From positions 310,001 through 374,000 of the forward strand of contig NZ_FMWG01000001.1 of NCBI RefSeq assembly GCF_900102795.1: a stretch of DNA of 64,000 bases, given 5' to 3'. This stretch comes from Epibacterium ulvae. Its GTDB lineage: Bacteria; Pseudomonadota; Alphaproteobacteria; Rhodobacterales; Rhodobacteraceae. Under the pieces are notes generated by a model. That model saw only the letters and a list, made by a program, of their open reading frames with translations. It was not told the DNA's origin and made no database searches. Both the position numbers and the translations under genes were made by a program. The first letter of the stretch is position 1. Each line of letters opens with the position of its first letter. Positions 1 through 64,000 of the stretch are shown in pieces.

Positions 1-481
1 CAGTCATACAGCTGAAAGCTACATTCGTCTGATCGAGCGTATTCGGGCGGCGCGACCAGATATTCTGATCTCGGGCGATTTCATCGTTGGGTTCCCTGAG
101 GAAACCGAGGAAGATTTTCAAGCCACACTTGATCTGGTCGAAGAGGTCAAATACGGCACCGCTTATTCATTTAAATATTCAACACGCCCTGGCACGCCAG
201 CAGCAGAACGCCCTCTTGTTGATCCAGCGGCTGCAGATGATCGATTGCAACGTCTGCAGGCGCTTTTGACCCGCCAACAACGCGAAGTGCAGGACAGCAT
301 GGTTGGGCGCGAAGTTGGTGTGCTCTTTGAAAAAGCCGGGCGCTTTGAGGGGCAGATGGTTGGAAAATCTGATTATCTACATGCGGTGCATGTTTCCGAT
401 TGTGATCGCCCAGTTGGAGATCTGGCACGAGTTCGCATTGTATCATCAGGCGCGAACTCATTGGCAGGTGAGTTGATCTGA
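1..481 (+). CDS. miaB: tRNA-2-methylthio-N6-dimethylallyladenosine synthase MiaB, C-terminal part (5' truncated by window edge)
   Basis: Reading frame 2 is open from the window edge to a TGA ending at 481 and gives about 159 residues. It contains GDFIVGFPEETEEDF and SFKYSTRPGTPA, hallmarks of the radical-SAM methylthiotransferase core. A C-terminal TRAM-like domain follows (QMVGKSDYLHAVHV to the end). MiaB methylthiolates i6A37 of tRNAs in the cytoplasm using two 4Fe-4S clusters; the cluster-binding cysteines lie upstream of the window. RimO is the main alternative, but the GTPAAERPLVDP linker and the phoH-ybeY-corC-lnt genes downstream fit miaB, as this synteny is usual in alphaproteobacteria. 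Confidence 0.93.
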   Translation, partial: SHTAESYIRLIERIRAARPDILISGDFIVGFPEETEEDFQATLDLVEEVKYGTAYSFKYSTRPGTPAAERPLVDPAAADDRLQRLQALLTRQQREVQDSMVGREVGVLFEKAGRFEGQMVGKSDYLHAVHVSDCDRPVGDLARVRIVSSGANSLAGELI

Positions 482-511
482 TTTTGTCGCCAAATTGACA
501 GGTGAATCACT

Positions 512-543
512 TGGTCGGCGCACTTTTGTGGCGGCCATTTTTT
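512..543 (+). terminator. Likely Rho-independent terminator after miaB
   Basis: The strand TGGTCGGCGCAC pairs with GTGGCGGCCA across a TTTT loop, with two bulged G residues, and is followed directly by a run of six T. It lies 31 nt past the miaB stop. The remaining bases to about 760 show no gene; they presumably hold the promoter of the OmpA-like gene, but no clear -35/-10 pair stands out. Confidence 0.6.
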
Positions 544-772
544 ATTGATGAGTGTTAGAGTGCGCCTCAATTGCATCGCTTTGGGAAACAATTTCTTTAA
601 AATTGTTTCAGTGTGCTGTGAACTGACGTAAATATTAATGCAAAATTGCATTCATGATCCTGAACTGGTTTGGTGGATCTGACGAATTGGAACAATGCGC
701 GCAGATGTGATGGCGAAAGCTGTGTTCTGGGGGACTTTGAATGAAGGAAGTTGGGTTGTGTTGAGTAAGGTG

Positions 773-1327
773 ATGAAAAAAATACCTGCGCTGGTGGCCA
801 TCGGTGCCATTGCGCTGGCGCTGAGCGGTGCAAGCGTTTCGGCGCAAACGCGCACTGTTGTCGGTGAACGCTATGTTCCAACCATCTGGGTTGATCCTGA
901 TGGCTGTGAGCACTGGGTGCTGGATGATGGTGCCGAAGGTTTTATGACACCACATGTGACGCCGAATGGTAAGCCTGTCTGTCGTCGCGGTGAACTGTGT
1001 GGCATGATGCCAACAGATCAGTTTTTTGCCACTGACAAGCACCATATCAATCGCGCTGGACGTGACCGCTTGGAAGCGTTCTTTAACTCAAAAAGAGGTC
1101 AGTTTCGTGGCTTTGTGGTTGCTGGGCACACAGACAGCCGGGCCTCCGATGAATACAATATCGGCCTGTCCCAGCGTCGTGCGAATGCAGTTGCCGGCGT
1201 AGCGCGTTCTGTGGGTGCACGTTTGTTTGCGGTTCGGGCTTATGGTGAACGTGATCCACGGGTTCCAAACACCAGCGCTGCCAATATGGCCGAGAACCGC
1301 CGTGTTGAAATTTACTGTTTGCGCTAA
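773..1327 (+). CDS. Secreted OmpA-family (peptidoglycan-binding) protein
   Basis: From ATG 773 the protein is 184 residues. It has a Sec signal peptide (MKK then a hydrophobic run ending SVSA before QT) and a C-terminal OmpA/Pal-like domain with the peptidoglycan-binding signature GHTDSRASDEYNIGLSQRRA, and NRRVEIYC near the end. Between them is a short module, WVDPDGCEHW...DDG...TPNGKPVC, that recurs in the next gene. The frame is open from 695, but ATG 773 starts exactly at the signal peptide; TTG 761 is an alternative. It probably sits in the periplasm or outer membrane bound to diaminopimelate peptidoglycan. The next gene begins 13 nt downstream, so the two are likely co-transcribed. Confidence 0.85.
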   Translation: MKKIPALVAIGAIALALSGASVSAQTRTVVGERYVPTIWVDPDGCEHWVLDDGAEGFMTPHVTPNGKPVCRRGELCGMMPTDQFFATDKHHINRAGRDRLEAFFNSKRGQFRGFVVAGHTDSRASDEYNIGLSQRRANAVAGVARSVGARLFAVRAYGERDPRVPNTSAANMAENRRVEIYCLR

Positions 1328-1340
1328 GGGAGAATACTCA

Positions 1341-1652
1341 ATGAACGCGATTAAAGGTATTGCTCTGGTAGCGCTTGCGGGAATGGTGTCTGCTTGTACA
1401 GGTGGGCATGGTGTTGTTGGACCTGATAAAACACGTGACCGCGGTACCGATAGAAAAGATCTGTCTCAGCTGCAGGCCGGCATTTGGGTTGATCCGCAGG
1501 GCTGTGAACATTGGTTTATTGATGACGGGCTTGAAGGCTATGCGGATCTGCGTCGCACACCTGATGGCAAACCCGTTTGTAACAGCGAATTGCCGCGCAA
1601 TGTTGTGACGGGTCCTTTCAAAGGTGGCTCGAATATTGCCGATACGCTGTAA
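1341..1652 (+). CDS. Small lipoprotein sharing a module with the upstream OmpA-like protein
   Basis: 103 residues. The N-terminus has a lipobox (MVSAC, Cys at position 19) after a hydrophobic stretch, so it should be lipid-anchored. After a polar linker comes WVDPQGCEHWFIDDGLEGY...TPDGKPVC, the same module as residues about 35-75 of the mature upstream protein. No known catalytic domain is seen. A good Shine-Dalgarno sequence (AAGGGAGA) lies upstream of ATG 1341. Close spacing and the shared module suggest a functional pair in the envelope. The function of the module is unknown to me. Confidence 0.8.
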   Translation: MNAIKGIALVALAGMVSACTGGHGVVGPDKTRDRGTDRKDLSQLQAGIWVDPQGCEHWFIDDGLEGYADLRRTPDGKPVCNSELPRNVVTGPFKGGSNIADTL

Positions 1653-1685
1653 AGCGGGTCAAACGCAAATCACATCTTATGACAA

Positions 1686-1715
1686 GGCCGCCCATTTGGG
1701 CGGCCATTTTGTTTC
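1686..1715 (+). terminator. Rho-independent terminator
   Basis: Perfect 8-bp GC stem GGCCGCCC / GGGCGGCC with loop ATTT, followed by ATTTTGTTTC. It ends the OmpA-like/lipoprotein unit and separates it from phoH. Confidence 0.85.
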
Positions 1716-1802
1716 AATTCGGTGAAATTTTCGCTCTGGTGCTTGCAGGTTGTGTGCCACAGCGGCAAACTAAAGAAGAACTGCCAGTAACAGGAGAACC
1801 GC

Positions 1803-2813
1803 TTGGCCCTTGGTGCCCCGACCCCGACCGAAGATATGACTGCTTTGCATGAAGTGGTCTTGGAATTTCCAGACAACCGACTGTTGATTGATCTGTGTGG
1901 CGAATTTGATCGCCACTTGGCTGAAATTGAGCAAAAACTCTCAGTTCAAATTATACGAAGGGGCAATCAGTTGGCCGTTCTTGGTGAAACGGGCATGAGA
2001 GAGCAGGCTGCTGCTGTTCTAACTACACTTTATGATCGCTTGGAAACGGGGCGTACGGTGGAACCTGCAGATGTGGACCGCGAACTGCGTATGGATACCA
2101 GCCCGGATGAAGAAACACCGGGCAGTCAGCTGGAAATGTTCCGTGGCGGCAAGGTTGAAATCAAGACGCGTAAGAAACTGGTTGAACCCCGTACAGATGC
2201 GCAAAAAGCATATGTGCAGTCTTTGTTTGAGCACGAGCTCGCATTTGGTATTGGCCCGGCAGGGACTGGTAAAACCTATCTTGCGGTCGCAGTTGGTGTG
2301 TCGATGTTTATCACCGGCCACGTTGATAAGATTATCCTTAGCCGCCCGGCGGTGGAGGCTGGTGAAAAGCTTGGCTATTTGCCGGGGGATATGAAAGATA
2401 AAGTCGATCCTTATATGCAGCCATTGTACGATGCGCTGAATGACTTCTTGCCGGGCAAACAGCTCGCAAAGCTGATGGAAGACAAGCGGATTGAAATTGC
2501 GCCACTGGCCTTTATGCGCGGTCGCACATTGTCCAATGCTTTTGTTGTTTTGGATGAAGCGCAGAACGCAACCACGATGCAGATGAAAATGTTCCTGACC
2601 CGGTTGGGCGAAGGGTCTCGGATGGTGATCACAGGGGATCGTAGCCAGATCGATTTGCCACGTGGGGTCCAATCGGGCTTGCGCGATGCAGAACGGTTGC
2701 TGAACAATATTCCAAAGATCAGCTTTAATTACTTCACTGCGCGGGATGTGGTGCGTCATCCTCTTGTTGCTGCCATCATCGAAGCCTATGAGGCAGATGA
2801 AAAACAAGGCTAA
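1803..2813 (+). CDS. phoH: PhoH family P-loop protein (PhoH-like, YbeZ type)
   Basis: 336 residues. An N-terminal KH-like/PhoH-associated region is followed by the PhoH ATPase: Walker A GPAGTGKT (about residues 151-158), Walker B VVLDEAQN, and the family motif MVITGDRSQIDLPRGVQSGL. The TTG start at 1803 is supported by the AGGAGA ribosome site nine bases upstream; an internal ATG (residue 12) lacks one. In proteobacteria YbeZ works with YbeY in ribosome quality control and rRNA processing; ybeY follows 31 nt after the stop. It is the first gene of a phoH-ybeY-corC-lnt unit. Confidence 0.95.
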   Translation: MALGAPTPTEDMTALHEVVLEFPDNRLLIDLCGEFDRHLAEIEQKLSVQIIRRGNQLAVLGETGMREQAAAVLTTLYDRLETGRTVEPADVDRELRMDTSPDEETPGSQLEMFRGGKVEIKTRKKLVEPRTDAQKAYVQSLFEHELAFGIGPAGTGKTYLAVAVGVSMFITGHVDKIILSRPAVEAGEKLGYLPGDMKDKVDPYMQPLYDALNDFLPGKQLAKLMEDKRIEIAPLAFMRGRTLSNAFVVLDEAQNATTMQMKMFLTRLGEGSRMVITGDRSQIDLPRGVQSGLRDAERLLNNIPKISFNYFTARDVVRHPLVAAIIEAYEADEKQG

Positions 2814-2844
2814 CTGCCTTGGCCATCGGTGAAGGGCATGTTTG

Positions 2845-3366
2845 ATGCTAGATATTGAATGCGAGGATGCACGTTGGCAGGCGGCAGATCTGGACAGGCT
2901 CGTAGCAGAGGCCGCTGGCGCGGTACTTGCACATTTTGGCCTGAATCTGGATGAATGTGAGTTTGCGGTTTTGGCCTGTTCTGATGCGCGGATTGCTGAA
3001 TTGAACGCCGAGTTTCGCGATAAGCCGAAGCCGACCAATGTTTTGAGTTGGCCAGCCGAGGAACTGTCTGCGGCAGAAGATGGCGGCTCACCCCAGAAGC
3101 CCGAGCCGGATTTTACGGGCGAATGTGCGCTTGGTGATATCGCAATTGCTTATGAAACTTGCGCACGCGAAGCGGAAGAGGCGCACAAATCTTTTGCAGA
3201 TCACGTGCGACATTTGGTCGTTCACGGAATACTGCATCTTTTGGGGTATGATCACATTCGTGACAAAGACGCCACTTTGATGGAATCTTTAGAGGTCGAG
3301 ATACTTGGCAAGCTGGGGATCAAAGACCCATATATATTGGATGAAGGTCCCGACCCGGGATCATAA
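2845..3366 (+). CDS. ybeY: Endoribonuclease YbeY (16S rRNA maturation)
   Basis: 173 residues from ATG 2845 (TTG 2842 is directly in front and in frame). The zinc-binding signature HGILHLLGYDH gives the three histidines of the UPF0054 family, and the conserved NVLSWP block is present. YbeY is a metal-dependent RNase acting in 16S rRNA 3'-end maturation and 70S ribosome quality control. It lies between phoH and corC, the usual alphaproteobacterial order, 12 nt before corC. Confidence 0.95.
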   Translation: MLDIECEDARWQAADLDRLVAEAAGAVLAHFGLNLDECEFAVLACSDARIAELNAEFRDKPKPTNVLSWPAEELSAAEDGGSPQKPEPDFTGECALGDIAIAYETCAREAEEAHKSFADHVRHLVVHGILHLLGYDHIRDKDATLMESLEVEILGKLGIKDPYILDEGPDPGS

Positions 3367-3378
3367 CGGATAGGACAA

Positions 3379-4278
3379 ATGGGCGACATAGAAGGCAGTT
3401 CTAACGCAGCGCAAAGCGCGCTGCAGAATGCAAGCAGTGATGTCTCGACAGACACTGTACAGAAAACCGGATTTTTTGGACGCCTCTTTGGCTCAATTTC
3501 CGTTAGTGACACGAAAGAACAGGTTGCAAACGCTCCTGTCGCACCTCAGGATCAGCCCCTCCACGGTATGATCAACCTGCGTAGGATGCGGGTTCAGGAC
3601 GTCGCTATTCCGGTCGCTGAGATTGTTTCGGTCTCGTCTACGACATCGAAAGATGAACTTGTGCAGGTGTTCCGCGATAGCGGTTTTACACGAATCCCTG
3701 TCTATGATGGTACGCTTGATACGCCTTTAGGTATGGCTCACCTCAAAGACTTTGCGCTGACGAATGGATTCAACTGTGAAGATGATGCTTTTGATCTGGA
3801 AAATCTATTGCGTCCTCTCTTGTTTGTGCCGCCATCGATGACGATTGGTGTCCTGCTGACCAAGATGCAGGCAGAACGCCGCCATATGGCTTTGGTGATT
3901 GATGAATATGGCGGTGTCGATGGGCTGGTGACGATCGAGGATCTGATCGAACAGGTGGTTGGTGAGATCGAAGACGAGCATGACACCGACGAAAGTCAGA
4001 CTTGGTTTCGTGAAAAGCCAGGGTGTTTTGTTGCGCAAGCCCGCACACCTTTGCCAGAGTTCGAGAGCGAGATTGGCCATGCGCTCTCTGCTCATGATGA
4101 CGTGGACGATGAAGACATTGATACACTGGGTGGACTGGTCTTTATGCTGTCTGGACGGGTTCCCGCGCGCGGAGAAGTTATCCTACATCCCGACGGGACA
4201 GAGTTTGAGGTAATGGACGCCGATCCACGTCGCATTAAACGACTGCGCGTTCGTTTGCCACAGGCTGCCGCTGAATGA
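3379..4278 (+). CDS. corC: CorC/HlyC-type CBS-domain protein
   Basis: 299 residues. A short polar N-terminus is followed by a CBS pair (about 66-200, including RIPVYDGTLDTPLGMAHLKD and ALVIDEYGGVDGLVTIEDLIEQ) and a CorC_HlyC transporter-associated domain (about 215-295). No membrane segment is present, so it is the cytosolic type. The family is linked to Mg/Co efflux or leptospiral hemolysin-like annotations; the true role here is uncertain. Its stop overlaps the lnt start by 4 nt, showing translational coupling. Confidence 0.9.
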   Translation: MGDIEGSSNAAQSALQNASSDVSTDTVQKTGFFGRLFGSISVSDTKEQVANAPVAPQDQPLHGMINLRRMRVQDVAIPVAEIVSVSSTTSKDELVQVFRDSGFTRIPVYDGTLDTPLGMAHLKDFALTNGFNCEDDAFDLENLLRPLLFVPPSMTIGVLLTKMQAERRHMALVIDEYGGVDGLVTIEDLIEQVVGEIEDEHDTDESQTWFREKPGCFVAQARTPLPEFESEIGHALSAHDDVDDEDIDTLGGLVFMLSGRVPARGEVILHPDGTEFEVMDADPRRIKRLRVRLPQAAAE

Positions 4279-5834
4279 TGTTTTCTTTGCACAGTCAGCT
4301 GCCAAACCGGCTGACTGCAGGGGTAATACCAGCGCTTTCATTTGGCTTGGGTGCTTTGATGGCGCAAGGGTTAGCACCATTCAATTGGATCTGGGCAGCG
4401 CCGGTTTCATTGATCGTGATTGCCGACCTGTTTTTACGGGCGACGACCACAAAGCAGGCGGCCTTATATGGCTGGTTATTTGGCTGTGGGTATTTCGCCA
4501 ATGGTCTTCAGTGGATTTTAGAACCATTTCAAGTGGATGCGCAGGCACATGCCTGGATGGCACCCTTTGCATTGCTCTTCCTAGCTGCAGGGCTTGCGTT
4601 GTTTTGGGGGGCGGCATTTGCCTTGTCGCACCGGCTTGCAAACGGACACTGGCGCATTCTAGCCCTGATTGGCTGGTGGGGCCTCGCTGAGTTTGCCCGT
4701 GCGTATTTGCTGACGGGGTTTCCTTGGGCTGGACTCGCTCAGCTGCATATGGGAACCGATTATAGGTTTGCTTTACTGCCTTTTATCGGGCCGCATGGGG
4801 TCGCGACGCTGCTGTTGGGAGCCACTTTGCCATGTGTCCTTTTCTGGCGTTCTTCAGCGCGCGCGCTGCGTATTGAGAGGGTAATTCCTATGCTGGCGCC
4901 TCTCTGTCTTGCGGGTGCTGTTGGTTGCGCACTCTTGCAAAAAGAGAGCAGGCCTGATCAGTTAGAAATGACAGATAAGACTGTCCGCTTGGTGCAGCCC
5001 AATGCGCCGCAGGACCAAAAATGGGATCCTGACTTGCGTTGGACCTTCGTGCAGCGTCAGGTTGATTATTCGGCGCAGACGCCGCGCCCGGATCTGATTG
5101 TTTGGCCTGAAACCTCGGTGCCTCAATGGCTGAACTACGCTGAGGACACATTGCGCATGATTTCAAGCGGAGCACGCGGTGTGCCAATCATGCTTGGTAT
5201 TCAGCGAGAAGAAAGTGGCCTTTACCATAACTCCGCTATTCTATTAGATCGGGATGGCGCGGTGATGCAAACGTATGACAAAGCGCATCTTGTACCCTTT
5301 GGCGAATATGTCCCTTTTGGTGATGTGATGGCTAAGCTCGGCATTCATGGCCTCGCCTCGCAAGATGGAGCTGGTTACGCTGCAGGACCATCATTGCAGG
5401 TGATTGATACGCCTGTTGGAAAAATGTTGCCTCTCATCTGCTATGAGGCTGTTTTCCCGCAAGACATCTATCAGGTGACTGAACGCCCTGAAATGCTGAC
5501 GCAAATTACCAATGATGCTTGGTTTGGAGTGAAGGCGGGGCCACAGCAGCATTTGGTACAGGCACAAATGCGAGCTGCGGAACAGGGGCTGCCGATGATA
5601 CGCGTAGCAAATACGGGTATTTCAGCGATGATTGACCCTTATGGACGTTTGCGCGAAACGATTCCGCTTGGTGAAGCAGGCTATATTGACGCACAGCTTC
5701 CATCCCCGCTTTCCGTGACATTGTACAGCAAGACCGGGGATTGGCCGATTTTTGCGCTGGTCGTTTTACTTGTTGTGGCTGCTGGTTTTTCGAAAGCTTT
5801 GCAACAACGTCATAGCCGCTTAATCTTTCCATAG
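4275..5834 (+). CDS. lnt: Apolipoprotein N-acyltransferase
   Basis: 519 residues. The N-terminal half is hydrophobic with about six membrane segments. The periplasmic carbon-nitrogen-hydrolase domain has the triad Glu279 (VWPETSVP), Lys336 (DKAHLVPFGEYVPF) and Cys389 (LICYEAVFP), then a final membrane helix near 490-505. It transfers the third acyl chain from phospholipid to the N-terminal Cys of lipoproteins in the inner membrane. It overlaps corC by ATGA; ATG 4278 is an alternative start one codon on. Confidence 0.97.
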   Translation: MMFSLHSQLPNRLTAGVIPALSFGLGALMAQGLAPFNWIWAAPVSLIVIADLFLRATTTKQAALYGWLFGCGYFANGLQWILEPFQVDAQAHAWMAPFALLFLAAGLALFWGAAFALSHRLANGHWRILALIGWWGLAEFARAYLLTGFPWAGLAQLHMGTDYRFALLPFIGPHGVATLLLGATLPCVLFWRSSARALRIERVIPMLAPLCLAGAVGCALLQKESRPDQLEMTDKTVRLVQPNAPQDQKWDPDLRWTFVQRQVDYSAQTPRPDLIVWPETSVPQWLNYAEDTLRMISSGARGVPIMLGIQREESGLYHNSAILLDRDGAVMQTYDKAHLVPFGEYVPFGDVMAKLGIHGLASQDGAGYAAGPSLQVIDTPVGKMLPLICYEAVFPQDIYQVTERPEMLTQITNDAWFGVKAGPQQHLVQAQMRAAEQGLPMIRVANTGISAMIDPYGRLRETIPLGEAGYIDAQLPSPLSVTLYSKTGDWPIFALVVLLVVAAGFSKALQQRHSRLIFP

Positions 5835-5840
5835 TAAGAA

Positions 5841-5868
5841 TTGACGAATTCGCTTGCGCACCCTATCT
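5841..5868 (+). promoter_or_regulatory. Candidate sigma-70-type promoter for metK
   Basis: TTGACG at 5841-5846 and CTATCT at 5863-5868 are separated by 16 bp, directly after lnt and just upstream of the riboswitch. The -10 match is imperfect. Confidence 0.4.
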
Positions 5869-5878
5869 CAGGGCTACT

Positions 5879-5926
5879 CTCTGTCACAACGGCTTCCTGG
5901 CGTGTCAGAGCAAACCCAATGGAGCA
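5879..5926 (+). ncRNA. SAM/SAH riboswitch upstream of metK
   Basis: GTCACAACGGCTTCCTGGCG, followed by a closing strand and then AATGGAGCA, matches the recalled SAM/SAH riboswitch consensus almost base for base. Arms 5879-5887 and 5902-5910 form the main stem (one T.T mismatch). The conserved 3' segment GGAGCA, normally in the pseudoknot, overlaps the ribosome-binding site 5-10 nt before the metK ATG. This supports translational shut-off when S-adenosylmethionine or its homocysteine product is abundant. The class is known almost only from Rhodobacterales metK leaders. Confidence 0.92.
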
Positions 5927-5931
5927 TCTTC

Positions 5932-7113
5932 ATGACACGACAAAACTACACCTTCACTTCGGAGTCCGTTTCCGAAGGGCACCCAGACAAGGTCTGTGAC
6001 CGTATCTCGGACGCTGTACTGGACGCTTTTCTTTCTGAGGAACCCGAAGCGCGTGTCGCTGCGGAAACCTTTGCCACCACAAACCGCGTGGTGATCGGGG
6101 GCGAAGTCGGCCTGTCAGATCAGGCAAAACTCAAAGACTACATGGGCCGTATTGATGAAATCGCGCGCGCTTGCATCAAAGATATCGGCTATGAGCAGGA
6201 TAAATTTCATCATGAGACGGTTGAAATCACCAATCTATTGCATGAACAATCTGCACATATCGCCCAAGGTGTAGATGCTGCAGCTGATAAGGATGAAGGG
6301 GCAGGCGATCAGGGTATCATGTTTGGCTATGCCACCACTGAAACACCTGCTTTGATGCCTGCACCGATTCAGTACAGTCATGCGATTTTGCGGCGTCTGG
6401 CGGAAGTGCGCAAAAACGGTACTGAACCCGCACTTGGCCCTGATGCAAAATCCCAGCTATCCGTAGTATACCGTGACGGAAAACCAGTTGGCGTAAGTTC
6501 ACTTGTTTTGTCTACGCAGCATTTGGATGAAACTCTTACATCTGGTGATATCCGTGCAATTGTTGAACCTTATATTCGCGAAGTCCTGCCCGCTGGTTGG
6601 CTGACGGATGCTACGGAGTGGCACGTCAACCCTACCGGTAAATTTGTGATCGGTGGCCCTGACGGGGATGCGGGTTTGACCGGGCGTAAAATCATCGTGG
6701 ATACGTATGGCGGTGCGGCCCCTCATGGTGGTGGTGCATTCTCTGGTAAAGACCCGACAAAGGTTGATCGCTCTGCGGCTTATGCGGCGCGCTATCTGGC
6801 TAAAAATGTCGTTGCGGCTGGTCTGGCAGAGCGTTGCACGATCCAGCTGTCTTATGCGATCGGTGTGTCTAAACCTCTGTCGATTTATGCAGATACCTTT
6901 GGCACTGGGGAAGTGGACCCCGCGCAAATTGAGGCGGCTATTGATAATGTCATGGATCTTACCCCACGCGGTATTCGCGAGCATCTGGGCCTGAATAAAC
7001 CGATTTACCAGCGCACCGCTGCCTATGGGCATTTCGGGCGCGACCCAGAAACGGACGGCGGCTTTAGCTGGGAACGCACAGATCTGGTGGAAGCGCTCAA
7101 AAAAGCGCTTTGA
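5932..7113 (+). CDS. metK: S-adenosylmethionine synthetase
   Basis: 393 residues from ATG 5932. It contains [12 protein letters not shown] near the N-terminus, [12 protein letters not shown] (ATP-binding hexapeptide region) and the P-loop-like [19 protein letters not shown]. It makes SAM from methionine and ATP in the cytoplasm. The frame is open upstream to 5854, but that part is the riboswitch, so the ATG right after the GGAG is the real start. It is followed by a strong terminator and appears to be monocistronic. Confidence 0.97.
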
Positions 7114-7138
7114 TCTATCTTTAATCGTGTCGACATTG

Positions 7139-7170
7139 AAAAAGCGGGTTGCGTGCAGCCCGCTTTTTTT
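7139..7170 (+). terminator. Rho-independent terminator of metK
   Basis: 9-bp GC-rich stem GCGGGTTGC / GCAGCCCGC (one G.T pair) flanked by five A and seven T. A textbook terminator 25 nt after metK. Confidence 0.93.
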
Positions 7171-7207
7171 GTGATCACTTGATCGGCGGTGTTCAGGGGG
7201 CTTACAC

Positions 7208-8398
7208 ATGGTAATCGAACGACAAGGCACGCCGGGAACAAATTCAAGCGGGATGCGAGCGCATAACGAGCGTCTTATTCTCACACTTTTACATCAAGAG
7301 GTTGAGGGAATACCGGGGAGCGAGCTGGCACGGCGCACAGGGTTATCCAGCCAGACTGCGTCGGTTATCCTCAGGAAAATGGAAGCCGATGCGTTATTAC
7401 GGCGGGGACAGGCTCTTAAAGGGCGTGTTGGGAAGCCCTCTATCCCGATGCAAATAAACCCAAATGGCGCTTTTGCTTATGGTTTGAAGATTGGCCGACG
7501 CAGCGCGGATTTCGTCTGGATGGATTTTACAGGCAATCTGCGTCATCAGAGTAGCTTTTCATATACCTATCCGCGCCCTGCAGATGTCTTCGAATTTGTG
7601 GCGTGTGAAATGTCTGAGATAGAGGATGGGCTCTCAGAGGATGAGATACAGCGGGTCTGTGGACTGGGAATTGGGGTGCCCCACGATCTATGGAGTTGGA
7701 GCCGTCAAATCGGTGCGTCAGAGACAGAACTGGCGGCTTGGCGTGAGATGGACTTTCATGCGGAAATTGCTCGGTTTTGCGAGCACGATGTTTTTGTACT
7801 GAACGATGCCACTGCAGCTTGCCGTGCAGAGCATATTCTGGGGCAGGGGAAGGGGTATCAGGACTACGCTTATTTCTATGTCGGGAGTTTTGTTGGGGGC
7901 GGTGTTGTGTTGAACCATTCCGTTTATGAAGGACGGCGTGGCAATGCAGGGGCAATGGGGCCTATGCCGGTTTGTGGGCCCACTGGCGCGCACCGTTTAC
8001 ATGATCAGGCGTCATTGCATGTGTTAAAGACGGCCTTGGAAACTGATGGCCAAGACAGCCCGATATTGTGGGAACATCCGCTAGATTGGGATGCGATTGA
8101 ACCGCAACTGCAGCAATGGATCGAAGAGAGTGCGGAGGCCCTAGCAGAGGCCTGTTTGTCTGCATGTGCGGTTATTGATTTTGAAGCGATTGTCATTGAT
8201 GGTGCTGTGCCGGATGGCGTGCGGCGTACTTTGGTTGCTCAGGTGGAGCAAAAACTGAGCACCTTAGATCACCGCGGCCTGCTTTTACCCCGCGTCGTTG
8301 CAGGCAGCATGGGCCCTATGGCACGGGTAATGGGGGCCGCGTGCACTCCATTTTTTAGAAAATTCCTGCTCAATACCAATGAGGCGTCTGCTTTTTGA
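7208..8398 (+). CDS. ROK family transcriptional regulator
   Basis: 396 residues. An N-terminal winged-helix domain (about 15-75, with GSELARRTGLSSQTASVILRKM) precedes a ROK sugar-kinase-like fold carrying GIGVPHDLW, NDATAACRAEHILGQG and GGGVVLNHSVYEGRRGNAG. The usual zinc motif CxCGxxGCxE is not visible; the equivalent region reads MPVCGPTGAHRLHDQAS. ROK regulators of the NagC/XylR/FrcR type respond to sugars or sugar phosphates. No sugar catabolic operon is immediately adjacent; the nearest transport operon is the minus-strand glycerol system beyond the BlaR1/BlaI pair. AGGGGG before ATG 7208 may serve as the ribosome site. Confidence 0.85.
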   Translation: MVIERQGTPGTNSSGMRAHNERLILTLLHQEVEGIPGSELARRTGLSSQTASVILRKMEADALLRRGQALKGRVGKPSIPMQINPNGAFAYGLKIGRRSADFVWMDFTGNLRHQSSFSYTYPRPADVFEFVACEMSEIEDGLSEDEIQRVCGLGIGVPHDLWSWSRQIGASETELAAWREMDFHAEIARFCEHDVFVLNDATAACRAEHILGQGKGYQDYAYFYVGSFVGGGVVLNHSVYEGRRGNAGAMGPMPVCGPTGAHRLHDQASLHVLKTALETDGQDSPILWEHPLDWDAIEPQLQQWIEESAEALAEACLSACAVIDFEAIVIDGAVPDGVRRTLVAQVEQKLSTLDHRGLLLPRVVAGSMGPMARVMGAACTPFFRKFLLNTNEASAF

Positions 8399-8402
8399 TC
8401 TC

Positions 8403-9548
8403 TTAAGGAGAACCTACGGTAAAGCTGCCAGTCAGCGCGTTGGTAGCAACGACTGGATCTAGTTGAGCACGATTGGCCATGCGTTCTAGGTTTACGATTG
8501 TGGAGAGCATGATGCGGTCATGGGTCCAATCGTTTGATCGTTGTAGCAGGATCGCGCTGTAAAAGATGGCACCCACAAGGATGACTGTGATAAATGTCCA
8601 AGTTACAGGCATAGATACGGGGCTTCGTGGCATGGTGACCACAAAGATACGCTTAGCCAATGCGCTGCTACGGCGAATTTCTCTTTGATTGACCAATGGC
8701 ACAACAGGTGAACGGCGCATGAACAGATTGGGCTGTTTAACCGCATCAGCACAGGCACGGATCAGGCATTCGCAGTAATCGCGTGCATCAAAGTTGAGAC
8801 GGCGCATCAACACTTGATCACAGGCAAATTCTCGCAAGGCACGTACATCGCGGCGCCACAGAAAATACGCAGGGTTCCAAAAAAGGATCGGGCGCAGCAG
8901 TTCTAATAGGAATTCATATTCGATATCTCGATGACGGAAGTGCTGCAGTTCATGAGCGACAGTCATGCGCAGATCAGCAGGCCGGTCCAGTAGGGGTGCA
9001 GGGATCACAACAAAGTGGCGGAAAAATCCGCGAGTTGAGAATGCCACTTGTGTCTCTTGAGAGACGCGCAGCTCAACTTTTCCAATGCGTTTATAAAGGA
9101 AGCTATCATATACCACTTGGCGCAGTTTGATCAGCGAGGCAAACAGCGACAGAACATAAAACACAGAACCAGCGATAATACTGTAGGTGATAACCTTGGC
9201 CCAAAGCGTTTGTTGCAAGATCAGGGCCCGAACGGCATCTTCTCTCAGCCCCAGCAATGTTTCGAATTTGGTCGCGCTCATACTGACGTTACCCTGTAAA
9301 TACTGGGCAACGAGCAGGTCCGATATATTCGAAGGAGCACGCACGTTTATGTATGACAGCAACACCACCACAAAAGGCGCAAGTGGCAGAGCAAGGGTCA
9401 AAATGTTCAAAACGCGGAGCTGTGGCAAATAGGATTTTCCAGCGCGCGTGGTTGATAGGCCGCGCCGCATAAGCAGCCATAATACAACAGCAGCTAAGAA
9501 TAGAAGGTTTAGGTCGATGTAGGCGTTCAGCAGTGCATCAGCGTTCAT
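8403..9548 (-). CDS. BlaR1/MecR1-like M56 family membrane metallopeptidase
   Basis: 381 residues with about four membrane segments (near 12-28, 48-66, 118-140 and 320-340). A cytosolic zinc-protease motif HELQHFRHRDIEYEF has HExxH at 199-203. There is no C-terminal penicillin-binding sensor domain, so the inducing signal is unknown. Its start overlaps the end of the BlaI-like repressor gene by 11 nt, and the two are surely co-transcribed. By analogy it would cleave the repressor after signal perception. It converges with the ROK gene with 4 nt between the stops. Confidence 0.85.
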   Translation of the reverse strand: MNADALLNAYIDLNLLFLAAVVLWLLMRRGLSTTRAGKSYLPQLRVLNILTLALPLAPFVVVLLSYINVRAPSNISDLLVAQYLQGNVSMSATKFETLLGLREDAVRALILQQTLWAKVITYSIIAGSVFYVLSLFASLIKLRQVVYDSFLYKRIGKVELRVSQETQVAFSTRGFFRHFVVIPAPLLDRPADLRMTVAHELQHFRHRDIEYEFLLELLRPILFWNPAYFLWRRDVRALREFACDQVLMRRLNFDARDYCECLIRACADAVKQPNLFMRRSPVVPLVNQREIRRSSALAKRIFVVTMPRSPVSMPVTWTFITVILVGAIFYSAILLQRSNDWTHDRIMLSTIVNLERMANRAQLDPVVATNALTGSFTVGSP

Positions 9549-9954
9549 TGTCCCCCAGCCTTTCAGTCAAAAGCGCTCGCATCTCTTCGAGCATTTCATC
9601 GGTGATGTCTTCGTCATCCACCAAACGCGCAACCAAGGTTGCTGGCGCGCCATTGAATAATTTGCTCGAAAGGTTTTTGAGTGTTGTTTTCTGATAGTCT
9701 GCCTTGGGAACTGCTGGACTGTAAACCAGCGAGCGATCCACGCGGGTACTGCTGACAAAGCCTTTCTGTTCCATGATTTTCAACACGGTGGCAACAGATG
9801 TATAGGCACGTTCCTGTACTTTGTTCAGTTCCGCTAGAATGTCGCGCACAGTGCCAGAGCCGATGTCCCAGACAACTGTCATGAACTCGAGCTCCACCTC
9901 TGTGAGTAGCGTTTTTTCTTGTTTTTTACGCATTGGGTCTGTCGTCCGGTCCAT
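9538..9954 (-). CDS. BlaI/MecI/CopY family transcriptional repressor
   Basis: 138 residues. A winged-helix domain with LTEVELEFMTVVWDIGSGTVRDI and AYTSVATVLKIMEQKGFV is typical of BlaI/MecI repressors, followed by a C-terminal dimerization helix region. It is paired with a membrane metallopeptidase just downstream. A TATAAT hexamer lies about 30 bp upstream on the minus strand, so this is the likely start of the transcript. No beta-lactamase gene is nearby. Confidence 0.9.
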   Translation of the reverse strand: MDRTTDPMRKKQEKTLLTEVELEFMTVVWDIGSGTVRDILAELNKVQERAYTSVATVLKIMEQKGFVSSTRVDRSLVYSPAVPKADYQKTTLKNLSSKLFNGAPATLVARLVDDEDITDEMLEEMRALLTERLGDNER

Positions 9955-10016
9955 GATGTGGTTCCTGACATGCTATGATTATAAGAGGTATTTGGAAACT
10001 AATTTTTCGGATGCCT

Positions 10017-10042
10017 GGGGCCATCGCAGCTGCGATGGCCCC
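10017..10042 (-). terminator. Strong palindromic hairpin, probable terminator of the glp operon
   Basis: A perfect palindrome GGGGCCATCGCA / TGCGATGGCCCC (12-bp arms around GC) lies 48 nt past the last gene of the minus-strand glycerol operon and before the BlaI-like gene. There is no long T-run on either side, so termination by hairpin alone is inferred. Confidence 0.65.
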
Positions 10043-10089
10043 GGAACGCTGTTAAAAATGTGAAGTAATCAATCGAAGTTGCGCCGCAG

Positions 10090-10368
10090 TTACACTTTCC
10101 AGAAGCAAAAAACACACCATGCAACAGACAGTCCCAATGGCCACCATAGGGGCATTCCGATCAATCCGAGCCATGCGAGAAAGATGTATGATGTGCCCAG
10201 CAGTGAGATAAACAAGCGATCTCCGCGTGTTGTTTCAAGCCCCAGCACACCTTTGCGCAGGTCGCCACCGGGGCTGCGGATTTCTAAAACAATCAGCAGG
10301 CCGATTGCTGAGAAAATCCCAATGAACAATAGCGCCGTGGGCCAAGTCCAAGCCATCCATGAAAACAT
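10090..10368 (-). CDS. glpU: DUF2160 small membrane protein of the glycerol ABC transporter (GlpU-like)
   Basis: 92 residues from ATG 10368, preceded by GGGGAGAG at a suitable distance; the frame is open further upstream into the permease gene, but the first hydrophobic helix begins at this Met. About three membrane helices are visible. DUF2160 proteins accompany GlpSTPQ/V glycerol importers in Rhizobiales and Rhodobacterales, and their exact role is not established. It starts 1 nt after the upstream permease stop. Confidence 0.8.
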   Translation of the reverse strand: MFSWMAWTWPTALLFIGIFSAIGLLIVLEIRSPGGDLRKGVLGLETTRGDRLFISLLGTSYIFLAWLGLIGMPLWWPLGLSVAWCVFCFWKV

Positions 10369-10369
10369 A

Positions 10370-11167
10370 TCAAACTCTCCCCATCGCAAAACCTTTTGCG
10401 ATGTAATTGCGGACAAAATAGATCACGATAGCACCGGGGATAATGGTGAGTGTTCCGGCCGCTGCCAAAAGGCCCAGTTCATATCCCGCGCTTGATGCGG
10501 TTTTGGTCATGGTTGCTGCAATTGGTTTCGCAGCCACAGCGGTGAGTGTTTTTGCGAGGAGCAGTTCGACCCATGAGAACATGAAGCAGAAGAACGCTGC
10601 CACACCAACACCGGCTTTGATGGATGGGATAAAGATCGTGGCAAAGAAACGCGGGAAAGAATAGCCATCGACATAGGCGGTTTCGTCCAACTCCTTTGGG
10701 ATCCCCCCCATAAATCCTTCCAGAATCCAGACCGACAGCGGAATGTTGAACAGACAGTGTGCTAGCGCAACAGCCAGATAGGTGTCAAACAGCTCAACCG
10801 CGGAATAAAGCTGGAAGAAGGGTAGGGCGAAAACGGCGGCGGGGGCCATCCGGTTGGTCAACAACCAGAAGAACAGCTGCTTGTCCCCCAAAAACCGATA
10901 ACGGCTAAAGGCATAGGCGGCAGGCAGGGCGACAGCGATCGAAATCACCGTGTTGATGCTCACATATGCGATAGAGTTGATATAACCCCAATACCAGCTG
11001 GGATCGGTGAAGATCGTTTTATAGTTATCCAGCGTAAAGGTTTGCGGGAACAATGAGAAACCAGACAGGATCTCATTTGTTGTCTTAAAGCTCATCGCGA
11101 CCAGCCAGTAGATTGGTAGCATGAGGAACAGGATATAGACGATGGGGACGATTGTACGTTTTTTCAT
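10370..11167 (-). CDS. glpQ: Glycerol ABC transporter permease (GlpQ-like)
   Basis: 265 residues with about six membrane helices. The MalG-type permease EAA-loop region is seen around ELDETAYVDGYSFPRFFATIFIPSIKAG. It belongs to the carbohydrate-uptake-1 family. It is one half of the permease heterodimer in the cytoplasmic membrane, with the gene upstream as partner. It lies 14 nt after the preceding permease gene, with AGGAGGACAAT as ribosome site. Confidence 0.88.
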   Translation of the reverse strand: MKKRTIVPIVYILFLMLPIYWLVAMSFKTTNEILSGFSLFPQTFTLDNYKTIFTDPSWYWGYINSIAYVSINTVISIAVALPAAYAFSRYRFLGDKQLFFWLLTNRMAPAAVFALPFFQLYSAVELFDTYLAVALAHCLFNIPLSVWILEGFMGGIPKELDETAYVDGYSFPRFFATIFIPSIKAGVGVAAFFCFMFSWVELLLAKTLTAVAAKPIAATMTKTASSAGYELGLLAAAGTLTIIPGAIVIYFVRNYIAKGFAMGRV

Positions 11168-11181
11168 ATTATTGTCCTCCT

Positions 11182-12045
11182 TTAAGTTTGGTCATCTTTG
11201 GTCATGACGGTGTAAAACAGCCAGCTGACCAGAAGGGTGATTGCAAAGTAGATCAGGCTCATCGCGGCAGCGGGGCCGAGGTCAAACTGACCCAAAGCAA
11301 TTTTAACCAGATCGATTGACAGCAAAGTGGTTGAGTTTCCAGGGCCACCGCCTGTTAGAACAAAGGGTTCTGTATAGATGTTGAAACTGTCCATGAACCT
11401 CAGAAGGATTGCGATGGTCAGAACGGTTTTCATCTTGGGCAGTTGGATAAAACGAAACACGCTCCAGTTTGAAGCCCCGTCGATTTTGGCAGCTTGGTAG
11501 TAGGCATCGGGGATCGATACCAGACCCGCATAAGCCAGCAAAACCACCAATGAGGTCCAGTGCCAAACATCCATGGTGACGATGGTCACCCAGGCGGCAA
11601 CAGGGTCTTGGGTCATGTCATAGTTGATGCCCAGAACGTGGTTCAGGAAATATCCCAAAAGGCCAATATCCGGCAGGGTGAAGATGTTCCACATCGCACC
11701 AACCACATTCCATGGGATCAGCATGGGCAAAGCCATCAAGACCAGACAGACAGGCACCCAGAATCCTTTGCGTGGCATCGAAAGCGCGATGGCAATGCCA
11801 AGGGGGATTTCGATGATCAGGATCAGGAACGTAAACATGAATTGGCGACCAAGCGCTGCATGGAAGCGGTCTGAGCGCAGGATTTGCTGGAACCAGTCCA
11901 GCCCCTGCCAGAAAAAGACGTTGTCGCCAAAGGTTTCTTGGACCGAGTAGTTCACCACCGTCATCATTGGGATCAGGGCGTTAAAGGCCACTAGGATCAA
12001 AACGGGAAGGACAAAGAACCAGGCTTTTTGGTTTTCAGTTTTCAT
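11182..12045 (-). CDS. glpP: Glycerol ABC transporter permease (GlpP-like)
   Basis: 287 residues with six membrane helices and a MalF-type EAA loop (SIPDAYYQAAKIDGASNWSVFRFIQLP). Its start overlaps the preceding ATPase gene by 4 nt. It probably pairs with the following GlpQ-like permease; assignment to glycerol rests on the whole operon, in particular the two distinct ATPases and DUF2160. Confidence 0.88.
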   Translation of the reverse strand: MKTENQKAWFFVLPVLILVAFNALIPMMTVVNYSVQETFGDNVFFWQGLDWFQQILRSDRFHAALGRQFMFTFLILIIEIPLGIAIALSMPRKGFWVPVCLVLMALPMLIPWNVVGAMWNIFTLPDIGLLGYFLNHVLGINYDMTQDPVAAWVTIVTMDVWHWTSLVVLLAYAGLVSIPDAYYQAAKIDGASNWSVFRFIQLPKMKTVLTIAILLRFMDSFNIYTEPFVLTGGGPGNSTTLLSIDLVKIALGQFDLGPAAAMSLIYFAITLLVSWLFYTVMTKDDQT

Positions 12046-13127
12046 GCCGCCGCCTCCTGTGCGGTGGTTGCCAGCCAGCCATCAACATAAAGGCGGGTCT
12101 GGTCTTGACGAAATTGCAGATGAACCGCATCGCCTTTTGCGGGTGGCGTGCCTTCTATGACTGCGTTGATTTTGGTGCCTTGTGCGTTGCATTCAACAAC
12201 AATGTGGCGGCCAACATCTGACACTTTGGTCACGGTTGCGGGCAGGCCTGCTGTGCTCAGGCTTACAAATTCCGGGCGCACACCGATTTCAGTGGTGCCA
12301 TTTGCACTGCCATGAATAGGCCCTTCTAGCGCAACAGGTTGATCACCGAACATGGCGACGCTGTTTTGCAAAGTGCAGGGAAGAATGTTCATCCCAGGCG
12401 ATCCAATGAAGTGACCGACAAATGTGTGGGCTGGGCGTTCAAATAATTCAACAGGTGTACCGATCTGGACCACTTCACCCAGCTGCATAACAACCACCTG
12501 ATCTGCAAAGGTCAGCGCTTCGGTTTGGTCGTGTGTCACATAGATCATCGTCGCTTTGACGCGCTGGTGCAGTTCTTTCAGCTTGGATCGCAATTTCCAT
12601 TTCAAATGGGGATCAATCACGGTGAGCGGTTCGTCAAACATCACCACGTTGACATCCTCGCGTACCAAACCGCGGCCCATCGAAATTTTTTGCTTGTTGT
12701 CAGGGCTTAGACCGGCGGCGCGCGTGTTTAGCATGTCTGTGACTTCCAGCATCTCAGCAATCGCCATGACACGTTCACGTACTGTGTCCTCATCACGGCC
12801 ACGATTGCGCAGTGGAAAGGCGAGATTGTCGTAAACTGTCATCGTGTCGTAGATCACAGGAAACTGGAACACTTGCGCAATGTTACGCTGATCCGGGGGC
12901 AGATGCGTAACATCCTTTCCATCAAACAGGATCTTGCCTTCGGACGGGACTAACAGACCTGAAATGATGTTCAAGAGGGTCGATTTTCCACAGCCAGACG
13001 GGCCCAAAAGCGCATATGCACCGCCATCAGTCCAGTCCAGATCAACCTCTTTCAAAGCATACTCAGAGTCTGATTTGGGATTGGGATAGTAGCTGTGGCG
13101 CAGTGTAGAAAGTGTAATTTTAGCCAT
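12042..13127 (-). CDS. glpT: Glycerol ABC transporter ATP-binding protein (GlpT-like) with degenerate signature motif
   Basis: 361 residues. Walker A GPSGCGKST (about 42-50), Walker B VVMFDEPLTVIDPHLK and H-loop YVTHDQTEAL are all intact. The ABC signature LSGGQ is replaced by LSPDN (140-144) within LSPDNKQKISMGRGL. The C-terminal OB-fold (TOBE) region extends to about 355. It is one of two ATPases of a heteromeric importer; the other keeps the canonical signature. It is named for its match to the rhizobial glpSTPQUV system, not the unrelated E. coli glpT permease. Confidence 0.86.
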   Translation of the reverse strand: MAKITLSTLRHSYYPNPKSDSEYALKEVDLDWTDGGAYALLGPSGCGKSTLLNIISGLLVPSEGKILFDGKDVTHLPPDQRNIAQVFQFPVIYDTMTVYDNLAFPLRNRGRDEDTVRERVMAIAEMLEVTDMLNTRAAGLSPDNKQKISMGRGLVREDVNVVMFDEPLTVIDPHLKWKLRSKLKELHQRVKATMIYVTHDQTEALTFADQVVVMQLGEVVQIGTPVELFERPAHTFVGHFIGSPGMNILPCTLQNSVAMFGDQPVALEGPIHGSANGTTEIGVRPEFVSLSTAGLPATVTKVSDVGRHIVVECNAQGTKINAVIEGTPPAKGDAVHLQFRQDQTRLYVDGWLATTAQEAAA

Positions 13128-13135
13128 GATCCACC

Positions 13136-14203
13136 TCAGGCAACGCGGGAGCCATCAGCGGCAAAGAAATAGCACGCTGTGGGATCCATGTAGAAATCGT
13201 GCATTTCACCAACCTCATAGGGGTGTACGCCGGATGAAAGCGACACCCAGCTGCTGCGATGGCCTTGATCGAAATGCGCTGAACTTTCAGAGCCAGATAA
13301 TTCTGTGACTTGGACGCGCCCTTGCAGGCGTACTGTGCATCCATGTGTCGCAACCGGCAAAACGTGATGTGGCCGGACTGCGATGGTATATTCACCATCC
13401 TGCAGGTTGGCAGCATCACCAGAGAGATCCCATGCCACATCCACGCCCATCTGCGCTGTTGTGCCTTTCTTTACGATCAATGCTGTGTTGATTGGGGGAT
13501 CTGAAAATACCTGTGCGGCCTGTACGTTGGCTGGGTCGCGATAGATTTCAGCCGTTGGGCCAAATTGTGTGACATGGCCATCATTCATCAGCGCAGTTTT
13601 GCCGCCCAGCAGCAAGGCTTCTTCAGGTTCAGAGGTTGCATAAACCACCACAGCACCCCGGCCAGAAAACAGTTCTGGTAGCTGATCGCGCAATTCTTCG
13701 CGCAGTTTGTAGTCAAGATTGGCAAGCGGCTCATCAAGGAACACAGCCTTACTTTCCTTTGCAATCGCGCGAGCAAGCGCACAGCGCTGCTGTTGGCCAC
13801 CTGACATCTCATGTGGGCGTCGGTTCAACATGGGTCGCAACTGCAGAATATCAGCAGCTTCTTCGACGCGACCCTGAATTTCTGAGGCAGCCATGCCTGC
13901 CACTTTGAGCGGGGAGGCGATATTGTCAAAGACCGTCATATGTGGGTAATTGACGAAAAACTGATGCACCAAGCTGATATTCCGCTTTTGCGTATTCAGA
14001 CGCGTAATGTCTTGCCCATCCATATGGATAGAGCCGCTGGCCATTGGGTCTAACCCTGCCATTAGTTTGATCAGTGAGGTCTTTCCCGACCCGGTGGCGC
14101 CCAGAAGGACGTTAAAGTGACCCGGTTCCAGGATCAAAGAGGTCTCTTTGATATGCTGGATGGCGCCAACGCGCTTGGTCACGTTTCGTAGCTCAAGTGC
14201 CAT
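13136..14203 (-). CDS. glpS: Glycerol ABC transporter ATP-binding protein (GlpS-like)
   Basis: 355 residues. Walker A LLGATGSGKTSLI, signature MSGGQQQRCALARAIA, Walker B AVFLDEPLANLDYKLRE, and a C-terminal TOBE-type regulatory domain. It energizes glycerol uptake together with the following GlpT-like ATPase, from which it is separated by 8 nt. Unlike its partner it has a canonical signature, so only one composite ATP site is fully standard. Confidence 0.88.
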   Translation of the reverse strand: MALELRNVTKRVGAIQHIKETSLILEPGHFNVLLGATGSGKTSLIKLMAGLDPMASGSIHMDGQDITRLNTQKRNISLVHQFFVNYPHMTVFDNIASPLKVAGMAASEIQGRVEEAADILQLRPMLNRRPHEMSGGQQQRCALARAIAKESKAVFLDEPLANLDYKLREELRDQLPELFSGRGAVVVYATSEPEEALLLGGKTALMNDGHVTQFGPTAEIYRDPANVQAAQVFSDPPINTALIVKKGTTAQMGVDVAWDLSGDAANLQDGEYTIAVRPHHVLPVATHGCTVRLQGRVQVTELSGSESSAHFDQGHRSSWVSLSSGVHPYEVGEMHDFYMDPTACYFFAADGSRVA

Positions 14204-14287
14204 CTTGTTCTAACTTTCTGGCAAGAGGTTTGCATCGCGCAAAGCGGGCGCGGTGCAAAAACGCAGTGTTTCGAGGAAGGCTAAGAT

Positions 14288-14316
14288 CCGAAGCACCGCA
14301 GAAAATGGCGCTTCGG
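14288..14316 (-). other. Intercistronic hairpin between glpV and glpS
   Basis: CCGAAGCACC and GGCGCTTCGG form a 10-bp stem (one wobble pair on the minus-strand RNA) in the 167-nt gap. Such stems after a binding-protein gene often stabilize the upstream mRNA or attenuate read-through, so that more binding protein is made than ATPase. No T-run follows. Confidence 0.55.
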
Positions 14317-14370
14317 AAAAGAGGGCAGGCCTCTGAGACAGTGTCCCAAAGCCCTGCCAGGAGGAACAGT

Positions 14371-16104
14371 TTAGTTGTTCGCCCAGCGAGCAACCAGTTC
14401 ATCGTAGTTTACGGTTTCACCCTGTGGCTTTTCATTTGCCAGCTTGGGTTTCGCACCGCCGTTTGCAAACCACCACTCAGCCTCTTTTTCTTCGTTCAGA
14501 CGTGGGCCACAGCCGCCATAGATCTCGGCTTGTTCATCCGCACGCTGCATACGCGCCATGGTGATGTCCATTTCTTCGGCCAGACGATCCATTGCTTCTT
14601 GTGGTGTGAACGCACCAGAGTTCACGTCACCGATTTGCTGCCACCAGATTTGCGCCAGTTTTGGATAATCAGGCACGTTAACACCGGTTGGAGACCATGC
14701 AACACGATCAGGAGAGCGGTAGAATTCAACCAGACCACCCAATTTAGGTGCGCGTTCAGAGAAGCTCTCGTGGTTTACAGAAGAGTTGCGGATGAAGGTC
14801 AGGCCAACGTGTGATTTCTTCACGTCTACTGTTTTAGACACGACGAATTGTGCGTAAAGCCATGCTGCCTGCGAACGGTCCAGTGGGGTGGACTTCAGGA
14901 AGGTCCAGGAGCCAACATCCTGGTAACCGACCTTTTGGCCGTTTTCCCAGTAGGGACCGTGGGGCGATGGAGCCATGCGCCACAGTGGAGTACCTTCTGC
15001 GTCAACTGTGTTGTTGCCTTCAGACTGTGGTTTCACCATGTCTGCAGTAAAGGCTGTGTACCAGAAGATTTGCTGTGCAACATTGCCTTGTGCAAGTGCA
15101 GGCAGGGACTGATAGAAATCAAAGGATGCAGCACCTGGAGGCGCATAAGCGCGCAGCCATTCGTCCCATTTGCGAATTGCGTAAACCGCTGCGGGACCGT
15201 TTGCAGCACCGCCGCGTGTCACGCTTGCACCAGCCGGGTTGCAAGATCCCGCTTCCATGCGGATGCCCCATTCATCGATTGGTACGCCGTTTGGTTCGCC
15301 AACAGAACCAGCGCCCGCCATGGACAGCCATGCATCGGTCATACGCCAACCCAGATCAGGTGCGCGTTTGCCGTAATCCATGTGGCCGTAAATTGCCGTG
15401 CCGTCGATCTCTTTCACGTCGTTAGAGAAGAACTCAGCGATGTCTTCATAAGCGGACCAGTTGACGGGAACACCAAGATCATAGCCATACTTTTCTTTGA
15501 ATGCGGCTTGCAGGTCTTCGCGATCAAACCAATCTTTGCGGAACCAGTACAGGTTCGCAAATTGCTGATCGGGTAGTTGGTAAAGATCACCGTCTGCACC
15601 AGTCGTGAATTCAATGCCCATGAAATCTTGCAGGTCAAGATCGGGGTTGGTGATGTCTTTGAAATCTCCCGCCATCATATCTGTCAGGTTGTGCGCCAGC
15701 TGCAAGCGGGAGTGCGTACCAATCAGATCTGAATCGTTCACGTAAGCATCGTAAAGGTTGCGCTTGGTCTGCATCTGGGTTTGCACCGCCTGCACGACCT
15801 CACCTTCGCCAAGGATCTGGTGATTGACCTTGATGCCCGTGATTTCCTCAAACGCCTTGGTCAAGACTTCGGATTCGTAGGAGTGGGTTGGGATGCCTTC
15901 GGACAGGACGTTGATTTCCATACCCTTGTAAGGCTCTGCGGCTTCGATGAACCAGTTCATCTCGGCCAGTTGTTCGTCTTTGGTCAGAACCGACGGTTGA
16001 AACTCTTCGTCGATCCATTTCTTGGCTGCCATCTCGTCGGCATAGGCCATTGTTCCCGCAACGACGGCACCAACCGCTGCTGCGGACAAAAGATACCTGC
16101 GCAT
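14371..16104 (-). CDS. glpV: Glycerol ABC transporter periplasmic substrate-binding protein (GlpV-like)
   Basis: 577 residues. Sec signal peptide MRRYLLSAAAVGAVVAGTMAYA, then a long type of family 1 solute-binding protein (INVLSEGIPTHSYESEVLTKAFEEITG..., QIWWQQIGDVNSGAFTPQEAMDRLAEEMD). The length matches GlpV-type proteins, which are much longer than maltose-binding proteins. It captures the substrate in the periplasm. It is first in the operon here, whereas rhizobial glp operons usually have it last. A dyad lies about 100 bp upstream of its start. Confidence 0.85.
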   Translation of the reverse strand: MRRYLLSAAAVGAVVAGTMAYADEMAAKKWIDEEFQPSVLTKDEQLAEMNWFIEAAEPYKGMEINVLSEGIPTHSYESEVLTKAFEEITGIKVNHQILGEGEVVQAVQTQMQTKRNLYDAYVNDSDLIGTHSRLQLAHNLTDMMAGDFKDITNPDLDLQDFMGIEFTTGADGDLYQLPDQQFANLYWFRKDWFDREDLQAAFKEKYGYDLGVPVNWSAYEDIAEFFSNDVKEIDGTAIYGHMDYGKRAPDLGWRMTDAWLSMAGAGSVGEPNGVPIDEWGIRMEAGSCNPAGASVTRGGAANGPAAVYAIRKWDEWLRAYAPPGAASFDFYQSLPALAQGNVAQQIFWYTAFTADMVKPQSEGNNTVDAEGTPLWRMAPSPHGPYWENGQKVGYQDVGSWTFLKSTPLDRSQAAWLYAQFVVSKTVDVKKSHVGLTFIRNSSVNHESFSERAPKLGGLVEFYRSPDRVAWSPTGVNVPDYPKLAQIWWQQIGDVNSGAFTPQEAMDRLAEEMDITMARMQRADEQAEIYGGCGPRLNEEKEAEWWFANGGAKPKLANEKPQGETVNYDELVARWANN

Positions 16105-16163
16105 CTTTATCCTCCCTAAGTGTGTGTCATCAGCAAACTTTTCAGCCCGTCTGATTGGTCAAA

Positions 16164-16192
16164 AACATTCACAACTGCTCTTCCGTTGTCAA
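16164..16192 (-). promoter_or_regulatory. Candidate promoter of the glp operon
   Basis: On the minus strand TTGACA (16192-16187) is followed 17 bp later by AATGTT (16169-16164). The -35 is perfect and the -10 is weak (3 of 6). It lies about 60 bp upstream of glpV and just downstream of the 16204-16240 dyad. Confidence 0.4.
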
Positions 16193-16203
16193 ACTAAAAT
16201 TAT

Positions 16204-16240
16204 AGTATTTGAGCTATTATATTGATAATGCTCGAATACT
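16204..16240. promoter_or_regulatory. Long near-perfect dyad, candidate operator of the glp operon
   Basis: AGTATTTGAGC and GCTCGAATACT are inverted repeats matching at 10 of 11 positions. Inside them ATTAT and ATAAT also pair around ATTG, leaving one unpaired T. The 37-bp dyad lies between the divergent glpV and methyltransferase genes, next to a TTGACA box. Position and symmetry suggest a regulator site (for example a DeoR-type GlpR), but I cannot name the protein. Confidence 0.5.
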
Positions 16241-16378
16241 TTTTTATTTTATCTGCTATTAAATGTCAGGCGTGTTGATCTATCTCCACGCTGCTTTGCG
16301 GCATTTATGACATTTCGCTCACAGCGGGGGAGGTGATTTTTACATCGAACCTTGTGACGATTCCGGTTAAGGAAGGGC

Positions 16379-17512
16379 ATGGATGATAGTACACAATTTG
16401 AGATTTTTCTGACCGCAGCTCCAGGTCTGGAAAAGGCGCTTTTGCAGGAAGCACGAGATCTGGACTTTTCTGGGCTCAAATCGGTTCCGGGTGGGGTCAC
16501 GTGCCAGGGATCCTGGCCAGAGGTTTGGCGCGCAAACCTGTGCCTCAGAGGGGCCGTACGTGTCCTAGCGCGTATTGGTGAATTCCGCGCGTTTCATTTG
16601 GCACAGCTCGACAAGCGGGCACGTAAATTCCCCTGGGGTGATGTGCTGCGCTCAGATATCCCTGTACGCGTCGAGGTTGTGACAAATAAAAAGTCTAAAA
16701 TATATCATGCGGGTGCTGCCTGTCAGCGCATCGAACGGGCATTGGCTGAAAGCTTTGGCGTGCCTGTTGTCAAAGGGGCAGACACACCAGACGCCATCAC
16801 GCTTAAGTTGCGCATTGATGATAATAATTGCCTCTTTAGTGTCGATACCTCTGGCGAGGGGCTCCACAAACGTGGACATAAAGTTGCCATAGGCAAAGCG
16901 CCGATGCGGGAAACACTGGCTGCGCTATTTCTACGTGAATGCGGGTACGATGGCACCCAGACTATTGTCGACCCAATGTGCGGTTCTGGCACATTTGTTT
17001 TGGAAGCTGCTGAAATTGCCCTTGGTCTGTTGCCGGGGCGAACCAGGTCCTTTGCATTTGAAAACCTAGCAACCTTTGATGCCGAAAAATGGGCCGCGTT
17101 GAAGACCAAGGCGGGTTTGTCAGACAACGAAGTGCGGCCGCGCTTCTTTGGATCTGACCGCAATGCCGGTGTTGTAGAGATGGCTGCAGCCAATGCAGAT
17201 CGTGCAGGTGTTTCAGAATTGGTGTCTTTCAAACAGGCAGCAGTGAGTGACTTGCACCCCCCGCCCGGTGATCCGGGGTTGGTGATCGTTAATCCACCTT
17301 ATGGTGCGCGGATCGGCAACAAAAAACTGCTCTATGCGCTTTATGCAAGTCTGGGACAGACATTGCAGGAGCGTTTTAAAGGTTGGCGCGTGGGCATTGT
17401 CACCAGTGAAACAGGGCTCGCAAAAGCAACCGAATTGCCGTTTTTACCCTATGGCCCTCCGGTTGCCCATGGGGGGCTGAAAATCCGTCTCTTTCAGACT
17501 GACCCGCTTTAA
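16379..17512 (+). CDS. THUMP-domain class I SAM-dependent RNA methyltransferase (RlmL N-domain-like)
   Basis: 377 residues. A THUMP RNA-binding domain (about 50-160) is followed by a Rossmann methyltransferase with DPMCGSGTF (198-205) for SAM and the N6/N2-type motif NPPYG (305-309). This is the YcbY/RlmL N-terminal architecture, which makes m2G in 23S rRNA in E. coli; the C-terminal RlmK half is absent, as is usual outside gammaproteobacteria. The exact target is not certain. Its TAA overlaps the convergent neighbour's stop within a TTAA. Confidence 0.87.
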   Translation: MDDSTQFEIFLTAAPGLEKALLQEARDLDFSGLKSVPGGVTCQGSWPEVWRANLCLRGAVRVLARIGEFRAFHLAQLDKRARKFPWGDVLRSDIPVRVEVVTNKKSKIYHAGAACQRIERALAESFGVPVVKGADTPDAITLKLRIDDNNCLFSVDTSGEGLHKRGHKVAIGKAPMRETLAALFLRECGYDGTQTIVDPMCGSGTFVLEAAEIALGLLPGRTRSFAFENLATFDAEKWAALKTKAGLSDNEVRPRFFGSDRNAGVVEMAAANADRAGVSELVSFKQAAVSDLHPPPGDPGLVIVNPPYGARIGNKKLLYALYASLGQTLQERFKGWRVGIVTSETGLAKATELPFLPYGPPVAHGGLKIRLFQTDPL

Positions 17513-18321
17513 CGACTGCAGGCCTGTTTCAGCCCGATCTGTGTCATACGAATAGAGTCTGCGACGGTGACGGGAAGGTATTGTGCGTCGAACGCGGTCC
17601 GGTAGGAGGGCTCTAGCTCTTTGGGGGCGATCAGCGCCAGATTTTGCCCCAGCCAATAGGGTCGCGTTGCCGCAAGTTCAGCGCCTATTAGATGTGCCCA
17701 AATCTGTGCGGTGGTGTCTTCCCAAGTATTGAGACCCATGTGTCGGCGTGCGGAAAGTTCGCCAAAGCGGGCAGCCATAAGTTCTGGTTTGGACAGGCTG
17801 TCTTGCACCGCGTCCACCGGTATCCTGTGTTGCGGCACAGGTGCGCCAAGGCCTCTGGCAAGCGTTGGCGTCATAGCACTTTGGAGGCTGATGACTTCAT
17901 TTGCACTGACCAAGACCCAATGACTGTGGCTGGCACCGGGCAGACATATCACACCGTCCCAATTGGGATTTAAGGACAAGAAACCAATCACCTTTGTGAC
18001 ATCTGCTTGTAAAAGCGCTGCGGGGTTTTCTTGAAAAAGGTTTGGAACAATACGCACTTGGCGACCGGACTGCGAGACAATCTCGCAAGGAAGGTCCATA
18101 ACCTTTGCCGGCAGTTGTACGCTGTGGCTTGTCAAACCCGCTGCGTAGACAGGACATTGTTTGGGCAAAGCGGGATCTAACAAAGAGATCACCTCTTCGA
18201 TCGAAGCTGGAGATGAAATTTCAGTACGAGATGTCTTTATGCAATCTGCCCCGTCCATCATCCACATGGTGATAGACTGAAACGAAGCTTCGACGGCAAG
18301 CCAACGCTTATCTGAGGCCAT
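17509..18321 (-). CDS. DgoK-like protein (2-dehydro-3-deoxygalactonokinase family), probably degenerate
   Basis: 270 residues, slightly shorter than typical DgoK (about 290-300). Family traces are SQSGRQVRIVPNLFQENPAALLQADVTKVIGFL, an altered PGASHSHW in place of PGTHSKW, and LGAELAATRPYW. The N-terminal phosphate-binding motif DWGT(T/S) is replaced by VEASFQSITMW, so kinase activity is doubtful. No galactonate pathway genes are adjacent. It may be a relic or a repurposed sensor. ATG 18321 is taken as the start. Confidence 0.65.
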   Translation of the reverse strand: MASDKRWLAVEASFQSITMWMMDGADCIKTSRTEISSPASIEEVISLLDPALPKQCPVYAAGLTSHSVQLPAKVMDLPCEIVSQSGRQVRIVPNLFQENPAALLQADVTKVIGFLSLNPNWDGVICLPGASHSHWVLVSANEVISLQSAMTPTLARGLGAPVPQHRIPVDAVQDSLSKPELMAARFGELSARRHMGLNTWEDTTAQIWAHLIGAELAATRPYWLGQNLALIAPKELEPSYRTAFDAQYLPVTVADSIRMTQIGLKQACSR

Positions 18322-18676
18322 TGCAAGATCCTTTACGTTGCAACAATTTGCGGACTGCTTTGTAGCGTCAGAGCGTGCAGGGGTAAACTAAAGGTGGTGT
18401 GTTTCTATTCATTTGGACAGTCTGAGGTCTTTTGCGCGAATAGGATCACCCTAAGAGGCATAAGCCGACGTTGCCATACCCTTGGTTTGGTTTACGTTTA
18501 TTGATGAACACAAGGCTGGTGCTTTGATCCGAACGAATAGGTCAGTGCTGTGTCTTCAGGTATTTGGGTAAATGGTAAGGGGCAGGGTGTTCGTCTGGGC
18601 TGCATGAAATGTGGTCGATCTGTTTCAGGTTGGGCTATCAAATTCCTTGTCTGTACCCTTTCCGGAGTGCGTTTAG
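18322..18676. other. Intergenic region before the AraC-type regulator
   Basis: 355 bp between divergent genes. No ORF with coding character, terminator-like hairpin or clear promoter pair was found. It presumably carries the promoters of both the DgoK-like and AraC-type genes. Confidence 0.4.
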
Positions 18677-19687
18677 ATGCAATTTAGTGAAGTTGGTCAG
18701 CCTGTCGTTTTTGCACAAATTCTCGCGCGTTCTTTGGAGAAACAGAACGTAAAGACTGATAAGATCAATTCCTTATGTGATGCAGGGGTGAAACTTTTAG
18801 ATCCAGAAGGCACGACCTTTAACTTTCAGACAGTCGCTTTTTTTTTTGAACATGCGGCTTCTATGATGGAAGATCCGATCTTGGGATTTCGGGCCGGTCG
18901 TGAACAAGATTTTCGTGCAGCAGGACATATCGCATATATTGCGCTGAGTAGTGAAACCCTCGCAGAATTTCTGTATGCGTTGGTTCGATATCTTCCACTA
19001 TTTTCGAAAGATCTAAAGCTTTCGGTCAAAGCAAACCAAAGGGTGATCTTTGAAAATGATGCCCCAGAAGAGATGAAAAAGTGCCAATTTACTGAATTTT
19101 TCCTGACTTTGTTGGTACAGAGCATGCGGCGGTACACTGGCCGCCATATTGCTGTGTCAGAGTTAACGTTTCGACACGCCGCTCCAGAAAATTATTCAGA
19201 GATGCGGAGATTTTTCGATGGGCCCATTACTTTCGGCGCGAGCTTTACTTCGGTTTTGCTTCCCCCCGCAGTTTTAACGTGGCCATTATTGGGAGCCGAT
19301 CCATATTTGCACCGCTTGCTTTGCGCTTTGGGAGATAATGCGCTTTCGTCTATCCAGACGGATAGACCTAGATTTGTTGCGCGAGTGGAACAGGAACTCC
19401 AACGCGCTCTGCCGTCTGGAGAAGTCAGTCAGCACAATCTAGCGTGTCAGTTGGGGATGAGCGTGCGGACCCTGTCCCGCCGATTGGCACAACATGGTAC
19501 AAGCTATTTTGCCCTGTTGGACCAGATGCGTCATAATATGGCTATTTCATATTTAAGTGAGGGCGAGTTGAAGCTGACCGAAATCGCAACTGCGCTGGGT
19601 TACGCATCACTTGGCAGTTTCTCGTATGCATTCAAGCGATGGACGGGGCAAACGCCAGGACAATTTCGTGGCATTTTTAGACGATGA
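18677..19687 (+). CDS. AraC family transcriptional regulator (arabinose_bd/OruR type)
   Basis: 336 residues. The N-terminal ligand/arabinose-binding-like domain (about 20-210, with DPILGFRAGREQDFRAAGHIAYIALSS) is followed by a C-terminal AraC HTH pair (about 240-336; CQLGMSVRTLSRRLAQHGTSY and AYLSEGELKLTEIA-like helix, FKRWTGQTPGQFR). The effector is unknown. It lies just before the polysaccharide locus but has a 370-bp gap to it, so a role in that locus is only possible. Confidence 0.85.
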   Translation: MQFSEVGQPVVFAQILARSLEKQNVKTDKINSLCDAGVKLLDPEGTTFNFQTVAFFFEHAASMMEDPILGFRAGREQDFRAAGHIAYIALSSETLAEFLYALVRYLPLFSKDLKLSVKANQRVIFENDAPEEMKKCQFTEFFLTLLVQSMRRYTGRHIAVSELTFRHAAPENYSEMRRFFDGPITFGASFTSVLLPPAVLTWPLLGADPYLHRLLCALGDNALSSIQTDRPRFVARVEQELQRALPSGEVSQHNLACQLGMSVRTLSRRLAQHGTSYFALLDQMRHNMAISYLSEGELKLTEIATALGYASLGSFSYAFKRWTGQTPGQFRGIFRR

Positions 19688-19799
19688 GAATCCTTAAATG
19701 CACGGAATACAAGCCAACAAATTAGCCTACGGATTCTGTCACTCTTTCGATCTTGAAGTGCTTATTGTGAACAGTTTCTACTCGAAGGTATAATTGTTT

Positions 19800-19848
19800 A
19801 CTAATTTAGGTGCGGTTTTAACTAATATTCCCCTAATTTTCACCTAAT
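19800..19848 (+). promoter_or_regulatory. Phased CTAAT direct repeats upstream of the polysaccharide locus
   Basis: Hexamers (A/C)CTAAT begin at 19800, 19821, 19832 and 19843, spaced 21, 11 and 11 bp, close to whole helical turns. TTAGGTG (19806-19812) and CACCTAA (19841-19847) are also inverted. They lie about 210-260 bp before the ExoY-like gene, inside a 369-bp gene-free stretch (19688-20056). This looks like a multi-site regulator binding region; the regulator is unknown. Confidence 0.4.
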
Positions 19849-19927
19849 CACACAATTCCCAAGAAGTTTTCTTAATATATCGTAAAGACAGGGAAGCTGC
19901 TTGTTCGTGGGTATCAAAATATGAACA

Positions 19928-20003
19928 GCGGCGCGCTGGCTCCTTGGGGGGAGCCACTACAGCTGAAACAAACGAACTTGTCGCGCCGCACATTCGTCTG
20001 CGG
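19928..20003 (+). promoter_or_regulatory. Potential structured 5' leader of the ExoY-like gene
   Basis: GCGGCGCG (19928-19935) can pair with CGCGCCGC (19982-19989), enclosing a hairpin TGGCTCC / GGAGCCA (19937-19956). Competing pairings exist: ACGAA (19972-19976) with TTCGT (19993-19997), and CCGCA (19986-19990) with TGCGG (19999-20003). It does not match any riboswitch class I can recall. Confidence 0.35.
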
Positions 20004-20056
20004 ATTGCGTTGTACTTTATAAAGTGTGCCCGGGTGGGCTAGGTGGGGGCCTAAGA

Positions 20057-20800
20057 ATGAAAGATACGTTTAAAAACGATAGTCCCGTATTGCTTGGTCA
20101 AACGAACGGGCGGGGTGTCATCTTGTCACCGAGGCAAGGGCACACCTCTCTTTCACGCTTGGGTGTTGAAAAGGAACGCGCGCCTCAGAGTCAGTTTTAC
20201 CGTGCGATCGGGAAACGGGTCTTAGACATTGCCATTGTACTGGTCAGCCTGCCGATTGTGCTACCTTTGGTTATCTTGTGTGTGATTGCTCTTTGGGCCG
20301 AAAGTGGTCTTCCCTTTTATCGCCAAGCACGACTGGGGCGGAGCGGAAAGACGTTTTCAATATTGAAACTCCGCACGATGGTTCGGGATGCGGACACATT
20401 GCTGGCCTATTACCTCGATAATGATCCAGCTATGCGGGCGGAGTGGATGGAGACGCAAAAGCTCAAGAATGATCCCCGGATTACAAAGGTGGGCCGTTTT
20501 TTGCGCGCAACATCTCTGGATGAACTGCCGCAGCTTTGGAATGTTCTGAAAGGAGACATGAGCCTTGTTGGTCCACGTCCGATGATGCCTGAACAGCTAT
20601 CTCTCTACGGCGGGGCATCTGCCTATTTTTCGGTACGCCCTGGGCTCACTGGGATCTGGCAAGTGTCAGCACGGAATGAAAGTGCTTTTGCGATGCGCAA
20701 CACGATGGACCGTGAATATTGCCATAGTTTGTCATTGTGGAAAGATCTGTCGTTGATCCAGCGCACGTTCGGAGTGGTCCTAAGAGGCACCGGATATTAA
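20057..20800 (+). CDS. Exopolysaccharide priming glycosyl-phosphotransferase (ExoY/WbaP C-domain-like)
   Basis: 247 residues from ATG 20057, preceded by GGTGGGGG. One membrane helix ([25 protein letters not shown]) is followed by the bacterial sugar transferase domain: [48 protein letters not shown] and [12 protein letters not shown]. This is the short ExoY form, without the multi-helix N-terminus of WbaP. It transfers a sugar-1-phosphate (often galactose) to undecaprenyl phosphate at the cytosolic membrane face, starting repeat-unit synthesis. The upstream GTG 20024 is in frame but has no good ribosome site. Confidence 0.92.
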
Positions 20801-20841
20801 CCGCAACCGTGTCTATTGCTGAATGTTCAGCTTGTTATCAA

Positions 20842-21927
20842 ATGAACCATGAGAGAGATGGAGATTTCACATTGAAAGACCTATCTAGAGAACAGACTGT
20901 GCGAGAACGGTCACCACAAATGGCCGGTAAAACGCTTAAACAATGGGAAGACAAAGATTTGTCGGGAGATCACAAAATGAAACGGTTTCGTCGTGTGCGG
21001 GGAAACGCAGCTGATTTAGCTGCGCCTAAACACACAGGCGAACGGTCTCCGTCTCTTGATTTCGACGACACACCTGAAACCCAGCTGCCTCCATTGGTTG
21101 ATGATCATTTAGATGCGATTGATCAGCCTGCAGATGATACAAAAGCTACAGCACACGACCCTGTGAGGCGTCGGGGAGATCAGAATATATCTGATCGTTT
21201 GGTGGTGGAGCCGGAGCCTCGTCTTCCGTCGAGGATTCCTCCTTTGTGGGAGCGTTTGCCACGTGTCATGGTTGATACGAAAGCCGCGCGGCAGCGCCGT
21301 TTGCCGTGGGTTGATTTGTTTCGTAATTCTGGCAGCTCAAAGGCAATCGATCTGCTACGGACGCGCCTGTTGCATACGTTACGGGCCCAAGGATGGCGGC
21401 GTGTTGCTGTCGCCGCCCCGACAAGTGGATGCGGCACCACGTTTACCGCTGTGAATCTCGCTCAAAGTCTTGCGCGCGTACCGGATTCTCGCACCCTAGT
21501 AATGGATATGAATTTCCGTAGCCCAGGTCTTGCAAAGGCCTTGGGGCTGACTGCTCAAGGCAATATGGTAGATTTTCTCAATGGAAATATCTCTGCACAA
21601 GACCACCTAATGCGTGTGACCAATGGGTTGGCCATCGGGGTCAGCCGGGACGGGCGCAATGATGCAGCTGAGATCCTCCATGACCCGCAAACCGCCGAGG
21701 TCATTGATGAGCTGGTTGCAGAAACCTCGGCGGATGTTGCCTTATTTGATGTAGCACCTGTTTTGGAACACGATGATCTTTCGGCGTTCCTGCCGCAAGT
21801 GGATGGCGTTCTTTTGATCGCGGATGGCACACGGACAACGGCCAAACATCTTGCGGCGTGTGAAAAAATCCTATCAGGCCATACCCAAATGTTGGGAGTT
21901 GTCCTAAATCGCGCGCGCGCGGCTTAA
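20842..21927 (+). CDS. CapB/Wzc-like P-loop protein of polysaccharide export, Walker A lysine missing
   Basis: About 361 residues. A long polar, probably disordered N-terminal region is followed by a BY-kinase/ParA-like fold: VAVAAPTSGCGTTFTAVNLAQSL, LVMDMNFRSPGLAKALGL (Walker A' DxD-like) and VALFDVAPVLEHDDL. The Walker A reads GCGTT where GxGKT/S is expected, and there is no C-terminal tyrosine cluster, so classic tyrosine-kinase cycling is doubtful. It lies next to the Wzz-like gene, its usual partner. The start is uncertain: ATG 20842 has no clear ribosome site; TTG 20872 has GGAG eight bases upstream. The frame also runs into the ExoY-like gene, which I reject as coding. Confidence 0.82.
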   Translation: MNHERDGDFTLKDLSREQTVRERSPQMAGKTLKQWEDKDLSGDHKMKRFRRVRGNAADLAAPKHTGERSPSLDFDDTPETQLPPLVDDHLDAIDQPADDTKATAHDPVRRRGDQNISDRLVVEPEPRLPSRIPPLWERLPRVMVDTKAARQRRLPWVDLFRNSGSSKAIDLLRTRLLHTLRAQGWRRVAVAAPTSGCGTTFTAVNLAQSLARVPDSRTLVMDMNFRSPGLAKALGLTAQGNMVDFLNGNISAQDHLMRVTNGLAIGVSRDGRNDAAEILHDPQTAEVIDELVAETSADVALFDVAPVLEHDDLSAFLPQVDGVLLIADGTRTTAKHLAACEKILSGHTQMLGVVLNRARAA

Positions 21928-22052
21928 TGATGCGAACCAATTCGGGCTGTTTCGCACTTGCGTCACAGTTTTGCCAGTTTGATACTATCTATTAAGATAA
22001 GGTCAGAACTTGCACTGACTTTCTAGTCACTTTGAACGAATTGAGTCGTCTC

Positions 22053-23315
22053 ATGGGTCCGATATATTCATTTCTGGATTTTATCGAAATGTTGCGCCGT
22101 CGGGCGCTTTTGATTTTTGTGGTGACCTGCTTGGGCGCCGTGATGGCTTTTTTCGTTGCTTTGCAGAAAAAGCACGAATACGAATCTTCGGTTGTTATTC
22201 AGGTGGCCCAGCCAAAGGTTGCAGATGACCTGGCAAGTTCTACAGTTGATGGCTCGTCAGCACGGCGCATTCAGCTTATTGAACAACGTTTAATGGCCCG
22301 TGGAACGCTGTTAGAAATCGCGGATCAATTTGAACTCTATCAGGGACTGCCCTTACGTCCATCCGAAATTGTGGACTTGATGCGGCGCTCGATCAGTATC
22401 ACCGGAGTCGCAGCGGCACGCGAAGGTTTCGCAGACGATGGCAGTATCTCAGTTTTGACGATCACAGCCCGTATGGGATCGCCTGAGCACGCCCAGCTGG
22501 TCGCGGATGAATTCGCAAAACGGACAATTGACCTAGATGTGCAAAGCCGTATTGAACAAGCGCGTGAAACTCTTCAGTTTTTTTCCGAAAAAGAAAGTGC
22601 ATTAGCCACAGGGCTCAACGAGCTTGAACGCCAAATGGCTGAATACCGTGACGCGCATGAGGTGACACTTCCAGGTGTGCTTGAATTGCGTCGCAATGAA
22701 ATCTCTCAGATCAATGAAACCTTGTTAGAGCTTGCACGCGATCAAATTGAACTGCGCCGTGCTGCCGGACAGGTGAACACAAACGAACGACAAGCAACGG
22801 CGCAAAGAAAGCTTGCTGAATTCAACGACCAGATTGCGGGCTTAGATGATCAGATTGCGTTGCTGACTGCGCGGAAGTCCAATCTGGAACAATCGTTGCA
22901 AACCTCGCCTCAGGTGGAACGTCAGCTTGGCACCTATATGCGGCAGATTCAGCAGCTGCAATCTGAATATAACGAGATCATTCAACGACGAAATGAAGCT
23001 GAAGTTGGCTTTCGTTTGGAAAGTTCCAGTCGATCAGAACGTCTGACTATCATTGAACCTGCGATTTTGCCTGATCTCCCGGTGACCAGCGGCCGTAAGA
23101 AGCTTGTGATTTTGGGGCTGATGGGCAGTTTTGTTCTTGGTGTTGCTTTGGCATTTGTAAAAGAGCTGCAGCACCCTGTATTGCGAACAGCTGAGCAGCT
23201 AGAGCGCGAGACAGGTTTGACGCCTGTAGTAACGATCCCGGAATTGATCACGGACGGGCCAAAGCGGCGCGGCTGGTTTACACGCCGCCCAAAAGGTGAC
23301 ACCGCGACCTTGTGA
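22053..23315 (+). CDS. Wzz/GumC-like polysaccharide co-polymerase (chain-length determinant)
   Basis: About 420 residues. Two membrane helices flank a large periplasmic region: N-terminal LLIFVVTCLGAVMAFFVAL and C-terminal VILGLMGSFVLGVALAFV. The interior has extended coiled-coil character (about 170-310, rich in Glu/Gln/Arg with ELERQMAEYRDAHEV), and the Wzz core motif near the first helix is recognizable. It has no fused kinase; the P-loop partner is encoded 125 nt upstream. It sets chain length during Wzy-type polymerization or export. ATG 22053 is preferred; TTG 22032 is an alternative. The stop abuts the convergent flippase gene with no spacer. Confidence 0.87.
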   Translation: MGPIYSFLDFIEMLRRRALLIFVVTCLGAVMAFFVALQKKHEYESSVVIQVAQPKVADDLASSTVDGSSARRIQLIEQRLMARGTLLEIADQFELYQGLPLRPSEIVDLMRRSISITGVAAAREGFADDGSISVLTITARMGSPEHAQLVADEFAKRTIDLDVQSRIEQARETLQFFSEKESALATGLNELERQMAEYRDAHEVTLPGVLELRRNEISQINETLLELARDQIELRRAAGQVNTNERQATAQRKLAEFNDQIAGLDDQIALLTARKSNLEQSLQTSPQVERQLGTYMRQIQQLQSEYNEIIQRRNEAEVGFRLESSSRSERLTIIEPAILPDLPVTSGRKKLVILGLMGSFVLGVALAFVKELQHPVLRTAEQLERETGLTPVVTIPELITDGPKRRGWFTRRPKGDTATL

Positions 23316-24683
23316 CTACGGTTTCATTTCGATGAACAGCAAGGTGACGCTGTCCCAATGAAGGCGCAGAACTATCAGCGCCACAAGCGCACTGAGCAGT
23401 AAAAAACAAGCGTCATGAACTGGATCCCAAACATTGTGTTTGCGGGCCAGATACACAATGACTGGATAGGCAAATATCATCGCGGCCCCCAGCGCCAGAA
23501 TGCCCCCAGGCAGGCCAAGCCATAGCACCCCCACCAAGAAGAGCATGGTTTGTGCAATCGCACGCGTCGCATTCAGGATAAAGAATAGACGGCTGTCACC
23601 CGCTGCAAGGGCAGCTTGGTCGTAGGTCATCACAATTACCGCTGGCGTGGTACACAGGGCAAGGATTACCACGATAGGCCCGGCCATCTCATATCGCGCA
23701 TCATAAAGTAAACTGACCAACCAAGGTCCGCAGAACGATAAAAAGAATATTAGGGACAATAGCCCGGCGCTAAGACCGGTCCGCAGCAGCCGTTGTTTGC
23801 GGCGGTTGTTTACATCGTGGTGAACAGGTTTGTCCCGATAGATTGGGATCATCAATCGCGCATTGACTGCATAGCCCAAAGCCATCGGAAAGCTCGCAAG
23901 GAAAAAGGCGATATTGTAGATTCCAAGCGTTTCCAATGAGATAAACTTGCCCAAAATGGCACGATCCCCTTGCGAGGTGATGAACCAGAATGCCGTCGAC
24001 AGAAAAATCCATTTGCCAAACTTAATAAGCTCTTTCGCGGCGTCAGGGCTCCAGTGGAACTGGTTGCGATGGCCAGGCAGGTAGCGATGCGCCAGACCAA
24101 CATGAAAAGCCGCCTGCAGCACACTCCCGATAACCAAGGCAAAGACGGATTGTGTGAGAACTGCGAGGGCCACCATGCCCAGCAACCCCAAAAACTGACT
24201 GATCAATTCGATAACTGTGACCCGCCCTGCAAGCAAATGGCGATGCGCTGTATGAACGCGTGTTGGCAAGAAACCGGAAATAGCAAGCGCGATACCAGCG
24301 ACAGGCAGATAAAATAGCAAATCCGGGGCGTCATAAAATTCTGCAACCGGCCATGCCAGAAGGAACGTGAACCCCCACAATGCCCCTCCCCGGATGACCT
24401 GTATCGTCCAGGCCGTATCTAGAAAATCAGGTTCGTCCCCGCGTTTATTTTGGGCAATTGCAGGGCCAAGACCGATATCTGAAAACAGCGCCAGCCCAAC
24501 CGTGATGACCGAAACCAACGCCATCAGGCCAAAAGCTTCGGGAAACAGCAGACGTGTCAGGATCAAATTGGACGCAAGGCGCAATGCTTGGCTTCCGCCA
24601 TAACCCAACAATAGCCAAGAGGCAGACCGAAGGGCGCGCGCCATCAAACCAGCGCCGCGAAACCGTGCCACAAGATCAACCAT
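23316..24683 (-). CDS. Wzx/MOP-type polysaccharide flippase
   Basis: 455 residues with about 12 hydrophobic helices, starting LRSASWLLLGYGGSQALRLASNLILTRLL. The PST-family motif EAFGLMALVSVITVGLALFSDIGLG and GLGPAIAQNKRGDEPDFLDTAW match the oligosaccharide flippase/teichuronic acid exporter group. It moves undecaprenyl-linked repeats to the periplasmic face. It is convergent with the Wzz-like gene and divergent from the following glycosyltransferase. Confidence 0.9.
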   Translation of the reverse strand: MVDLVARFRGAGLMARALRSASWLLLGYGGSQALRLASNLILTRLLFPEAFGLMALVSVITVGLALFSDIGLGPAIAQNKRGDEPDFLDTAWTIQVIRGGALWGFTFLLAWPVAEFYDAPDLLFYLPVAGIALAISGFLPTRVHTAHRHLLAGRVTVIELISQFLGLLGMVALAVLTQSVFALVIGSVLQAAFHVGLAHRYLPGHRNQFHWSPDAAKELIKFGKWIFLSTAFWFITSQGDRAILGKFISLETLGIYNIAFFLASFPMALGYAVNARLMIPIYRDKPVHHDVNNRRKQRLLRTGLSAGLLSLIFFLSFCGPWLVSLLYDARYEMAGPIVVILALCTTPAVIVMTYDQAALAAGDSRLFFILNATRAIAQTMLFLVGVLWLGLPGGILALGAAMIFAYPVIVYLARKHNVWDPVHDACFLLLSALVALIVLRLHWDSVTLLFIEMKP

Positions 24684-24850
24684 TGATGCCTCTTAACTTT
24701 ATCTCTGCGCAGGCTATGGCTTGCATTGCAGAGGGTCAATTTGCAACCACGGTATCATACGGATATTGCGGCTTATTTTAAGCCTAGCCCTTTGCAGATG
24801 GCTCTGGGGCGGGTAGCTTGAGCTTATGATGGACTGTAGGAGCCTTGTCG

Positions 24851-26056
24851 GTGAAGATTGCTTATGTTTTGAACACCTATCCGCAGCCGTCTCATAGTTT
24901 TATCCGTAGAGAATTACATGCCTTAGAGCGGCAAGGGATAGATATTTTACGCCTGCCTATGCGTGCTGCGACCGTGCCGCTTGTCGATCCAGACGATCAG
25001 CTGGAGGCCACGCGGTGTGAATATGTATTGCAAGCAGGCCTACTGCGTTTGCTGTTGGCTTTGTGTTTACAAGCCAAACAGCCCAAACGCCTCTGGAACA
25101 GTCTCAAATTGGCCTTGTCTCTGGGGGGGCGCTCCGATGTTAGCCGGTTGCGTCACCTGATTTACTTGCTCGAAGCTGCATATGTAAAAGAAAGCTGCGC
25201 GGCCTGGGGTGTGCAGCATGTGCATGCGCATTTTGGAACCAATGCAACGGCTGTTGCCATGCTGGTGCAAGAGCTTGGTGGGCCAAGTTATAGTTTTACC
25301 ACCCACGGTCCCGAGGAGTTTGACGCACCACATGCCCTGTCGTTGGGAGAAAAGATCAACCGATCAGCTTTTGCTGTCGCGATTAGCAGTTTTGGGCGCA
25401 GCCAGTTGAGCCGCTGGGCAGACTTTGGCAGCTGGCAACGTTTGAACGTGGTCCACTGTGGCATTGAACCCGCACGATTTTCCGAACCAAAACCGCTGCC
25501 AAAGGGAGATTTGCGCATCGTTGCCATTGGCCGGTTCGTCGAGCAAAAAGGTCAGATGATCTTGATTCAGGCCTTGGCGGAAGTGGTTAAAACCCATCCA
25601 GAAATTCACTTGTCGTTGGTTGGAGATGGTGAAATGCGCCCAGATCTGGAGCGTGCTATTGCCGCAAAAAAGCTGCAAGATCATGTAACTTTGACGGGCT
25701 GGCTGGCCGAAGAAGGTGTGCGCGCTGAACTTGCAAAGTCACACGCGCTTGTTATGCCTTCCTTCGCGGAAGGTCTTCCAATGGTGGTGATGGAAGCAAT
25801 GGCCGCTGCCCGACCTGTCGTTGCCACCTATGTGGCAGGCACGCCTGAGCTGGTTCAACAGGAAGAAACGGGTTGGCTTGTCCCCGCAGGTGATCCGATT
25901 GTTCTGGCGGATGCCTTGAAACAGTTGGCTGGAACTTCACATGAGATGCTTGAAAAGATAGGGCAGCAGGGGCGGTTGCGGGTTTTACAACGTCATGACA
26001 GTGACGTCGAAGCCGCAAAACTGGCTGCTTTATTTCGAAACCACCTCAGCAGTTAA
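24851..26056 (+). CDS. Glycosyltransferase family 4 (GT-B fold), exopolysaccharide synthesis
   Basis: 401 residues from GTG 24851, chosen because GGAG lies eight bases upstream; TTG 24845 is too close to it. The N-terminal motif is MKIAYVLNTYPQPSHSFIRREL. The C-terminal GT-B donor-site motifs are IGRFVEQKGQMILIQAL and the E-x7-E loop in SFAEGLPMVVMEAMAAARPVVAT. It resembles WcaL/AmsK-type transferases. It probably adds a hexose from an NDP-sugar to the lipid-linked repeat in the cytosol. Its TAA and the convergent gene's stop share TTAA at 26053-26056. Confidence 0.88.
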   Translation: MKIAYVLNTYPQPSHSFIRRELHALERQGIDILRLPMRAATVPLVDPDDQLEATRCEYVLQAGLLRLLLALCLQAKQPKRLWNSLKLALSLGGRSDVSRLRHLIYLLEAAYVKESCAAWGVQHVHAHFGTNATAVAMLVQELGGPSYSFTTHGPEEFDAPHALSLGEKINRSAFAVAISSFGRSQLSRWADFGSWQRLNVVHCGIEPARFSEPKPLPKGDLRIVAIGRFVEQKGQMILIQALAEVVKTHPEIHLSLVGDGEMRPDLERAIAAKKLQDHVTLTGWLAEEGVRAELAKSHALVMPSFAEGLPMVVMEAMAAARPVVATYVAGTPELVQQEETGWLVPAGDPIVLADALKQLAGTSHEMLEKIGQQGRLRVLQRHDSDVEAAKLAALFRNHLSS

Positions 26057-26886
26057 CGCCCGCGCGCCCATGTGTTGGTGCTGCGAAACAAAGATGTTTT
26101 CACCGCAAGGCTAACGACAAGGTAGGCGAGAAATGCAAAGGGGCGCTGACATAACAGCTTCAATAGAAGTGTTGCTGAAGGACTATGTTTGTCTTCGTTT
26201 TTAAAGAGCTCAGGGAAATTTGCGCTAAGCTGTGCCACGCCTGCATTTTGTCGCCGCCGCACACGGACCAGATTGCGAAACCCTTCGACCAGCGGCCAGC
26301 TATATGTGGCGGGCACGCAAATGCGTTCTTCTGGTGCAAAGTTCAATCGGGCAAATGTATCATCCGCGATAATGTCTGGCCAGTCTGCCCAACGTGCACG
26401 CCCTGTGCGGTTCATCGCAAACAGGCCAAACCCCGGAACCCCCGTCGTGTAAAAAGGTAAGTTTTGCCACAAACGGCCATATGCATTTGAAAAATGGGTG
26501 ATATTTTGTGCCAATACAGGTCTGCCAGAGCCATAGCGCGGGGTGTCACCTGCAAGCGATTGATATAATTGTGGCAACAGATCCGGACTGACGCGCACGT
26601 CTGCATCTAGATAAACCAGCACATCGCCCTGCGCAGCATGATCTCCAACTGTCAGCGCTGCAAGTTTGCCACCTGTTTCTTGTTCTAAAACGGTGATCTT
26701 CCAACGGCCTGATCCAGCAACAGCGCGCGCGATTTCGGCCGTCTCATCCGTGCATCCATTTGCAAGGACCAGAATTTCGGCGCAAACGCCCTTGGGTAAA
26801 GGCGTACTGTTCAACACTGCAGCGAGGCAGTCTGAAATTTCCGCAGCCTCATTGTGGGCCGGGATCAGTACTGAAAGCTGCGTCAT
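26053..26886 (-). CDS. Glycosyltransferase family 2, last gene of the PKS/NRPS operon
   Basis: 277 residues. GT-A fold: SVLIPAHNEAAEISDCLAAVL, VLANGCTDETAEIA, the DXD motif YLDADVRVSPDLLPQLY and DDTFARLNFAPEERICV. A hydrophobic C-terminal segment (FAFLAYLVVSLAV) may anchor it to the membrane. Its start overlaps the SGNH/GH fusion gene by 4 nt, placing it at the end of the seven-gene coupled operon. The acceptor is unknown. Confidence 0.87.
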   Translation of the reverse strand: MTQLSVLIPAHNEAAEISDCLAAVLNSTPLPKGVCAEILVLANGCTDETAEIARAVAGSGRWKITVLEQETGGKLAALTVGDHAAQGDVLVYLDADVRVSPDLLPQLYQSLAGDTPRYGSGRPVLAQNITHFSNAYGRLWQNLPFYTTGVPGFGLFAMNRTGRARWADWPDIIADDTFARLNFAPEERICVPATYSWPLVEGFRNLVRVRRRQNAGVAQLSANFPELFKNEDKHSPSATLLLKLLCQRPFAFLAYLVVSLAVKTSLFRSTNTWARGR

Positions 26887-29408
26887 TTTGCGGCCTCAAT
26901 TGCGGTCCAGCGTGGGTTTTGATCTGTAAGACTGCGCAGCGCACCCCAGCTGCCCCATTTGCTGGGTGTGTAAACATCAGCATAAGCAGCAAAGAGCTGA
27001 CCACCCGCAGCTTTCCAACCTCGTAGCAGCTCTTGATATAGGGTTCCCATTTCTGCGGTATAGTTGAAATGGGTGAAAAACGCGGTGAGGTTTTCGTCTT
27101 CGACGTTGCTGCCCACACCCACGACATGGCTGCCGCCTTCATACATGATCAGATCCAGATCATATTGTGCAGCGATCTCCACATGATAGGGCAGAATACG
27201 GTCCAGAAAATCTGCTAATGTATCGGCTTCGTCCCCCGAAATGAGCCCATCTCTGAGTTCGATTTGCGCCTGTGCGCTGGCCACATCAAATTGATGTTTT
27301 TGAAGGAAATCAAACAGAGCTTTTCCGTTTAACCCCTTAGCGCGCCCTATTTCTTGGGCATGTTGTCGGCTATCAGAAATCCATGCGCGCACCACGTCGG
27401 CATATTCTGTACGCCCTAGGACGCCGCCAAAATATCCAGTAATAGCATAGGCATCAAAATAGTGATGAGGTTCGCGCCGATCTGCACGTTCCGCTTTCCA
27501 AAGAGGAGCTTTGAGCACGTCTTGCTCTAAGCCCAGCCAACCGGTTTGTGTTGATATGACCCGGACAAGCCGTGTCATATCGTCTGCAAAGATCTCACTC
27601 CAGATTTCGGCCATCTCAGCGGCGCGACCACCATTGAACTGCATCCACAGGTTTTCGCCACTCCAGTGGTTTTGGGCTTGTTGTTCTGCCCACTGTGCTT
27701 GAGTGAACTGCCAATTCCAGACCTCGTTGGAAAACTCAACATAGGCCGTCAGATCTGGATCAAGCAGCTGATGGGTCAGACGCGCGAAATTTCGCATGTA
27801 ACTGTCGTCGCTCATATGCGGCATGGACACCCATGGATCAGCCTTTAAACGGTTTGACAGTTCCATCAGGATTTCTGCCGGTACCCCTGCGCGTGCCCAG
27901 GTGTAGTCGGTGGCCAACGGGCGATCCTCCCAGCCGACCTGTGATGAATCGTTGATGTCCATCCAATCCATAAACCGGAGTGTCGTAAATCCGTCCAGCA
28001 GTTTGAGCCATCTTGGGTTGAACGTCTGCCCATTTGCGTAAAGATCGATATGCTCTTGTTTTACAACGCTGATATCGCGAATGTAATCGCCTGTTCCACG
28101 ACGGTCCGTGCGCTGAATGCGAATGTCGACAAAGCCGGGGCCAGGGGTGAAATCAAACCAGATCTCGCCATTACCGTAGCGTACATTTTCAGCGCGCCCC
28201 GTGACTTCAAGAATACCGTCACCAGAATATTGCAATCTGTACCGACCGGCGAGACTGCGTGCATCTTCGGGGAGGTCTGTCAAAAAGACCGTGCCGATAG
28301 AGCCGAGTTCTGGCGGAATAGAGGTGGGCCAGCCGTTGGGGTCCAGATATCCTGCGGCGCTCAGATCAGCTTCTTCAACCCCTCCCCATTGTCCCGCAAT
28401 ATGCCCGATCCAGGGGCGTGTGGTTTTGAAATGATCCAGAAAGGGCGCTTGTGGTGACCAATCTGCAATTGGAGACAGGTTCATTGCCATAGGTTGCCGG
28501 TAGTCGGCGACCGGCGCAGCTGCTGGAACCTCTTCTGGCAGGAAAGCATTTAAACCAAAATGTGGGGGATCATCAGGTAGCGAACGGACCGCTGATGGCA
28601 AAACGGTGCGGCGTGTGTCATTGCGCGCCGCGCGTTCGGCGATCTCTTGCAAGCGGGCTGCAAGTTCGGCTGAAGGTGCTGGGTACGCCTCGCCCCAGCG
28701 GTTTTTTAGGGCAGCAGGCAGCCCAACTGGGCTGTGCCCGGTCAGTGTTGCGTATTGAAACAGGCTGATAAAATAAAAACCCAGCGGGTTAGGGTGTATG
28801 TCATCCACAAACATGTCGTTTATGCTGTTTACACCCGGGACCGTACCCGCGGTGATGGCATCATCTAGCCGGGCCATTGCCTGCCCTGCTTTTAGCAGTT
28901 GAATATCACCGCCGGTCAATTCGCGTGCTTGTGTGACGGCGGCTTCCCACTTGGGCAAGTCACTTTCCAGGCGTTCCCGCCAGGGCGTGCCCATGCCATC
29001 ATCAAAAGGGATCGGCGTGCCCGTTCCACTGTTCAGGCTGTGCCAAGTTTCTTGCACATAGAAGGTCACATCAGGATTGCCAGTGCGGGCGATCTCATAA
29101 AATTGGGCGATCGCATCGGCGGTGCCGCTCCATTTGAGATGATTGTCGAGCGGGATCGCTTCCGTCACGATCACAGTATCCACGCCTTGGGGCAGTCGCT
29201 CGCGTGCATTGATCCCTTCAGCTTGGTCAGCGTGGGTCCAATTGTAGCTCAGCGGGGCGCCATTGATAATCTGCGCGTCCACTTTTGGCTGGACTTCTAT
29301 GCCCGGCGTTTCAGCAAGCAGTTGTTCCAGCATCGGTGGATTGTCTGGACCAAACAAAGAATGGCCAACAAAAACCACAGATGTGATGAGCGTATTCAGG
29401 TCCATCAA
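26883..29408 (-). CDS. SGNH-like domain fused to a clan-A glycoside-hydrolase-like domain
   Basis: 841 residues. The N-terminal part (1-235) resembles an SGNH/GDSL fold: GHSLFG with Ser17 as candidate nucleophile and DDIHPN with Asp202/His205. It is clearly paralogous to the whole upstream 304-aa protein (shared ETWHSL/ETWHNL, AGQ-MA, GHSPVG/HRSPVG). The C-terminal part (about 455-841) looks like a TIM-barrel hydrolase with the acid/base pair Asn561-Glu562 in VEFSNEVWNW and candidate nucleophile Glu757 in MYEGGSH; a small beta-rich region lies between. No signal peptide is visible, the GHS strand starting at residue 12. It could de-acylate or transfer acyl groups and trim a glycan; substrate unknown. 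It overlaps both neighbours by 4 nt. Confidence 0.7.
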   Translation of the reverse strand: MMDLNTLITSVVFVGHSLFGPDNPPMLEQLLAETPGIEVQPKVDAQIINGAPLSYNWTHADQAEGINARERLPQGVDTVIVTEAIPLDNHLKWSGTADAIAQFYEIARTGNPDVTFYVQETWHSLNSGTGTPIPFDDGMGTPWRERLESDLPKWEAAVTQARELTGGDIQLLKAGQAMARLDDAITAGTVPGVNSINDMFVDDIHPNPLGFYFISLFQYATLTGHSPVGLPAALKNRWGEAYPAPSAELAARLQEIAERAARNDTRRTVLPSAVRSLPDDPPHFGLNAFLPEEVPAAAPVADYRQPMAMNLSPIADWSPQAPFLDHFKTTRPWIGHIAGQWGGVEEADLSAAGYLDPNGWPTSIPPELGSIGTVFLTDLPEDARSLAGRYRLQYSGDGILEVTGRAENVRYGNGEIWFDFTPGPGFVDIRIQRTDRRGTGDYIRDISVVKQEHIDLYANGQTFNPRWLKLLDGFTTLRFMDWMDINDSSQVGWEDRPLATDYTWARAGVPAEILMELSNRLKADPWVSMPHMSDDSYMRNFARLTHQLLDPDLTAYVEFSNEVWNWQFTQAQWAEQQAQNHWSGENLWMQFNGGRAAEMAEIWSEIFADDMTRLVRVISTQTGWLGLEQDVLKAPLWKAERADRREPHHYFDAYAITGYFGGVLGRTEYADVVRAWISDSRQHAQEIGRAKGLNGKALFDFLQKHQFDVASAQAQIELRDGLISGDEADTLADFLDRILPYHVEIAAQYDLDLIMYEGGSHVVGVGSNVEDENLTAFFTHFNYTAEMGTLYQELLRGWKAAGGQLFAAYADVYTPSKWGSWGALRSLTDQNPRWTAIEAAK

Positions 29409-30319
29409 CTCTCCTTTTGGGGATCAAGCCCTGTGCGTTGTGTCGTTTTTACGACATGCCAGACGATCTGTTGAATTTGCTGCGCTGCAGTCTCGCTGAA
29501 AGCGTCTGCTTCTGTCCCATCTTTCCGTTTCAGCAAATGTGGTCGGCCAACCGGTGAGCGATGATAGAGGACGGAATAGTGCGTCAGCGTAACAATATAA
29601 CGGCCGAGATCGTTGATGTGAATTGTATCAAGGCTGCCGTCAGCCTTGCGTTCAAACAGCTGGTCTCGTCGTGTCAGCCCATCAATCTGGCCAGATTCAG
29701 CAGCCCGCACAACCGCTGCCATCACTTGCCCCGCCGGAATGAGATAGACCGGATGATCTGGATTGCGACGGCTGTCAGATCCAAGCACCTGCCTTAACCA
29801 GAGCTTTTCAAGATCATGATCAATGCGTTCCAGCCATCCCGTAGGGTCGTCTAAATTGTGCCAGGTCTCATAAAGATAGATACGGGTTTGCGCATTGCCG
29901 CCACGAGCCAGATTGGCCCAGCGGCGCATATATCGCGCGCTGTTAAAATAGCGGATCGCGTCGCGTAACTCGACCATTTCCGTAAGCACAACAGCGTCAT
30001 AGTCACCAGATCCAATTGCGTCACGAGCAGCGCGAAATCTGGGCGTCGCATTGGTGGTGTCAAAGTCTAATATTTCAATATCAGGCTCCCAATGCGCTTT
30101 TAGGGATGTCCCTGATCCAAGTTGCGCGTGCCAGTTATGCGCTTCAGGTGCAAGCTGGGCCAGCATATGCGGCATTTCCAGACTGACAAGGGAATGACCA
30201 AGGTGAAAGACATTCAGGCCGTGTTCAGGTGCCTGCAAGGTTGGAACGGTAAAGGGGGCAGCCTGTGCCGCGAATGGCAGAAATGCAAAGAAAGACAAGA
30301 GACTGCGACGTGTCATCAT
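29405..30319 (-). CDS. Exported SGNH-like protein with twin-arginine-type leader
   Basis: 304 residues. The N-terminus MMTRRSLLSFFAFLPFAAQA has a twin-arginine-like motif and an AxA cleavage site. The mature part has GHSLVSLEMPHML with Ser43, VVLTEMVELRD, LYETWHNL and DTIHINDLGRY with Asp231/His234, fitting blocks I and V of an SGNH hydrolase though GDS is replaced by GHS. It matches the N-terminal domain of the next gene in motif order and spacing. It lies 2 nt after the phosphopantetheinyl transferase gene. It may be an esterase or acyltransferase acting on the exported product; this is inferred. Confidence 0.7.
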   Translation of the reverse strand: MMTRRSLLSFFAFLPFAAQAAPFTVPTLQAPEHGLNVFHLGHSLVSLEMPHMLAQLAPEAHNWHAQLGSGTSLKAHWEPDIEILDFDTTNATPRFRAARDAIGSGDYDAVVLTEMVELRDAIRYFNSARYMRRWANLARGGNAQTRIYLYETWHNLDDPTGWLERIDHDLEKLWLRQVLGSDSRRNPDHPVYLIPAGQVMAAVVRAAESGQIDGLTRRDQLFERKADGSLDTIHINDLGRYIVTLTHYSVLYHRSPVGRPHLLKRKDGTEADAFSETAAQQIQQIVWHVVKTTQRTGLDPQKES

Positions 30320-30321
30320 TT

Positions 30322-31011
30322 CTATGTCCTCAGTTCGGCCATGGTGACAATCACTCCAGCTCCGATCGCAAAGCGCCCGGAAATTTGATCACCCTTTTGA
30401 AACGGCGCTCTGTCTTGCGTAAAGCTTGCAACAAAGCTCGTATCAGATAACTTGATCTCAACTCGCATTCCATCAAAGCCAAAGAAAGCGTCGCTGATAA
30501 GATATTGGCATTTATAAGCGGCTTCTTTAGCTGAGAAAATAACTTTGGCCAGCTGACCGGGATTGTCTTGCTGTAATAGCCAATCTTGTTCTGTGTCTAA
30601 ACAAATTGCAGGCCACAGATCCCGTTTCAAAGGCGTGTCTTCCTCGACATCCACACCAATTCCGCTCCATTCTGTAGCGGGGGCGACCACGGCCATTGCA
30701 CAGGTTTTCGTATGGCTAATTGATCCAACCACCCCTGTCGGCCACTGCGGTGCACGTGATGGAGCAACAGGGATCGGTTGAGCGGTGATGCCAAGGTCGC
30801 GCATTGCCTGATGTGCTGCTGCACGCCCAGCCGCAAATTCAGCCCGGCGCTTTGGAACCGCTTTGGATGACAAACACGCAAGCTCTTCCGGAAAAGGAGC
30901 TGGTAGGGTGTCGTGTGGCTCCGTGACCGCCAGCCCAATTTTGTCATCAAACAAAGGACGTATCAGCGTATGGCGTTCTTTCGTCCGCGTGCTGGAGTAG
31001 GTCAGCGACAT
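30322..31011 (-). CDS. 4'-phosphopantetheinyl transferase (EntD/Sfp superfamily)
   Basis: 229 residues. The magnesium and CoA-binding signatures are intact: GIGVDVEED (Asp121, Glu123) and FSAKEAAYK (Glu163, Lys167), with GSISHT upstream. It transfers phosphopantetheine from CoA to the serine of carrier domains. Its ATG overlaps the NRPS stop (TGATG), so it is the dedicated activator of the carrier domains of the NRPS (Ser1443) and PKS (Ser1797) in the same operon. Confidence 0.95.
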   Translation of the reverse strand: MSLTYSSTRTKERHTLIRPLFDDKIGLAVTEPHDTLPAPFPEELACLSSKAVPKRRAEFAAGRAAAHQAMRDLGITAQPIPVAPSRAPQWPTGVVGSISHTKTCAMAVVAPATEWSGIGVDVEEDTPLKRDLWPAICLDTEQDWLLQQDNPGQLAKVIFSAKEAAYKCQYLISDAFFGFDGMRVEIKLSDTSFVASFTQDRAPFQKGDQISGRFAIGAGVIVTMAELRT

Positions 31012-34000
31012 CAGGCGCGGGCTTTGCGATTGGCCCGCATCGCGCGACGTTTCGACATTGTTTCGCTACGGGCAGCATGTTCAGCTGTGTTTGTTTCTGC
31101 CGCGTTTTTCGTCGTTTGAGGATCACCCGACAGGTCTTGCAGATGTGTCGCCAGCCCCGACAATGTCGGGAAGCGGAAAATATCGGTGATGGACAGGCTC
31201 TGCAGGTGAAGTTCGGCACGTATGTCGCGGTGTGCTTGAACGGCAAGCAAAGAATGCCCGCCAAGTGCAAAGAAATTATCCTCAGCACCAATGCTTTCTA
31301 CGCCTAAAATTCGGCTCCAGATATTGGCAATTTTTGCTTCGTACCCTGTACTTGGCTCCGCGGGGATGCTGTTACGCGTGCGCGCTGGTTTGGGATCCGG
31401 CAAAGCTTTGCGATCAATTTTTTTGTTCGGAGTCAGGGGGAAGGCTTCTAATGTCACGATGTGACTTGGCACCATAACGTCTGCCAATCGGGTGTTTAAT
31501 GCGTGTTTCAAAGCCTCTTCTTGGATGGCTGCATCGGCGGTGATGTAGCCAATCAGCTTGTCATCGTTGCCAAGTTTGCGGGCAATGACAACAGCACCGG
31601 ACACGCCTTGCTGATCGGCCAATGCGGCCTCAATCTCTCCCAGCTCAATACGCTGTCCACGGATTTTGACCTGATGGTCAGTGCGGCCCAGAAAATCCAG
31701 ACGCCCATCTTCGCGCCAGCGGACCAGATCACCTGTGCGATAGAAGGTTCCCGGGTGCGCCGCGACCTTTGCAAAACGTTCTGCGGTCAGTTCTTCGCGC
31801 TGCCAGTATCCGGCGGTCACACCTGCGCCACCAATAAGCAACTCGCCCGGTGCCCCGATGGGTTGGGGGATCCCTTGAGAATCCAGAACCAAAACAGATG
31901 TATTTGCAATTGGCGTGCCGATATCGGCGATCCCTTTGGGCACATCGCTGATGGTTTGAACGGTGGACCAGATCGTTGTCTCGGTCGGTCCATACATGTT
32001 GTGCAGTTTTGCAGAGGTTGCTGCATGAAGGCTTTGAACCAAATCGCCGGGGAGCGCTTCACCGCCCACCATCAGATGTTGCAAGGTGCCAAGAGCCGCT
32101 GCAGCATTGTCATCCGCTGCAATCATACGTGCCATCGACGGAGTGCATTGCATATGCGTGATCCGATGGCGCAGCAGTTGTGCGGCCAGTGAATAATCGT
32201 CTTCTGCAAGCGCTTGTGGCGCGTTTGACAGGCGAAGCACCTCTGCGAGCGGGGCCAACCCGTCCAACACAACATCCGGTGCGATCCCGTAGTCGATCAA
32301 ACATGCAACCTCATCGACACCAATACGTTTCAGCGCATCAACACGGGTCACGGCATCCTGCACTGTGCCAAACAGACCAGAATCTTCAAAATACCGCTCA
32401 AAGGCAAAGTCGAGAATAGACTCAAGTTCCTCGCCAGACAGGCTGCCAAGATCGACGTCCATAGGATTATTGGCACCCTCAGGGCGTTTAAACGCGGGGA
32501 AAGCCCAAGCGTATTGCTTAATCAATCCAGCTGCAGAGCGCAGGTAATCTTTCATCGGTTCGCGTGCGATCTGACGCGCTGTTTCACGATCAGCGGCCAG
32601 ATAGGTATGTAGCATCAACGTCACTTTGAAACCGGCAGGATCATATCCGGCATCGCGCAGGGCCTGATGGTAGATTTTGATCTTTTCGCCGACTTCTTCA
32701 ATGCTTTGCCCCAATAGGTGGGTCAGGACGTTGGCACCAATCCGTCCAGCCTCACGCCAGGTCTCAGGATTGCCGGCAGTTGTCACCCAGACCGGCAGCT
32801 CTTTTGAGACCGGGCGTGGTTGCGACAAAACACTATGAGTGCTGCCATCCTTGCGGGGGAAGGCCACGTGCTCACCACGCCAGAGTTTGCGCACGGTTTC
32901 GATGCTCTCAAACAAGGCGGGTTTGTTTGCAGGCGGTGTGTTTTCAGGACGTAGGATGAAATCGTCCGGCTGCCAACCCGACGCAAAACCAATTCCAGCG
33001 CGCCCATTGGTGAGATTGTCAATCACCGCCCATTCTTCAGCGATACGTGCCGCATGATGAAGCGGCGCGACACAGGAACCGGCACGCACACCAATATTCT
33101 GCGTGACCGCAGCCACAGCCGCGCCAGTTACAGACGGATTGGGGTAGGGGCCACCAAAGGCATGGAAATGGCGTTCGGGTGTCCAAACAGCATTAAAACC
33201 GTGTTGGTCCGCAAATTTGGCACCTTCCAGCAAAAGTTCATATTTCTTAGGACCAGCGCCGTCATCATTGCCCCAGTAAAACAGATTAAAGTCCATTTTC
33301 CGGTCTGTTTGGCGAATGGGGGCATTGGAAAGCTGCAAGCGACTTTCATCACTGGAGAGAACCAGTTTGAATCCGCGAGATAGCGTCCAGAACAGTTCCA
33401 GCACAGAGATGTCAAAGGACAAACTTGTCACAGCAAGCCAGCTGTCACCTGCCTGATGGGGGATGCGTTGATCCATGCCAGCAAAGAAGTTGGCTACATT
33501 TGAATGACGCACCATGACGCCCTTGGGCAAGCCGGTCGATCCAGACGTGTAGATCAGATAGGCCAGCGTGTTGCCGCTCGCGTCACTTGTAACGTTTGTC
33601 GCGTCGCTCAGATCTAACTGATCAACCTCCAGCACTTTTGCGCTATGTACTGGGAGCTTATCCTTAAGTGCGGATTGTGAAAGGATAACCTTGGCACCAC
33701 AGTCTGAGATAAAATGCGCAATACGGTCGGCTGGATAGGCCGGATCGAGGGGTACATACGCACCGCCTGCCTTTAAGACCCCCAGCGCTGCAATCACCAG
33801 ATCTGGTGAGCGGCGTACGTAAATACCAACCGGATCTCCAGCGCAGACGCCTTCGGTCTGAAGTTTGCGTGCCAGATCATTCGCACGCGCATTCAGACTG
33901 CTATAGCTCAGCGTCTCACCTTCAAAGACCAAGGCTGTTGCGTCAGGTGTCCGTGCGACTTGCGCTTCAAATGCAGCATGAATGGTCTGATCTGCATCAA

Positions 34001-35579
34001 ACGCTGTTTCAGTCTGGTTCCAATCCTGCAGGATGAGCTGTTTTTCGGCTTCGGGCAAAACGGGCACATCTTTTACCAAAACCTCGGCCTGTGCTTCGAT
34101 CGTGTCGAGAACCAGTGTAAGGCGCGCGAGTAAAAGCGCGCTGGCGGTTTCGCTCAACTGAGAGCGATCAAAATGCAGGCTCACTTTTTCGCCGGTTAAA
34201 CACAGGGTGATGAATGCCCCCTCTAACGGTGTGTCGGCCTCTAGACGTACCGCAATTGCGGGAACCTGCATCGGTGAGAGCTCTGGCGCGCGTGTGAGCA
34301 AATCTGCCGCAAAGCCACCGTATTGGTTCAGGGTGTCCAGCGCGCTATTTATCTGCACGATGACATCAGCAACCAAGGCATCTTGGCGCAAGGTCAACGG
34401 CACCCAAGAGGATATATGACCGGGTTGCTCCTGCAGTGCTGAGCTAGACAAGGCAATTGTCCCACAGTCCTGACCTGCGCTGCGCAGCGCCCAAATTGCA
34501 GCTGCTGCGATCTTGGCGGGGACGGGCGCCTGACTTGAAGCCAGCTCGACCCTCTTAAAACCTTCTTCGTCCGTAGAGGTGGCAAAAGGTATGGGGAGCG
34601 TTTGGGTTTGCGCCAGTTCAGTGCGCCAATGAGACTCGGCTTTGTGGGTCTTGGCCATCGCGGCAGACAGGTGGTTGCGATCTTGTGCCGATAGCTTCGA
34701 GATCTGCGCGCCGACCGAGATCAAATTTTCAAGGTCAGCAGGGCGCCCGTCGGGATGTGCGAAATCTGACAGCTGCACAGCGCCGGTTCCACAGGCAACC
34801 ACCAGACTGTCTTTGTTAACTTCTAGGGTTTGCCCCGCAGGAGCCGCTGTAGGAGATGTAAGAGCGTTTGCTTTGCCGACCAACAGTACATCTTGGCCAA
34901 GCTGTACATTTGCGACACAAAGCGGGTTCCAATACTCCCCAAAATCCAATGCCCGCACCAGACGCGCAACATCAGTGGCATTTTGACTGAAATCCAGCAT
35001 CCCGTTGCCCGAGGGACGGTCCGCTTTTGCAAAATAGCGTCTACGGGTCAGATCTTGGGCGGTACGGTCGAGGCGCTCGTCTTCCAGCTGCAGAAGAACC
35101 TCTGAAAAACTGTCCATTGCTGCCGCGTAGCATTTGGAATTCAGCGACAGGGCTGTCTCCGTATCTGCAATGTCGAAATGGCGCTGGGCGAGTATATCGC
35201 CCGTGTCTGCTTCGGCCTCCATCACATGCCAGGTGATCCCATGCCGGGTTTCCCCATTGATGAGCGCCCAGACAGGTGTGTTTAGTCCTGCATAGTCGGG
35301 CAACGGGCCATCATGAAAGTTCACGGCCCCTTTACGCGCCTGCGATAAGATTTCAGACGGGATCATCCGCAGGTTGGCAATAGACAGAAGCCAATCAAAT
35401 GGTGCACTAATCTCGGATGCTTTTTCAAGCACTTGAATATTGTGTGTCCGCGCCCAGGTCTGGATATTTTCGTCGCGTGAAACAACATTTGTGATCAGAT
35501 GCCCCCGCGCCAGCAGAGCATCGCCACAGCCGATCAAAAGGGATTCATCCCCAATAAGGACAGAAGAAAAAGCGGTCAT
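31011..35579 (-). CDS. NRPS: formyltransferase - half condensation - adenylation interrupted by luciferase-like monooxygenase - carrier
   Basis: 1522 residues. Residues 1-290 form a formyltransferase fold with catalytic Asn87, His89 and Asp125 (VNFHDGPLP, ADTGDI). About 340-515 resembles only the C-terminal half of a condensation domain; no HHxxxDG is seen. The adenylation domain starts near 516, with A3 YTSGSTGLPKG (677-687) and A4 FDIS. It is interrupted at about 762-1115 by an FMN-dependent luciferase-like monooxygenase (MDFNLFYWGND, WTPERHFHAFGGPYPNPS, GRAGIGFASGW), as in the MupA/Atu3671 family. It resumes with YGPTET, YRTGDL, KIRGQRIELGEIE and Lys1387. The carrier motif is GGHSL (Ser1443). 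The substrate pocket suggests glycine. No thioesterase. It may start an assembly line finished by the PKS. Confidence 0.93.
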   Translation of the reverse strand: MTAFSSVLIGDESLLIGCGDALLARGHLITNVVSRDENIQTWARTHNIQVLEKASEISAPFDWLLSIANLRMIPSEILSQARKGAVNFHDGPLPDYAGLNTPVWALINGETRHGITWHVMEAEADTGDILAQRHFDIADTETALSLNSKCYAAAMDSFSEVLLQLEDERLDRTAQDLTRRRYFAKADRPSGNGMLDFSQNATDVARLVRALDFGEYWNPLCVANVQLGQDVLLVGKANALTSPTAAPAGQTLEVNKDSLVVACGTGAVQLSDFAHPDGRPADLENLISVGAQISKLSAQDRNHLSAAMAKTHKAESHWRTELAQTQTLPIPFATSTDEEGFKRVELASSQAPVPAKIAAAAIWALRSAGQDCGTIALSSSALQEQPGHISSWVPLTLRQDALVADVIVQINSALDTLNQYGGFAADLLTRAPELSPMQVPAIAVRLEADTPLEGAFITLCLTGEKVSLHFDRSQLSETASALLLARLTLVLDTIEAQAEVLVKDVPVLPEAEKQLILQDWNQTETAFDADQTIHAAFEAQVARTPDATALVFEGETLSYSSLNARANDLARKLQTEGVCAGDPVGIYVRRSPDLVIAALGVLKAGGAYVPLDPAYPADRIAHFISDCGAKVILSQSALKDKLPVHSAKVLEVDQLDLSDATNVTSDASGNTLAYLIYTSGSTGLPKGVMVRHSNVANFFAGMDQRIPHQAGDSWLAVTSLSFDISVLELFWTLSRGFKLVLSSDESRLQLSNAPIRQTDRKMDFNLFYWGNDDGAGPKKYELLLEGAKFADQHGFNAVWTPERHFHAFGGPYPNPSVTGAAVAAVTQNIGVRAGSCVAPLHHAARIAEEWAVIDNLTNGRAGIGFASGWQPDDFILRPENTPPANKPALFESIETVRKLWRGEHVAFPRKDGSTHSVLSQPRPVSKELPVWVTTAGNPETWREAGRIGANVLTHLLGQSIEEVGEKIKIYHQALRDAGYDPAGFKVTLMLHTYLAADRETARQIAREPMKDYLRSAAGLIKQYAWAFPAFKRPEGANNPMDVDLGSLSGEELESILDFAFERYFEDSGLFGTVQDAVTRVDALKRIGVDEVACLIDYGIAPDVVLDGLAPLAEVLRLSNAPQALAEDDYSLAAQLLRHRITHMQCTPSMARMIAADDNAAAALGTLQHLMVGGEALPGDLVQSLHAATSAKLHNMYGPTETTIWSTVQTISDVPKGIADIGTPIANTSVLVLDSQGIPQPIGAPGELLIGGAGVTAGYWQREELTAERFAKVAAHPGTFYRTGDLVRWREDGRLDFLGRTDHQVKIRGQRIELGEIEAALADQQGVSGAVVIARKLGNDDKLIGYITADAAIQEEALKHALNTRLADVMVPSHIVTLEAFPLTPNKKIDRKALPDPKPARTRNSIPAEPSTGYEAKIANIWSRILGVESIGAEDNFFALGGHSLLAVQAHRDIRAELHLQSLSITDIFRFPTLSGLATHLQDLSGDPQTTKNAAETNTAEHAARSETMSKRRAMRANRKARA

Positions 35580-36583
35580 TTTTGCTCCTTCGCAACGGGA
35601 ATGAAACGTGTCTGTGGTCGAGGTATACGCCGCGATACGCCGCGCAGCATATGGGTCAAAAGATCACGAGTGAAGTGGTCGGGTTCGACCTGTGGCTTGC
35701 CTTCGATCAGACGGCGCAAACCATAAAGCGCTCCCCCTGCAAACCGTGCAAGATCGGCGAGTATCGCATAGGCGCGGCCATGTGTTTTAACAAAATAATA
35801 ATGGCGCGCCTCAAACCAGTATTGGGGCGTGCGTTGCCATTTCTTCATTCCTGTTGACACAGACCCAACATGCGCAATCTTGCTCTCTGGTACATAGTAG
35901 GTGTTCCATCCAGACTGCGCGGCGCGATGACATAATTCGGTCTCTTCAAAATACAAAAAGAAGGTTTCATCAAAACCATCGATTGCCTCGATCATATCGC
36001 GCCGCAGCATAAGGCTTGCGCCCGCAGTCCAATCTACGCGACATGTGGTTTGGGGAAGATCCATAGCGACGACTGAGTGTCGCAAAACACGGGTGATGAC
36101 CCCTGTTCGCGCCGCTCCTTCAAACTCTCCCGCGATGGTGGGAAAACGAAAGGCTGTCGTATGGGGCACGCCATCGGTGCCATGCACGTAAGACCCGGCG
36201 AGACCCGCATCTGTTTGGGTTGCCATGAAATCCCGGAGGGTTGAGATGGTGTTGATTTCAGGGAACGCATCAGAGTTCTGCAGGTAATAATAATCCGGTG
36301 TGGTGCCATCAGAAAACCCGGCACGCAGGCCTACGTTCATGCCCGCGCCAAACCCACCATTGACCGGCGACTGAAGAACACGCAGATGATTGTCTTTGCA
36401 CCACCCTGCCTTTTCAGCGGCGGTTTGGATCTCCTCAAAAGAGCCATCACCAGAATTATTGTCAATGATAACGATTTCACCATCAACATGCCGCATCGCG
36501 CCAACAGCGGCTTTGGCTGCGCGCAACGTCATCTGGGGCGTTTTATAGTTCAAAATGATGGTAAGAACGCGATTGTCTGGCAC
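35576..36583 (-). CDS. Glycosyltransferase family 2 (rhamnosyltransferase-like) between the PKS and NRPS genes
   Basis: 335 residues. GT-A motifs: TIILNYKTPQMTLRAAKA, IVIIDNNSGDGS, GGFGAGMNVGLRAG, YYLQNSDAF (DXD equivalent) and FLYFEETELCHRAAQSGW (ED-W catalytic region), as in WbbL/RfbF-like transferases. It starts 4 nt after the PKS stop and overlaps the NRPS start by ATGA. Being locked between the two megasynthases, it probably glycosylates their product or builds its sugar acceptor; the donor is unknown. Confidence 0.88.
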   Translation of the reverse strand: MPDNRVLTIILNYKTPQMTLRAAKAAVGAMRHVDGEIVIIDNNSGDGSFEEIQTAAEKAGWCKDNHLRVLQSPVNGGFGAGMNVGLRAGFSDGTTPDYYYLQNSDAFPEINTISTLRDFMATQTDAGLAGSYVHGTDGVPHTTAFRFPTIAGEFEGAARTGVITRVLRHSVVAMDLPQTTCRVDWTAGASLMLRRDMIEAIDGFDETFFLYFEETELCHRAAQSGWNTYYVPESKIAHVGSVSTGMKKWQRTPQYWFEARHYYFVKTHGRAYAILADLARFAGGALYGLRRLIEGKPQVEPDHFTRDLLTHMLRGVSRRIPRPQTRFIPVAKEQK

Positions 36584-36587
36584 TGTG

Positions 36588-39500
36588 TTACTCCGCCGCG
36601 GTCGCGGTTTGGCTATGATCTTCTATAGGCTGTTCTGCGTGGTCCAGAATATGTTTCACCTCTGATGCCAATACGCTCACATTGGGAACAAGAACCATAC
36701 TGTCATGGTTTCCGGGCACCTCAATGACTTCGACGTTTGGCGCCCAGCGGGTCCAATCGTTGTCTGCAAATACATATTCCCGCGCTTGGCTGATCCATTG
36801 ACCGCCCGATACCTTCCAAGAATGATCCAAGGGCGGACGCAGCAACGTCATCGAGCCATTCCAAGGGCGCAGCTCATAGCTCTCAAGCGCTGCGCGGAAG
36901 GCCAGTTCAATCTTGCGATTGTTGAACGCGGGTTTTTCCCCCGTTTCAGCGGGCTTGTCTCGGCGCTTTTCAATCTCCCACACAATTCGGTTGCGGGCCC
37001 ATTGTGCAAAATAGGCGGGCCCTTTGCTGCGGATTTCTTGCAGTTTGATGAGTGCTTTGTCTTGCTTCGTTAGTTCTGGACGCAGCGGAAGCGGGGTGTC
37101 CAAGAGGATTAAAGCAGCTGTTTTGTTGCCCTGCGCCTCTAGCTGCTGGGCCATTTCATAGGCTGTTAACCCACCGCCAGAGAACCCACCCAACAGATAT
37201 GGACCCTCAGGTTGAACCTGTTGAATTTCAGCCAGATAATCCGTCGCGGCTTCAGTTAGGCTATCATGCGGGGTGTCTTCGCCGATCAATCCTTTGGCCT
37301 GAATGCCATAGATGGGGCGGTCTTTTCCAAGCAAAAGTGCAAGATGGCGCAGGTTTAAGACATTCCCAAACATGCCCGCGACAAGGAAAAAGGGCGTTGT
37401 TCCCCGACCATTTCCAGGATGAAGCAACACAAGATGTTTGTGCGCTTCTTCTTCCTGTGTTGCTGTTTGGTCTGTGCCCGCGTCTTGCAGTACGGGTTTT
37501 GGGCCATGGGCTTCGATTTTCTTCGCAAGGGCGGCAACGGTGGGAGCCTCAAATAAGACGGACATGGGGAATTCCACATCCAGTCGCCGCTTGATCTGTG
37601 CGAACAGGCGCACAGCAACAAGCGAGTGTCCCCCCAGATCAAAGAAACTGTCGTCCACCCCGATTTTCGACACGCCTAATAGGGACGAGAACAGCTCGGC
37701 AAGAACCTCCTCAACTGGAGTGCGTGGCGCAACAAAGGCCGCGTCCAGCTGCGGGCGCTCAAAGCTTTGCTGCTTACTTTCCGCGTGTGTGCTTTGCCCC
37801 GCTTGTGCAATCATTGCGTCAAGATCAAGGGATGATACCAAGACCTGCGCGCGCCCCGTGGCCAGCGCACGCTCCAGCGCTTTTGGGCCTTCTGTGGCGC
37901 GAATACCGTTTTGCAGGTTGTATTGCAGCCTTTGTTCGTCCGCAGATAGGGGGGGCACATGTCCGGGTTCCGCAAGGCCAATCTCTGCGGCTGTGGTGTC
38001 AGCACTTGCATCCTGTGCAAGCGCAAAGCCCTCTGCAAGGCGCTTCATCTGGAAGGTTTCGATCTCAACCAGAACACGGCCATCTGCTGCACAGAGCGAG
38101 ATGTCAAACTGCGCAAATTCACCTTCTTGGCTGTCTACCAGCCGCATATGACTGCAGATTTCTGCTTCAAGGGGGCCAAAGACACGGATGTCACCGTATG
38201 ACACTGGCACCCAGAGCGATTTTGTATTGTATCCCGGAACCAGATCCAACGCCCAGCCTGTTGCAAGATCCATTAATCCAGGGTGCAACAGGCAAGCGTC
38301 CTCTTTCGCAGTTTTGGAAAGCGCCAGTCGGGCAAGCCCTTCTTCGGTGCCTCGCGCGCAATGTGTCAGAACGTGCCAACGCGGGCCGAATGCAAGATGC
38401 GCCTCTTGGGGTGAGGTCAGACGGCCCGCCACCGGTGCCTGCACCACGGGGCACCGCGTGGACACTTCGGTCAGATCAACAGGTTTTGGTGTGTTGGGGA
38501 TGTTGAGCGTGATCTGTGCCTCTGCGATGCGTTGATAGCCATCGCTGGCTTTGCCAAACAGGCCCACGGCATATCCGTTTGCGGCATCTTCAAACCGCAA
38601 GATCAGTTCACGGCTTTCCCCCTCTGGCACCACGAAAGCACGCAGGAAGTAGAGATCACTCAATGAGAAGCCAGTCTCAATGCCAAAATCACGTAGCGCC
38701 TCTGAGATGAGCGTGATCATTCCGGTGCCCGGCAACAGCGCAACACCCGACCGTGTTCGATGTTCGTCGATTATCCAGTCTGTCCCACTAAACGTGGTCC
38801 GATAGTATCGATTTCCAAGCGCATCAAAGCCGCGTTCATCCAGCAATGCCATATCGCATGTTTCAAGTGCAGCAGGGCTTTGTGTCCCAAGGCGTGCGGT
38901 CATCGCATCCGAGGCCATGCCGACATCACTCCAGATCCCCCAGTCGATTGCCATCACACGGGTGCTTTTGTTTGAACGTGATTGCGCCCAGGCGTTCAGG
39001 TAGTCGTTTGCCGCGATATAGTCGGCTTGCCCTGCCGGATGCGTTGCTGTCGATGAAGAGGAACACAGCAGCAGCAATTCTAAACTGCCATCTTCAAACA
39101 AATCGTCCAACACACGCAGACCATTCACCTTTGGCGCAAGAACCTGTGCCATTTGCTCTTCGGTTTTGGCGAGGAGCGGCGTGTCATCAATATGGCCAGC
39201 ACTGTGGATCAGACCGGTGAGTTTTCCAAAACGGGCTTCAACGGCCTCTTTGACATTACGCATCTGCCCAATGTTGCAGACATCTGCGGCGTATTGCGCA
39301 ACGGTGCCTTTTCCAATCTCTTCAAGGGCTCGCATCGCTTTGATGCGCTGGGCCGTTTTATTCGCTTGGCCATGGCTTGCCAGATAAGCGTCCCAGTTTT
39401 CCTCCAAAGGAAGCCCATCACGCGACACCAATACGACATTGGCGTTGTAGGTTTCCATAAGGTGTGCCGCGAGGGTCCGACCAATGCCACCAAAACCACC

Positions 39501-42500
39501 TGTGATCAGATACGTGCCTTGCTGTTTGAACTGCGGTGCGATGTCTTTTGGCAGAGGGCGTGGGCGCCACCCTTGCTCAAACCGCTGTGCGCCTCGCCAT
39601 ACCGCGCGCGCAGCAGGTGTTTCAGCATAAAGCTCTTCTAACAGACGTTCGGTGATCTCATCGCTGCGTTCTCCGCGCAGAATCTGCCACATAGCGGGGG
39701 CGGGGGGCAGTTCAATATCGATCTGGCTGCACGTGACATCCGGCAACTCGCGCGGCATCACACCCAATGGGCCAGAAATCATCGATTTCTCAGGGTGCAA
39801 CAGGGGCTCGTCTCGGGTTTGTGCTGCGCCAGTGGTAAAGACGCTGAGATGGACCGGATGTGACAACTCTGCATTCCCTAGCGCCTGCCCCAAAGCGGTC
39901 AGACCGTAAAACCCCATCTCAAGGTTGCGATCAAAGAAAGAGGAACCGGGGCGGAAGGTTTCTGCGTCTGTCACCAGCCAGAAATGCGCGATGCGATCCG
40001 GCAGGCATCTTGCCTCTGCAAGATCCGCAAAAAGCGCATCATAGCCAAAACGGCCTTGTTCCGGAGCCAGAATAAATTGGTTTTCACTGATCTGAGCATA
40101 GGTATCGCCTGGCTGGACTGTGATCACAGGGTGGCCTGCCGCGCGCAGACGTTGTGTTACCGCATTGGCGTGCCCCAGATCATCTTCAAAGATCAGCCAA
40201 GTGTGTGCAACGTCGCCCAATTCCGTCGCGATATCAATTTCACAATCTGCCAGCGCCGGTCGCCAGCTGGGGCGATACCCCCAATCTGTGATGTCTTCAT
40301 GGCGTGCGGGCAGAGTGTCTTCGGGGCGATCTTTTTGCGCTCCTGGTTCGATAAAGTAGCGGCTGCGCTGAAAGGCATAGGTGGGCAATGGCAGCCGATG
40401 ACGCTTGGCCTCTCCCCAGATTTGGCTCCAGTCGGCTTCTACGCCGCAGGCCCATAGGCGCCCGATCATACCAAAGAAATAGCTATCATCCATGATGTCT
40501 TGATCGGGATGACGCAGTGAGGACAGGACTTGACCGGAATTGACCGAAGGCGCCATTTGCGCCAGTGAGCTGAGCGCTTTTCCGGGGCCAACTTCCAAGT
40601 ATACCCGCCCCTTTGTGGTCGAAAGCGCTTCAATACAATCAGCAAACAACACGGTGTTGCGCAACTGGGCGACCCAATAGTCGGGGTCTGTTGCCTCTGT
40701 ATCGCTCAGCACCGCGCCCGTTCGGTTGGACTGAATGGGCAGGTTTGGCGCTTGCAAGTTCAGACGCCGCAGGAAAGTGCCGTATTCCTCCAGAATGACA
40801 TCCAACATACGACTATGGGCTGCAATATCGATGTTGATACGCTGATGGTCTATCTCTTGTGTTGTCAGAACCTTAGAAAGCGCATCCAGCGCGGCTTGAG
40901 GCCCTGACACAGCCGTAAGCCCCGGTGCGTTGACGCTGGCAATATCCAGATCATCGCCAATCATGGCCTCAACTTCGGGCAGCGAAAGTGAGATCGACAG
41001 CATCCCACCTGCGGGCATTTTGTCAAACAAACGCCCACGCAGCAGGACCAGATCTATACAGTCTTCAAAGGACAGCACCCCGGCCAGACAGGCAGCTGTG
41101 TTCTCCCCCATGGAGTGGCCAACAAGGGCTGCAGGCTTTACGCCCCAGCTCATCCAAAGCTGTGCAAGGGCGTATTCCACAATCATGATCAACGGCAATT
41201 GCGCGGATGGTTTTTGCAAAGCTTTGTTTGCGGCCTCTGCGCCACCGTCTTCAGGTAACCAAAGCGCACGGATATCGTAATCCAGTTGCGGTTGCAGATG
41301 GTTCAGGCCCCGGTCCATCCATTCAGCAAAGACAGGTTCTGTTTCATAAAGATCCTGCGCCATCCCAGCGTATTGCGCACCACCACCCGGGAACATAAAC
41401 ACCACATCAGGGTTTGGGCCCAGATGGTCATGGGTAAAGACTTCGCGTGGATTTAGCTCCTTTAGTGCTGCTGCAGCTTCAACTGCCGTTTCGGCGACCA
41501 CGACACGACGTTTGGCGAAACCGCGACGCCCCTCTTTCAGGGTAAAGGCCACATCTGCCAGATCCAGATCCGGATTTTGGCGCAAATGGGTCGCAAGGGC
41601 AGTGGTGTTAGCCTCAAGCGCGGCTTTGGACTGCGCTGACAGGCACAAGATATGAAAGGGGAAATCACTTTCTTCAGAGGGGCTGCGATCTGGTGCTTCT
41701 TCCAAAATGGCATGGGCATTGGTGCCCCCAACGCCAAGCGCATTCACGGCTCCACGACGTGGCCCCTTGTGTGAGATCCACGGCTGCAGGCGGTCATTCA
41801 CTTTAAAGGGGGATGTCTCAAAATCAATGGCAGGGTTTGGCGCTTCATACCCTAGCGACGGGGGCAAGGCTTTGTGTTTTAGTGCAAGGGCCGTTTTGGC
41901 AAGACCTGCAATCCCGGCTGCGGTGTCCAGATGGCCAATATTGGTTTTGACAGACCCCACCTTGCAATACCCCACATCGGATGTGGTCGCGCGATAGGCA
42001 TCCGTAAGAGCTGAAATTTCAATTGGATCCCCAAGGTAGGTTCCGGTGCCATGGCATTCGACATGGTCGATCGTGTCAGGTGTGACATCTGCAGCCTTTA
42101 AGGCTGCTTGCACTGCCTTGACCTGACCACCCACTGATGGCGCAAGATATCCAGCTTTGTCAGCCCCATCATTGTTGATGGCAGATCCTTTGATGACGGC
42201 CCAGATGTGATCGCCATCCGCAATCGCATCTTCCAAACGGCGCAGTGCAACAGCACCGGCGCCTGAGCCAAAAACGGTCCCCTGCGCCCGGTGATCAAAG
42301 GCATGGCACTGCCCATCAGGCGACAGGATTTCGTTTTCTTTGTAAAGGTATCCACGATCTTGCGGCAGCTCAATTGTGACCCCACCAGCAAGCGCCATAT
42401 CGCATTCCTGGTCGTTCAGCGCTTTGCAGGCGTAATGCACAGCCACAAGCGAGGTTGAACAGGCAGTTTGAACATTGACGGATGGCCCCTGCAGATCAAA

Positions 42501-43013
42501 GACGTGGCTGACCCGCGTGGTCAGGAAATCCTTGTCATTGCCCGTGTGGCGCAGCAGGAACATGCCCACATCATCAACCATGTCAGGGTTTGAACAGATG
42601 TTGAAATAGAAATAGCTGCCCATGCCGCAACCTGCATAGACGCCAACACGTCCGCCAAGACTTTCAGGCGGGTGTCCGGCCTGTTCCATGGCCTCCCATG
42701 CCACCTCAAGGAATTTGCGGTGTTGCGGGTCTAAAATGGCGGCTTCTTTTGGAGAAAAGCCGAAGAAATCTGCATCAAAAGTATCAAATCCCTCAAGACG
42801 TGCAGCAGCCGGGACATAGTTGGGATCGGCCAACAGGGCCGCACGTTCTCCGCTGGCCGCTAAAATCTCTTTGTCCAGTGTTTCAATGGAGCCGATACCG
42901 TTCTTGAGATTGTCCCAATAGGTCGCGGCGCTGTCTGCACCGGGAACAGCAACCGAAAGGCCAACGATGGCAATGTCACCAGACCCGTGCGTTGTGGTTT
43001 TGTCTGCTGTCAT
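36588..43013 (-). CDS. Type I polyketide synthase: KS-AT-KR-DH-like-ACP-TE
   Basis: 2141 residues. KS (about 12-440): active Cys185 in VQTACSTSLVAVH, His321 in ECHGTGT, His361 in KTNIGHLD. AT (about 537-885): Ser634 in GHSMGE, with AAHS at 731-734, so malonyl versus methylmalonyl is undecided. KR (about 1165-1365): GGFGGIG (1172-1178) and Tyr1332/Asn1336. Next a dehydratase-like double hotdog (about 1408-1660) with His1418 and Asp1582, but H-x4-G instead of H-x3-G and DLATG instead of DxxxQ. ACP Ser1797 in GGHSL. Thioesterase (about 1870-2125) with Ser1945 (GFSGGG), Asp1972, His2103. KR before DH is the reverse of the common order. First gene of a seven-gene coupled operon. Confidence 0.95.
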   Translation of the reverse strand: MTADKTTTHGSGDIAIVGLSVAVPGADSAATYWDNLKNGIGSIETLDKEILAASGERAALLADPNYVPAAARLEGFDTFDADFFGFSPKEAAILDPQHRKFLEVAWEAMEQAGHPPESLGGRVGVYAGCGMGSYFYFNICSNPDMVDDVGMFLLRHTGNDKDFLTTRVSHVFDLQGPSVNVQTACSTSLVAVHYACKALNDQECDMALAGGVTIELPQDRGYLYKENEILSPDGQCHAFDHRAQGTVFGSGAGAVALRRLEDAIADGDHIWAVIKGSAINNDGADKAGYLAPSVGGQVKAVQAALKAADVTPDTIDHVECHGTGTYLGDPIEISALTDAYRATTSDVGYCKVGSVKTNIGHLDTAAGIAGLAKTALALKHKALPPSLGYEAPNPAIDFETSPFKVNDRLQPWISHKGPRRGAVNALGVGGTNAHAILEEAPDRSPSEESDFPFHILCLSAQSKAALEANTTALATHLRQNPDLDLADVAFTLKEGRRGFAKRRVVVAETAVEAAAALKELNPREVFTHDHLGPNPDVVFMFPGGGAQYAGMAQDLYETEPVFAEWMDRGLNHLQPQLDYDIRALWLPEDGGAEAANKALQKPSAQLPLIMIVEYALAQLWMSWGVKPAALVGHSMGENTAACLAGVLSFEDCIDLVLLRGRLFDKMPAGGMLSISLSLPEVEAMIGDDLDIASVNAPGLTAVSGPQAALDALSKVLTTQEIDHQRINIDIAAHSRMLDVILEEYGTFLRRLNLQAPNLPIQSNRTGAVLSDTEATDPDYWVAQLRNTVLFADCIEALSTTKGRVYLEVGPGKALSSLAQMAPSVNSGQVLSSLRHPDQDIMDDSYFFGMIGRLWACGVEADWSQIWGEAKRHRLPLPTYAFQRSRYFIEPGAQKDRPEDTLPARHEDITDWGYRPSWRPALADCEIDIATELGDVAHTWLIFEDDLGHANAVTQRLRAAGHPVITVQPGDTYAQISENQFILAPEQGRFGYDALFADLAEARCLPDRIAHFWLVTDAETFRPGSSFFDRNLEMGFYGLTALGQALGNAELSHPVHLSVFTTGAAQTRDEPLLHPEKSMISGPLGVMPRELPDVTCSQIDIELPPAPAMWQILRGERSDEITERLLEELYAETPAARAVWRGAQRFEQGWRPRPLPKDIAPQFKQQGTYLITGGFGGIGRTLAAHLMETYNANVVLVSRDGLPLEENWDAYLASHGQANKTAQRIKAMRALEEIGKGTVAQYAADVCNIGQMRNVKEAVEARFGKLTGLIHSAGHIDDTPLLAKTEEQMAQVLAPKVNGLRVLDDLFEDGSLELLLLCSSSSTATHPAGQADYIAANDYLNAWAQSRSNKSTRVMAIDWGIWSDVGMASDAMTARLGTQSPAALETCDMALLDERGFDALGNRYYRTTFSGTDWIIDEHRTRSGVALLPGTGMITLISEALRDFGIETGFSLSDLYFLRAFVVPEGESRELILRFEDAANGYAVGLFGKASDGYQRIAEAQITLNIPNTPKPVDLTEVSTRCPVVQAPVAGRLTSPQEAHLAFGPRWHVLTHCARGTEEGLARLALSKTAKEDACLLHPGLMDLATGWALDLVPGYNTKSLWVPVSYGDIRVFGPLEAEICSHMRLVDSQEGEFAQFDISLCAADGRVLVEIETFQMKRLAEGFALAQDASADTTAAEIGLAEPGHVPPLSADEQRLQYNLQNGIRATEGPKALERALATGRAQVLVSSLDLDAMIAQAGQSTHAESKQQSFERPQLDAAFVAPRTPVEEVLAELFSSLLGVSKIGVDDSFFDLGGHSLVAVRLFAQIKRRLDVEFPMSVLFEAPTVAALAKKIEAHGPKPVLQDAGTDQTATQEEEAHKHLVLLHPGNGRGTTPFFLVAGMFGNVLNLRHLALLLGKDRPIYGIQAKGLIGEDTPHDSLTEAATDYLAEIQQVQPEGPYLLGGFSGGGLTAYEMAQQLEAQGNKTAALILLDTPLPLRPELTKQDKALIKLQEIRSKGPAYFAQWARNRIVWEIEKRRDKPAETGEKPAFNNRKIELAFRAALESYELRPWNGSMTLLRPPLDHSWKVSGGQWISQAREYVFADNDWTRWAPNVEVIEVPGNHDSMVLVPNVSVLASEVKHILDHAEQPIEDHSQTATAAE

Positions 43014-43163
43014 GACTGCATTCCAGTATCAGTGGAGGGAAGAAGAGCGGAGGCGCAAAGAGGCAGAGCCTTGCAAAAGGCGGATTGCGTGTGTTCTGAA
43101 AAGATAAACGGCCAAGCATTATGCGCAAATGCCAGCTCTTTTTCGTGTCGTTCGTTTAACAAA

Positions 43164-43201
43164 CCAACTTACCCCTCAAAATCCCCAACTTAGGGCTTAG
43201 G
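43164..43201 (-). promoter_or_regulatory. Direct repeats in the PKS operon promoter region
   Basis: CCAACTTA (plus-strand reading) occurs at 43164-43171 and 43185-43192, a 21-bp period, and CTTAGG occurs at 43189-43194 and 43196-43201. They lie 150-190 bp upstream of the PKS start in the 256-bp gap 43014-43269. The 21-bp spacing and CCTAA core (minus strand) recall the CTAAT repeats at 19800-19848. A CATAAT hexamer on the minus strand near 43120 could be a -10 element. Confidence 0.35.
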
Positions 43202-43269
43202 AAACTTTTGCGACACCGATAGGGACGTATTGTGCCAAACCGGGCCGAAAACGTGAAGAAAATAAGGCG

Positions 43270-44733
43270 CTACATGAGGCTGCGCGGCTGATCTGCCGCT
43301 TTAGGCAGCCCAATTGCTTGTTTTCCGTCAAATAAGGCGCGCCGCTTTTGGAACAGATCGGGATATTTCAAGCGTTCTGCATACCCAAGAATCGATCCCG
43401 CACAAAGCCATGTCAGTGGTATCAGCGTTGCATTCAGCAACATATCGATCAGCGTTGCGGCCAAGATCAGAACAATGGCCCCCAGATAGGGTGACAAAGT
43501 TGTGGGATCATGGCGCCGCACCTGTTGCCACAGCAAAAGCAGCGGGAAGGTTAAAAGCCCCATCTCGGCGATATAGCCAAGCCAGCCAAAGGAGCCAAAA
43601 ACGATAATCCAGCGGCCATCGGGGACCGAGACGATAAAGGCGGTTTCTGGATCGCGCACCAGATTGCGCCCCCATTCTCCCCAGCCAAAGATGGGCTTTT
43701 CCGCCGCGCGAGACAGCATAAGTTCTTCATTGTCAAACCGGTACCCCAGTGATTGTGCCCGATCCGCGCTGTAGCTTTCTGCATAGGCCACGATTGCGTC
43801 TGTCGGGATCATGTCCAGATTGCGCAACATTGGATAGATAACCGCGATTGCGCCAAGTAATAATGCAAGCCTAAGTTGCCAGCGCAGAGGCGCCCAGAGG
43901 AGCACCGGTATAAAACAGATCGCATAAAGTTGCGCCGCCAAACTTTTGCATAGGTAGAGGAATACCAAGAGATAGGCGAACACCATGCCTTTGCGCGTGC
44001 GTTCCGTGCCGCTTGCTTCGCGCAGCAGGGCAGTGGCGCAAAGCAGGCCATAGACGATGAACAGCGCATACCACAGGGGGTGCTCTAAAAAGACGAGCGG
44101 GCGATAGCCCCCTTGGCGGATGGTCTGGCTGAAATCGTGTTGGAAAAAGCCATAGACCCAGGTGTTCACTTGCGGGCTGAGCCGGACTTCGACCAGTCCA
44201 AGCAGGGAGTAGAGCAGGGTTGCCGTGACCAAAGTCAGGATCAATTCCTTTTGGGCTTCGGTGCTTGAAAGATAGCGGCGTGCCAAAAGGAAGGGCAGCA
44301 TCAGGATTACCTGATTGATCATGACAGAGCCCAGATCGCGCATCTTCATTCCGGGGATCATATCCGTGATGAAGACAATTGGATCACTGCCTGCCAAGAC
44401 CTGAAAAATCAAAGGATCCCGATTGGTGATAACTGTTGGGATTACACTGACCAGAAACAGCAGCATCAAAACCACGGCGACCGGGTGACGCGGCCGCAAA
44501 GGCACTGATTTCTTCATCATGAAAACGCATAGCAAGAAAGCCATGATTGACGGGATCGAGGCCTTATCCATATCTGGAACCAACGGCAGATCAAATTCAG
44601 CCACAGGGGGCAGCAGCAGATAGCCAGCGATAAGGCACCACAAAATCGCGCGCTCCAAGGGAAAGCGGCGATAGATAACGACGCTGACCAATGGCCAGAT
44701 CATCAGCATCAGATATGCGAGCGAATTTGGCAT
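43270..44733 (-). CDS. O-antigen polymerase/ligase-like (Wzy/WaaL) membrane protein
   Basis: 487 residues, strongly hydrophobic with about 10-12 helices. A larger periplasmic loop carries DRAQSLGYRFDNEELMLSRAAEKPIFGWGEWGRN, the arrangement of O-antigen ligase/polymerase family proteins. It likely polymerizes the lipid-linked repeats made by the locus in the periplasm. It is transcribed in the same direction as the PKS operon but separated from it by 256 bp, and is divergent from the WecG-like gene with a 163-bp shared promoter region. Confidence 0.8.
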   Translation of the reverse strand: MPNSLAYLMLMIWPLVSVVIYRRFPLERAILWCLIAGYLLLPPVAEFDLPLVPDMDKASIPSIMAFLLCVFMMKKSVPLRPRHPVAVVLMLLFLVSVIPTVITNRDPLIFQVLAGSDPIVFITDMIPGMKMRDLGSVMINQVILMLPFLLARRYLSSTEAQKELILTLVTATLLYSLLGLVEVRLSPQVNTWVYGFFQHDFSQTIRQGGYRPLVFLEHPLWYALFIVYGLLCATALLREASGTERTRKGMVFAYLLVFLYLCKSLAAQLYAICFIPVLLWAPLRWQLRLALLLGAIAVIYPMLRNLDMIPTDAIVAYAESYSADRAQSLGYRFDNEELMLSRAAEKPIFGWGEWGRNLVRDPETAFIVSVPDGRWIIVFGSFGWLGYIAEMGLLTFPLLLLWQQVRRHDPTTLSPYLGAIVLILAATLIDMLLNATLIPLTWLCAGSILGYAERLKYPDLFQKRRALFDGKQAIGLPKAADQPRSLM

Positions 44734-44896
44734 GCGCTACAGGCGTATCTTTGTCATCTGTTAATTTATCCAGTTTCTCGTATCTGTCACGAACCATACT
44801 TAATTGGCTTTGTGAATGCGTCACCTTTGTGTTGTCCTATTAAGGCCTCATTTTGGCGTGAAGTGGTTAAGCGTGGGGCGTTAAGGAGTGGGCAAC

Positions 44897-45694
44897 GTGC
44901 AATTTTGCTTTGGTAAACGCAGCGTATATGTGAATTTCGCAACCTATGATGCTTTGCAGCAAGAAGTCATTGATCGCTTCAAGGCGCGCGCTGGCTTCTC
45001 TTTGGCCACGATCAATCTGGACCATCTGGTGAAGCTGTCGGCCTCAGACAGCTACTTGTCGACCTATCTTTCGCAGGATCTTGTTGTTGCTGATGGGCGC
45101 CCCATTGTTTGGCTGTCAAAGCTTGCGGGATGTCCTGTGGAGCTTATGCCGGGGTCTGATATGGTCGAACCTCTGTGTCGTTGGGCCGCTGCTGCTGGTG
45201 TTTCCGTGGCCTTTGTTGGCAGCACCCAAACAGCGCTTGCAGATGCTGAGCGTATCCTGGCTGCGCGGGTGCCGGGGTTAAACGTGGCCTGGACACATGC
45301 GCCGGGGCGTTTGGATCCTGAAAGCGTTGAGGTCAGCGAGATCTTAGATGAGCTTGCAGCGCGGAATATTGGTTTGTGTTTTCTAGCGCTTGGTGCGCCC
45401 AAACAGGAACGTATCGCCCAACGTGGACGCGAACGTGCGCCGCATGTCGGATTTGCCTCGGTCGGCGCAGGTCTGGATTTTTTTGGTGGCCACCAACGCC
45501 GTGCTCCACTTTGGGTCAGGCGGCTTGCATTGGAATGGCTTTGGCGCGCGCTGAGTAGCCCACTGCGCCTTGGACCGCGATATCTCAAATGTATTGCCAT
45601 TTTGCCGCGTCTTGTTGTGGATGCCTGTAAGCTAAGACGTGATCCTAATTCTTATACTCCAAAATCTCCCGCGCGCGGCCCTGCCGGCGATTAA
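44897..45694 (+). CDS. WecG/TagA/CpsF family glycosyltransferase
   Basis: 265 residues from GTG 44897; AAGGAG (44883-44888) lies eight bases upstream, which excludes the in-frame GTG 44888. Family motifs: TINLDHLVKLSASDSYLS, VVADGRPIVWLSKLAG, LALGAPKQERIAQRGR and VGAGLDFFGGHQRRAPLWVRRLALEWLWR. These peripheral membrane enzymes (GT26) add N-acetylmannosamine-type or other sugars to the undecaprenyl-diphosphate-linked intermediate. The 3' end overlaps the convergent glycosyltransferase gene by 50 bp. Confidence 0.92.
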   Translation: MQFCFGKRSVYVNFATYDALQQEVIDRFKARAGFSLATINLDHLVKLSASDSYLSTYLSQDLVVADGRPIVWLSKLAGCPVELMPGSDMVEPLCRWAAAAGVSVAFVGSTQTALADAERILAARVPGLNVAWTHAPGRLDPESVEVSEILDELAARNIGLCFLALGAPKQERIAQRGRERAPHVGFASVGAGLDFFGGHQRRAPLWVRRLALEWLWRALSSPLRLGPRYLKCIAILPRLVVDACKLRRDPNSYTPKSPARGPAGD

Positions 45695-46652
45695 CGTGAT
45701 ACTCTAAGGCGCCCTGCGCTTCGGCAAACTTGCCAATCATACTGAAAAGAGCAGCTGTTGCGCCCATTTTGCGCCAGAGCCTGAGATATTGAATGGGATA
45801 CAGCAGTGCCGCAAGCCACAGCCACGGGAAGAAAAAGCCTGACGCTATGACGCCAATCGGCAAGGCCGCGCCCCATAAAAGCGCACGATATGTTTCTTTT
45901 ACCCAATGGCGTTCTGGCGGTGCGCCATGCAGCGCTGCCCCTTCTGCAAATGCATGACCAGCCCGGCGACTGCGCCGCCACCATTGGCTAAACCGCGTCA
46001 TTTGGGCATCGTGCAGCGTCATCTCTGCGTCCATACGCCAGACCGACCAGCCCTTTTGGCGCAGCCGCACGCAAAGTTCAGGCTCTTCTCCTGCGATCAG
46101 CGTTTCTCGATAACCGCCAACCTCTTTCACCGCCGAAAGGCGCATTAAAGCATCCCCGCCACAGGCCTTGGCCTCGCCAATCGGCGTGTCCCATTCAAGA
46201 TCACAGAGGCCATTATAAAGGCTCGCGCCGGGGTGTCGTTCGCGCCTGCGCCCGCAGACGACAGCTGCCTTTGGATGATCGGTCAAATAGTCGCGGGCAG
46301 ATTTGATCCACTTGCGATTGACCACACAGTCCCCGTCCACGAATTGCACAAAGCCATCACCTGTGAGGAGGGCCAAACCCGCATTGCGGGCCCGCGCAGC
46401 AGTGAACGGCACAGAGGTGTCCAGCTCAATGATCTCAGCTCCCAGATCACGGGCGCGGGTGACAGACCCATCCGAAGAGCCGCTGTCGACATAGACGATA
46501 CGGCGCACCTGTCCTTGCAGGGATGTCAGGCAAGCGACAAGGCGTGGCCCTTCATTGCGACCAATGACCACCGCGTCAACGGCGGCGGGCGGGGGGGCTT
46601 TGTCGAATGGGATGTTTAACATGGCTTCTTTAAAATCATGTGTTTGGGTCAA
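45645..46652 (-). CDS. Glycosyltransferase family 2
   Basis: 335 residues if TTG 46652 is used, or 325 from ATG 46622. TTG overlaps the tamB stop as TTGA but has no clear ribosome site; the ATG has a weak one. GT-A motifs: AVVIGRNEGPRLVACLTSL, VYVDSGSSDGS, FVDGDCVVNRKWIKSA (DXD-like) and AGEEPELCVRLRQKGW. A hydrophobic C-terminal stretch (PIGVIASGFFFPWLWLAALLYP) suggests membrane association. It follows tamA-tamB in the same direction but belongs functionally to the polysaccharide locus. Confidence 0.87.
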   Translation of the reverse strand: MTQTHDFKEAMLNIPFDKAPPPAAVDAVVIGRNEGPRLVACLTSLQGQVRRIVYVDSGSSDGSVTRARDLGAEIIELDTSVPFTAARARNAGLALLTGDGFVQFVDGDCVVNRKWIKSARDYLTDHPKAAVVCGRRRERHPGASLYNGLCDLEWDTPIGEAKACGGDALMRLSAVKEVGGYRETLIAGEEPELCVRLRQKGWSVWRMDAEMTLHDAQMTRFSQWWRRSRRAGHAFAEGAALHGAPPERHWVKETYRALLWGAALPIGVIASGFFFPWLWLAALLYPIQYLRLWRKMGATAALFSMIGKFAEAQGALEYHVNRRQGRAREILEYKN

Positions 46653-49600
46653 TAATCGCGTTTAAAAAACAACCCGACACCGGTTTCTCCTGCACTGTCT
46701 GCAGTTCCGGTGACGGTTACACTGGGAGAAAGATCCAGATTGATCGACAGCTCGCTCTCGCCTCGTGTGTTCACATTCAGATCAGTATACACATTTTGCG
46801 AAATATATCCGCCTAACCCTAGTTCGCCAGCGCCTAGATTGTCCACACCAACATCAACGGTCTCTGCGCCGGTGCTGTCACGTAAAGAGTCTGACACACC
46901 ATCGCTGCGTCCGCTAAGACGCGCCACGGATGCGGCAAGACGGGCAAGCGCAAGGGGAGAGATATCCTGAATATTGTCGCCAAACAGCAAGAGCGCAAGC
47001 GCTTCTTCGCTGGGGCGATTGGGTTCTGATGTGACCTCGATGGTGGGCGCATTTGCGGGCCCTTGTAGCATCAAACTCGCGCTGCCCTGTTCGGTGGTGG
47101 TGGAGGCGGTGAACGACAGATAGGGGATCAGGCTGCCCAGCAGCGTGATTTGCCCGTCATCCAAAGACAGGCGGCGTCCTAAAATATCAAAAGTGCCGCG
47201 CAACAATCCGATCTGGCCTGATGGCACCGGATCCGCGCTGGTACCGCGCAGGCGCAGCTCTCCGCCAAGTTCAGCACGAAGACCACGGCCGCGGGCGAAA
47301 ATACGATTTGGGGCACGGATCAGCAGATCCAACGCAAGATTGGCAGAGCTTCCTGATGAAGTATTCAGCAAACCTGCGTGCTGGCGTGTCTGGCGGACCG
47401 CTCTTGGTTCATTTTGATGCTGGATCAACGGAATAGGTGCTGCACCAACCGCCCCACCGGCAGAGGCAAGGTTCAAGGTGGTCTCTTGCACGTCGATTGT
47501 GCCACTTAACTGGGGCGCTTGCACCAGTGCTCCAGTCAGGGACAGGTCACCAGACAGTTTAGTTTCGTAGATTAGATTGTCGCTGAGCACCACATCCGCA
47601 AGATCAATCGTGAGTGCTCCGTCAAAGGGGGGCTGGATTGCGATGGGACCACGAATGTTGATCTTGCCACCGGAGCGGGGTTGCGCCCTTGCCTGTATAT
47701 CTGCCCCTGCACCATTCAGTGTGACGGTAGCAGCGATATTGCGCAGCTCTTGTCCTGCACTGGGTAGAACCAGCCGTGTGTCCGCAAGCTGAACAGTGCC
47801 ACGCAATGCATCAAGGCTGGGTGGCCCAGAAAGTGAGAGATTAAACCGGCCTTGCCCGTCAAGCAGGTTGGGTTTCAGGAATGGGTTTACAACACTCATC
47901 TGTACAGCACCTTGCGCGGCAAGATCAGCGCGCGCAGTTGCTTCGTCCCAGCTGCCGCTGATTGCCGCAGTGAGCGCCGCCGGACCGGTGGCGTTGCTGT
48001 TGATTTGCCAGATCCCCTCTGATCGCGAGGCACGGCCTTCTGCGGTGACCACGCCTGCAAGTTCCGGGATGAGGCCCTGTAATTCACCCAGTCTGGAGGA
48101 GAATTGCACGTCAGCTGAGCCATCTTCTTGCATCTCACCAGATATGCGCGCTGTCGTCGATAAAGGGCCTTGCAGGTCTGCGTTGCCTGACACGGTCGTG
48201 CCCTTTTTCTGTATGTCAGCTGCCAGCGTGACTGGTCCACTTATGCCTGCAACAACCGTTGCAAGATCGTTCAATCTAGCGGTGAGTGAGAGCTGGCCAT
48301 TTTGGCTGTCTAGCCTGCCAGAGGTGTCCGACTGAAACGCAGAAGACGACAACGACAGCTGTTCTAACACAAGACCATCAACATCCCGGCGCGCGCTAAG
48401 AGTCAAATTTGACGTTCCAACCAAAAGCGGATCAAGTTGCGCTTGTCCAAGTCGCAGATCTTGTGCGGTGAGCGTACTGACCACATCAAATCCCCCGGTG
48501 AGCGGGGTAAAGCTGCCCTGTGCTGTGCCAATGACAGAACCGCCCAGCGGGACACCTGCCAAAGCTTCAAACTGCGCCAGATCGTTCAAGTCCGTTTTAA
48601 GGTCAGCAATAACCTTCAGACCATCTTGCAGGCCCTCAAACTCCATTTCTCCAGACAGCTGATAGCCGTCGCCTTTCACCTGCAATTGTGTCGCACGGGC
48701 GTTTTCGGATGAAAGCTCTAGGCGTGTCTGGGCTACAATTTCAGGCCCCAATGCAACGCGCAGGTTTGGATCATTGGGTTGCACGCCCTTGGCGGTCAAA
48801 TTGACGTCTGCGACTAGATCAAAAAGGGATTGCTCTAAGGTGCCGAGTGTCTTGAAAGAAAGATCAGCGATAGCAATCTGCGGATGGGCAAATTCACCTA
48901 TGCGGGCCGCAATGTTCCAATCGCGCCCTTTGGGCTTTTGCGCCTGCAGTGACATCCCCTTTATCGAAATTTCTTCTCCGGGGATCGGCAGGATCACGCG
49001 GGATGTTGGATCGGCTGCGGTGATCGTGCTGCGCAGATTGGCCGTTTCAAGCGCGCCTGCACGCATCATCAACGATCCGGACAGTCGTAAAGCTCGGCTG
49101 GTGAGCGCCAAAGAATGCAACGCCAACCCATCATTTTCAAACGTCTCCCCTTTGACACGCAAGCGTAGGCCCGGTCCAAAAAACGGGTGAAACCGTTCCG
49201 GTAGCAAAGGGTCAATATTCCCGTTCAGATCGGCGCGAAAGACCAGGCCTGTGGTGCTTGTTGTCGGATCTGCACCTTCCAGACGAACCTGACCTGATAG
49301 GCGTTCTATGCCATCGGTCGCAAACCCAAGGTCAGCTGTGAAATCCCTTAACGGGCCTGAACCTTCTGCGTTAAGCTGCAAGGATGGGCCCCCCGGAAGC
49401 TCCAGCAGCCGTCCAATCAGCCCGCCTGCCTGCTCATCAAGGCTGAGATCAAGCGCAAGCTCTTCGGTTTCATTGTCAAACCCAACCTTCAGCGTCAGTT
49501 GGTCGCCCTGGCGATCAAGGCGCAGGCCCGACAGATCCATCGATAATGTCCCGTCCGCCAATTCAATCCGCCCATCCACACGTAGACGCGCCTGTTGGCC

Positions 49601-50062
49601 TAGTAGGCTTTCCCCCAATTCAATCTCTTCGGCACGAAGTTCATTCAACAGGATTGAAACAGGCAAATCCGGCAAACGAAACGGGGCGGTTTCGGGCGCG
49701 GGTAATTCTGGATCAACAGGCGCAGGTTCTGGCGCGCGTAAAACTGCAATCCGGCGGGCGCTCAGCTGGTTGATCGAGAGCGCGCCGCGCAACAGAGCGC
49801 TGCGGGTCCAATCCAAGGTCGCCTCTTCAATCTCCAGCCAGACACCCTTGTCATCCGCGATGGTCAGACGCTTTAATTCGGCCTTCGAGGAAAAGCCTCC
49901 ACTCAGCCCTTCGACGCGAATTGCACGATTGTCGCCGGACAGCTGCTCTTCCAAAAAGTCGACAAGAAAGCCGCCGCTTTCCTCGGTCGAGATCCGCTGT
50001 TGTGCCCAAAGCGGGAGCGGGGCAAGCAATACGAAAAGCAGAAGGAGGCGGATAAGTTGCAT
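46649..50062 (-). CDS. tamB: Translocation and assembly module protein TamB
   Basis: 1137 residues. An N-terminal signal/anchor (LIRLLLLFVLLAPLPLWAQQ) precedes a very long beta-rich repetitive region with AsmA-like traits. The C-terminal DUF490/TamB domain includes GQIGLLRGTFDILGRRLSLDDGQITLLG and ends GETGVGLFFKRDY. TamB spans the periplasm from the inner membrane and works with TamA in outer-membrane protein insertion or lipid transport. Its ATG overlaps the tamA stop (TAATG). Confidence 0.93.
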   Translation of the reverse strand: MQLIRLLLLFVLLAPLPLWAQQRISTEESGGFLVDFLEEQLSGDNRAIRVEGLSGGFSSKAELKRLTIADDKGVWLEIEEATLDWTRSALLRGALSINQLSARRIAVLRAPEPAPVDPELPAPETAPFRLPDLPVSILLNELRAEEIELGESLLGQQARLRVDGRIELADGTLSMDLSGLRLDRQGDQLTLKVGFDNETEELALDLSLDEQAGGLIGRLLELPGGPSLQLNAEGSGPLRDFTADLGFATDGIERLSGQVRLEGADPTTSTTGLVFRADLNGNIDPLLPERFHPFFGPGLRLRVKGETFENDGLALHSLALTSRALRLSGSLMMRAGALETANLRSTITAADPTSRVILPIPGEEISIKGMSLQAQKPKGRDWNIAARIGEFAHPQIAIADLSFKTLGTLEQSLFDLVADVNLTAKGVQPNDPNLRVALGPEIVAQTRLELSSENARATQLQVKGDGYQLSGEMEFEGLQDGLKVIADLKTDLNDLAQFEALAGVPLGGSVIGTAQGSFTPLTGGFDVVSTLTAQDLRLGQAQLDPLLVGTSNLTLSARRDVDGLVLEQLSLSSSAFQSDTSGRLDSQNGQLSLTARLNDLATVVAGISGPVTLAADIQKKGTTVSGNADLQGPLSTTARISGEMQEDGSADVQFSSRLGELQGLIPELAGVVTAEGRASRSEGIWQINSNATGPAALTAAISGSWDEATARADLAAQGAVQMSVVNPFLKPNLLDGQGRFNLSLSGPPSLDALRGTVQLADTRLVLPSAGQELRNIAATVTLNGAGADIQARAQPRSGGKINIRGPIAIQPPFDGALTIDLADVVLSDNLIYETKLSGDLSLTGALVQAPQLSGTIDVQETTLNLASAGGAVGAAPIPLIQHQNEPRAVRQTRQHAGLLNTSSGSSANLALDLLIRAPNRIFARGRGLRAELGGELRLRGTSADPVPSGQIGLLRGTFDILGRRLSLDDGQITLLGSLIPYLSFTASTTTEQGSASLMLQGPANAPTIEVTSEPNRPSEEALALLLFGDNIQDISPLALARLAASVARLSGRSDGVSDSLRDSTGAETVDVGVDNLGAGELGLGGYISQNVYTDLNVNTRGESELSINLDLSPSVTVTGTADSAGETGVGLFFKRDY

Positions 50063-51960
50063 TAGAAGGCCTGTCCGATACCGATGTAGAATTGTAGCCC
50101 ATCTTCTGTGCCGCCATCTACAGGTAGGGCAAGATCCAGACGTAACGGGCCAATCCCTGCAAGGTCGTACCGCAGGCCCAGACCAACGCCCGATTGGCTC
50201 GCAGAGCCGGAGCCTATCAAGCTTGAACTGTCAACAAGACCAATATCATAAAACCCCACAAGTGAAATCCGTTCACCAACTTTGGCGCGCAGCTCGGTCG
50301 CTAGAGACAAAAAGCTGCGTCCCCCAGCCGTATCATCGCCTACCGGCACGCCAAGCGATTGGAATTCATGGCCACGCACACTGCCGGCCCCTCCGGAAAA
50401 AAAGCCCAGCGTTGGCGAAAGTTCAGAAAGGGACGGGCCAACCACTGACCCGATCTGTAATCGGCTGGCAAAAACAAAGCGCCCGTCGGTATCTAATCGT
50501 CGATAAATGCGCCCGTCGGCCTGCAGTTGCACCCCGGATGCACCATCATCAATACCAATAAACGGTTGTGCCTGCAGCGCTAGGAAATGACCTGATGTGG
50601 CGTTGACCACACTGTCGCGTTTGTCATGCTCTGCACGAACCCGCGCGAGAGCAAATTGAAAACGGCGTCTGCCAAAGGCATCATTTGCCAGCACATTGGC
50701 AAAACCGACTGAGGCTTCACCAATCAATTCGTCCGAGTAAATACGCCGAACGCCAACGGACAGCACACCCTGTGTGGCGCTATAATGTTCTTCATCCAGC
50801 CGTTCAAATTCTGCCAGATAAAACAAGTTGTCGTCAGGGCCAAAGGTGGCGGGGCGGTCAAGGCGCAGGCTTAAACGTCCATCCAGATCTGATGCCCCGC
50901 CGATCCCGCCGACGAGGGCTTCAATACGCAGTCTTTCCGCGCCGCCAAAAAGATTTCTGTGCATCCAGCTGGTGCTTAATTCAATTCCGTCAGACGAATT
51001 GAGTTCTGCCCCAAACGTGAGACGACGTTTTGGCAGATCTTCAACATCAGCGGTAATGTTAAGTGTTTGGGATGGGCCGATGGTTTCGGCTTCGCGCAAC
51101 ACAACAGCGGAAAAGGCCCCACTGCGACGCAGGCGTTCAGCAGATGCCGCAAGGTCTGCGGGATGAAACTGCGACCCGGATGGCAGGCCTGCAATACGTT
51201 TGATCGCATCCGGGCGAACATCGCTTTTGCCTGCAATCCGCAGCTCTCCAAAGGTTAGCAGCGGTCCGGGTTGCAGCTGGATATCAGCGTTTAGTGTCGC
51301 CGCGCGGTGCTGCGCGGTGATGCGCTGGTTGCTGACTGCAGCTTTTGCGTGGCCAGCCTCGCGCCAGACTGTAACCCCGGCTGCTGCGGCATCGCGTAAA
51401 ATGCCGGTGGTCGCAGGGGCACCAGTGCGAAACCCTTCTGGTATCTCGTCTGCGCCTGCCTCTGGCAACGGTGCAAGTCTTGCCTGACCAAGCGTAAATT
51501 GAGCACCAGATTTAATCTGCACATCAATGTTTGAGAAACGTTCTGGCAGCGTAAGCGGATTAATCGTTGCCGCTTCACGCCCGTTGAGGCGTATTGTGAC
51601 ACTTGGGCCGAAATATCCGGCGTCATAAAGGACTTGGACAAAACTGCGATAATCTGCGAGGGCTGCTGCCAGAATATCTTGCGCCCCCGGCGAAGGCCGT
51701 CGCCGCGTTGTGTTTAAGGCTGAGGCCTGCAGCAAGCGGCCCCGTAAATCCTCTGATATTTCCGGCGTTTCGAATTCCCAGTTCAGCAGCGCGGCGGGTT
51801 GTTCTTGTTTTTCATCTGTTTGGCTCTGTGCCGCACCTGATGTAGCTGCAGACAGCGCAAGCCCAATCCCGACAGCAATGCACCATGTACAAAACAGGAC
51901 CTTTTGTTTGATGTGACAAGAGCTGCCCCGAAATCCTGATCTGGGTAAAACACGTATCAT
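50062..51960 (-). CDS. tamA: Outer-membrane assembly factor TamA (BamA/Omp85 family)
   Basis: 632 residues. A signal peptide (about 20-45, ending TSGAAQS) is followed by POTRA-like modules (about 70-310) and an Omp85 beta-barrel with GAGSVRGHEFQSLG (the conserved VRG(Y/F) loop motif) and a terminal strand FYIGIGQAF ending in aromatic Phe. It inserts proteins into the outer membrane with TamB, encoded directly downstream. ATG 51960 is used; the long N-terminus leaves room for a later start. Confidence 0.92.
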   Translation of the reverse strand: MIRVLPRSGFRGSSCHIKQKVLFCTWCIAVGIGLALSAATSGAAQSQTDEKQEQPAALLNWEFETPEISEDLRGRLLQASALNTTRRRPSPGAQDILAAALADYRSFVQVLYDAGYFGPSVTIRLNGREAATINPLTLPERFSNIDVQIKSGAQFTLGQARLAPLPEAGADEIPEGFRTGAPATTGILRDAAAAGVTVWREAGHAKAAVSNQRITAQHRAATLNADIQLQPGPLLTFGELRIAGKSDVRPDAIKRIAGLPSGSQFHPADLAASAERLRRSGAFSAVVLREAETIGPSQTLNITADVEDLPKRRLTFGAELNSSDGIELSTSWMHRNLFGGAERLRIEALVGGIGGASDLDGRLSLRLDRPATFGPDDNLFYLAEFERLDEEHYSATQGVLSVGVRRIYSDELIGEASVGFANVLANDAFGRRRFQFALARVRAEHDKRDSVVNATSGHFLALQAQPFIGIDDGASGVQLQADGRIYRRLDTDGRFVFASRLQIGSVVGPSLSELSPTLGFFSGGAGSVRGHEFQSLGVPVGDDTAGGRSFLSLATELRAKVGERISLVGFYDIGLVDSSSLIGSGSASQSGVGLGLRYDLAGIGPLRLDLALPVDGGTEDGLQFYIGIGQAF

Positions 51961-52060
51961 GGGGGCAACAGATCTCCGGTCGTCGCATGTATGGCCGGAC
52001 CACTGTTGTGAATGCGCAGGGGAATTGCAATGCGGGTCAGATCACAATTCAACTGTGCCG

Positions 52061-53293
52061 CTAGAGTTTTTCCAATCCCTGCAGATCTGCATTGCGATAC
52101 CAGCTTCGGATAACGGCCCGCGCGTCTGGTTCCATATAGGTAATATTGGCAGGCGGCATTGCCGTTGTGACTCCTGACTGCAGGTAGATTGCGCGCCCGT
52201 TGCGCGCAATATCCTCAGGTGTTTCCAACAAAATTCCCTTGGGCGCGCGCCGAATACCATCAAACAGTGGCTCACGCGCATGACACATGCTGCAATTGCC
52301 CGCAATCGTTTTCTGAACCGCGTCAAATCCGGGGGATTGTGCAAGCGCAAGGGCTGCGCCGCTTAGGGGTGGATCATCGCCTTCGGTTTCCCGCCCGGCC
52401 GCAGACAGCATGATGATTGCGAGGAAGAGCGCAATCGTTACGCCCCATGTCCAACGCGGCGCACCTGCTTTTGCATGCATCGTGTTGAAATAGTGGCGAA
52501 TGCTGACACCCATCAAAAAGACAAGGGCGGCAATCAGCCAATTATAGTGACTGGCAAAGGCCAACGGGTAGTGGTTGGACAGCATCAGAAAGATGACTGG
52601 TAGCGTCAGATAGTTATTATGTGTCGAACGCAGTTTTGCGATTTTGCCGTATTTCGGATCGGGCTTGCGTCCTGCTTTCAAGTCGGCCACCACGATTTTC
52701 TGATTGGGAATGATAATAAAAAAGACATTGCCGCTCATGAGCGTGGCGGTGAAAGCACCCAGATGCAGCATCATGGCGCGGCCAGTGAACACGTGGCTAA
52801 GACCGTAACCCATTGCCACCAATATTAAAAACAATAGGCACATAAGCAGGGTAGGACGCTGGGCCAGCCGGGACTGACACAGTGTATTATAGACCAGCCA
52901 GCCGCCTGCGAGGACAGCGGCCGATAATAACGCCCCTTCGTAGACATCCAGATCGACTTTGGATTGATCGATCAGATAAAGCTCCCCTTGTGCCCAATAT
53001 AAAATGCTCAAAAGCGCAAAGCCCGATAGCCATGTTGCGTAGCTCTCCCATTTGAACCAGGTCAAATGTTCTGGCATGCGCTCTGGGGCGACCAGATATT
53101 TCTGGATGTGATAAAATCCACCACCATGAACCTGCCATTCTTCACCGTCGGCGGGGCCAGGAATCTCGCGGTTGAGGCCAAGGTCCAGTGCAATAAAATA
53201 GAAAGAGGAGCCAATCCAGGCAATGGCTGTGATCACATGCAACCACCGCGCGGCAAGGTTCAGCCATTCCCACCAAAGGGTTAGATCCCACAT
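52061..53293 (-). CDS. puuD: Membrane-bound urate hydroxylase with C-terminal cytochrome c (PuuD)
   Basis: 410 residues. About eight membrane helices start with LNLAARWLHVITAIAWIGSSFYFIALD, the DUF989/urate oxidase N-terminal family. A periplasmic-side cytochrome c domain carries CSMCH (334-338) and a distal Met in AMPPANITYM. It converts urate to 5-hydroxyisourate, passing electrons to the respiratory chain instead of making peroxide. It lies divergent from a LysR gene and near uraH, puuE-uraD, allA and allE, which supports the pathway assignment. Confidence 0.93.
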   Translation of the reverse strand: MWDLTLWWEWLNLAARWLHVITAIAWIGSSFYFIALDLGLNREIPGPADGEEWQVHGGGFYHIQKYLVAPERMPEHLTWFKWESYATWLSGFALLSILYWAQGELYLIDQSKVDLDVYEGALLSAAVLAGGWLVYNTLCQSRLAQRPTLLMCLLFLILVAMGYGLSHVFTGRAMMLHLGAFTATLMSGNVFFIIIPNQKIVVADLKAGRKPDPKYGKIAKLRSTHNNYLTLPVIFLMLSNHYPLAFASHYNWLIAALVFLMGVSIRHYFNTMHAKAGAPRWTWGVTIALFLAIIMLSAAGRETEGDDPPLSGAALALAQSPGFDAVQKTIAGNCSMCHAREPLFDGIRRAPKGILLETPEDIARNGRAIYLQSGVTTAMPPANITYMEPDARAVIRSWYRNADLQGLEKL

Positions 53294-53404
53294 TACAAAT
53301 GTCTCCTATTGGTGGACTTGCATTCCATTCCGGCCACTCTAGGCAAAGCGTGGATTGTTCGGTATTCCCATTCAAAAATCAACAGTATCAAAAAAACTAG
53401 AAAA

Positions 53405-54355
53405 ATGTCTTATCTCGACACCATTCGCACCTTTGTGCGTGTTTACGAGCTTGGCTCGATGTCTGCTGCAGGGCGCGATTTGCGGATCTCGCCAGCGGTC
53501 ACATCAGCGCGTATTTCGCAGTTAGAGGACCATCTGGGCACGCGCCTGTTCCAACGCACCACGCGTAATCTGTCTGCGACAGAACAGGGGCGCGCGTTTT
53601 ATCCCGGCGCTTTGGCGGTTCTGGAAGCTGTAGAAGCGGCAGAGGCGCAGGTGATGGATCTGACTGAGACGCCGCGCGGAGATCTCTTTGTGGCGGCGCC
53701 GCTTGGGGTGGGGCGGCGGCTGATTGCGCCGGCGGTGGCAAGTTTCCTGTCAAAATATCCTGAAATGTCCGTGCGTTTGCGCCTGTCGGACCGTGCGGTT
53801 GACTTGACAGGCGAAGGTCTGGATCTCGCGTTTATTCTGGAACAGCCCGCCGATAGCACGCTGAAGATGCGCAAGATCGCAGAATGTCAGCGCGTTTTAT
53901 GTGCGGCGCCCTCTTATATTGAACGGATGGGCCTGCCGCAAACGGGCGAGGACCTGCTGCAGCAGGGGCACAATTGCCTGAACCTGCGATTTCCGGGCGC
54001 GCGTGAATTTCAGTGGCTGCTACAGACACAGGAGGGGGCGGAAAGATTTGCCGTCAAAGGGCGCCATGAATGTGATGATGGCGCGGTGCTGACGGATTGG
54101 GCTTTGGCTGGCGAAGGGATTGCGCTAAAGCCAGTCTTTGAAGTTGCTGAGGATCTGGCTGCGGGGCGTTTGGTGCCTGTTGGTTGTGACACGCCGCCTG
54201 TGCCGGTACAGATGGCATGTCTTTATGCGCACCGTCGACACCAAGACCCCAAGGCGCGTTTGTTTATGGATTATGTTGCGCAAAGGATGCGGGAGAGCGT
54301 CAGCGCATCAGAAACATTGGCACAAGAGGTCTTAAAGGGGGGCTCCCGCGCCTGA
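53405..54355 (+). CDS. LysR family transcriptional regulator
   Basis: 316 residues from ATG 53405; the frame is open further upstream but the HTH begins right after this Met (YLDTIRTFVRVYELGSMSAAGRDLRISPAVTSARISQLEDHLGTRLFQRTTR). A LysR substrate-binding domain follows (about 90-300). It is divergent from puuD with 111 bp between them, the classic arrangement for a regulator of the neighbouring gene, here probably the urate operon. The inducer is unknown. Confidence 0.9.
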   Translation: MSYLDTIRTFVRVYELGSMSAAGRDLRISPAVTSARISQLEDHLGTRLFQRTTRNLSATEQGRAFYPGALAVLEAVEAAEAQVMDLTETPRGDLFVAAPLGVGRRLIAPAVASFLSKYPEMSVRLRLSDRAVDLTGEGLDLAFILEQPADSTLKMRKIAECQRVLCAAPSYIERMGLPQTGEDLLQQGHNCLNLRFPGAREFQWLLQTQEGAERFAVKGRHECDDGAVLTDWALAGEGIALKPVFEVAEDLAAGRLVPVGCDTPPVPVQMACLYAHRRHQDPKARLFMDYVAQRMRESVSASETLAQEVLKGGSRA

Positions 54356-54388
54356 ATAAGCCGCGCTTTTGCGCGACAGATTACAGCC

Positions 54389-54425
54389 TTGGGCCGGGCC
54401 CGTGCACTGCACGGGCGGTTGTGTT
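54389..54425. repeat. Palindromic intergenic element, copy A
   Basis: TTGGGCCGGGC (54389-54399), then a hairpin CCCGTG / CACGGG, then GCGGTTGTGTT. It lies between the convergent ends of the LysR gene and uraH and can end transcription from both sides. The flanks are the same as those of the element at 56945-56984, while the hairpin bases differ. Confidence 0.6.
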
Positions 54426-54806
54426 TTAGCTGCCCCGGTAGGTGGAATAGCCAAACGGCGACAGCAAAAGAGGTACGTGATAATGTGCGGTGCCGTCTGC
54501 AAGGCCAAACCGAATAGGGATCTGATCCAGAAACAGGAGATCTTCGCTGGTTTGACCGGTGGCCCGTAAATAGTCTCCCGTAAAGAAGATCAGCTCATAA
54601 GTGCCGGTCTTGAAATGTGCAGCGTCCAGAATCGGGGTATCGGTGCGCCCGTCCTTATTGGTCACTGTCTGAGCAATCTTTTTGTGTGAATTGCCGGACA
54701 CGCGATAAAGTGAAATCGGGATCCCTTCTGCTGGGCACCCACGCGCGGTGTCTAAGACATGCGTGGTGAGATATCCGCTGGAGGGGGGACTGGCATTTGC
54801 GCTCAT
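54426..54806 (-). CDS. uraH: 5-hydroxyisourate hydrolase (transthyretin-like)
   Basis: 126 residues. The family signatures LTTHVLDTARGCPA near the N-terminus, RTDTPIL, and the C-terminal YHVPLLLSPFGYSTYRGS (ending in the diagnostic YRGS) are all present. It hydrolyses 5-hydroxyisourate, the PuuD product, to OHCU. No signal peptide is seen, so it is cytosolic. It is divergent from puuE-uraD. Confidence 0.97.
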   Translation of the reverse strand: MSANASPPSSGYLTTHVLDTARGCPAEGIPISLYRVSGNSHKKIAQTVTNKDGRTDTPILDAAHFKTGTYELIFFTGDYLRATGQTSEDLLFLDQIPIRFGLADGTAHYHVPLLLSPFGYSTYRGS

Positions 54807-54918
54807 AGGCTGGGTCCTTCGGGGTTGGGGCGATGAGGTTTAAGGCAGAGGATGCCTTTTGCGGGCACCCGCCACAAACTTTAATTCAACTGAGGAGTTT
54901 TTTGGAAAACTTGAAACC

Positions 54919-54937
54919 GCAGAGATCCAATTTCTGC
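54919..54937. promoter_or_regulatory. Candidate operator between uraH and puuE-uraD
   Basis: Inverted repeat GCAGAGA-N5-TTTCTGC (6 of 7 positions) in the 174-bp divergent promoter region. It could bind the LysR or IclR regulator of the cluster. Weak evidence. Confidence 0.25.
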
Positions 54938-54980
54938 GATACAAAGGGATATTGATCCGACGAGAGATGAGATTTCGACA

Positions 54981-56399
54981 GTGGCAGAGAGATACCCGCG
55001 TGATTTGAGTGGCTACGGCCCAAACCCCCCTGATGCAAAATGGCCGGGTGGCGCCAAGATTTCTGTACAATTTGTGCTGAATTTTGAAGAGGGGGGGGAA
55101 AACTGCCTGCTTCATGGTGACGCCGCCTCAGAGGCGTTTTTATCAGATATTCCGGGGGCCGCGCCATGGGAAGGGCAGCGCCACTGGAACATGGAATCGA
55201 TCTATGACTATGGCGCGCGTGCAGGGTTCTGGCGGTTGCATCGCATGTTCACCAAAGCCGACGTACCGCTGACCATCTACGGTGTCGCCAGTGCGCTGGC
55301 CCGCGCGCCTGAACAGGTTGCTGCGATGCAGGACGCGGGGTGGGAGATTGCCTCACACGGTTTGAAGTGGGTCGAACATAAAGATATGGAAGAAGACGAA
55401 GAGCGTGCCGCGATTGCTGAGGCCATTCGTCTTCATACCGAAGTGGTCGGCACAGCCCCGCGCGGATGGTACACAGGGCGTTGTAGCATGAACACGCTGC
55501 GTCTGGTGGCTGAAACCGGCAGGTTTGATTACATTTCCGATGCCTATGATGACGATCTACCGCATTGGGTCAATGTTGCGGGGCGCGATCAATTGGTCAT
55601 TCCCTATACGCTGGAAGCCAATGATATGCGCTTTGCCGCCACACCCGGATATGTGACGGGCGGGCAGTTTTTTGATTATCTGAAAGATGCGTTTGATCTT
55701 TTGTACTCAGAAGGCGAGGCGGGCGCGCCCAAATTGCTTTCGATAGGGCTGCATTGTCGCTTAATGGGGCGCCCCGGAAAAGCCGCAGGGTTGCAGCGGT
55801 TTTTAGACTATATTCAGGGGTTTGAAGGTGTTTGGTGCGCACGGCGTATCGATATTGCAGAACATTGGGCACAGGCGCATCCGCCCGTGCATTACAGGCG
55901 CCCGAGCGAGATGAGCCGGTCAGAATTTACAACCAACTATGGCGGGGTTTTTGAACATTCTCCCTGGGTCGCTGAGCGCGCATTTGAACTGGAGCTGGGG
56001 CCTGCTCATGATCGCGCGATTGGTTTGCACAATGCGCTGTGCAGGAGCTTTCGCAGCGCAAGTGATGCAGAGCGGTTAGGTGTCTTGAGAGCACATCCTG
56101 ATCTTGCGGGCAAACTTGCAGCGGCAAAACAGCTTACCGCAGAAAGTACGCAGGAGCAGGCTTCTGCCGGATTGGATGCGCTGACGGATGCGGAACGCGA
56201 GGCGTTTACAAGGCTTAACGCGACCTACACAGAACGATTTGGCTTTCCCTTTATCATTGCAGTGAAAGACTATGATAAACTGGGTATTTTAGATGCGTTT
56301 CAGGAGCGTTTGCAGCGATCTTCTGAGGATGAATTTGGTGAAGCGTGCCGACAGGTCGAACGGATCGCCTTGTATCGCCTGAAGGATCTGTTGCCGTGA
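54981..56399 (+). CDS. puuE: Bifunctional allantoinase PuuE - OHCU decarboxylase UraD fusion
   Basis: 472 residues. The N-terminal part (1-305) is the polysaccharide-deacetylase-like allantoinase PuuE (RYPRDLSGYGPNPPDAKWPGGAKI, WEIASHGLKWVEHKDM, GWYTGRCSMNTL). The C-terminal part (about 310-472) is UraD with GGVFEHSPWVAERAF, the catalytic-loop AHPDLAGK (His372) and FGFPFIIAVK. It thus carries out OHCU to (S)-allantoin and allantoin to allantoate. The start is GTG 54981. The end overlaps allA by GTGA. Confidence 0.94.
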   Translation: MAERYPRDLSGYGPNPPDAKWPGGAKISVQFVLNFEEGGENCLLHGDAASEAFLSDIPGAAPWEGQRHWNMESIYDYGARAGFWRLHRMFTKADVPLTIYGVASALARAPEQVAAMQDAGWEIASHGLKWVEHKDMEEDEERAAIAEAIRLHTEVVGTAPRGWYTGRCSMNTLRLVAETGRFDYISDAYDDDLPHWVNVAGRDQLVIPYTLEANDMRFAATPGYVTGGQFFDYLKDAFDLLYSEGEAGAPKLLSIGLHCRLMGRPGKAAGLQRFLDYIQGFEGVWCARRIDIAEHWAQAHPPVHYRRPSEMSRSEFTTNYGGVFEHSPWVAERAFELELGPAHDRAIGLHNALCRSFRSASDAERLGVLRAHPDLAGKLAAAKQLTAESTQEQASAGLDALTDAEREAFTRLNATYTERFGFPFIIAVKDYDKLGILDAFQERLQRSSEDEFGEACRQVERIALYRLKDLLP

Positions 56400-56887
56400 G
56401 AGAGGTATTTGTAGAGCCATTGACAGCAGAGGCTTTTGCACCCTTTGGGGATATATTAGAGGCAAAAGGCGCGGCTGATGTGATGATCAACCAAGGGCGC
56501 TGTGGGCGGTTTCACAATCAGGCGCAGTTGAGTTTTGTCGACGGAGCCGCAGGGATTAGCCTGTTTCAGTCGGAGACCTGTGCATTGCCTTTTGCATTGG
56601 AACTGGTTGAGCGGCACCCTTTGGGATCACAAGCGTTCATTCCGATGAGTTTTGATCCGTTTTTGGTGATTGTAGCCGAAGATCACGAAGGGGTGCCCGG
56701 ATGCCCCCGGATTTTCGAAACTCAGGCGGGGCAGGGCATCAATCTGTTGCGCGGTGTGTGGCATGGGGTTTTGACGCCTTTGTACGCGCCGGGCTTGTTT
56801 GCCGTGATTGATCGCATAGGCGAAGGTAACAATCTGGAAGAGTATTGGTTTGAACACCCTTATCAGGTGACCCGGCGGAGCAGGTAA
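56396..56887 (+). CDS. allA: Ureidoglycolate lyase
   Basis: 163 residues from GTG 56396, overlapping the puuE-uraD stop by 4 nt; the frame is open upstream but 160-165 aa is the family norm. Motifs: LTAEAFAPFGDILE, INQGRCGRFHN, RHPLGSQAFIPM and LRGVWHGVLTPL. It splits (S)-ureidoglycolate into glyoxylate and urea, the last step of ureide breakdown. It is coupled to the allantoinase gene. Confidence 0.95.
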   Translation: MREVFVEPLTAEAFAPFGDILEAKGAADVMINQGRCGRFHNQAQLSFVDGAAGISLFQSETCALPFALELVERHPLGSQAFIPMSFDPFLVIVAEDHEGVPGCPRIFETQAGQGINLLRGVWHGVLTPLYAPGLFAVIDRIGEGNNLEEYWFEHPYQVTRRSR

Positions 56888-56944
56888 GACATGGAGGGGG
56901 GCTTCCGCCCGTCGCAAGACGGCCCAAGGCCGCCCCTGCTCCCG

Positions 56945-56984
56945 TTGGGCCGGGCGCCGCGCTAAAGCGCGGCGCGGTTGCGTT
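56945..56984. repeat. Palindromic intergenic element, copy B (bidirectional terminator-like)
   Basis: TTGGGCCGGGC (56945-56955), 9-bp hairpin GCGCCGCGC-TAAA-GCGCGGCGC (56954-56975) and GCGGTTGCGTT. It lies between convergent allA and gap. CGGCCCAA at 56920-56927 is also complementary to TTGGGCCG at 56945-56952, so a longer structure is possible. The flanks match copy A at 54389. Confidence 0.65.
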
Positions 56985-56999
56985 CTATTTCAGAGTTGG

Positions 57000-57983
57000 T
57001 CAGTTTGCCATACGGCGGGCAATATCGATCATACGGGCGGAAAACCCCCATTCGTTGTCATACCAGCCAAAGAGTCGCAGCTGCCGGTTGTCGATCATGC
57101 GCAATTCTGGCCCTGCGAGAACAAGCGATTCCGGGCGGCTGCGCAAATCAGATGATACAAGAGGGTGGTCCGTCCAGCCCAGCACGGGGCTTTTGGCAAT
57201 AGCCTCTTTTAAACGCGTGGGCAAAGTGGCGCTATCTTGAGATTCGTGCAGCTGTGCGACCAGATCAATTGCTGACACGCTTGCAGTTGGCACCCGCACA
57301 GCAGCGCCGCTGATACGTCCTTTCAGATGCGGTACCACCTCTTCCACCAGATGCGAGGCTGAGGTGGTGGTGGGCACCATAGAGAGTGCCCCGGCGCGAG
57401 AGCGGGCAAAATCTCCCCGTGGCGCATCCACCATGGGCTGGGAATTGGTGTAGCAGTGGATTGTGGTCATATGTGCACGCTCAATCGGCGCCAGGCGGTC
57501 GAGCAATGCAATCAAAGGTGCCGTGCCATTTGTGGTGCAAGAGGCGTTGGACACAATACGAGCATCCCCCAAGAGCGCATCATTGGCCCCTAATACGCAG
57601 GTGAGCTCTGCGGCTGGAGAGGGGCCCGAAATCAGAACCTTGCGCGCACCTGCGGTCAGCCCACGTTGGGCGACATCGGAACTGCGCGCCACGCCAGTAC
57701 ATTCCAGCACAACATCAACCCCTGAGAGATCAAGCTGCGTGAGGTCTGCCTGATGATGCATCTGAATGCGTTTTCCCATCACATGAAGATGCCCGTCATG
57801 GCCTGTAACCTCATGCGGGAAAGGGCCAAAGGTGCTGTCATATTGAAACAGATAACTGCAGATATCCAAAGCTGCGATGTCATTGATCGCCACAACATCT
57901 ATCCCGGCGCCGCGCTCTGTTGTCAGAATTTGACGCAAGATGGCCCGTCCAATGCGACCAAAGCCGTTGATAGCGATTTTCAT
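57000..57983 (-). CDS. gap: Glyceraldehyde-3-phosphate dehydrogenase (type I)
   Basis: 327 residues from ATG 57983 (MKIAINGFGRIGRAIL, the NAD-binding start); the frame is open 26 codons upstream but those do not fit the family. Catalytic Cys149 (SNASCTTN) and His176 are in their usual places, and WYDNEWGFS is near the C-terminus. The second conserved cysteine of SCTTNC is glycine here. It normally interconverts glyceraldehyde-3-phosphate and 1,3-bisphosphoglycerate. It lies inside the purine cluster, away from pgk or other glycolytic genes, so a specialized isozyme is possible. Confidence 0.92.
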   Translation of the reverse strand: MKIAINGFGRIGRAILRQILTTERGAGIDVVAINDIAALDICSYLFQYDSTFGPFPHEVTGHDGHLHVMGKRIQMHHQADLTQLDLSGVDVVLECTGVARSSDVAQRGLTAGARKVLISGPSPAAELTCVLGANDALLGDARIVSNASCTTNGTAPLIALLDRLAPIERAHMTTIHCYTNSQPMVDAPRGDFARSRAGALSMVPTTTSASHLVEEVVPHLKGRISGAAVRVPTASVSAIDLVAQLHESQDSATLPTRLKEAIAKSPVLGWTDHPLVSSDLRSRPESLVLAGPELRMIDNRQLRLFGWYDNEWGFSARMIDIARRMAN

Positions 57984-58098
57984 GTCACGCTCCCACAAAC
58001 AGATTGATCTATCTGATGATAGAATGCTGCCATCAATGCGCCTGTCATCCAAACCTTTCAAGCAGGGAATTGTATCAACGCATTCTTATCTCAAAGGC

Positions 58099-58926
58099 CT
58101 ATCGCGTCGGGCCCAGTGGCATATGCCGGTTCACGTCTTTGTACAGAAGATATCTAAATCGTCCCGGACCGCCCGCATAACAGGCTTGCGGGCAAAAAGC
58201 ACGCAGCCACATGAAATCGCCGGCCTCAACCTCAACCCAGTCCTGATTGAGGCGGTAAACGGCTTTGCCTTCCAAAACATAAAGACCATGCTCCATGACA
58301 TGGGTTTCTGCAAAGGGGATGACACCACCGGGTTCAAAAGTAACAACGGTCACATGCATATCATGCGCGAGATCGTCTGGGTCCATAAAACGGGTTGTTG
58401 CCCAGCGGCCTTCTGTATCTGGCATTGGGGTTGGTGGGATGTCCTGTTCATTGGTGACAAAGGCGGCAGGTTTGTCGACCCCCTTAGCGGGATGCCACTG
58501 TTTGCGGATCCAATGAAAGCTGCAAGGGGTGTCGCTTGCGTTGTGTAGCCTCCAGTTGCTGCCTGCAGGAATATAGGCAAACCCACCTGTTTTGAGCTGA
58601 TATTGCGCCGCATCAATTGTCAGATCCAACGTTCCATCGGTCACAAACAGCGCGCCCTGCGCGTCTGGATCACTTTCAGGATGGTTGCTGCCACCGCTGG
58701 GCTGTAGTTCAACAATGTACTGGGAAAACGTTTCGGCAAACCCGCTCATGGGGCGCGCAAGAACCCACATGCGCATGCCGCGCCACCCCGGCAGAAACGA
58801 GGTGACAATGTCACGCATAGTGCCGCGGGGAATGACCGCATACGCCTCGGTAAAAACAGCGCGATCTGTCAGCAGCTGATCCTGACCGGGGAGACCGCCT
58901 TTGGGGGTGAAATAAGGTGTACGCAT
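58099..58926 (-). CDS. allE: (S)-ureidoglycine aminohydrolase
   Basis: 275 residues with two cupin halves. Motifs: VIPRGTMRDIVTSFLPGW, GFAYIPAGSNWRLHN, PFAETHVMEHGLYVLEGKAVYRLN (metal-binding His/Glu) and DFMWLRAFCPQACYAGG. It converts (S)-ureidoglycine to ureidoglycolate plus ammonia, feeding AllA. It is in the same direction as gap, 115 bp upstream of it, and follows an IclR gene. Confidence 0.93.
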   Translation of the reverse strand: MRTPYFTPKGGLPGQDQLLTDRAVFTEAYAVIPRGTMRDIVTSFLPGWRGMRMWVLARPMSGFAETFSQYIVELQPSGGSNHPESDPDAQGALFVTDGTLDLTIDAAQYQLKTGGFAYIPAGSNWRLHNASDTPCSFHWIRKQWHPAKGVDKPAAFVTNEQDIPPTPMPDTEGRWATTRFMDPDDLAHDMHVTVVTFEPGGVIPFAETHVMEHGLYVLEGKAVYRLNQDWVEVEAGDFMWLRAFCPQACYAGGPGRFRYLLYKDVNRHMPLGPTR

Positions 58927-59035
58927 CTAGGGCTCCTGACTGTCGGCAAGAGTGTTATGGCCTGATACGCTTGCTGGGCCAAGATCGCCTTGGCTGAAAC
59001 ATCTTCTAACTTTCCTTGAAGATCAGAAACCCGGG

Positions 59036-59815
59036 TTAGGACAGTGCTGCACATATCGATGTGTGTCGAATTTCGGCAGCGCAGGCCTGTAGGTGGGCCA
59101 GTACAACTTCATCAAGCGTGCTTTTGCCAAGGCCACGGGGAAAGCTCGTTCCGACCACCAAAGGCGTTTGCCCTGCAATCGAAACAGGCACTGCATAGCT
59201 TGCAATTCCCTGCTCTTCTTCACCATCCACAAAAACAAACCCACGCAGCCGCGCTTCGTTTATTTTTTCTAATAAGATCAGTGGATCAACGATTGAGGAA
59301 TGCGTTGGTTTTGTGCGTTCGCGTGTTTCCAATGCACTTGCAACATCTTCTTGGGTGCGCAGTGCAAGGAGCATACGGCCAAAGCTGCTGTGCCAAAGCG
59401 AGGTCTGTGTGCCCAACGTACCGATATGATCGCCTGCATGACGGCTGGGGCGAGAGTGGGCCAGTGTCAGCGGCGCGTCTCCATCAAGGATAACAAGCGA
59501 AATCTCAGACGTCATGGAGTGTGCGTACCGGTCCAGAATGGGCTGAATCTGGCTGTTAAATTGATATGTGGACAGGAAATTCCCGGCCAGACCAAGCACA
59601 CGTGGCGACAGGCGCAGTTTGCGGTTCACTTGCCGAAGGTACCCAGCCGCGACAAGCGTCAAAGCGCCTCGGCGTGCAGTTGCCCGGTCTTGGCCCGTGC
59701 GGCGTGCAAGTTCTGCCAAGGTCAGGGACGAGGTCTCGGCATCAAAGGCTTCTAAAATGGCGAGACCTTTGATGAAACTTGAGGATATAGAGCGTTGCGA
59801 AGAGGTTTTGGACAT
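59036..59815 (-). CDS. IclR family transcriptional regulator
   Basis: 259 residues from ATG 59815 (an upstream in-frame TTG at 59848 is possible). An N-terminal winged helix (SISSSFIKGLAILEAFDAETSSLTLAELARRTGQDRATARRGAL) is followed by an IclR effector domain with GDHIGTLGTQTSLWHSSFGRMLLA and GIASYAVPVSIAGQ. PcaR/AllR-type regulators belong here. It is adjacent to allE in the same direction with about 109 nt between, so it may control allE-gap or the ureide genes. Confidence 0.88.
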   Translation of the reverse strand: MSKTSSQRSISSSFIKGLAILEAFDAETSSLTLAELARRTGQDRATARRGALTLVAAGYLRQVNRKLRLSPRVLGLAGNFLSTYQFNSQIQPILDRYAHSMTSEISLVILDGDAPLTLAHSRPSRHAGDHIGTLGTQTSLWHSSFGRMLLALRTQEDVASALETRERTKPTHSSIVDPLILLEKINEARLRGFVFVDGEEEQGIASYAVPVSIAGQTPLVVGTSFPRGLGKSTLDEVVLAHLQACAAEIRHTSICAALS

Positions 59816-59954
59816 ATATGCCGACCGGAAAGAACGCCGTAACCACAACAGGAAGGTTCTCCGGCGGGGAATGTGGGTTTGAAATTCAAAAGCGAACGCA
59901 AATTATGCGCAACTTATGGTTAACAAACATCACAAAAGTATTGAGAAAGGGTAA

Positions 59955-59977
59955 AGGCCCACTGCAACAGCGGGCCT
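59955..59977 (-). terminator. Hairpin downstream of the lytic transglycosylase gene
   Basis: AGGCCC / GGGCCT closed over CTG-CAA-CAG, with a TTTACCCTTT tail on the minus strand, 14 nt past the stop. Weak T-tract, likely terminator. Confidence 0.5.
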
Positions 59978-59991
59978 GTTCTTTGTCGTTT

Positions 59992-61119
59992 TTATCGGAG
60001 ACGACGCAGCAGAGCTTGGGAGGGTGTCCCGCTTTCGGGCAATCCTTGTTGTTTTTCGAACGCGCTGATGGCCGCCCGCGTTTTAGGGCCGACCACCCCG
60101 TCTGGGGTGCCCACGTCAAATCCACGCGCATTCAGCCGCTGCTGTAGTGTGATGCGATTGTCTTTGGTCAGACCATTTTCATCGGGTGGAAATTCGCCAC
60201 GCAATGGTCCCGCACCCGCGATGCGATCTGCGAGGTGACCGACACCAATTGCATAAGAATCTGAATTGTTATAGCGCTTTAGCGCGTTAAAGTTCTGTGT
60301 GACAACAAACACAGGTCCCCCGGGTTGCGGCTGCAGGCTGCGCCCTGTGACCGTTGCCTGCCCTTGCTCTCCGCCCCATTTCAGGCCGCGTTTCCATCCA
60401 TTGCGGGCAAGATACGCAGCGGTCGAGGCCAGTGCGTCAGTTGGATCCTCTGACCAGATGTCGCGCCGCCCGTCGCCGTTGTGGTCGACTGCAAACGCTT
60501 GGTAAGAGGTTGGAATGAATTGGGTGTGCCCCATTGCACCTGCCCAGCTGCCAGTCATATTGGCGGCTGTTACATCCCCGCGCTGCAGAATTTCTAAAGC
60601 AGCAATCAGTTGTTTTTCAAAAAACGTGCCGCGTCTGCCATCATAGGCAAGGGTCGAAGTCGCAGAAATCACGGGTACATCGCCGCGACGATCCCCGAAA
60701 AAGCTCTCTAATCCCCAAATTGCGGCAATAATTTCTGCATCTACACCATAGCGCGCTTCAAGGTCGCGCAACAAAGAATGATGACGGCTATAGGCTGCGC
60801 GCCCTTTTTGTAACCGCTCGTCCGAAACGGCAATTGATAGATAATCCTCAAGGCTGCGTTTGAATTCCGTCTGGTTGCGGTCACGTTTGATCACGCCCGG
60901 CAGATACCCAGCCCCACGAAACGCGGCGCGCAGAGTTTGAGAGGAAATGCCCCGGGCCTGTGCGCGGCTCTGAAATCCAGCCACCCAACGGTCATACCCG
61001 GCATTGGGCCTGGGGCGCAGATCCGCAGCTAATCCGGTACTGGCGCCCAAAGGCGCTGAGGCACACCCGGTAAGTGAGAGTGCAGAGAGACCTAGCGCAA
61101 ACCCGCGTCGTGAAAGCAT
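59992..61119 (-). CDS. Lytic murein transglycosylase (MltB-like) with peptidoglycan-binding domain, lipoprotein
   Basis: 375 residues from ATG 61119. The N-terminus MLSRRGFALGLSALSLTGC combines a twin-arginine motif with a lipobox (LTGC). The SLT/MltB domain has IWGLESFFGDRRGDVPVISATSTLAYD with the catalytic Glu and GAMGHTQFIPTSYQAFAVDHNGDGRRDIW. A C-terminal PG_binding_1 domain (about 315-370; LNARGFDVGTPDGVVGPKTRAAISAFEKQQGL) follows. It cleaves peptidoglycan glycan strands to anhydromuropeptides in the periplasm. It lies 107 nt after truA in the same direction. Confidence 0.92.
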   Translation of the reverse strand: MLSRRGFALGLSALSLTGCASAPLGASTGLAADLRPRPNAGYDRWVAGFQSRAQARGISSQTLRAAFRGAGYLPGVIKRDRNQTEFKRSLEDYLSIAVSDERLQKGRAAYSRHHSLLRDLEARYGVDAEIIAAIWGLESFFGDRRGDVPVISATSTLAYDGRRGTFFEKQLIAALEILQRGDVTAANMTGSWAGAMGHTQFIPTSYQAFAVDHNGDGRRDIWSEDPTDALASTAAYLARNGWKRGLKWGGEQGQATVTGRSLQPQPGGPVFVVTQNFNALKRYNNSDSYAIGVGHLADRIAGAGPLRGEFPPDENGLTKDNRITLQQRLNARGFDVGTPDGVVGPKTRAAISAFEKQQGLPESGTPSQALLRRLR

Positions 61120-61226
61120 TGTGAAACCCATCCCATTGAAATTGTTACCTGCTCGTACAGGCAAGATGGCAAAATTTCAGACCTTGGCCAAGGTGGTGTA
61201 CCGGGCTTTCAGCAAAGATATGCCGT

Positions 61227-62000
61227 TTACCTTACGCGAAATGGGTCTTCAGGGTAGCCAACCCGCGCTAAATAAAGCCCATGACCGGGGCAAACCGGGC
61301 CACAAGCAGACCGATCGCAGGCATCCAGCGCGTGTTTCACCTCCTCTGGTGCCCAAGCTCCCGCACCGACACGCTCTAGGGTGCCAACAAAGCTGCGCAC
61401 CTGATTGTGCAGGAACGATCGCGCCCGGACATGGAAATGCACTTCAGGACCAGATAATCCCATTACCCGTTCCACCCGCAGTTCATCCAAGGTTTTCACC
61501 GGGCTCTGTGCCTGACAGATCGACGAGCGGAATGTGGTGAAATCATGTTGTCCCAGCAGAAAATCAGCACCCTGCTGCATCGCGTCGATATCCAGATCAT
61601 TGTTCAGCTGCCAGACCTGCCCCGCATCATGCGTGGCTGGCGCGCGCCGGATGAGGATGCGAAACAGATACTGCCGCTCCACGGCTGAAAACCGCGCATG
61701 CCAGTCATCCTCTACACGCGCACAGGCGACAATTGCGACGGGCAGCGGTTTCAGGTGATAATTCAACGCTTCAGACAGGCGAAACGGATCCCATTCGCGG
61801 TCCATATCGCAATGCGCAACCTGTCCCAGCCCGTGGACACCGGTATCAGTGCGCCCCGCAGCAGCAATTGTGTGCTCCCCCGGTTGCAATTTAGAAAGTG
61901 CCATCTCAATTGCACCCTGAACCGAGGGCTGGTCCTTTTGGCGCTGCCACCCATTGAAGGGCGCGCCGTGATATTCAACTTTTAATGCAAAACGAGCCAT
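61227..62000 (-). CDS. truA: tRNA pseudouridine(38-40) synthase
   Basis: 257 residues. Catalytic Asp52 in [18 protein letters not shown], and the C-terminal [23 protein letters not shown] are diagnostic. It modifies U38-U40 in tRNA anticodon stems. It probably heads a short minus-strand unit with the transglycosylase gene. ATG 62000 is the start. Confidence 0.97.
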
Positions 62001-62140
62001 GTCGCCGACCTATCCCGCGCGCTCTCTGCTGGCAAGATGTGATTACAATGCTCGAAAATACGCCTTTTCGGTGAAGACCTCTGGTCACTGATGTAAAGAG
62101 TTATTACATTGTGGTTGAAGCAGGCAAACAGGAGCAGCGC

Positions 62141-63553
62141 GTGGTCATTTCTTCGTTGGTGGACGGTGTGTCACGCGGTGCGGAAACCGTAACAGATAAA
62201 GTATCAGAAACTCTGTTTGACCCAACGATACGTTTGGGCGTCACGGGATTGTCGCGCGCGGGCAAGACCGTCTTCATCACTGCATTGGTGGCAGGCCTGA
62301 TGAACCGCAACCGCATGGTGCAGTTAGAGGCCGAACGCGATGGGCGCATTCAGAGCGCGTTTTTGCAACCCCAACCCGATGATACGGTTCCACGCTTTGA
62401 TTTTGAAACCCATCTGGCAGCGCTCACGGGGCCCAATCCGCACTGGCCCGAAAGCACGCGTGCCGTTTCGGAACTCAGGCTCAGCCTGTTGGTGCGGCCC
62501 TCTGGCTTTTTGTCTGGCCTGAAAGGCCCGCGTCGGGTGCATCTGGATATCGTGGATTACCCCGGTGAATGGCTGCTGGATCTGGCGCTGCTGGATAAAA
62601 CCTATGCGCAGTGGTCTTCTGATGCACTGGAGCGTATTCAACAACGCCCCCAAGCTGCTGAATTTCTCGCCGTGTCAGCGCAGTCTGATGGGGGGCTCCC
62701 ACATGATGAGCCACGCGCGCAGGCGTTGGCAGCGACCTTTGCAAATTATCTGCAAACGGCGCGCAGGGATGGCTATTCTGATTGTACGCCAGGACGGTTT
62801 CTATTGCCGGGGGATCTGGCGGGGTCTCCTGTGCTGACCTTTGCGCCTCTGGCTGCTGGGAAAGCACCGCGTGGCAGTCTGGCACGCGAGATGGAGCGAC
62901 GGTTTGAGGCCTATAAAACCCGTGTGGTAAAGCCGTTCTTTCGCGATCACTTTGCCCGCATTGACCGTCAGGTGGTCTTGGTGGATGCGTTAACAGCCAT
63001 TCACAACGGGCCACCCGCTGTGGAAGACATGCGCCGCGGGCTGAGCGATATTCTGGCGGCCTTCCGTCCCGGACGAAATGCCTTTCTCACCCGGCTTTTG
63101 CGCGGCAAACGGGTTGAAAAGATCTTGTTTGCGGCCACTAAAGCGGATCACTTGCACCATCATCAACACCGGCAAATGGCCGATATAATTCAAGCGCTTA
63201 CAAACGAAGCACAGTCGCGGGCGCAGTTCAGTGGCGCTGAAACTGCCGCGCTCTCGATTGCCGCGTTGCGCGCCACAACGGAAGAGATGCGCACTCATAA
63301 TGGAGCAGATCTTCCCTGCGTGCGCGGCACCTTGCTGGACTCTGGCCGTCAGGCGGCCTTTTATCCCGGTGCACTGCCCCAAGATCCACAGCATTTACTG
63401 GCTCCAGCGCGTCAAGGAGCGCAGACTTGGCTTGATGGAGAATTCCAGGCGATGAACTTTGCACCGGCCGCTTTGACGCTTTTGCCGGGAGAGGGACCAC
63501 CCCATGTGCGTCTGGATCGTGCGATTGAATTCCTGATCGGAGATCGCTTGTGA
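62141..63553 (+). CDS. YcjX/DUF463 family P-loop ATPase/GTPase
   Basis: 470 residues from GTG 62141, which has GGAG six bases upstream; GTG 62111 is in frame but lacks a site. The N-terminal Walker A is VTGLSRAGKTVF, followed by HLDIVDYPGEWLLDLALLDKTY (Walker B-like DYPGEW, the family signature) and FAATKADHLHHHQHRQ. The family is stress-linked and often paired with YcjF (DUF697); here the next gene is a GNAT enzyme beginning at the overlapping GTGA. Biochemical role unknown. Confidence 0.9.
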   Translation: MVISSLVDGVSRGAETVTDKVSETLFDPTIRLGVTGLSRAGKTVFITALVAGLMNRNRMVQLEAERDGRIQSAFLQPQPDDTVPRFDFETHLAALTGPNPHWPESTRAVSELRLSLLVRPSGFLSGLKGPRRVHLDIVDYPGEWLLDLALLDKTYAQWSSDALERIQQRPQAAEFLAVSAQSDGGLPHDEPRAQALAATFANYLQTARRDGYSDCTPGRFLLPGDLAGSPVLTFAPLAAGKAPRGSLAREMERRFEAYKTRVVKPFFRDHFARIDRQVVLVDALTAIHNGPPAVEDMRRGLSDILAAFRPGRNAFLTRLLRGKRVEKILFAATKADHLHHHQHRQMADIIQALTNEAQSRAQFSGAETAALSIAALRATTEEMRTHNGADLPCVRGTLLDSGRQAAFYPGALPQDPQHLLAPARQGAQTWLDGEFQAMNFAPAALTLLPGEGPPHVRLDRAIEFLIGDRL

Positions 63554-64000
63554 AGGCGCAGGTGATACTCCGTGCGGCTGCGCCTCTGGATGCAGGCCGA
63601 CTTGGCGAAATTTTGTACCGGTTTCAACAGGATACACCTTGGATGCCAAAGCTTTACGCCGAGGTCGAAGCGATTTCCTTTTGCGGCACAATGATTGATC
63701 GCGGTTGGGTAACTGTCGCCATAGTAGATGGTGTCATCGCAGGGTTTCTGGCCCGTGATCACGATGAGGTTTGCGCCCTGTATCTGGCTGTTGAATGTCG
63801 GGGGCAGGGGATTGGCGCACGCCTGTTGGTGGCAGCACAGGAGGCCAGTCCCGCGGGCTTGCGTCTTGCGGCCTTTGTGGCCAATCACGGTGCGCGGCAA
63901 TTCTATGTGCGCCACGGGTTTTGCGAGCTGACCACAGGCGATGGCTCGGGCAATGAAGAAGGTTTGCCAGACATCAAAATGCAATGGCAACCGCAGCAAC
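63550..64000 (+). CDS. GNAT family N-acetyltransferase (3' end beyond window)
   Basis: The frame is open from GTG 63550 to the window edge, 150 residues seen. It overlaps the YcjX stop by GTGA. The acetyl-CoA-binding motif A ECRGQGIGARLLVAAQ and a later ANHGARQFYVRHGF (motif B, GNAT C-terminal) are clear. It transfers an acetyl group to an amine; substrate unknown. The DUF697/YcjF partner often found next to ycjX is not seen at this end. Confidence 0.88.
   Translation, partial: MKAQVILRAAAPLDAGRLGEILYRFQQDTPWMPKLYAEVEAISFCGTMIDRGWVTVAIVDGVIAGFLARDHDEVCALYLAVECRGQGIGARLLVAAQEASPAGLRLAAFVANHGARQFYVRHGFCELTTGDGSGNEEGLPDIKMQWQPQQ

Follow-up and report, generated by a model that had tools for sequence, protein, structure and literature searches.

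Organization of the locus

What does a short NRPS-PKS assembly line produce when its genes lie in the middle of a polysaccharide locus? This question is raised by a region of the Epibacterium ulvae genome that we analyzed within a stretch of 64,000 nucleotides (the window; contig NZ_FMWG01000001.1, positions 310,001 to 374,000), to which all coordinates below refer. Seven minus-strand ORFs, transcribed from 43013 to 26053, encode in this order a PKS, a GT2-family glycosyltransferase (GTa), an NRPS, a PPTase, an SGNH-like protein, an SGNH/GH-like protein and another GT2-family glycosyltransferase (GTb). According to the ORF coordinates, their six junctions range from 4-nt overlaps to a 4-nt gap and are as tight as the initial annotation had stated: a 4-nt gap separates the PKS gene (43013-36588) from the GTa gene (36583-35576), which overlaps the NRPS gene (35579-31011) by 4 nt; the latter overlaps the PPTase gene (31011-30322) by 1 nt; a 2-nt gap precedes the SGNH gene (30319-29405); and 4-nt overlaps connect this gene to the SGNH/GH gene (29408-26883) and the SGNH/GH gene to the GTb gene (26886-26053). 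Upstream, a wzy-like gene on the same strand ends 256 nt ahead of the PKS gene. Pattern scans for promoters and terminators gave no excess over shuffled sequence, and the operon is a predicted one.

The flanking genes were assigned by Pfam. On one side lie genes for an ExoY-type initiating sugar-phosphate transferase (20024-20800, plus strand; PF02397), a CpsD/CapB-type ATPase, the partner of Wzc (20737-21927, plus; PF01656, E 5e-5, below the cut-off), the chain-length protein Wzz (22032-23315, plus; PF02706), the flippase Wzx (23316-24683, minus; PF13440) and a GT4-family glycosyltransferase (24845-26056, plus; PF13692 and PF00534). The other side is occupied by genes for a Wzy-like polymerase (43270-44733, minus; PF04932, E 1e-4, below the cut-off), a WecG/TagA-type glycosyltransferase (44888-45694, plus; PF03808) and a further GT2-family glycosyltransferase, GTc (45645-46652, minus; PF00535). 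These matches confirm that the seven genes sit inside an exopolysaccharide locus, as had been claimed before. With an initiating transferase, a flippase, a weakly matching polymerase, a chain-length protein and glycosyltransferases encoded together, the locus is predicted to be of the Wzx/Wzy-dependent type. It has ExoY, Wzx, Wzy-like, Wzz, WecG and glycosyltransferase genes in common with such loci, but differs from ordinary ones in that an NRPS-PKS line, usually together with a PPTase, is among its conserved members. Because this small conserved assembly line sits inside polysaccharide genes, decoration of the polysaccharide rather than synthesis of a free antibiotic-like compound is suggested. 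We regard it as reasonably probable that the locus has its own short NRPS-PKS line and that the product of this line, a short acyl group, is attached to the polysaccharide.

Domain architecture of the encoded proteins

The NRPS (1522 aa) consists, according to Pfam and NCBIfam, of a formyltransferase domain (residues ~1-290, 34710-35579, minus strand; PF00551 and PF02911), a linker, an A domain with an inserted monooxygenase (PF00501), a PCP (PF00550) and a basic tail, for which a strict regular expression matched only 33 of 118 sequences. Conservation was judged from an alignment of relatives, in which rows below set lengths were dropped and 111 PKSs and 118 NRPSs were kept (at least one genome is contained twice, G039 and L135 being identical). 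In this set, the tested catalytic residues are invariant or almost so. The formyltransferase residues N87 and D125 are present in all 118 NRPS relatives and H89 in 117; we take these three to be the catalytic residues. An N-terminal formyltransferase with Asn, His and Asp, followed by A and PCP, indicates a formylating initiation module of the LgrA type. LgrA, the linear gramicidin synthetase, shares this start and gives the highest-ranking PDB match for it, but here a monooxygenase lies within the A domain and the next partner is a PKS instead of a condensation domain.

The luciferase-like monooxygenase domain (residues 764-1114, 32238-33290, minus strand) belongs to the MupA/Atu3671 family, with 472.8 bits for TIGR04020 against a cut-off of 244.45, and the PuwE structure 6ket matches residues 760-1114 (4e-103). 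Since the A4 motif is found at residues 722-728 and the remaining A domain starts at ~1105, the insertion lies between A4 and A5, the position known from the myxothiazol and melithiazol type. The initial annotation had overlooked this domain. Pfam detected neither a condensation domain nor a TE on the NRPS, and a partial condensation domain between formyltransferase and A domain (residues 295-535), guessed from the sequence, was dropped for lack of a Pfam match.

The code of the A domain, D-I-L-Q-(M/L)-G-M-I-W-K, is fixed or nearly so across the 118 sequences, one position excepted. It is close to DILQLGLIWK, which we take to be a glycine code; a search of the open-access literature found no paper containing this string. 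The second A domain of LgrA, presumably glycine-specific, was also considered, but the codes differ at several positions and this comparison therefore gives glycine no support. Judged by its code, the A domain would probably load glycine.

The PKS (2141 aa) is of type I and comprises a single module, KS-AT-KR-DH-ACP-TE, with no enoylreductase detected by Pfam. The catalytic residues examined in KS, KR, DH, ACP and TE are kept in 110 to 111 of the 111 relatives. Its AT motif, AAHS, matches neither what we take to be the malonyl nor the methylmalonyl motif, and for this reason the extender is left as malonyl or similar. The terminal TE could just hydrolyse the product.

In 121 of 125 NRPS-positive genomes, GTa (335 aa; PF00535) is encoded immediately 5' of the NRPS, a count unaffected by two NRPS-negative genomes outside the placement list (G043 and G235, no listed place). 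The PPTase (229 aa; PF17837 and PF01648) has a match in 26 of 28 neighbourhoods and GTb (277 aa; PF00535) in 22. Neither the 304-aa nor the 841-aa protein gave a Pfam match above the cut-off. The former, matched in 13 of the 28 neighbourhoods, was classified as SGNH-like with a probable export signal by GHSL and DxxH motifs and a signal-like N-terminus, all recognized by eye. For the latter, an AlphaFold model (pLDDT 84, pTM 0.63) was compared by Foldseek, yielding GDSL/SGNH esterases and clan GH-A glycosidases (arabinofuranosidases, GH44, GH5, GH53) with modest E-values, the best being 7e-5. The modelled fold thus agrees with the earlier label "SGNH/GH". Relatives of this protein occur in 133 of 292 genomes (E<=1e-10, some matches part-length).

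Conservation and linkage to polysaccharide genes

An NRPS relative (E<=1e-100) was found in 125 of 292 Rhodobacterales genomes. What is conserved as a unit is PKS-GT2-NRPS(-PPTase): the PKS gene directly precedes GT2-NRPS in 27 of 28 neighbourhoods, whereas the order of all seven genes recurs in 8 of these and, among 80 named loci that include many short ones, in 19. The view of the seven genes as one conserved system was therefore rejected.

A Wzx relative (E<=1e-60) is present in 112 of the 125 NRPS-positive genomes versus 18 of the 167 NRPS-negative ones, a co-occurrence to which a Fisher test was applied that ignores shared ancestry. At this threshold, 128 of 130 genomes have a single flippase match, and all 105 genomes with a flippase at least 47% identical are NRPS-positive. 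Among the 112 genomes having both, the flippase is no more than 30 kb from the NRPS in 89, farther away in five (1.9 Mb in one case) and on another contig in 18. At least three of six polysaccharide markers are present in 27 of the 28 neighbourhoods, as a raw count, and a single marker was found near the cassette in G253. Of ten genomes that were fetched because they lack this flippase, nine have at least two markers, and none of the six was detected in four of the 80 named loci (L115, on a 9.9-kb contig, L149, L153 and L171). Synteny with Wzx, Wzy, Wzz, Wzc, WecG and ExoY genes is deep across neighbourhoods from many genera. Flippase distribution and synteny thus uphold the proposal that the assembly line belongs with a polysaccharide locus. 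A match to the Wzy-like protein is present in 24 of 28 neighbourhoods.

Relatives outside the order lie near polysaccharide genes in Aminobacter, Shinella, Neorhizobium and Rhizobium grahamii. DegT, epimerase, UDP-sugar dehydrogenase, GT4 and Wzy genes are found near the relative in G571, and DegT, epimerase and weakly matching Wzz genes near that of Methylobacterium; a tblastn impression that these two lacked polysaccharide genes proved wrong when Pfam was applied. In the betaproteobacterium Hydrogenophaga, WecG and glycosyltransferase genes are close by, and tblastn with the window proteins revealed no flippase match in three loci. Three further plasmid regions were read by tblastn, one of them also by Pfam. 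Plasmid matches in Streptomyces, Burkholderia, Nostoc, Deinococcus and Aliiroseovarius are without the formyltransferase part. A regular occurrence of homologous cassettes away from polysaccharide genes, named beforehand as evidence against the proposal, was looked for and not found, with one clear exception: in G629, a distant relative (40% identity), the homologous NRPS-PKS pair is located next to znuA-fur-znuCB, and none of the 11 flanking proteins examined is of the polysaccharide kind.

These data also bear on the possibility, which we consider unlikely, that the product is a diffusible metabolite (a signal, antibiotic or surfactant) and that its genes are placed in the polysaccharide locus just for co-regulation with surface growth. 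Such a role would fit a TE able to release a free acid, the TolC-family gene directly adjoining the PKS gene in Aminobacter and the type I secretion pair ~3-6 kb from it in Shinella; moreover, candidate counterparts in Phaeobacter inhibens, the PKS and NRPS genes Inhi_1972 and Inhi_1974, two gene numbers apart, appear in a paper on the secondary metabolism of this species (PMC4062626). It is at odds with the flippase co-occurrence and synteny across many genera, with a similar linkage in further orders, one betaproteobacterium included, and with the annotation of three Rhodobacterales plasmid regions, which shows no exporter next to the core except a flippase.

Proposed function

For decoration of the polysaccharide, we propose the following pathway. 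The PPTase would arm PCP and ACP, and the A domain would load the amino acid, to be N-formylated by the N-terminal domain. The embedded monooxygenase would oxidise the aminoacyl starter, most likely by alpha-hydroxylation. The NRPS would then pass the chain to the PKS for addition of one extender, reduction and dehydration, and the TE would free the acyl group or transfer it to a sugar. That the NRPS acts first is consistent with its LgrA-like start and with the gene order in G571, G629 and Methylobacterium, where the NRPS gene comes first and the PKS gene second. Covalent attachment to the glycan would most likely take place on the lipid-linked repeat unit, ahead of Wzx flipping. GTa probably handles the sugar bearing or receiving the acyl group, and the SGNH and SGNH/GH proteins may edit or trim the finished polymer. 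The domains, the kept catalytic residues, the surroundings of the locus and the co-occurrence were observed, whereas substrate, extender, the order of formylation and oxidation, attachment and its timing, and the roles of GT2 and hydrolases are those that we infer.

The oxidation step draws on two precedents. MupA, the mupirocin alpha-hydroxylase of the same family model, acts on a carrier-bound thioester, but as a separate protein and on a beta-keto polyketide (PMC10952193); here, the enzyme is a domain within the NRPS. The A domains of the myxothiazol and melithiazol pathways share the A4-A5 insertion, the target being a glycyl residue that is cleaved; they free the preceding chain in amide form, in a late module (PMC10204066), unlike the present loading protein with its leading formyltransferase. 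In a variant of our proposal that we consider quite improbable, N-formyl-alpha-hydroxyglycine would undergo cleavage by the monooxygenase, following the myxothiazol pathway, to give a glyoxylyl thioester starter and a reactive 4-oxo-enoyl group on the glycan. Conserving a formyltransferase would seem wasteful in that case; protection of a retained nitrogen would explain it better.

We see little chance that the PKS instead builds a lipid or glycolipid primer to anchor or carry the polysaccharide, the role proposed for capsule PKSs of the RkpA/WcbR type. Type I PKS genes within capsule loci are already known from the rhizobial rkp and Burkholderia wcb clusters, and the likeness is one of context; the accessible part of the source mentions no partner NRPS, formyltransferase or monooxygenase (PMC3908369), whereas the present locus also encodes an NRPS dedicated to loading and a locked GT2. 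A single module without enoylreductase (by Pfam), fed by an amino-acid-loading protein, is ill suited to making a saturated lipid, and the ExoY, Wzx and Wzy-like genes point to the undecaprenyl route. A metal-binding formyl-aminoacyl product is highly improbable, as the znuA, fur, znuC, znuB, TPP enzyme and GST genes ahead of the NRPS-PKS pair concern the single distant member G629, and the annotation of the three Rhodobacterales plasmid regions shows no gene for metal uptake next to the core.

Significance

Polysaccharide decoration can be put more specifically, at somewhat less than an even chance: a hybrid NRPS-PKS dedicated to a polysaccharide component would place an oxidised N-formyl-aminoacyl enoyl group, possibly electrophilic and cross-linkable, on the exopolysaccharide repeat unit in a large share of the Rhodobacteraceae, and these roseobacter "secondary-metabolite" genes would constitute a cell-surface pathway. 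Open-access literature searches, including the P. inhibens gene tags and the monooxygenase, found no description of a hybrid formyl-NRPS/PKS dedicated to exopolysaccharide. PKS and NRPS genes of roseobacters tend to be taken as potential for bioactive products, as in PMC4062626. If our reading is true, a cassette carried by 125 of the 292 Rhodobacterales genomes sampled would make a surface-glycan decoration instead. This would be a new kind of polysaccharide modification and a new setting for the chemistry of formyl-NRPSs and luciferase-like monooxygenases, and it would provide a testable handle on the surface properties of Rhodobacterales, perhaps including attachment.

Conservation of the gene cluster

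Reading of the open frames bore out the initial annotation for all seven genes (PKS, GT2, NRPS, PPTase, SGNH, SGNH/GH and GT2) and their junctions, and the neighbours at this locus are polysaccharide genes. The PKS is a single module with a TE at its end, and a 256-nt gap separates its gene from wzy. The NRPS carries an N-terminal formyltransferase (FT), an A domain and a PCP and lacks a TE; a luciferase-like monooxygenase within the A domain had been overlooked. Another NRPS-like gene is located on a different contig of the same genome (G000:C15:203421-206378, open frame of 1351 aa).

We then determined the distribution of the NRPS in 292 genomes of the Rhodobacterales, all from the family of E. 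ulvae and drawn evenly from a larger group. Relatives (E<=1e-100) were found in 125 of them, representing 50 of 112 genera, always as a single copy; two of these matches begin only at residue 363 or 387. The GT2 gene lies directly 5' of the NRPS gene (same contig and strand, gap between match ends of -100 to 400 bases) in 121 of the 125 genomes. In the four exceptions the gene is either on another contig (two genomes) or relocated by a few kb to the opposite strand (two genomes). We hand-picked 30 NRPS-positive genomes, nearly every one from a different genus; 28 belong to the order, and the other two are the alphaproteobacterial genomes G571 and G629. Their neighbourhoods, in two pieces and up to 40 kb long, were scored by tblastn with the window proteins (E<=1e-8). 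The full seven-gene order, initially read as one unit, was present in only 8 of the 28 neighbourhoods, whereas PKS-GT2-NRPS was present in 27, with the PPTase directly after in 24. The same trio was found in 78 of 80 named loci, many with short flanks. There are two main arrangements: in the window type, Wzy is followed by PKS-GT2-NRPS-PPTase-SGNH-SGNH/GH-GT2 and then Wzx, while in the second SGNH/GH, GT2 and Wzx lie ahead of the PKS. In an NRPS tree built quickly from 118 rows, the arrangements were clustered (21 changes versus a shuffled mean of 64).

Outside the order the NRPS is rarer: a search of 385 alphaproteobacterial genomes at E<=1e-150 gave seven matches, of which five belong to the family of E. 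ulvae and the other two to G571 and G629. In a plasmid collection, 28 records matched at E<=1e-100, 13 of which cover at least 80% of the query. Those beyond the Rhodobacterales include Aminobacter, Shinella, Neorhizobium and Rhizobium; in records from Streptomyces, Burkholderia, Nostoc and Deinococcus the match does not include the formyltransferase. PKS/GT2/NRPS spacing of at most 14 nt recurs on Parasedimentitalea, Paracoccus and Ruegeria plasmids. The betaproteobacterium Hydrogenophaga contributes three of the best 80 of 579 loci in a scan of genome contigs, and its rows fall among those of Rhodobacterales in the NRPS tree.

Association with polysaccharide loci

The 28 neighbourhoods contained matches to Wzx (26), Wzz (27), Wzc (26), Wzy (24), WecG (24) and ExoY (19); the ExoY type gives one to three matches per genome (30 genomes). 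At least one of these six markers was found in 76 of the 80 named loci, many of which have short flanks. None was matched in L115 (a 9.9-kb contig), L149, L153 and L171, the last two of which gave glycosyltransferase matches. Beside the polysaccharide locus of the window, at 46649-51960, are genes for TamB and TamA; TamB is matched in 5 of the 28 neighbourhoods.

A relative of the window flippase (E<=1e-60) is encoded in 130 of the 292 genomes, namely in 112 of 125 with the NRPS versus 18 of 167 without it (odds ratio 71, Fisher p 1.6e-45, shared ancestry ignored). All 105 genomes with a flippase at least 47% identical to that of the window possess the NRPS. The distance between both genes is at most 30 kb in 89 of the 112 genomes; in five they are farther apart on the same contig (33 kb-1.9 Mb) and in 18 on different contigs, with a median of 7.6 kb for the 94 same-contig cases. 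Thirteen NRPS-positive genomes have no such flippase relative. Ten were fetched (G155 was already among the retrieved genomes; G197 and G032 were left out): nine contain at least two of the six markers and G136 one, and six of the ten give a weaker flippase match (E<=1e-4). G253 has a single marker near the cassette and its flippase on another contig.

In other orders, the cassettes of Shinella and, by tblastn, of Neorhizobium and Rhizobium grahamii are close to flippase and sugar-transferase genes, that of Aminobacter to flippase, O-antigen-ligase-type and glycosyltransferase genes, and those of G571 and Methylobacterium to amino-sugar and polysaccharide genes. The Hydrogenophaga cassette is near WecG and glycosyltransferases, with no flippase match within the stretch examined. 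G629 (L096:12089-20000, L097:1-8567) is a counterexample. Its homologous NRPS-PKS pair comes after znuA-fur-znuC-znuB and the genes for a TPP enzyme and a GST, and the 11 flanking proteins tested included no polysaccharide gene product. That the cassette makes a diffusible metabolite instead appears unlikely to us, even though the PKS has a TolC-family gene next to it in Aminobacter and, in Shinella, a type I secretion pair nearby. The association of the cassette with a polysaccharide locus is real, deep and wide. As to further NRPS genes nearby, Hydrogenophaga pseudoflava has, at most 1.5 kb after the cassette, a second assembly line (L142:18759-24764) comprising two A domains and two PCPs along with C and TE domains, and on a Paracoccus liaowanqingii plasmid (L111:1-1614) another NRPS gene adjoins a WecG gene near the cassette.

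SGNH and SGNH/GH proteins

The 841-aa protein (window 26883-29408) had no match in Pfam or NCBIfam. Its AlphaFold model (mean pLDDT 84) predicts an SGNH domain and a clan GH-A-like barrel. Ser17, Asp202, His205, Glu562 and Glu757 are among the invariant columns of 28 aligned sequences and, judged by SGNH and GH-A patterns, would be catalytic. Relatives occur in 133 of the 292 genomes, some with two separate copies (e.g. G036, G186), and the GH-A-like part is a candidate for an undescribed glycosidase family. The 304-aa protein resembles SGNH proteins only by motif.

Predicted chemistry

Active-site residues were counted for the KS, KR, DH, ACP and TE of the PKS. No variation was seen among 111 PKSs in KS Cys/His/His, KR Ser/Tyr/Asn, DH His/Asp or ACP Ser, nor in TE Ser/Asp/His among the 110 sequences reaching it. 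All 118 NRPSs keep the FT Asn and Asp, and 117 of them the FT His; the PCP Ser is present in all 117 sequences reaching it. The A-domain code is D-I-L-Q-(M/L)-G-M-I-W-K, close to DILQLGLIWK, a putative glycine code that turned up in no open-access paper. The AT motif is AAHS. The arginine-rich, basic NRPS tail (window 31011-31076; R1511 in 117 of 118 sequences, a strict motif in just 33) is a possible docking element. Pfam detected no condensation domain on the NRPS, and in 104 sequences the N-terminus of the PKS has a median net charge of -2, which is mildly acidic; together with the basic tail this is consistent with the NRPS acting first and the PKS second.

According to PMC10952193, MupA, from the same monooxygenase family, alpha-hydroxylates a carrier-bound beta-keto thioester. 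As here, the monooxygenase sits between A4 and A5 in the myxothiazol and melithiazol enzymes, where it acts at the alpha carbon of a glycyl residue (PMC10204066). The formyltransferase suggests that the nitrogen would be retained rather than lost by myxothiazol-like cleavage. The assembly line is predicted to yield an N-formylated C4 enoyl unit that may also carry a hydroxyl at position 4.

PKSs within capsule loci are already known (RkpA/WcbR; PMC3908369). Titles and abstract openings in the open-access literature gave no description of a hybrid NRPS-PKS dedicated to exopolysaccharide. A paper on secondary metabolism in P. inhibens (PMC4062626) includes a PKS and an NRPS gene, Inhi_1972 and Inhi_1974; their numbers are two apart, which makes it likely that they are the pair described here. 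In G571 and Methylobacterium, the amino-sugar genes next to the cassette point to a possible amide linkage with an amino sugar. We propose a putative covalent link of the product to the polysaccharide.
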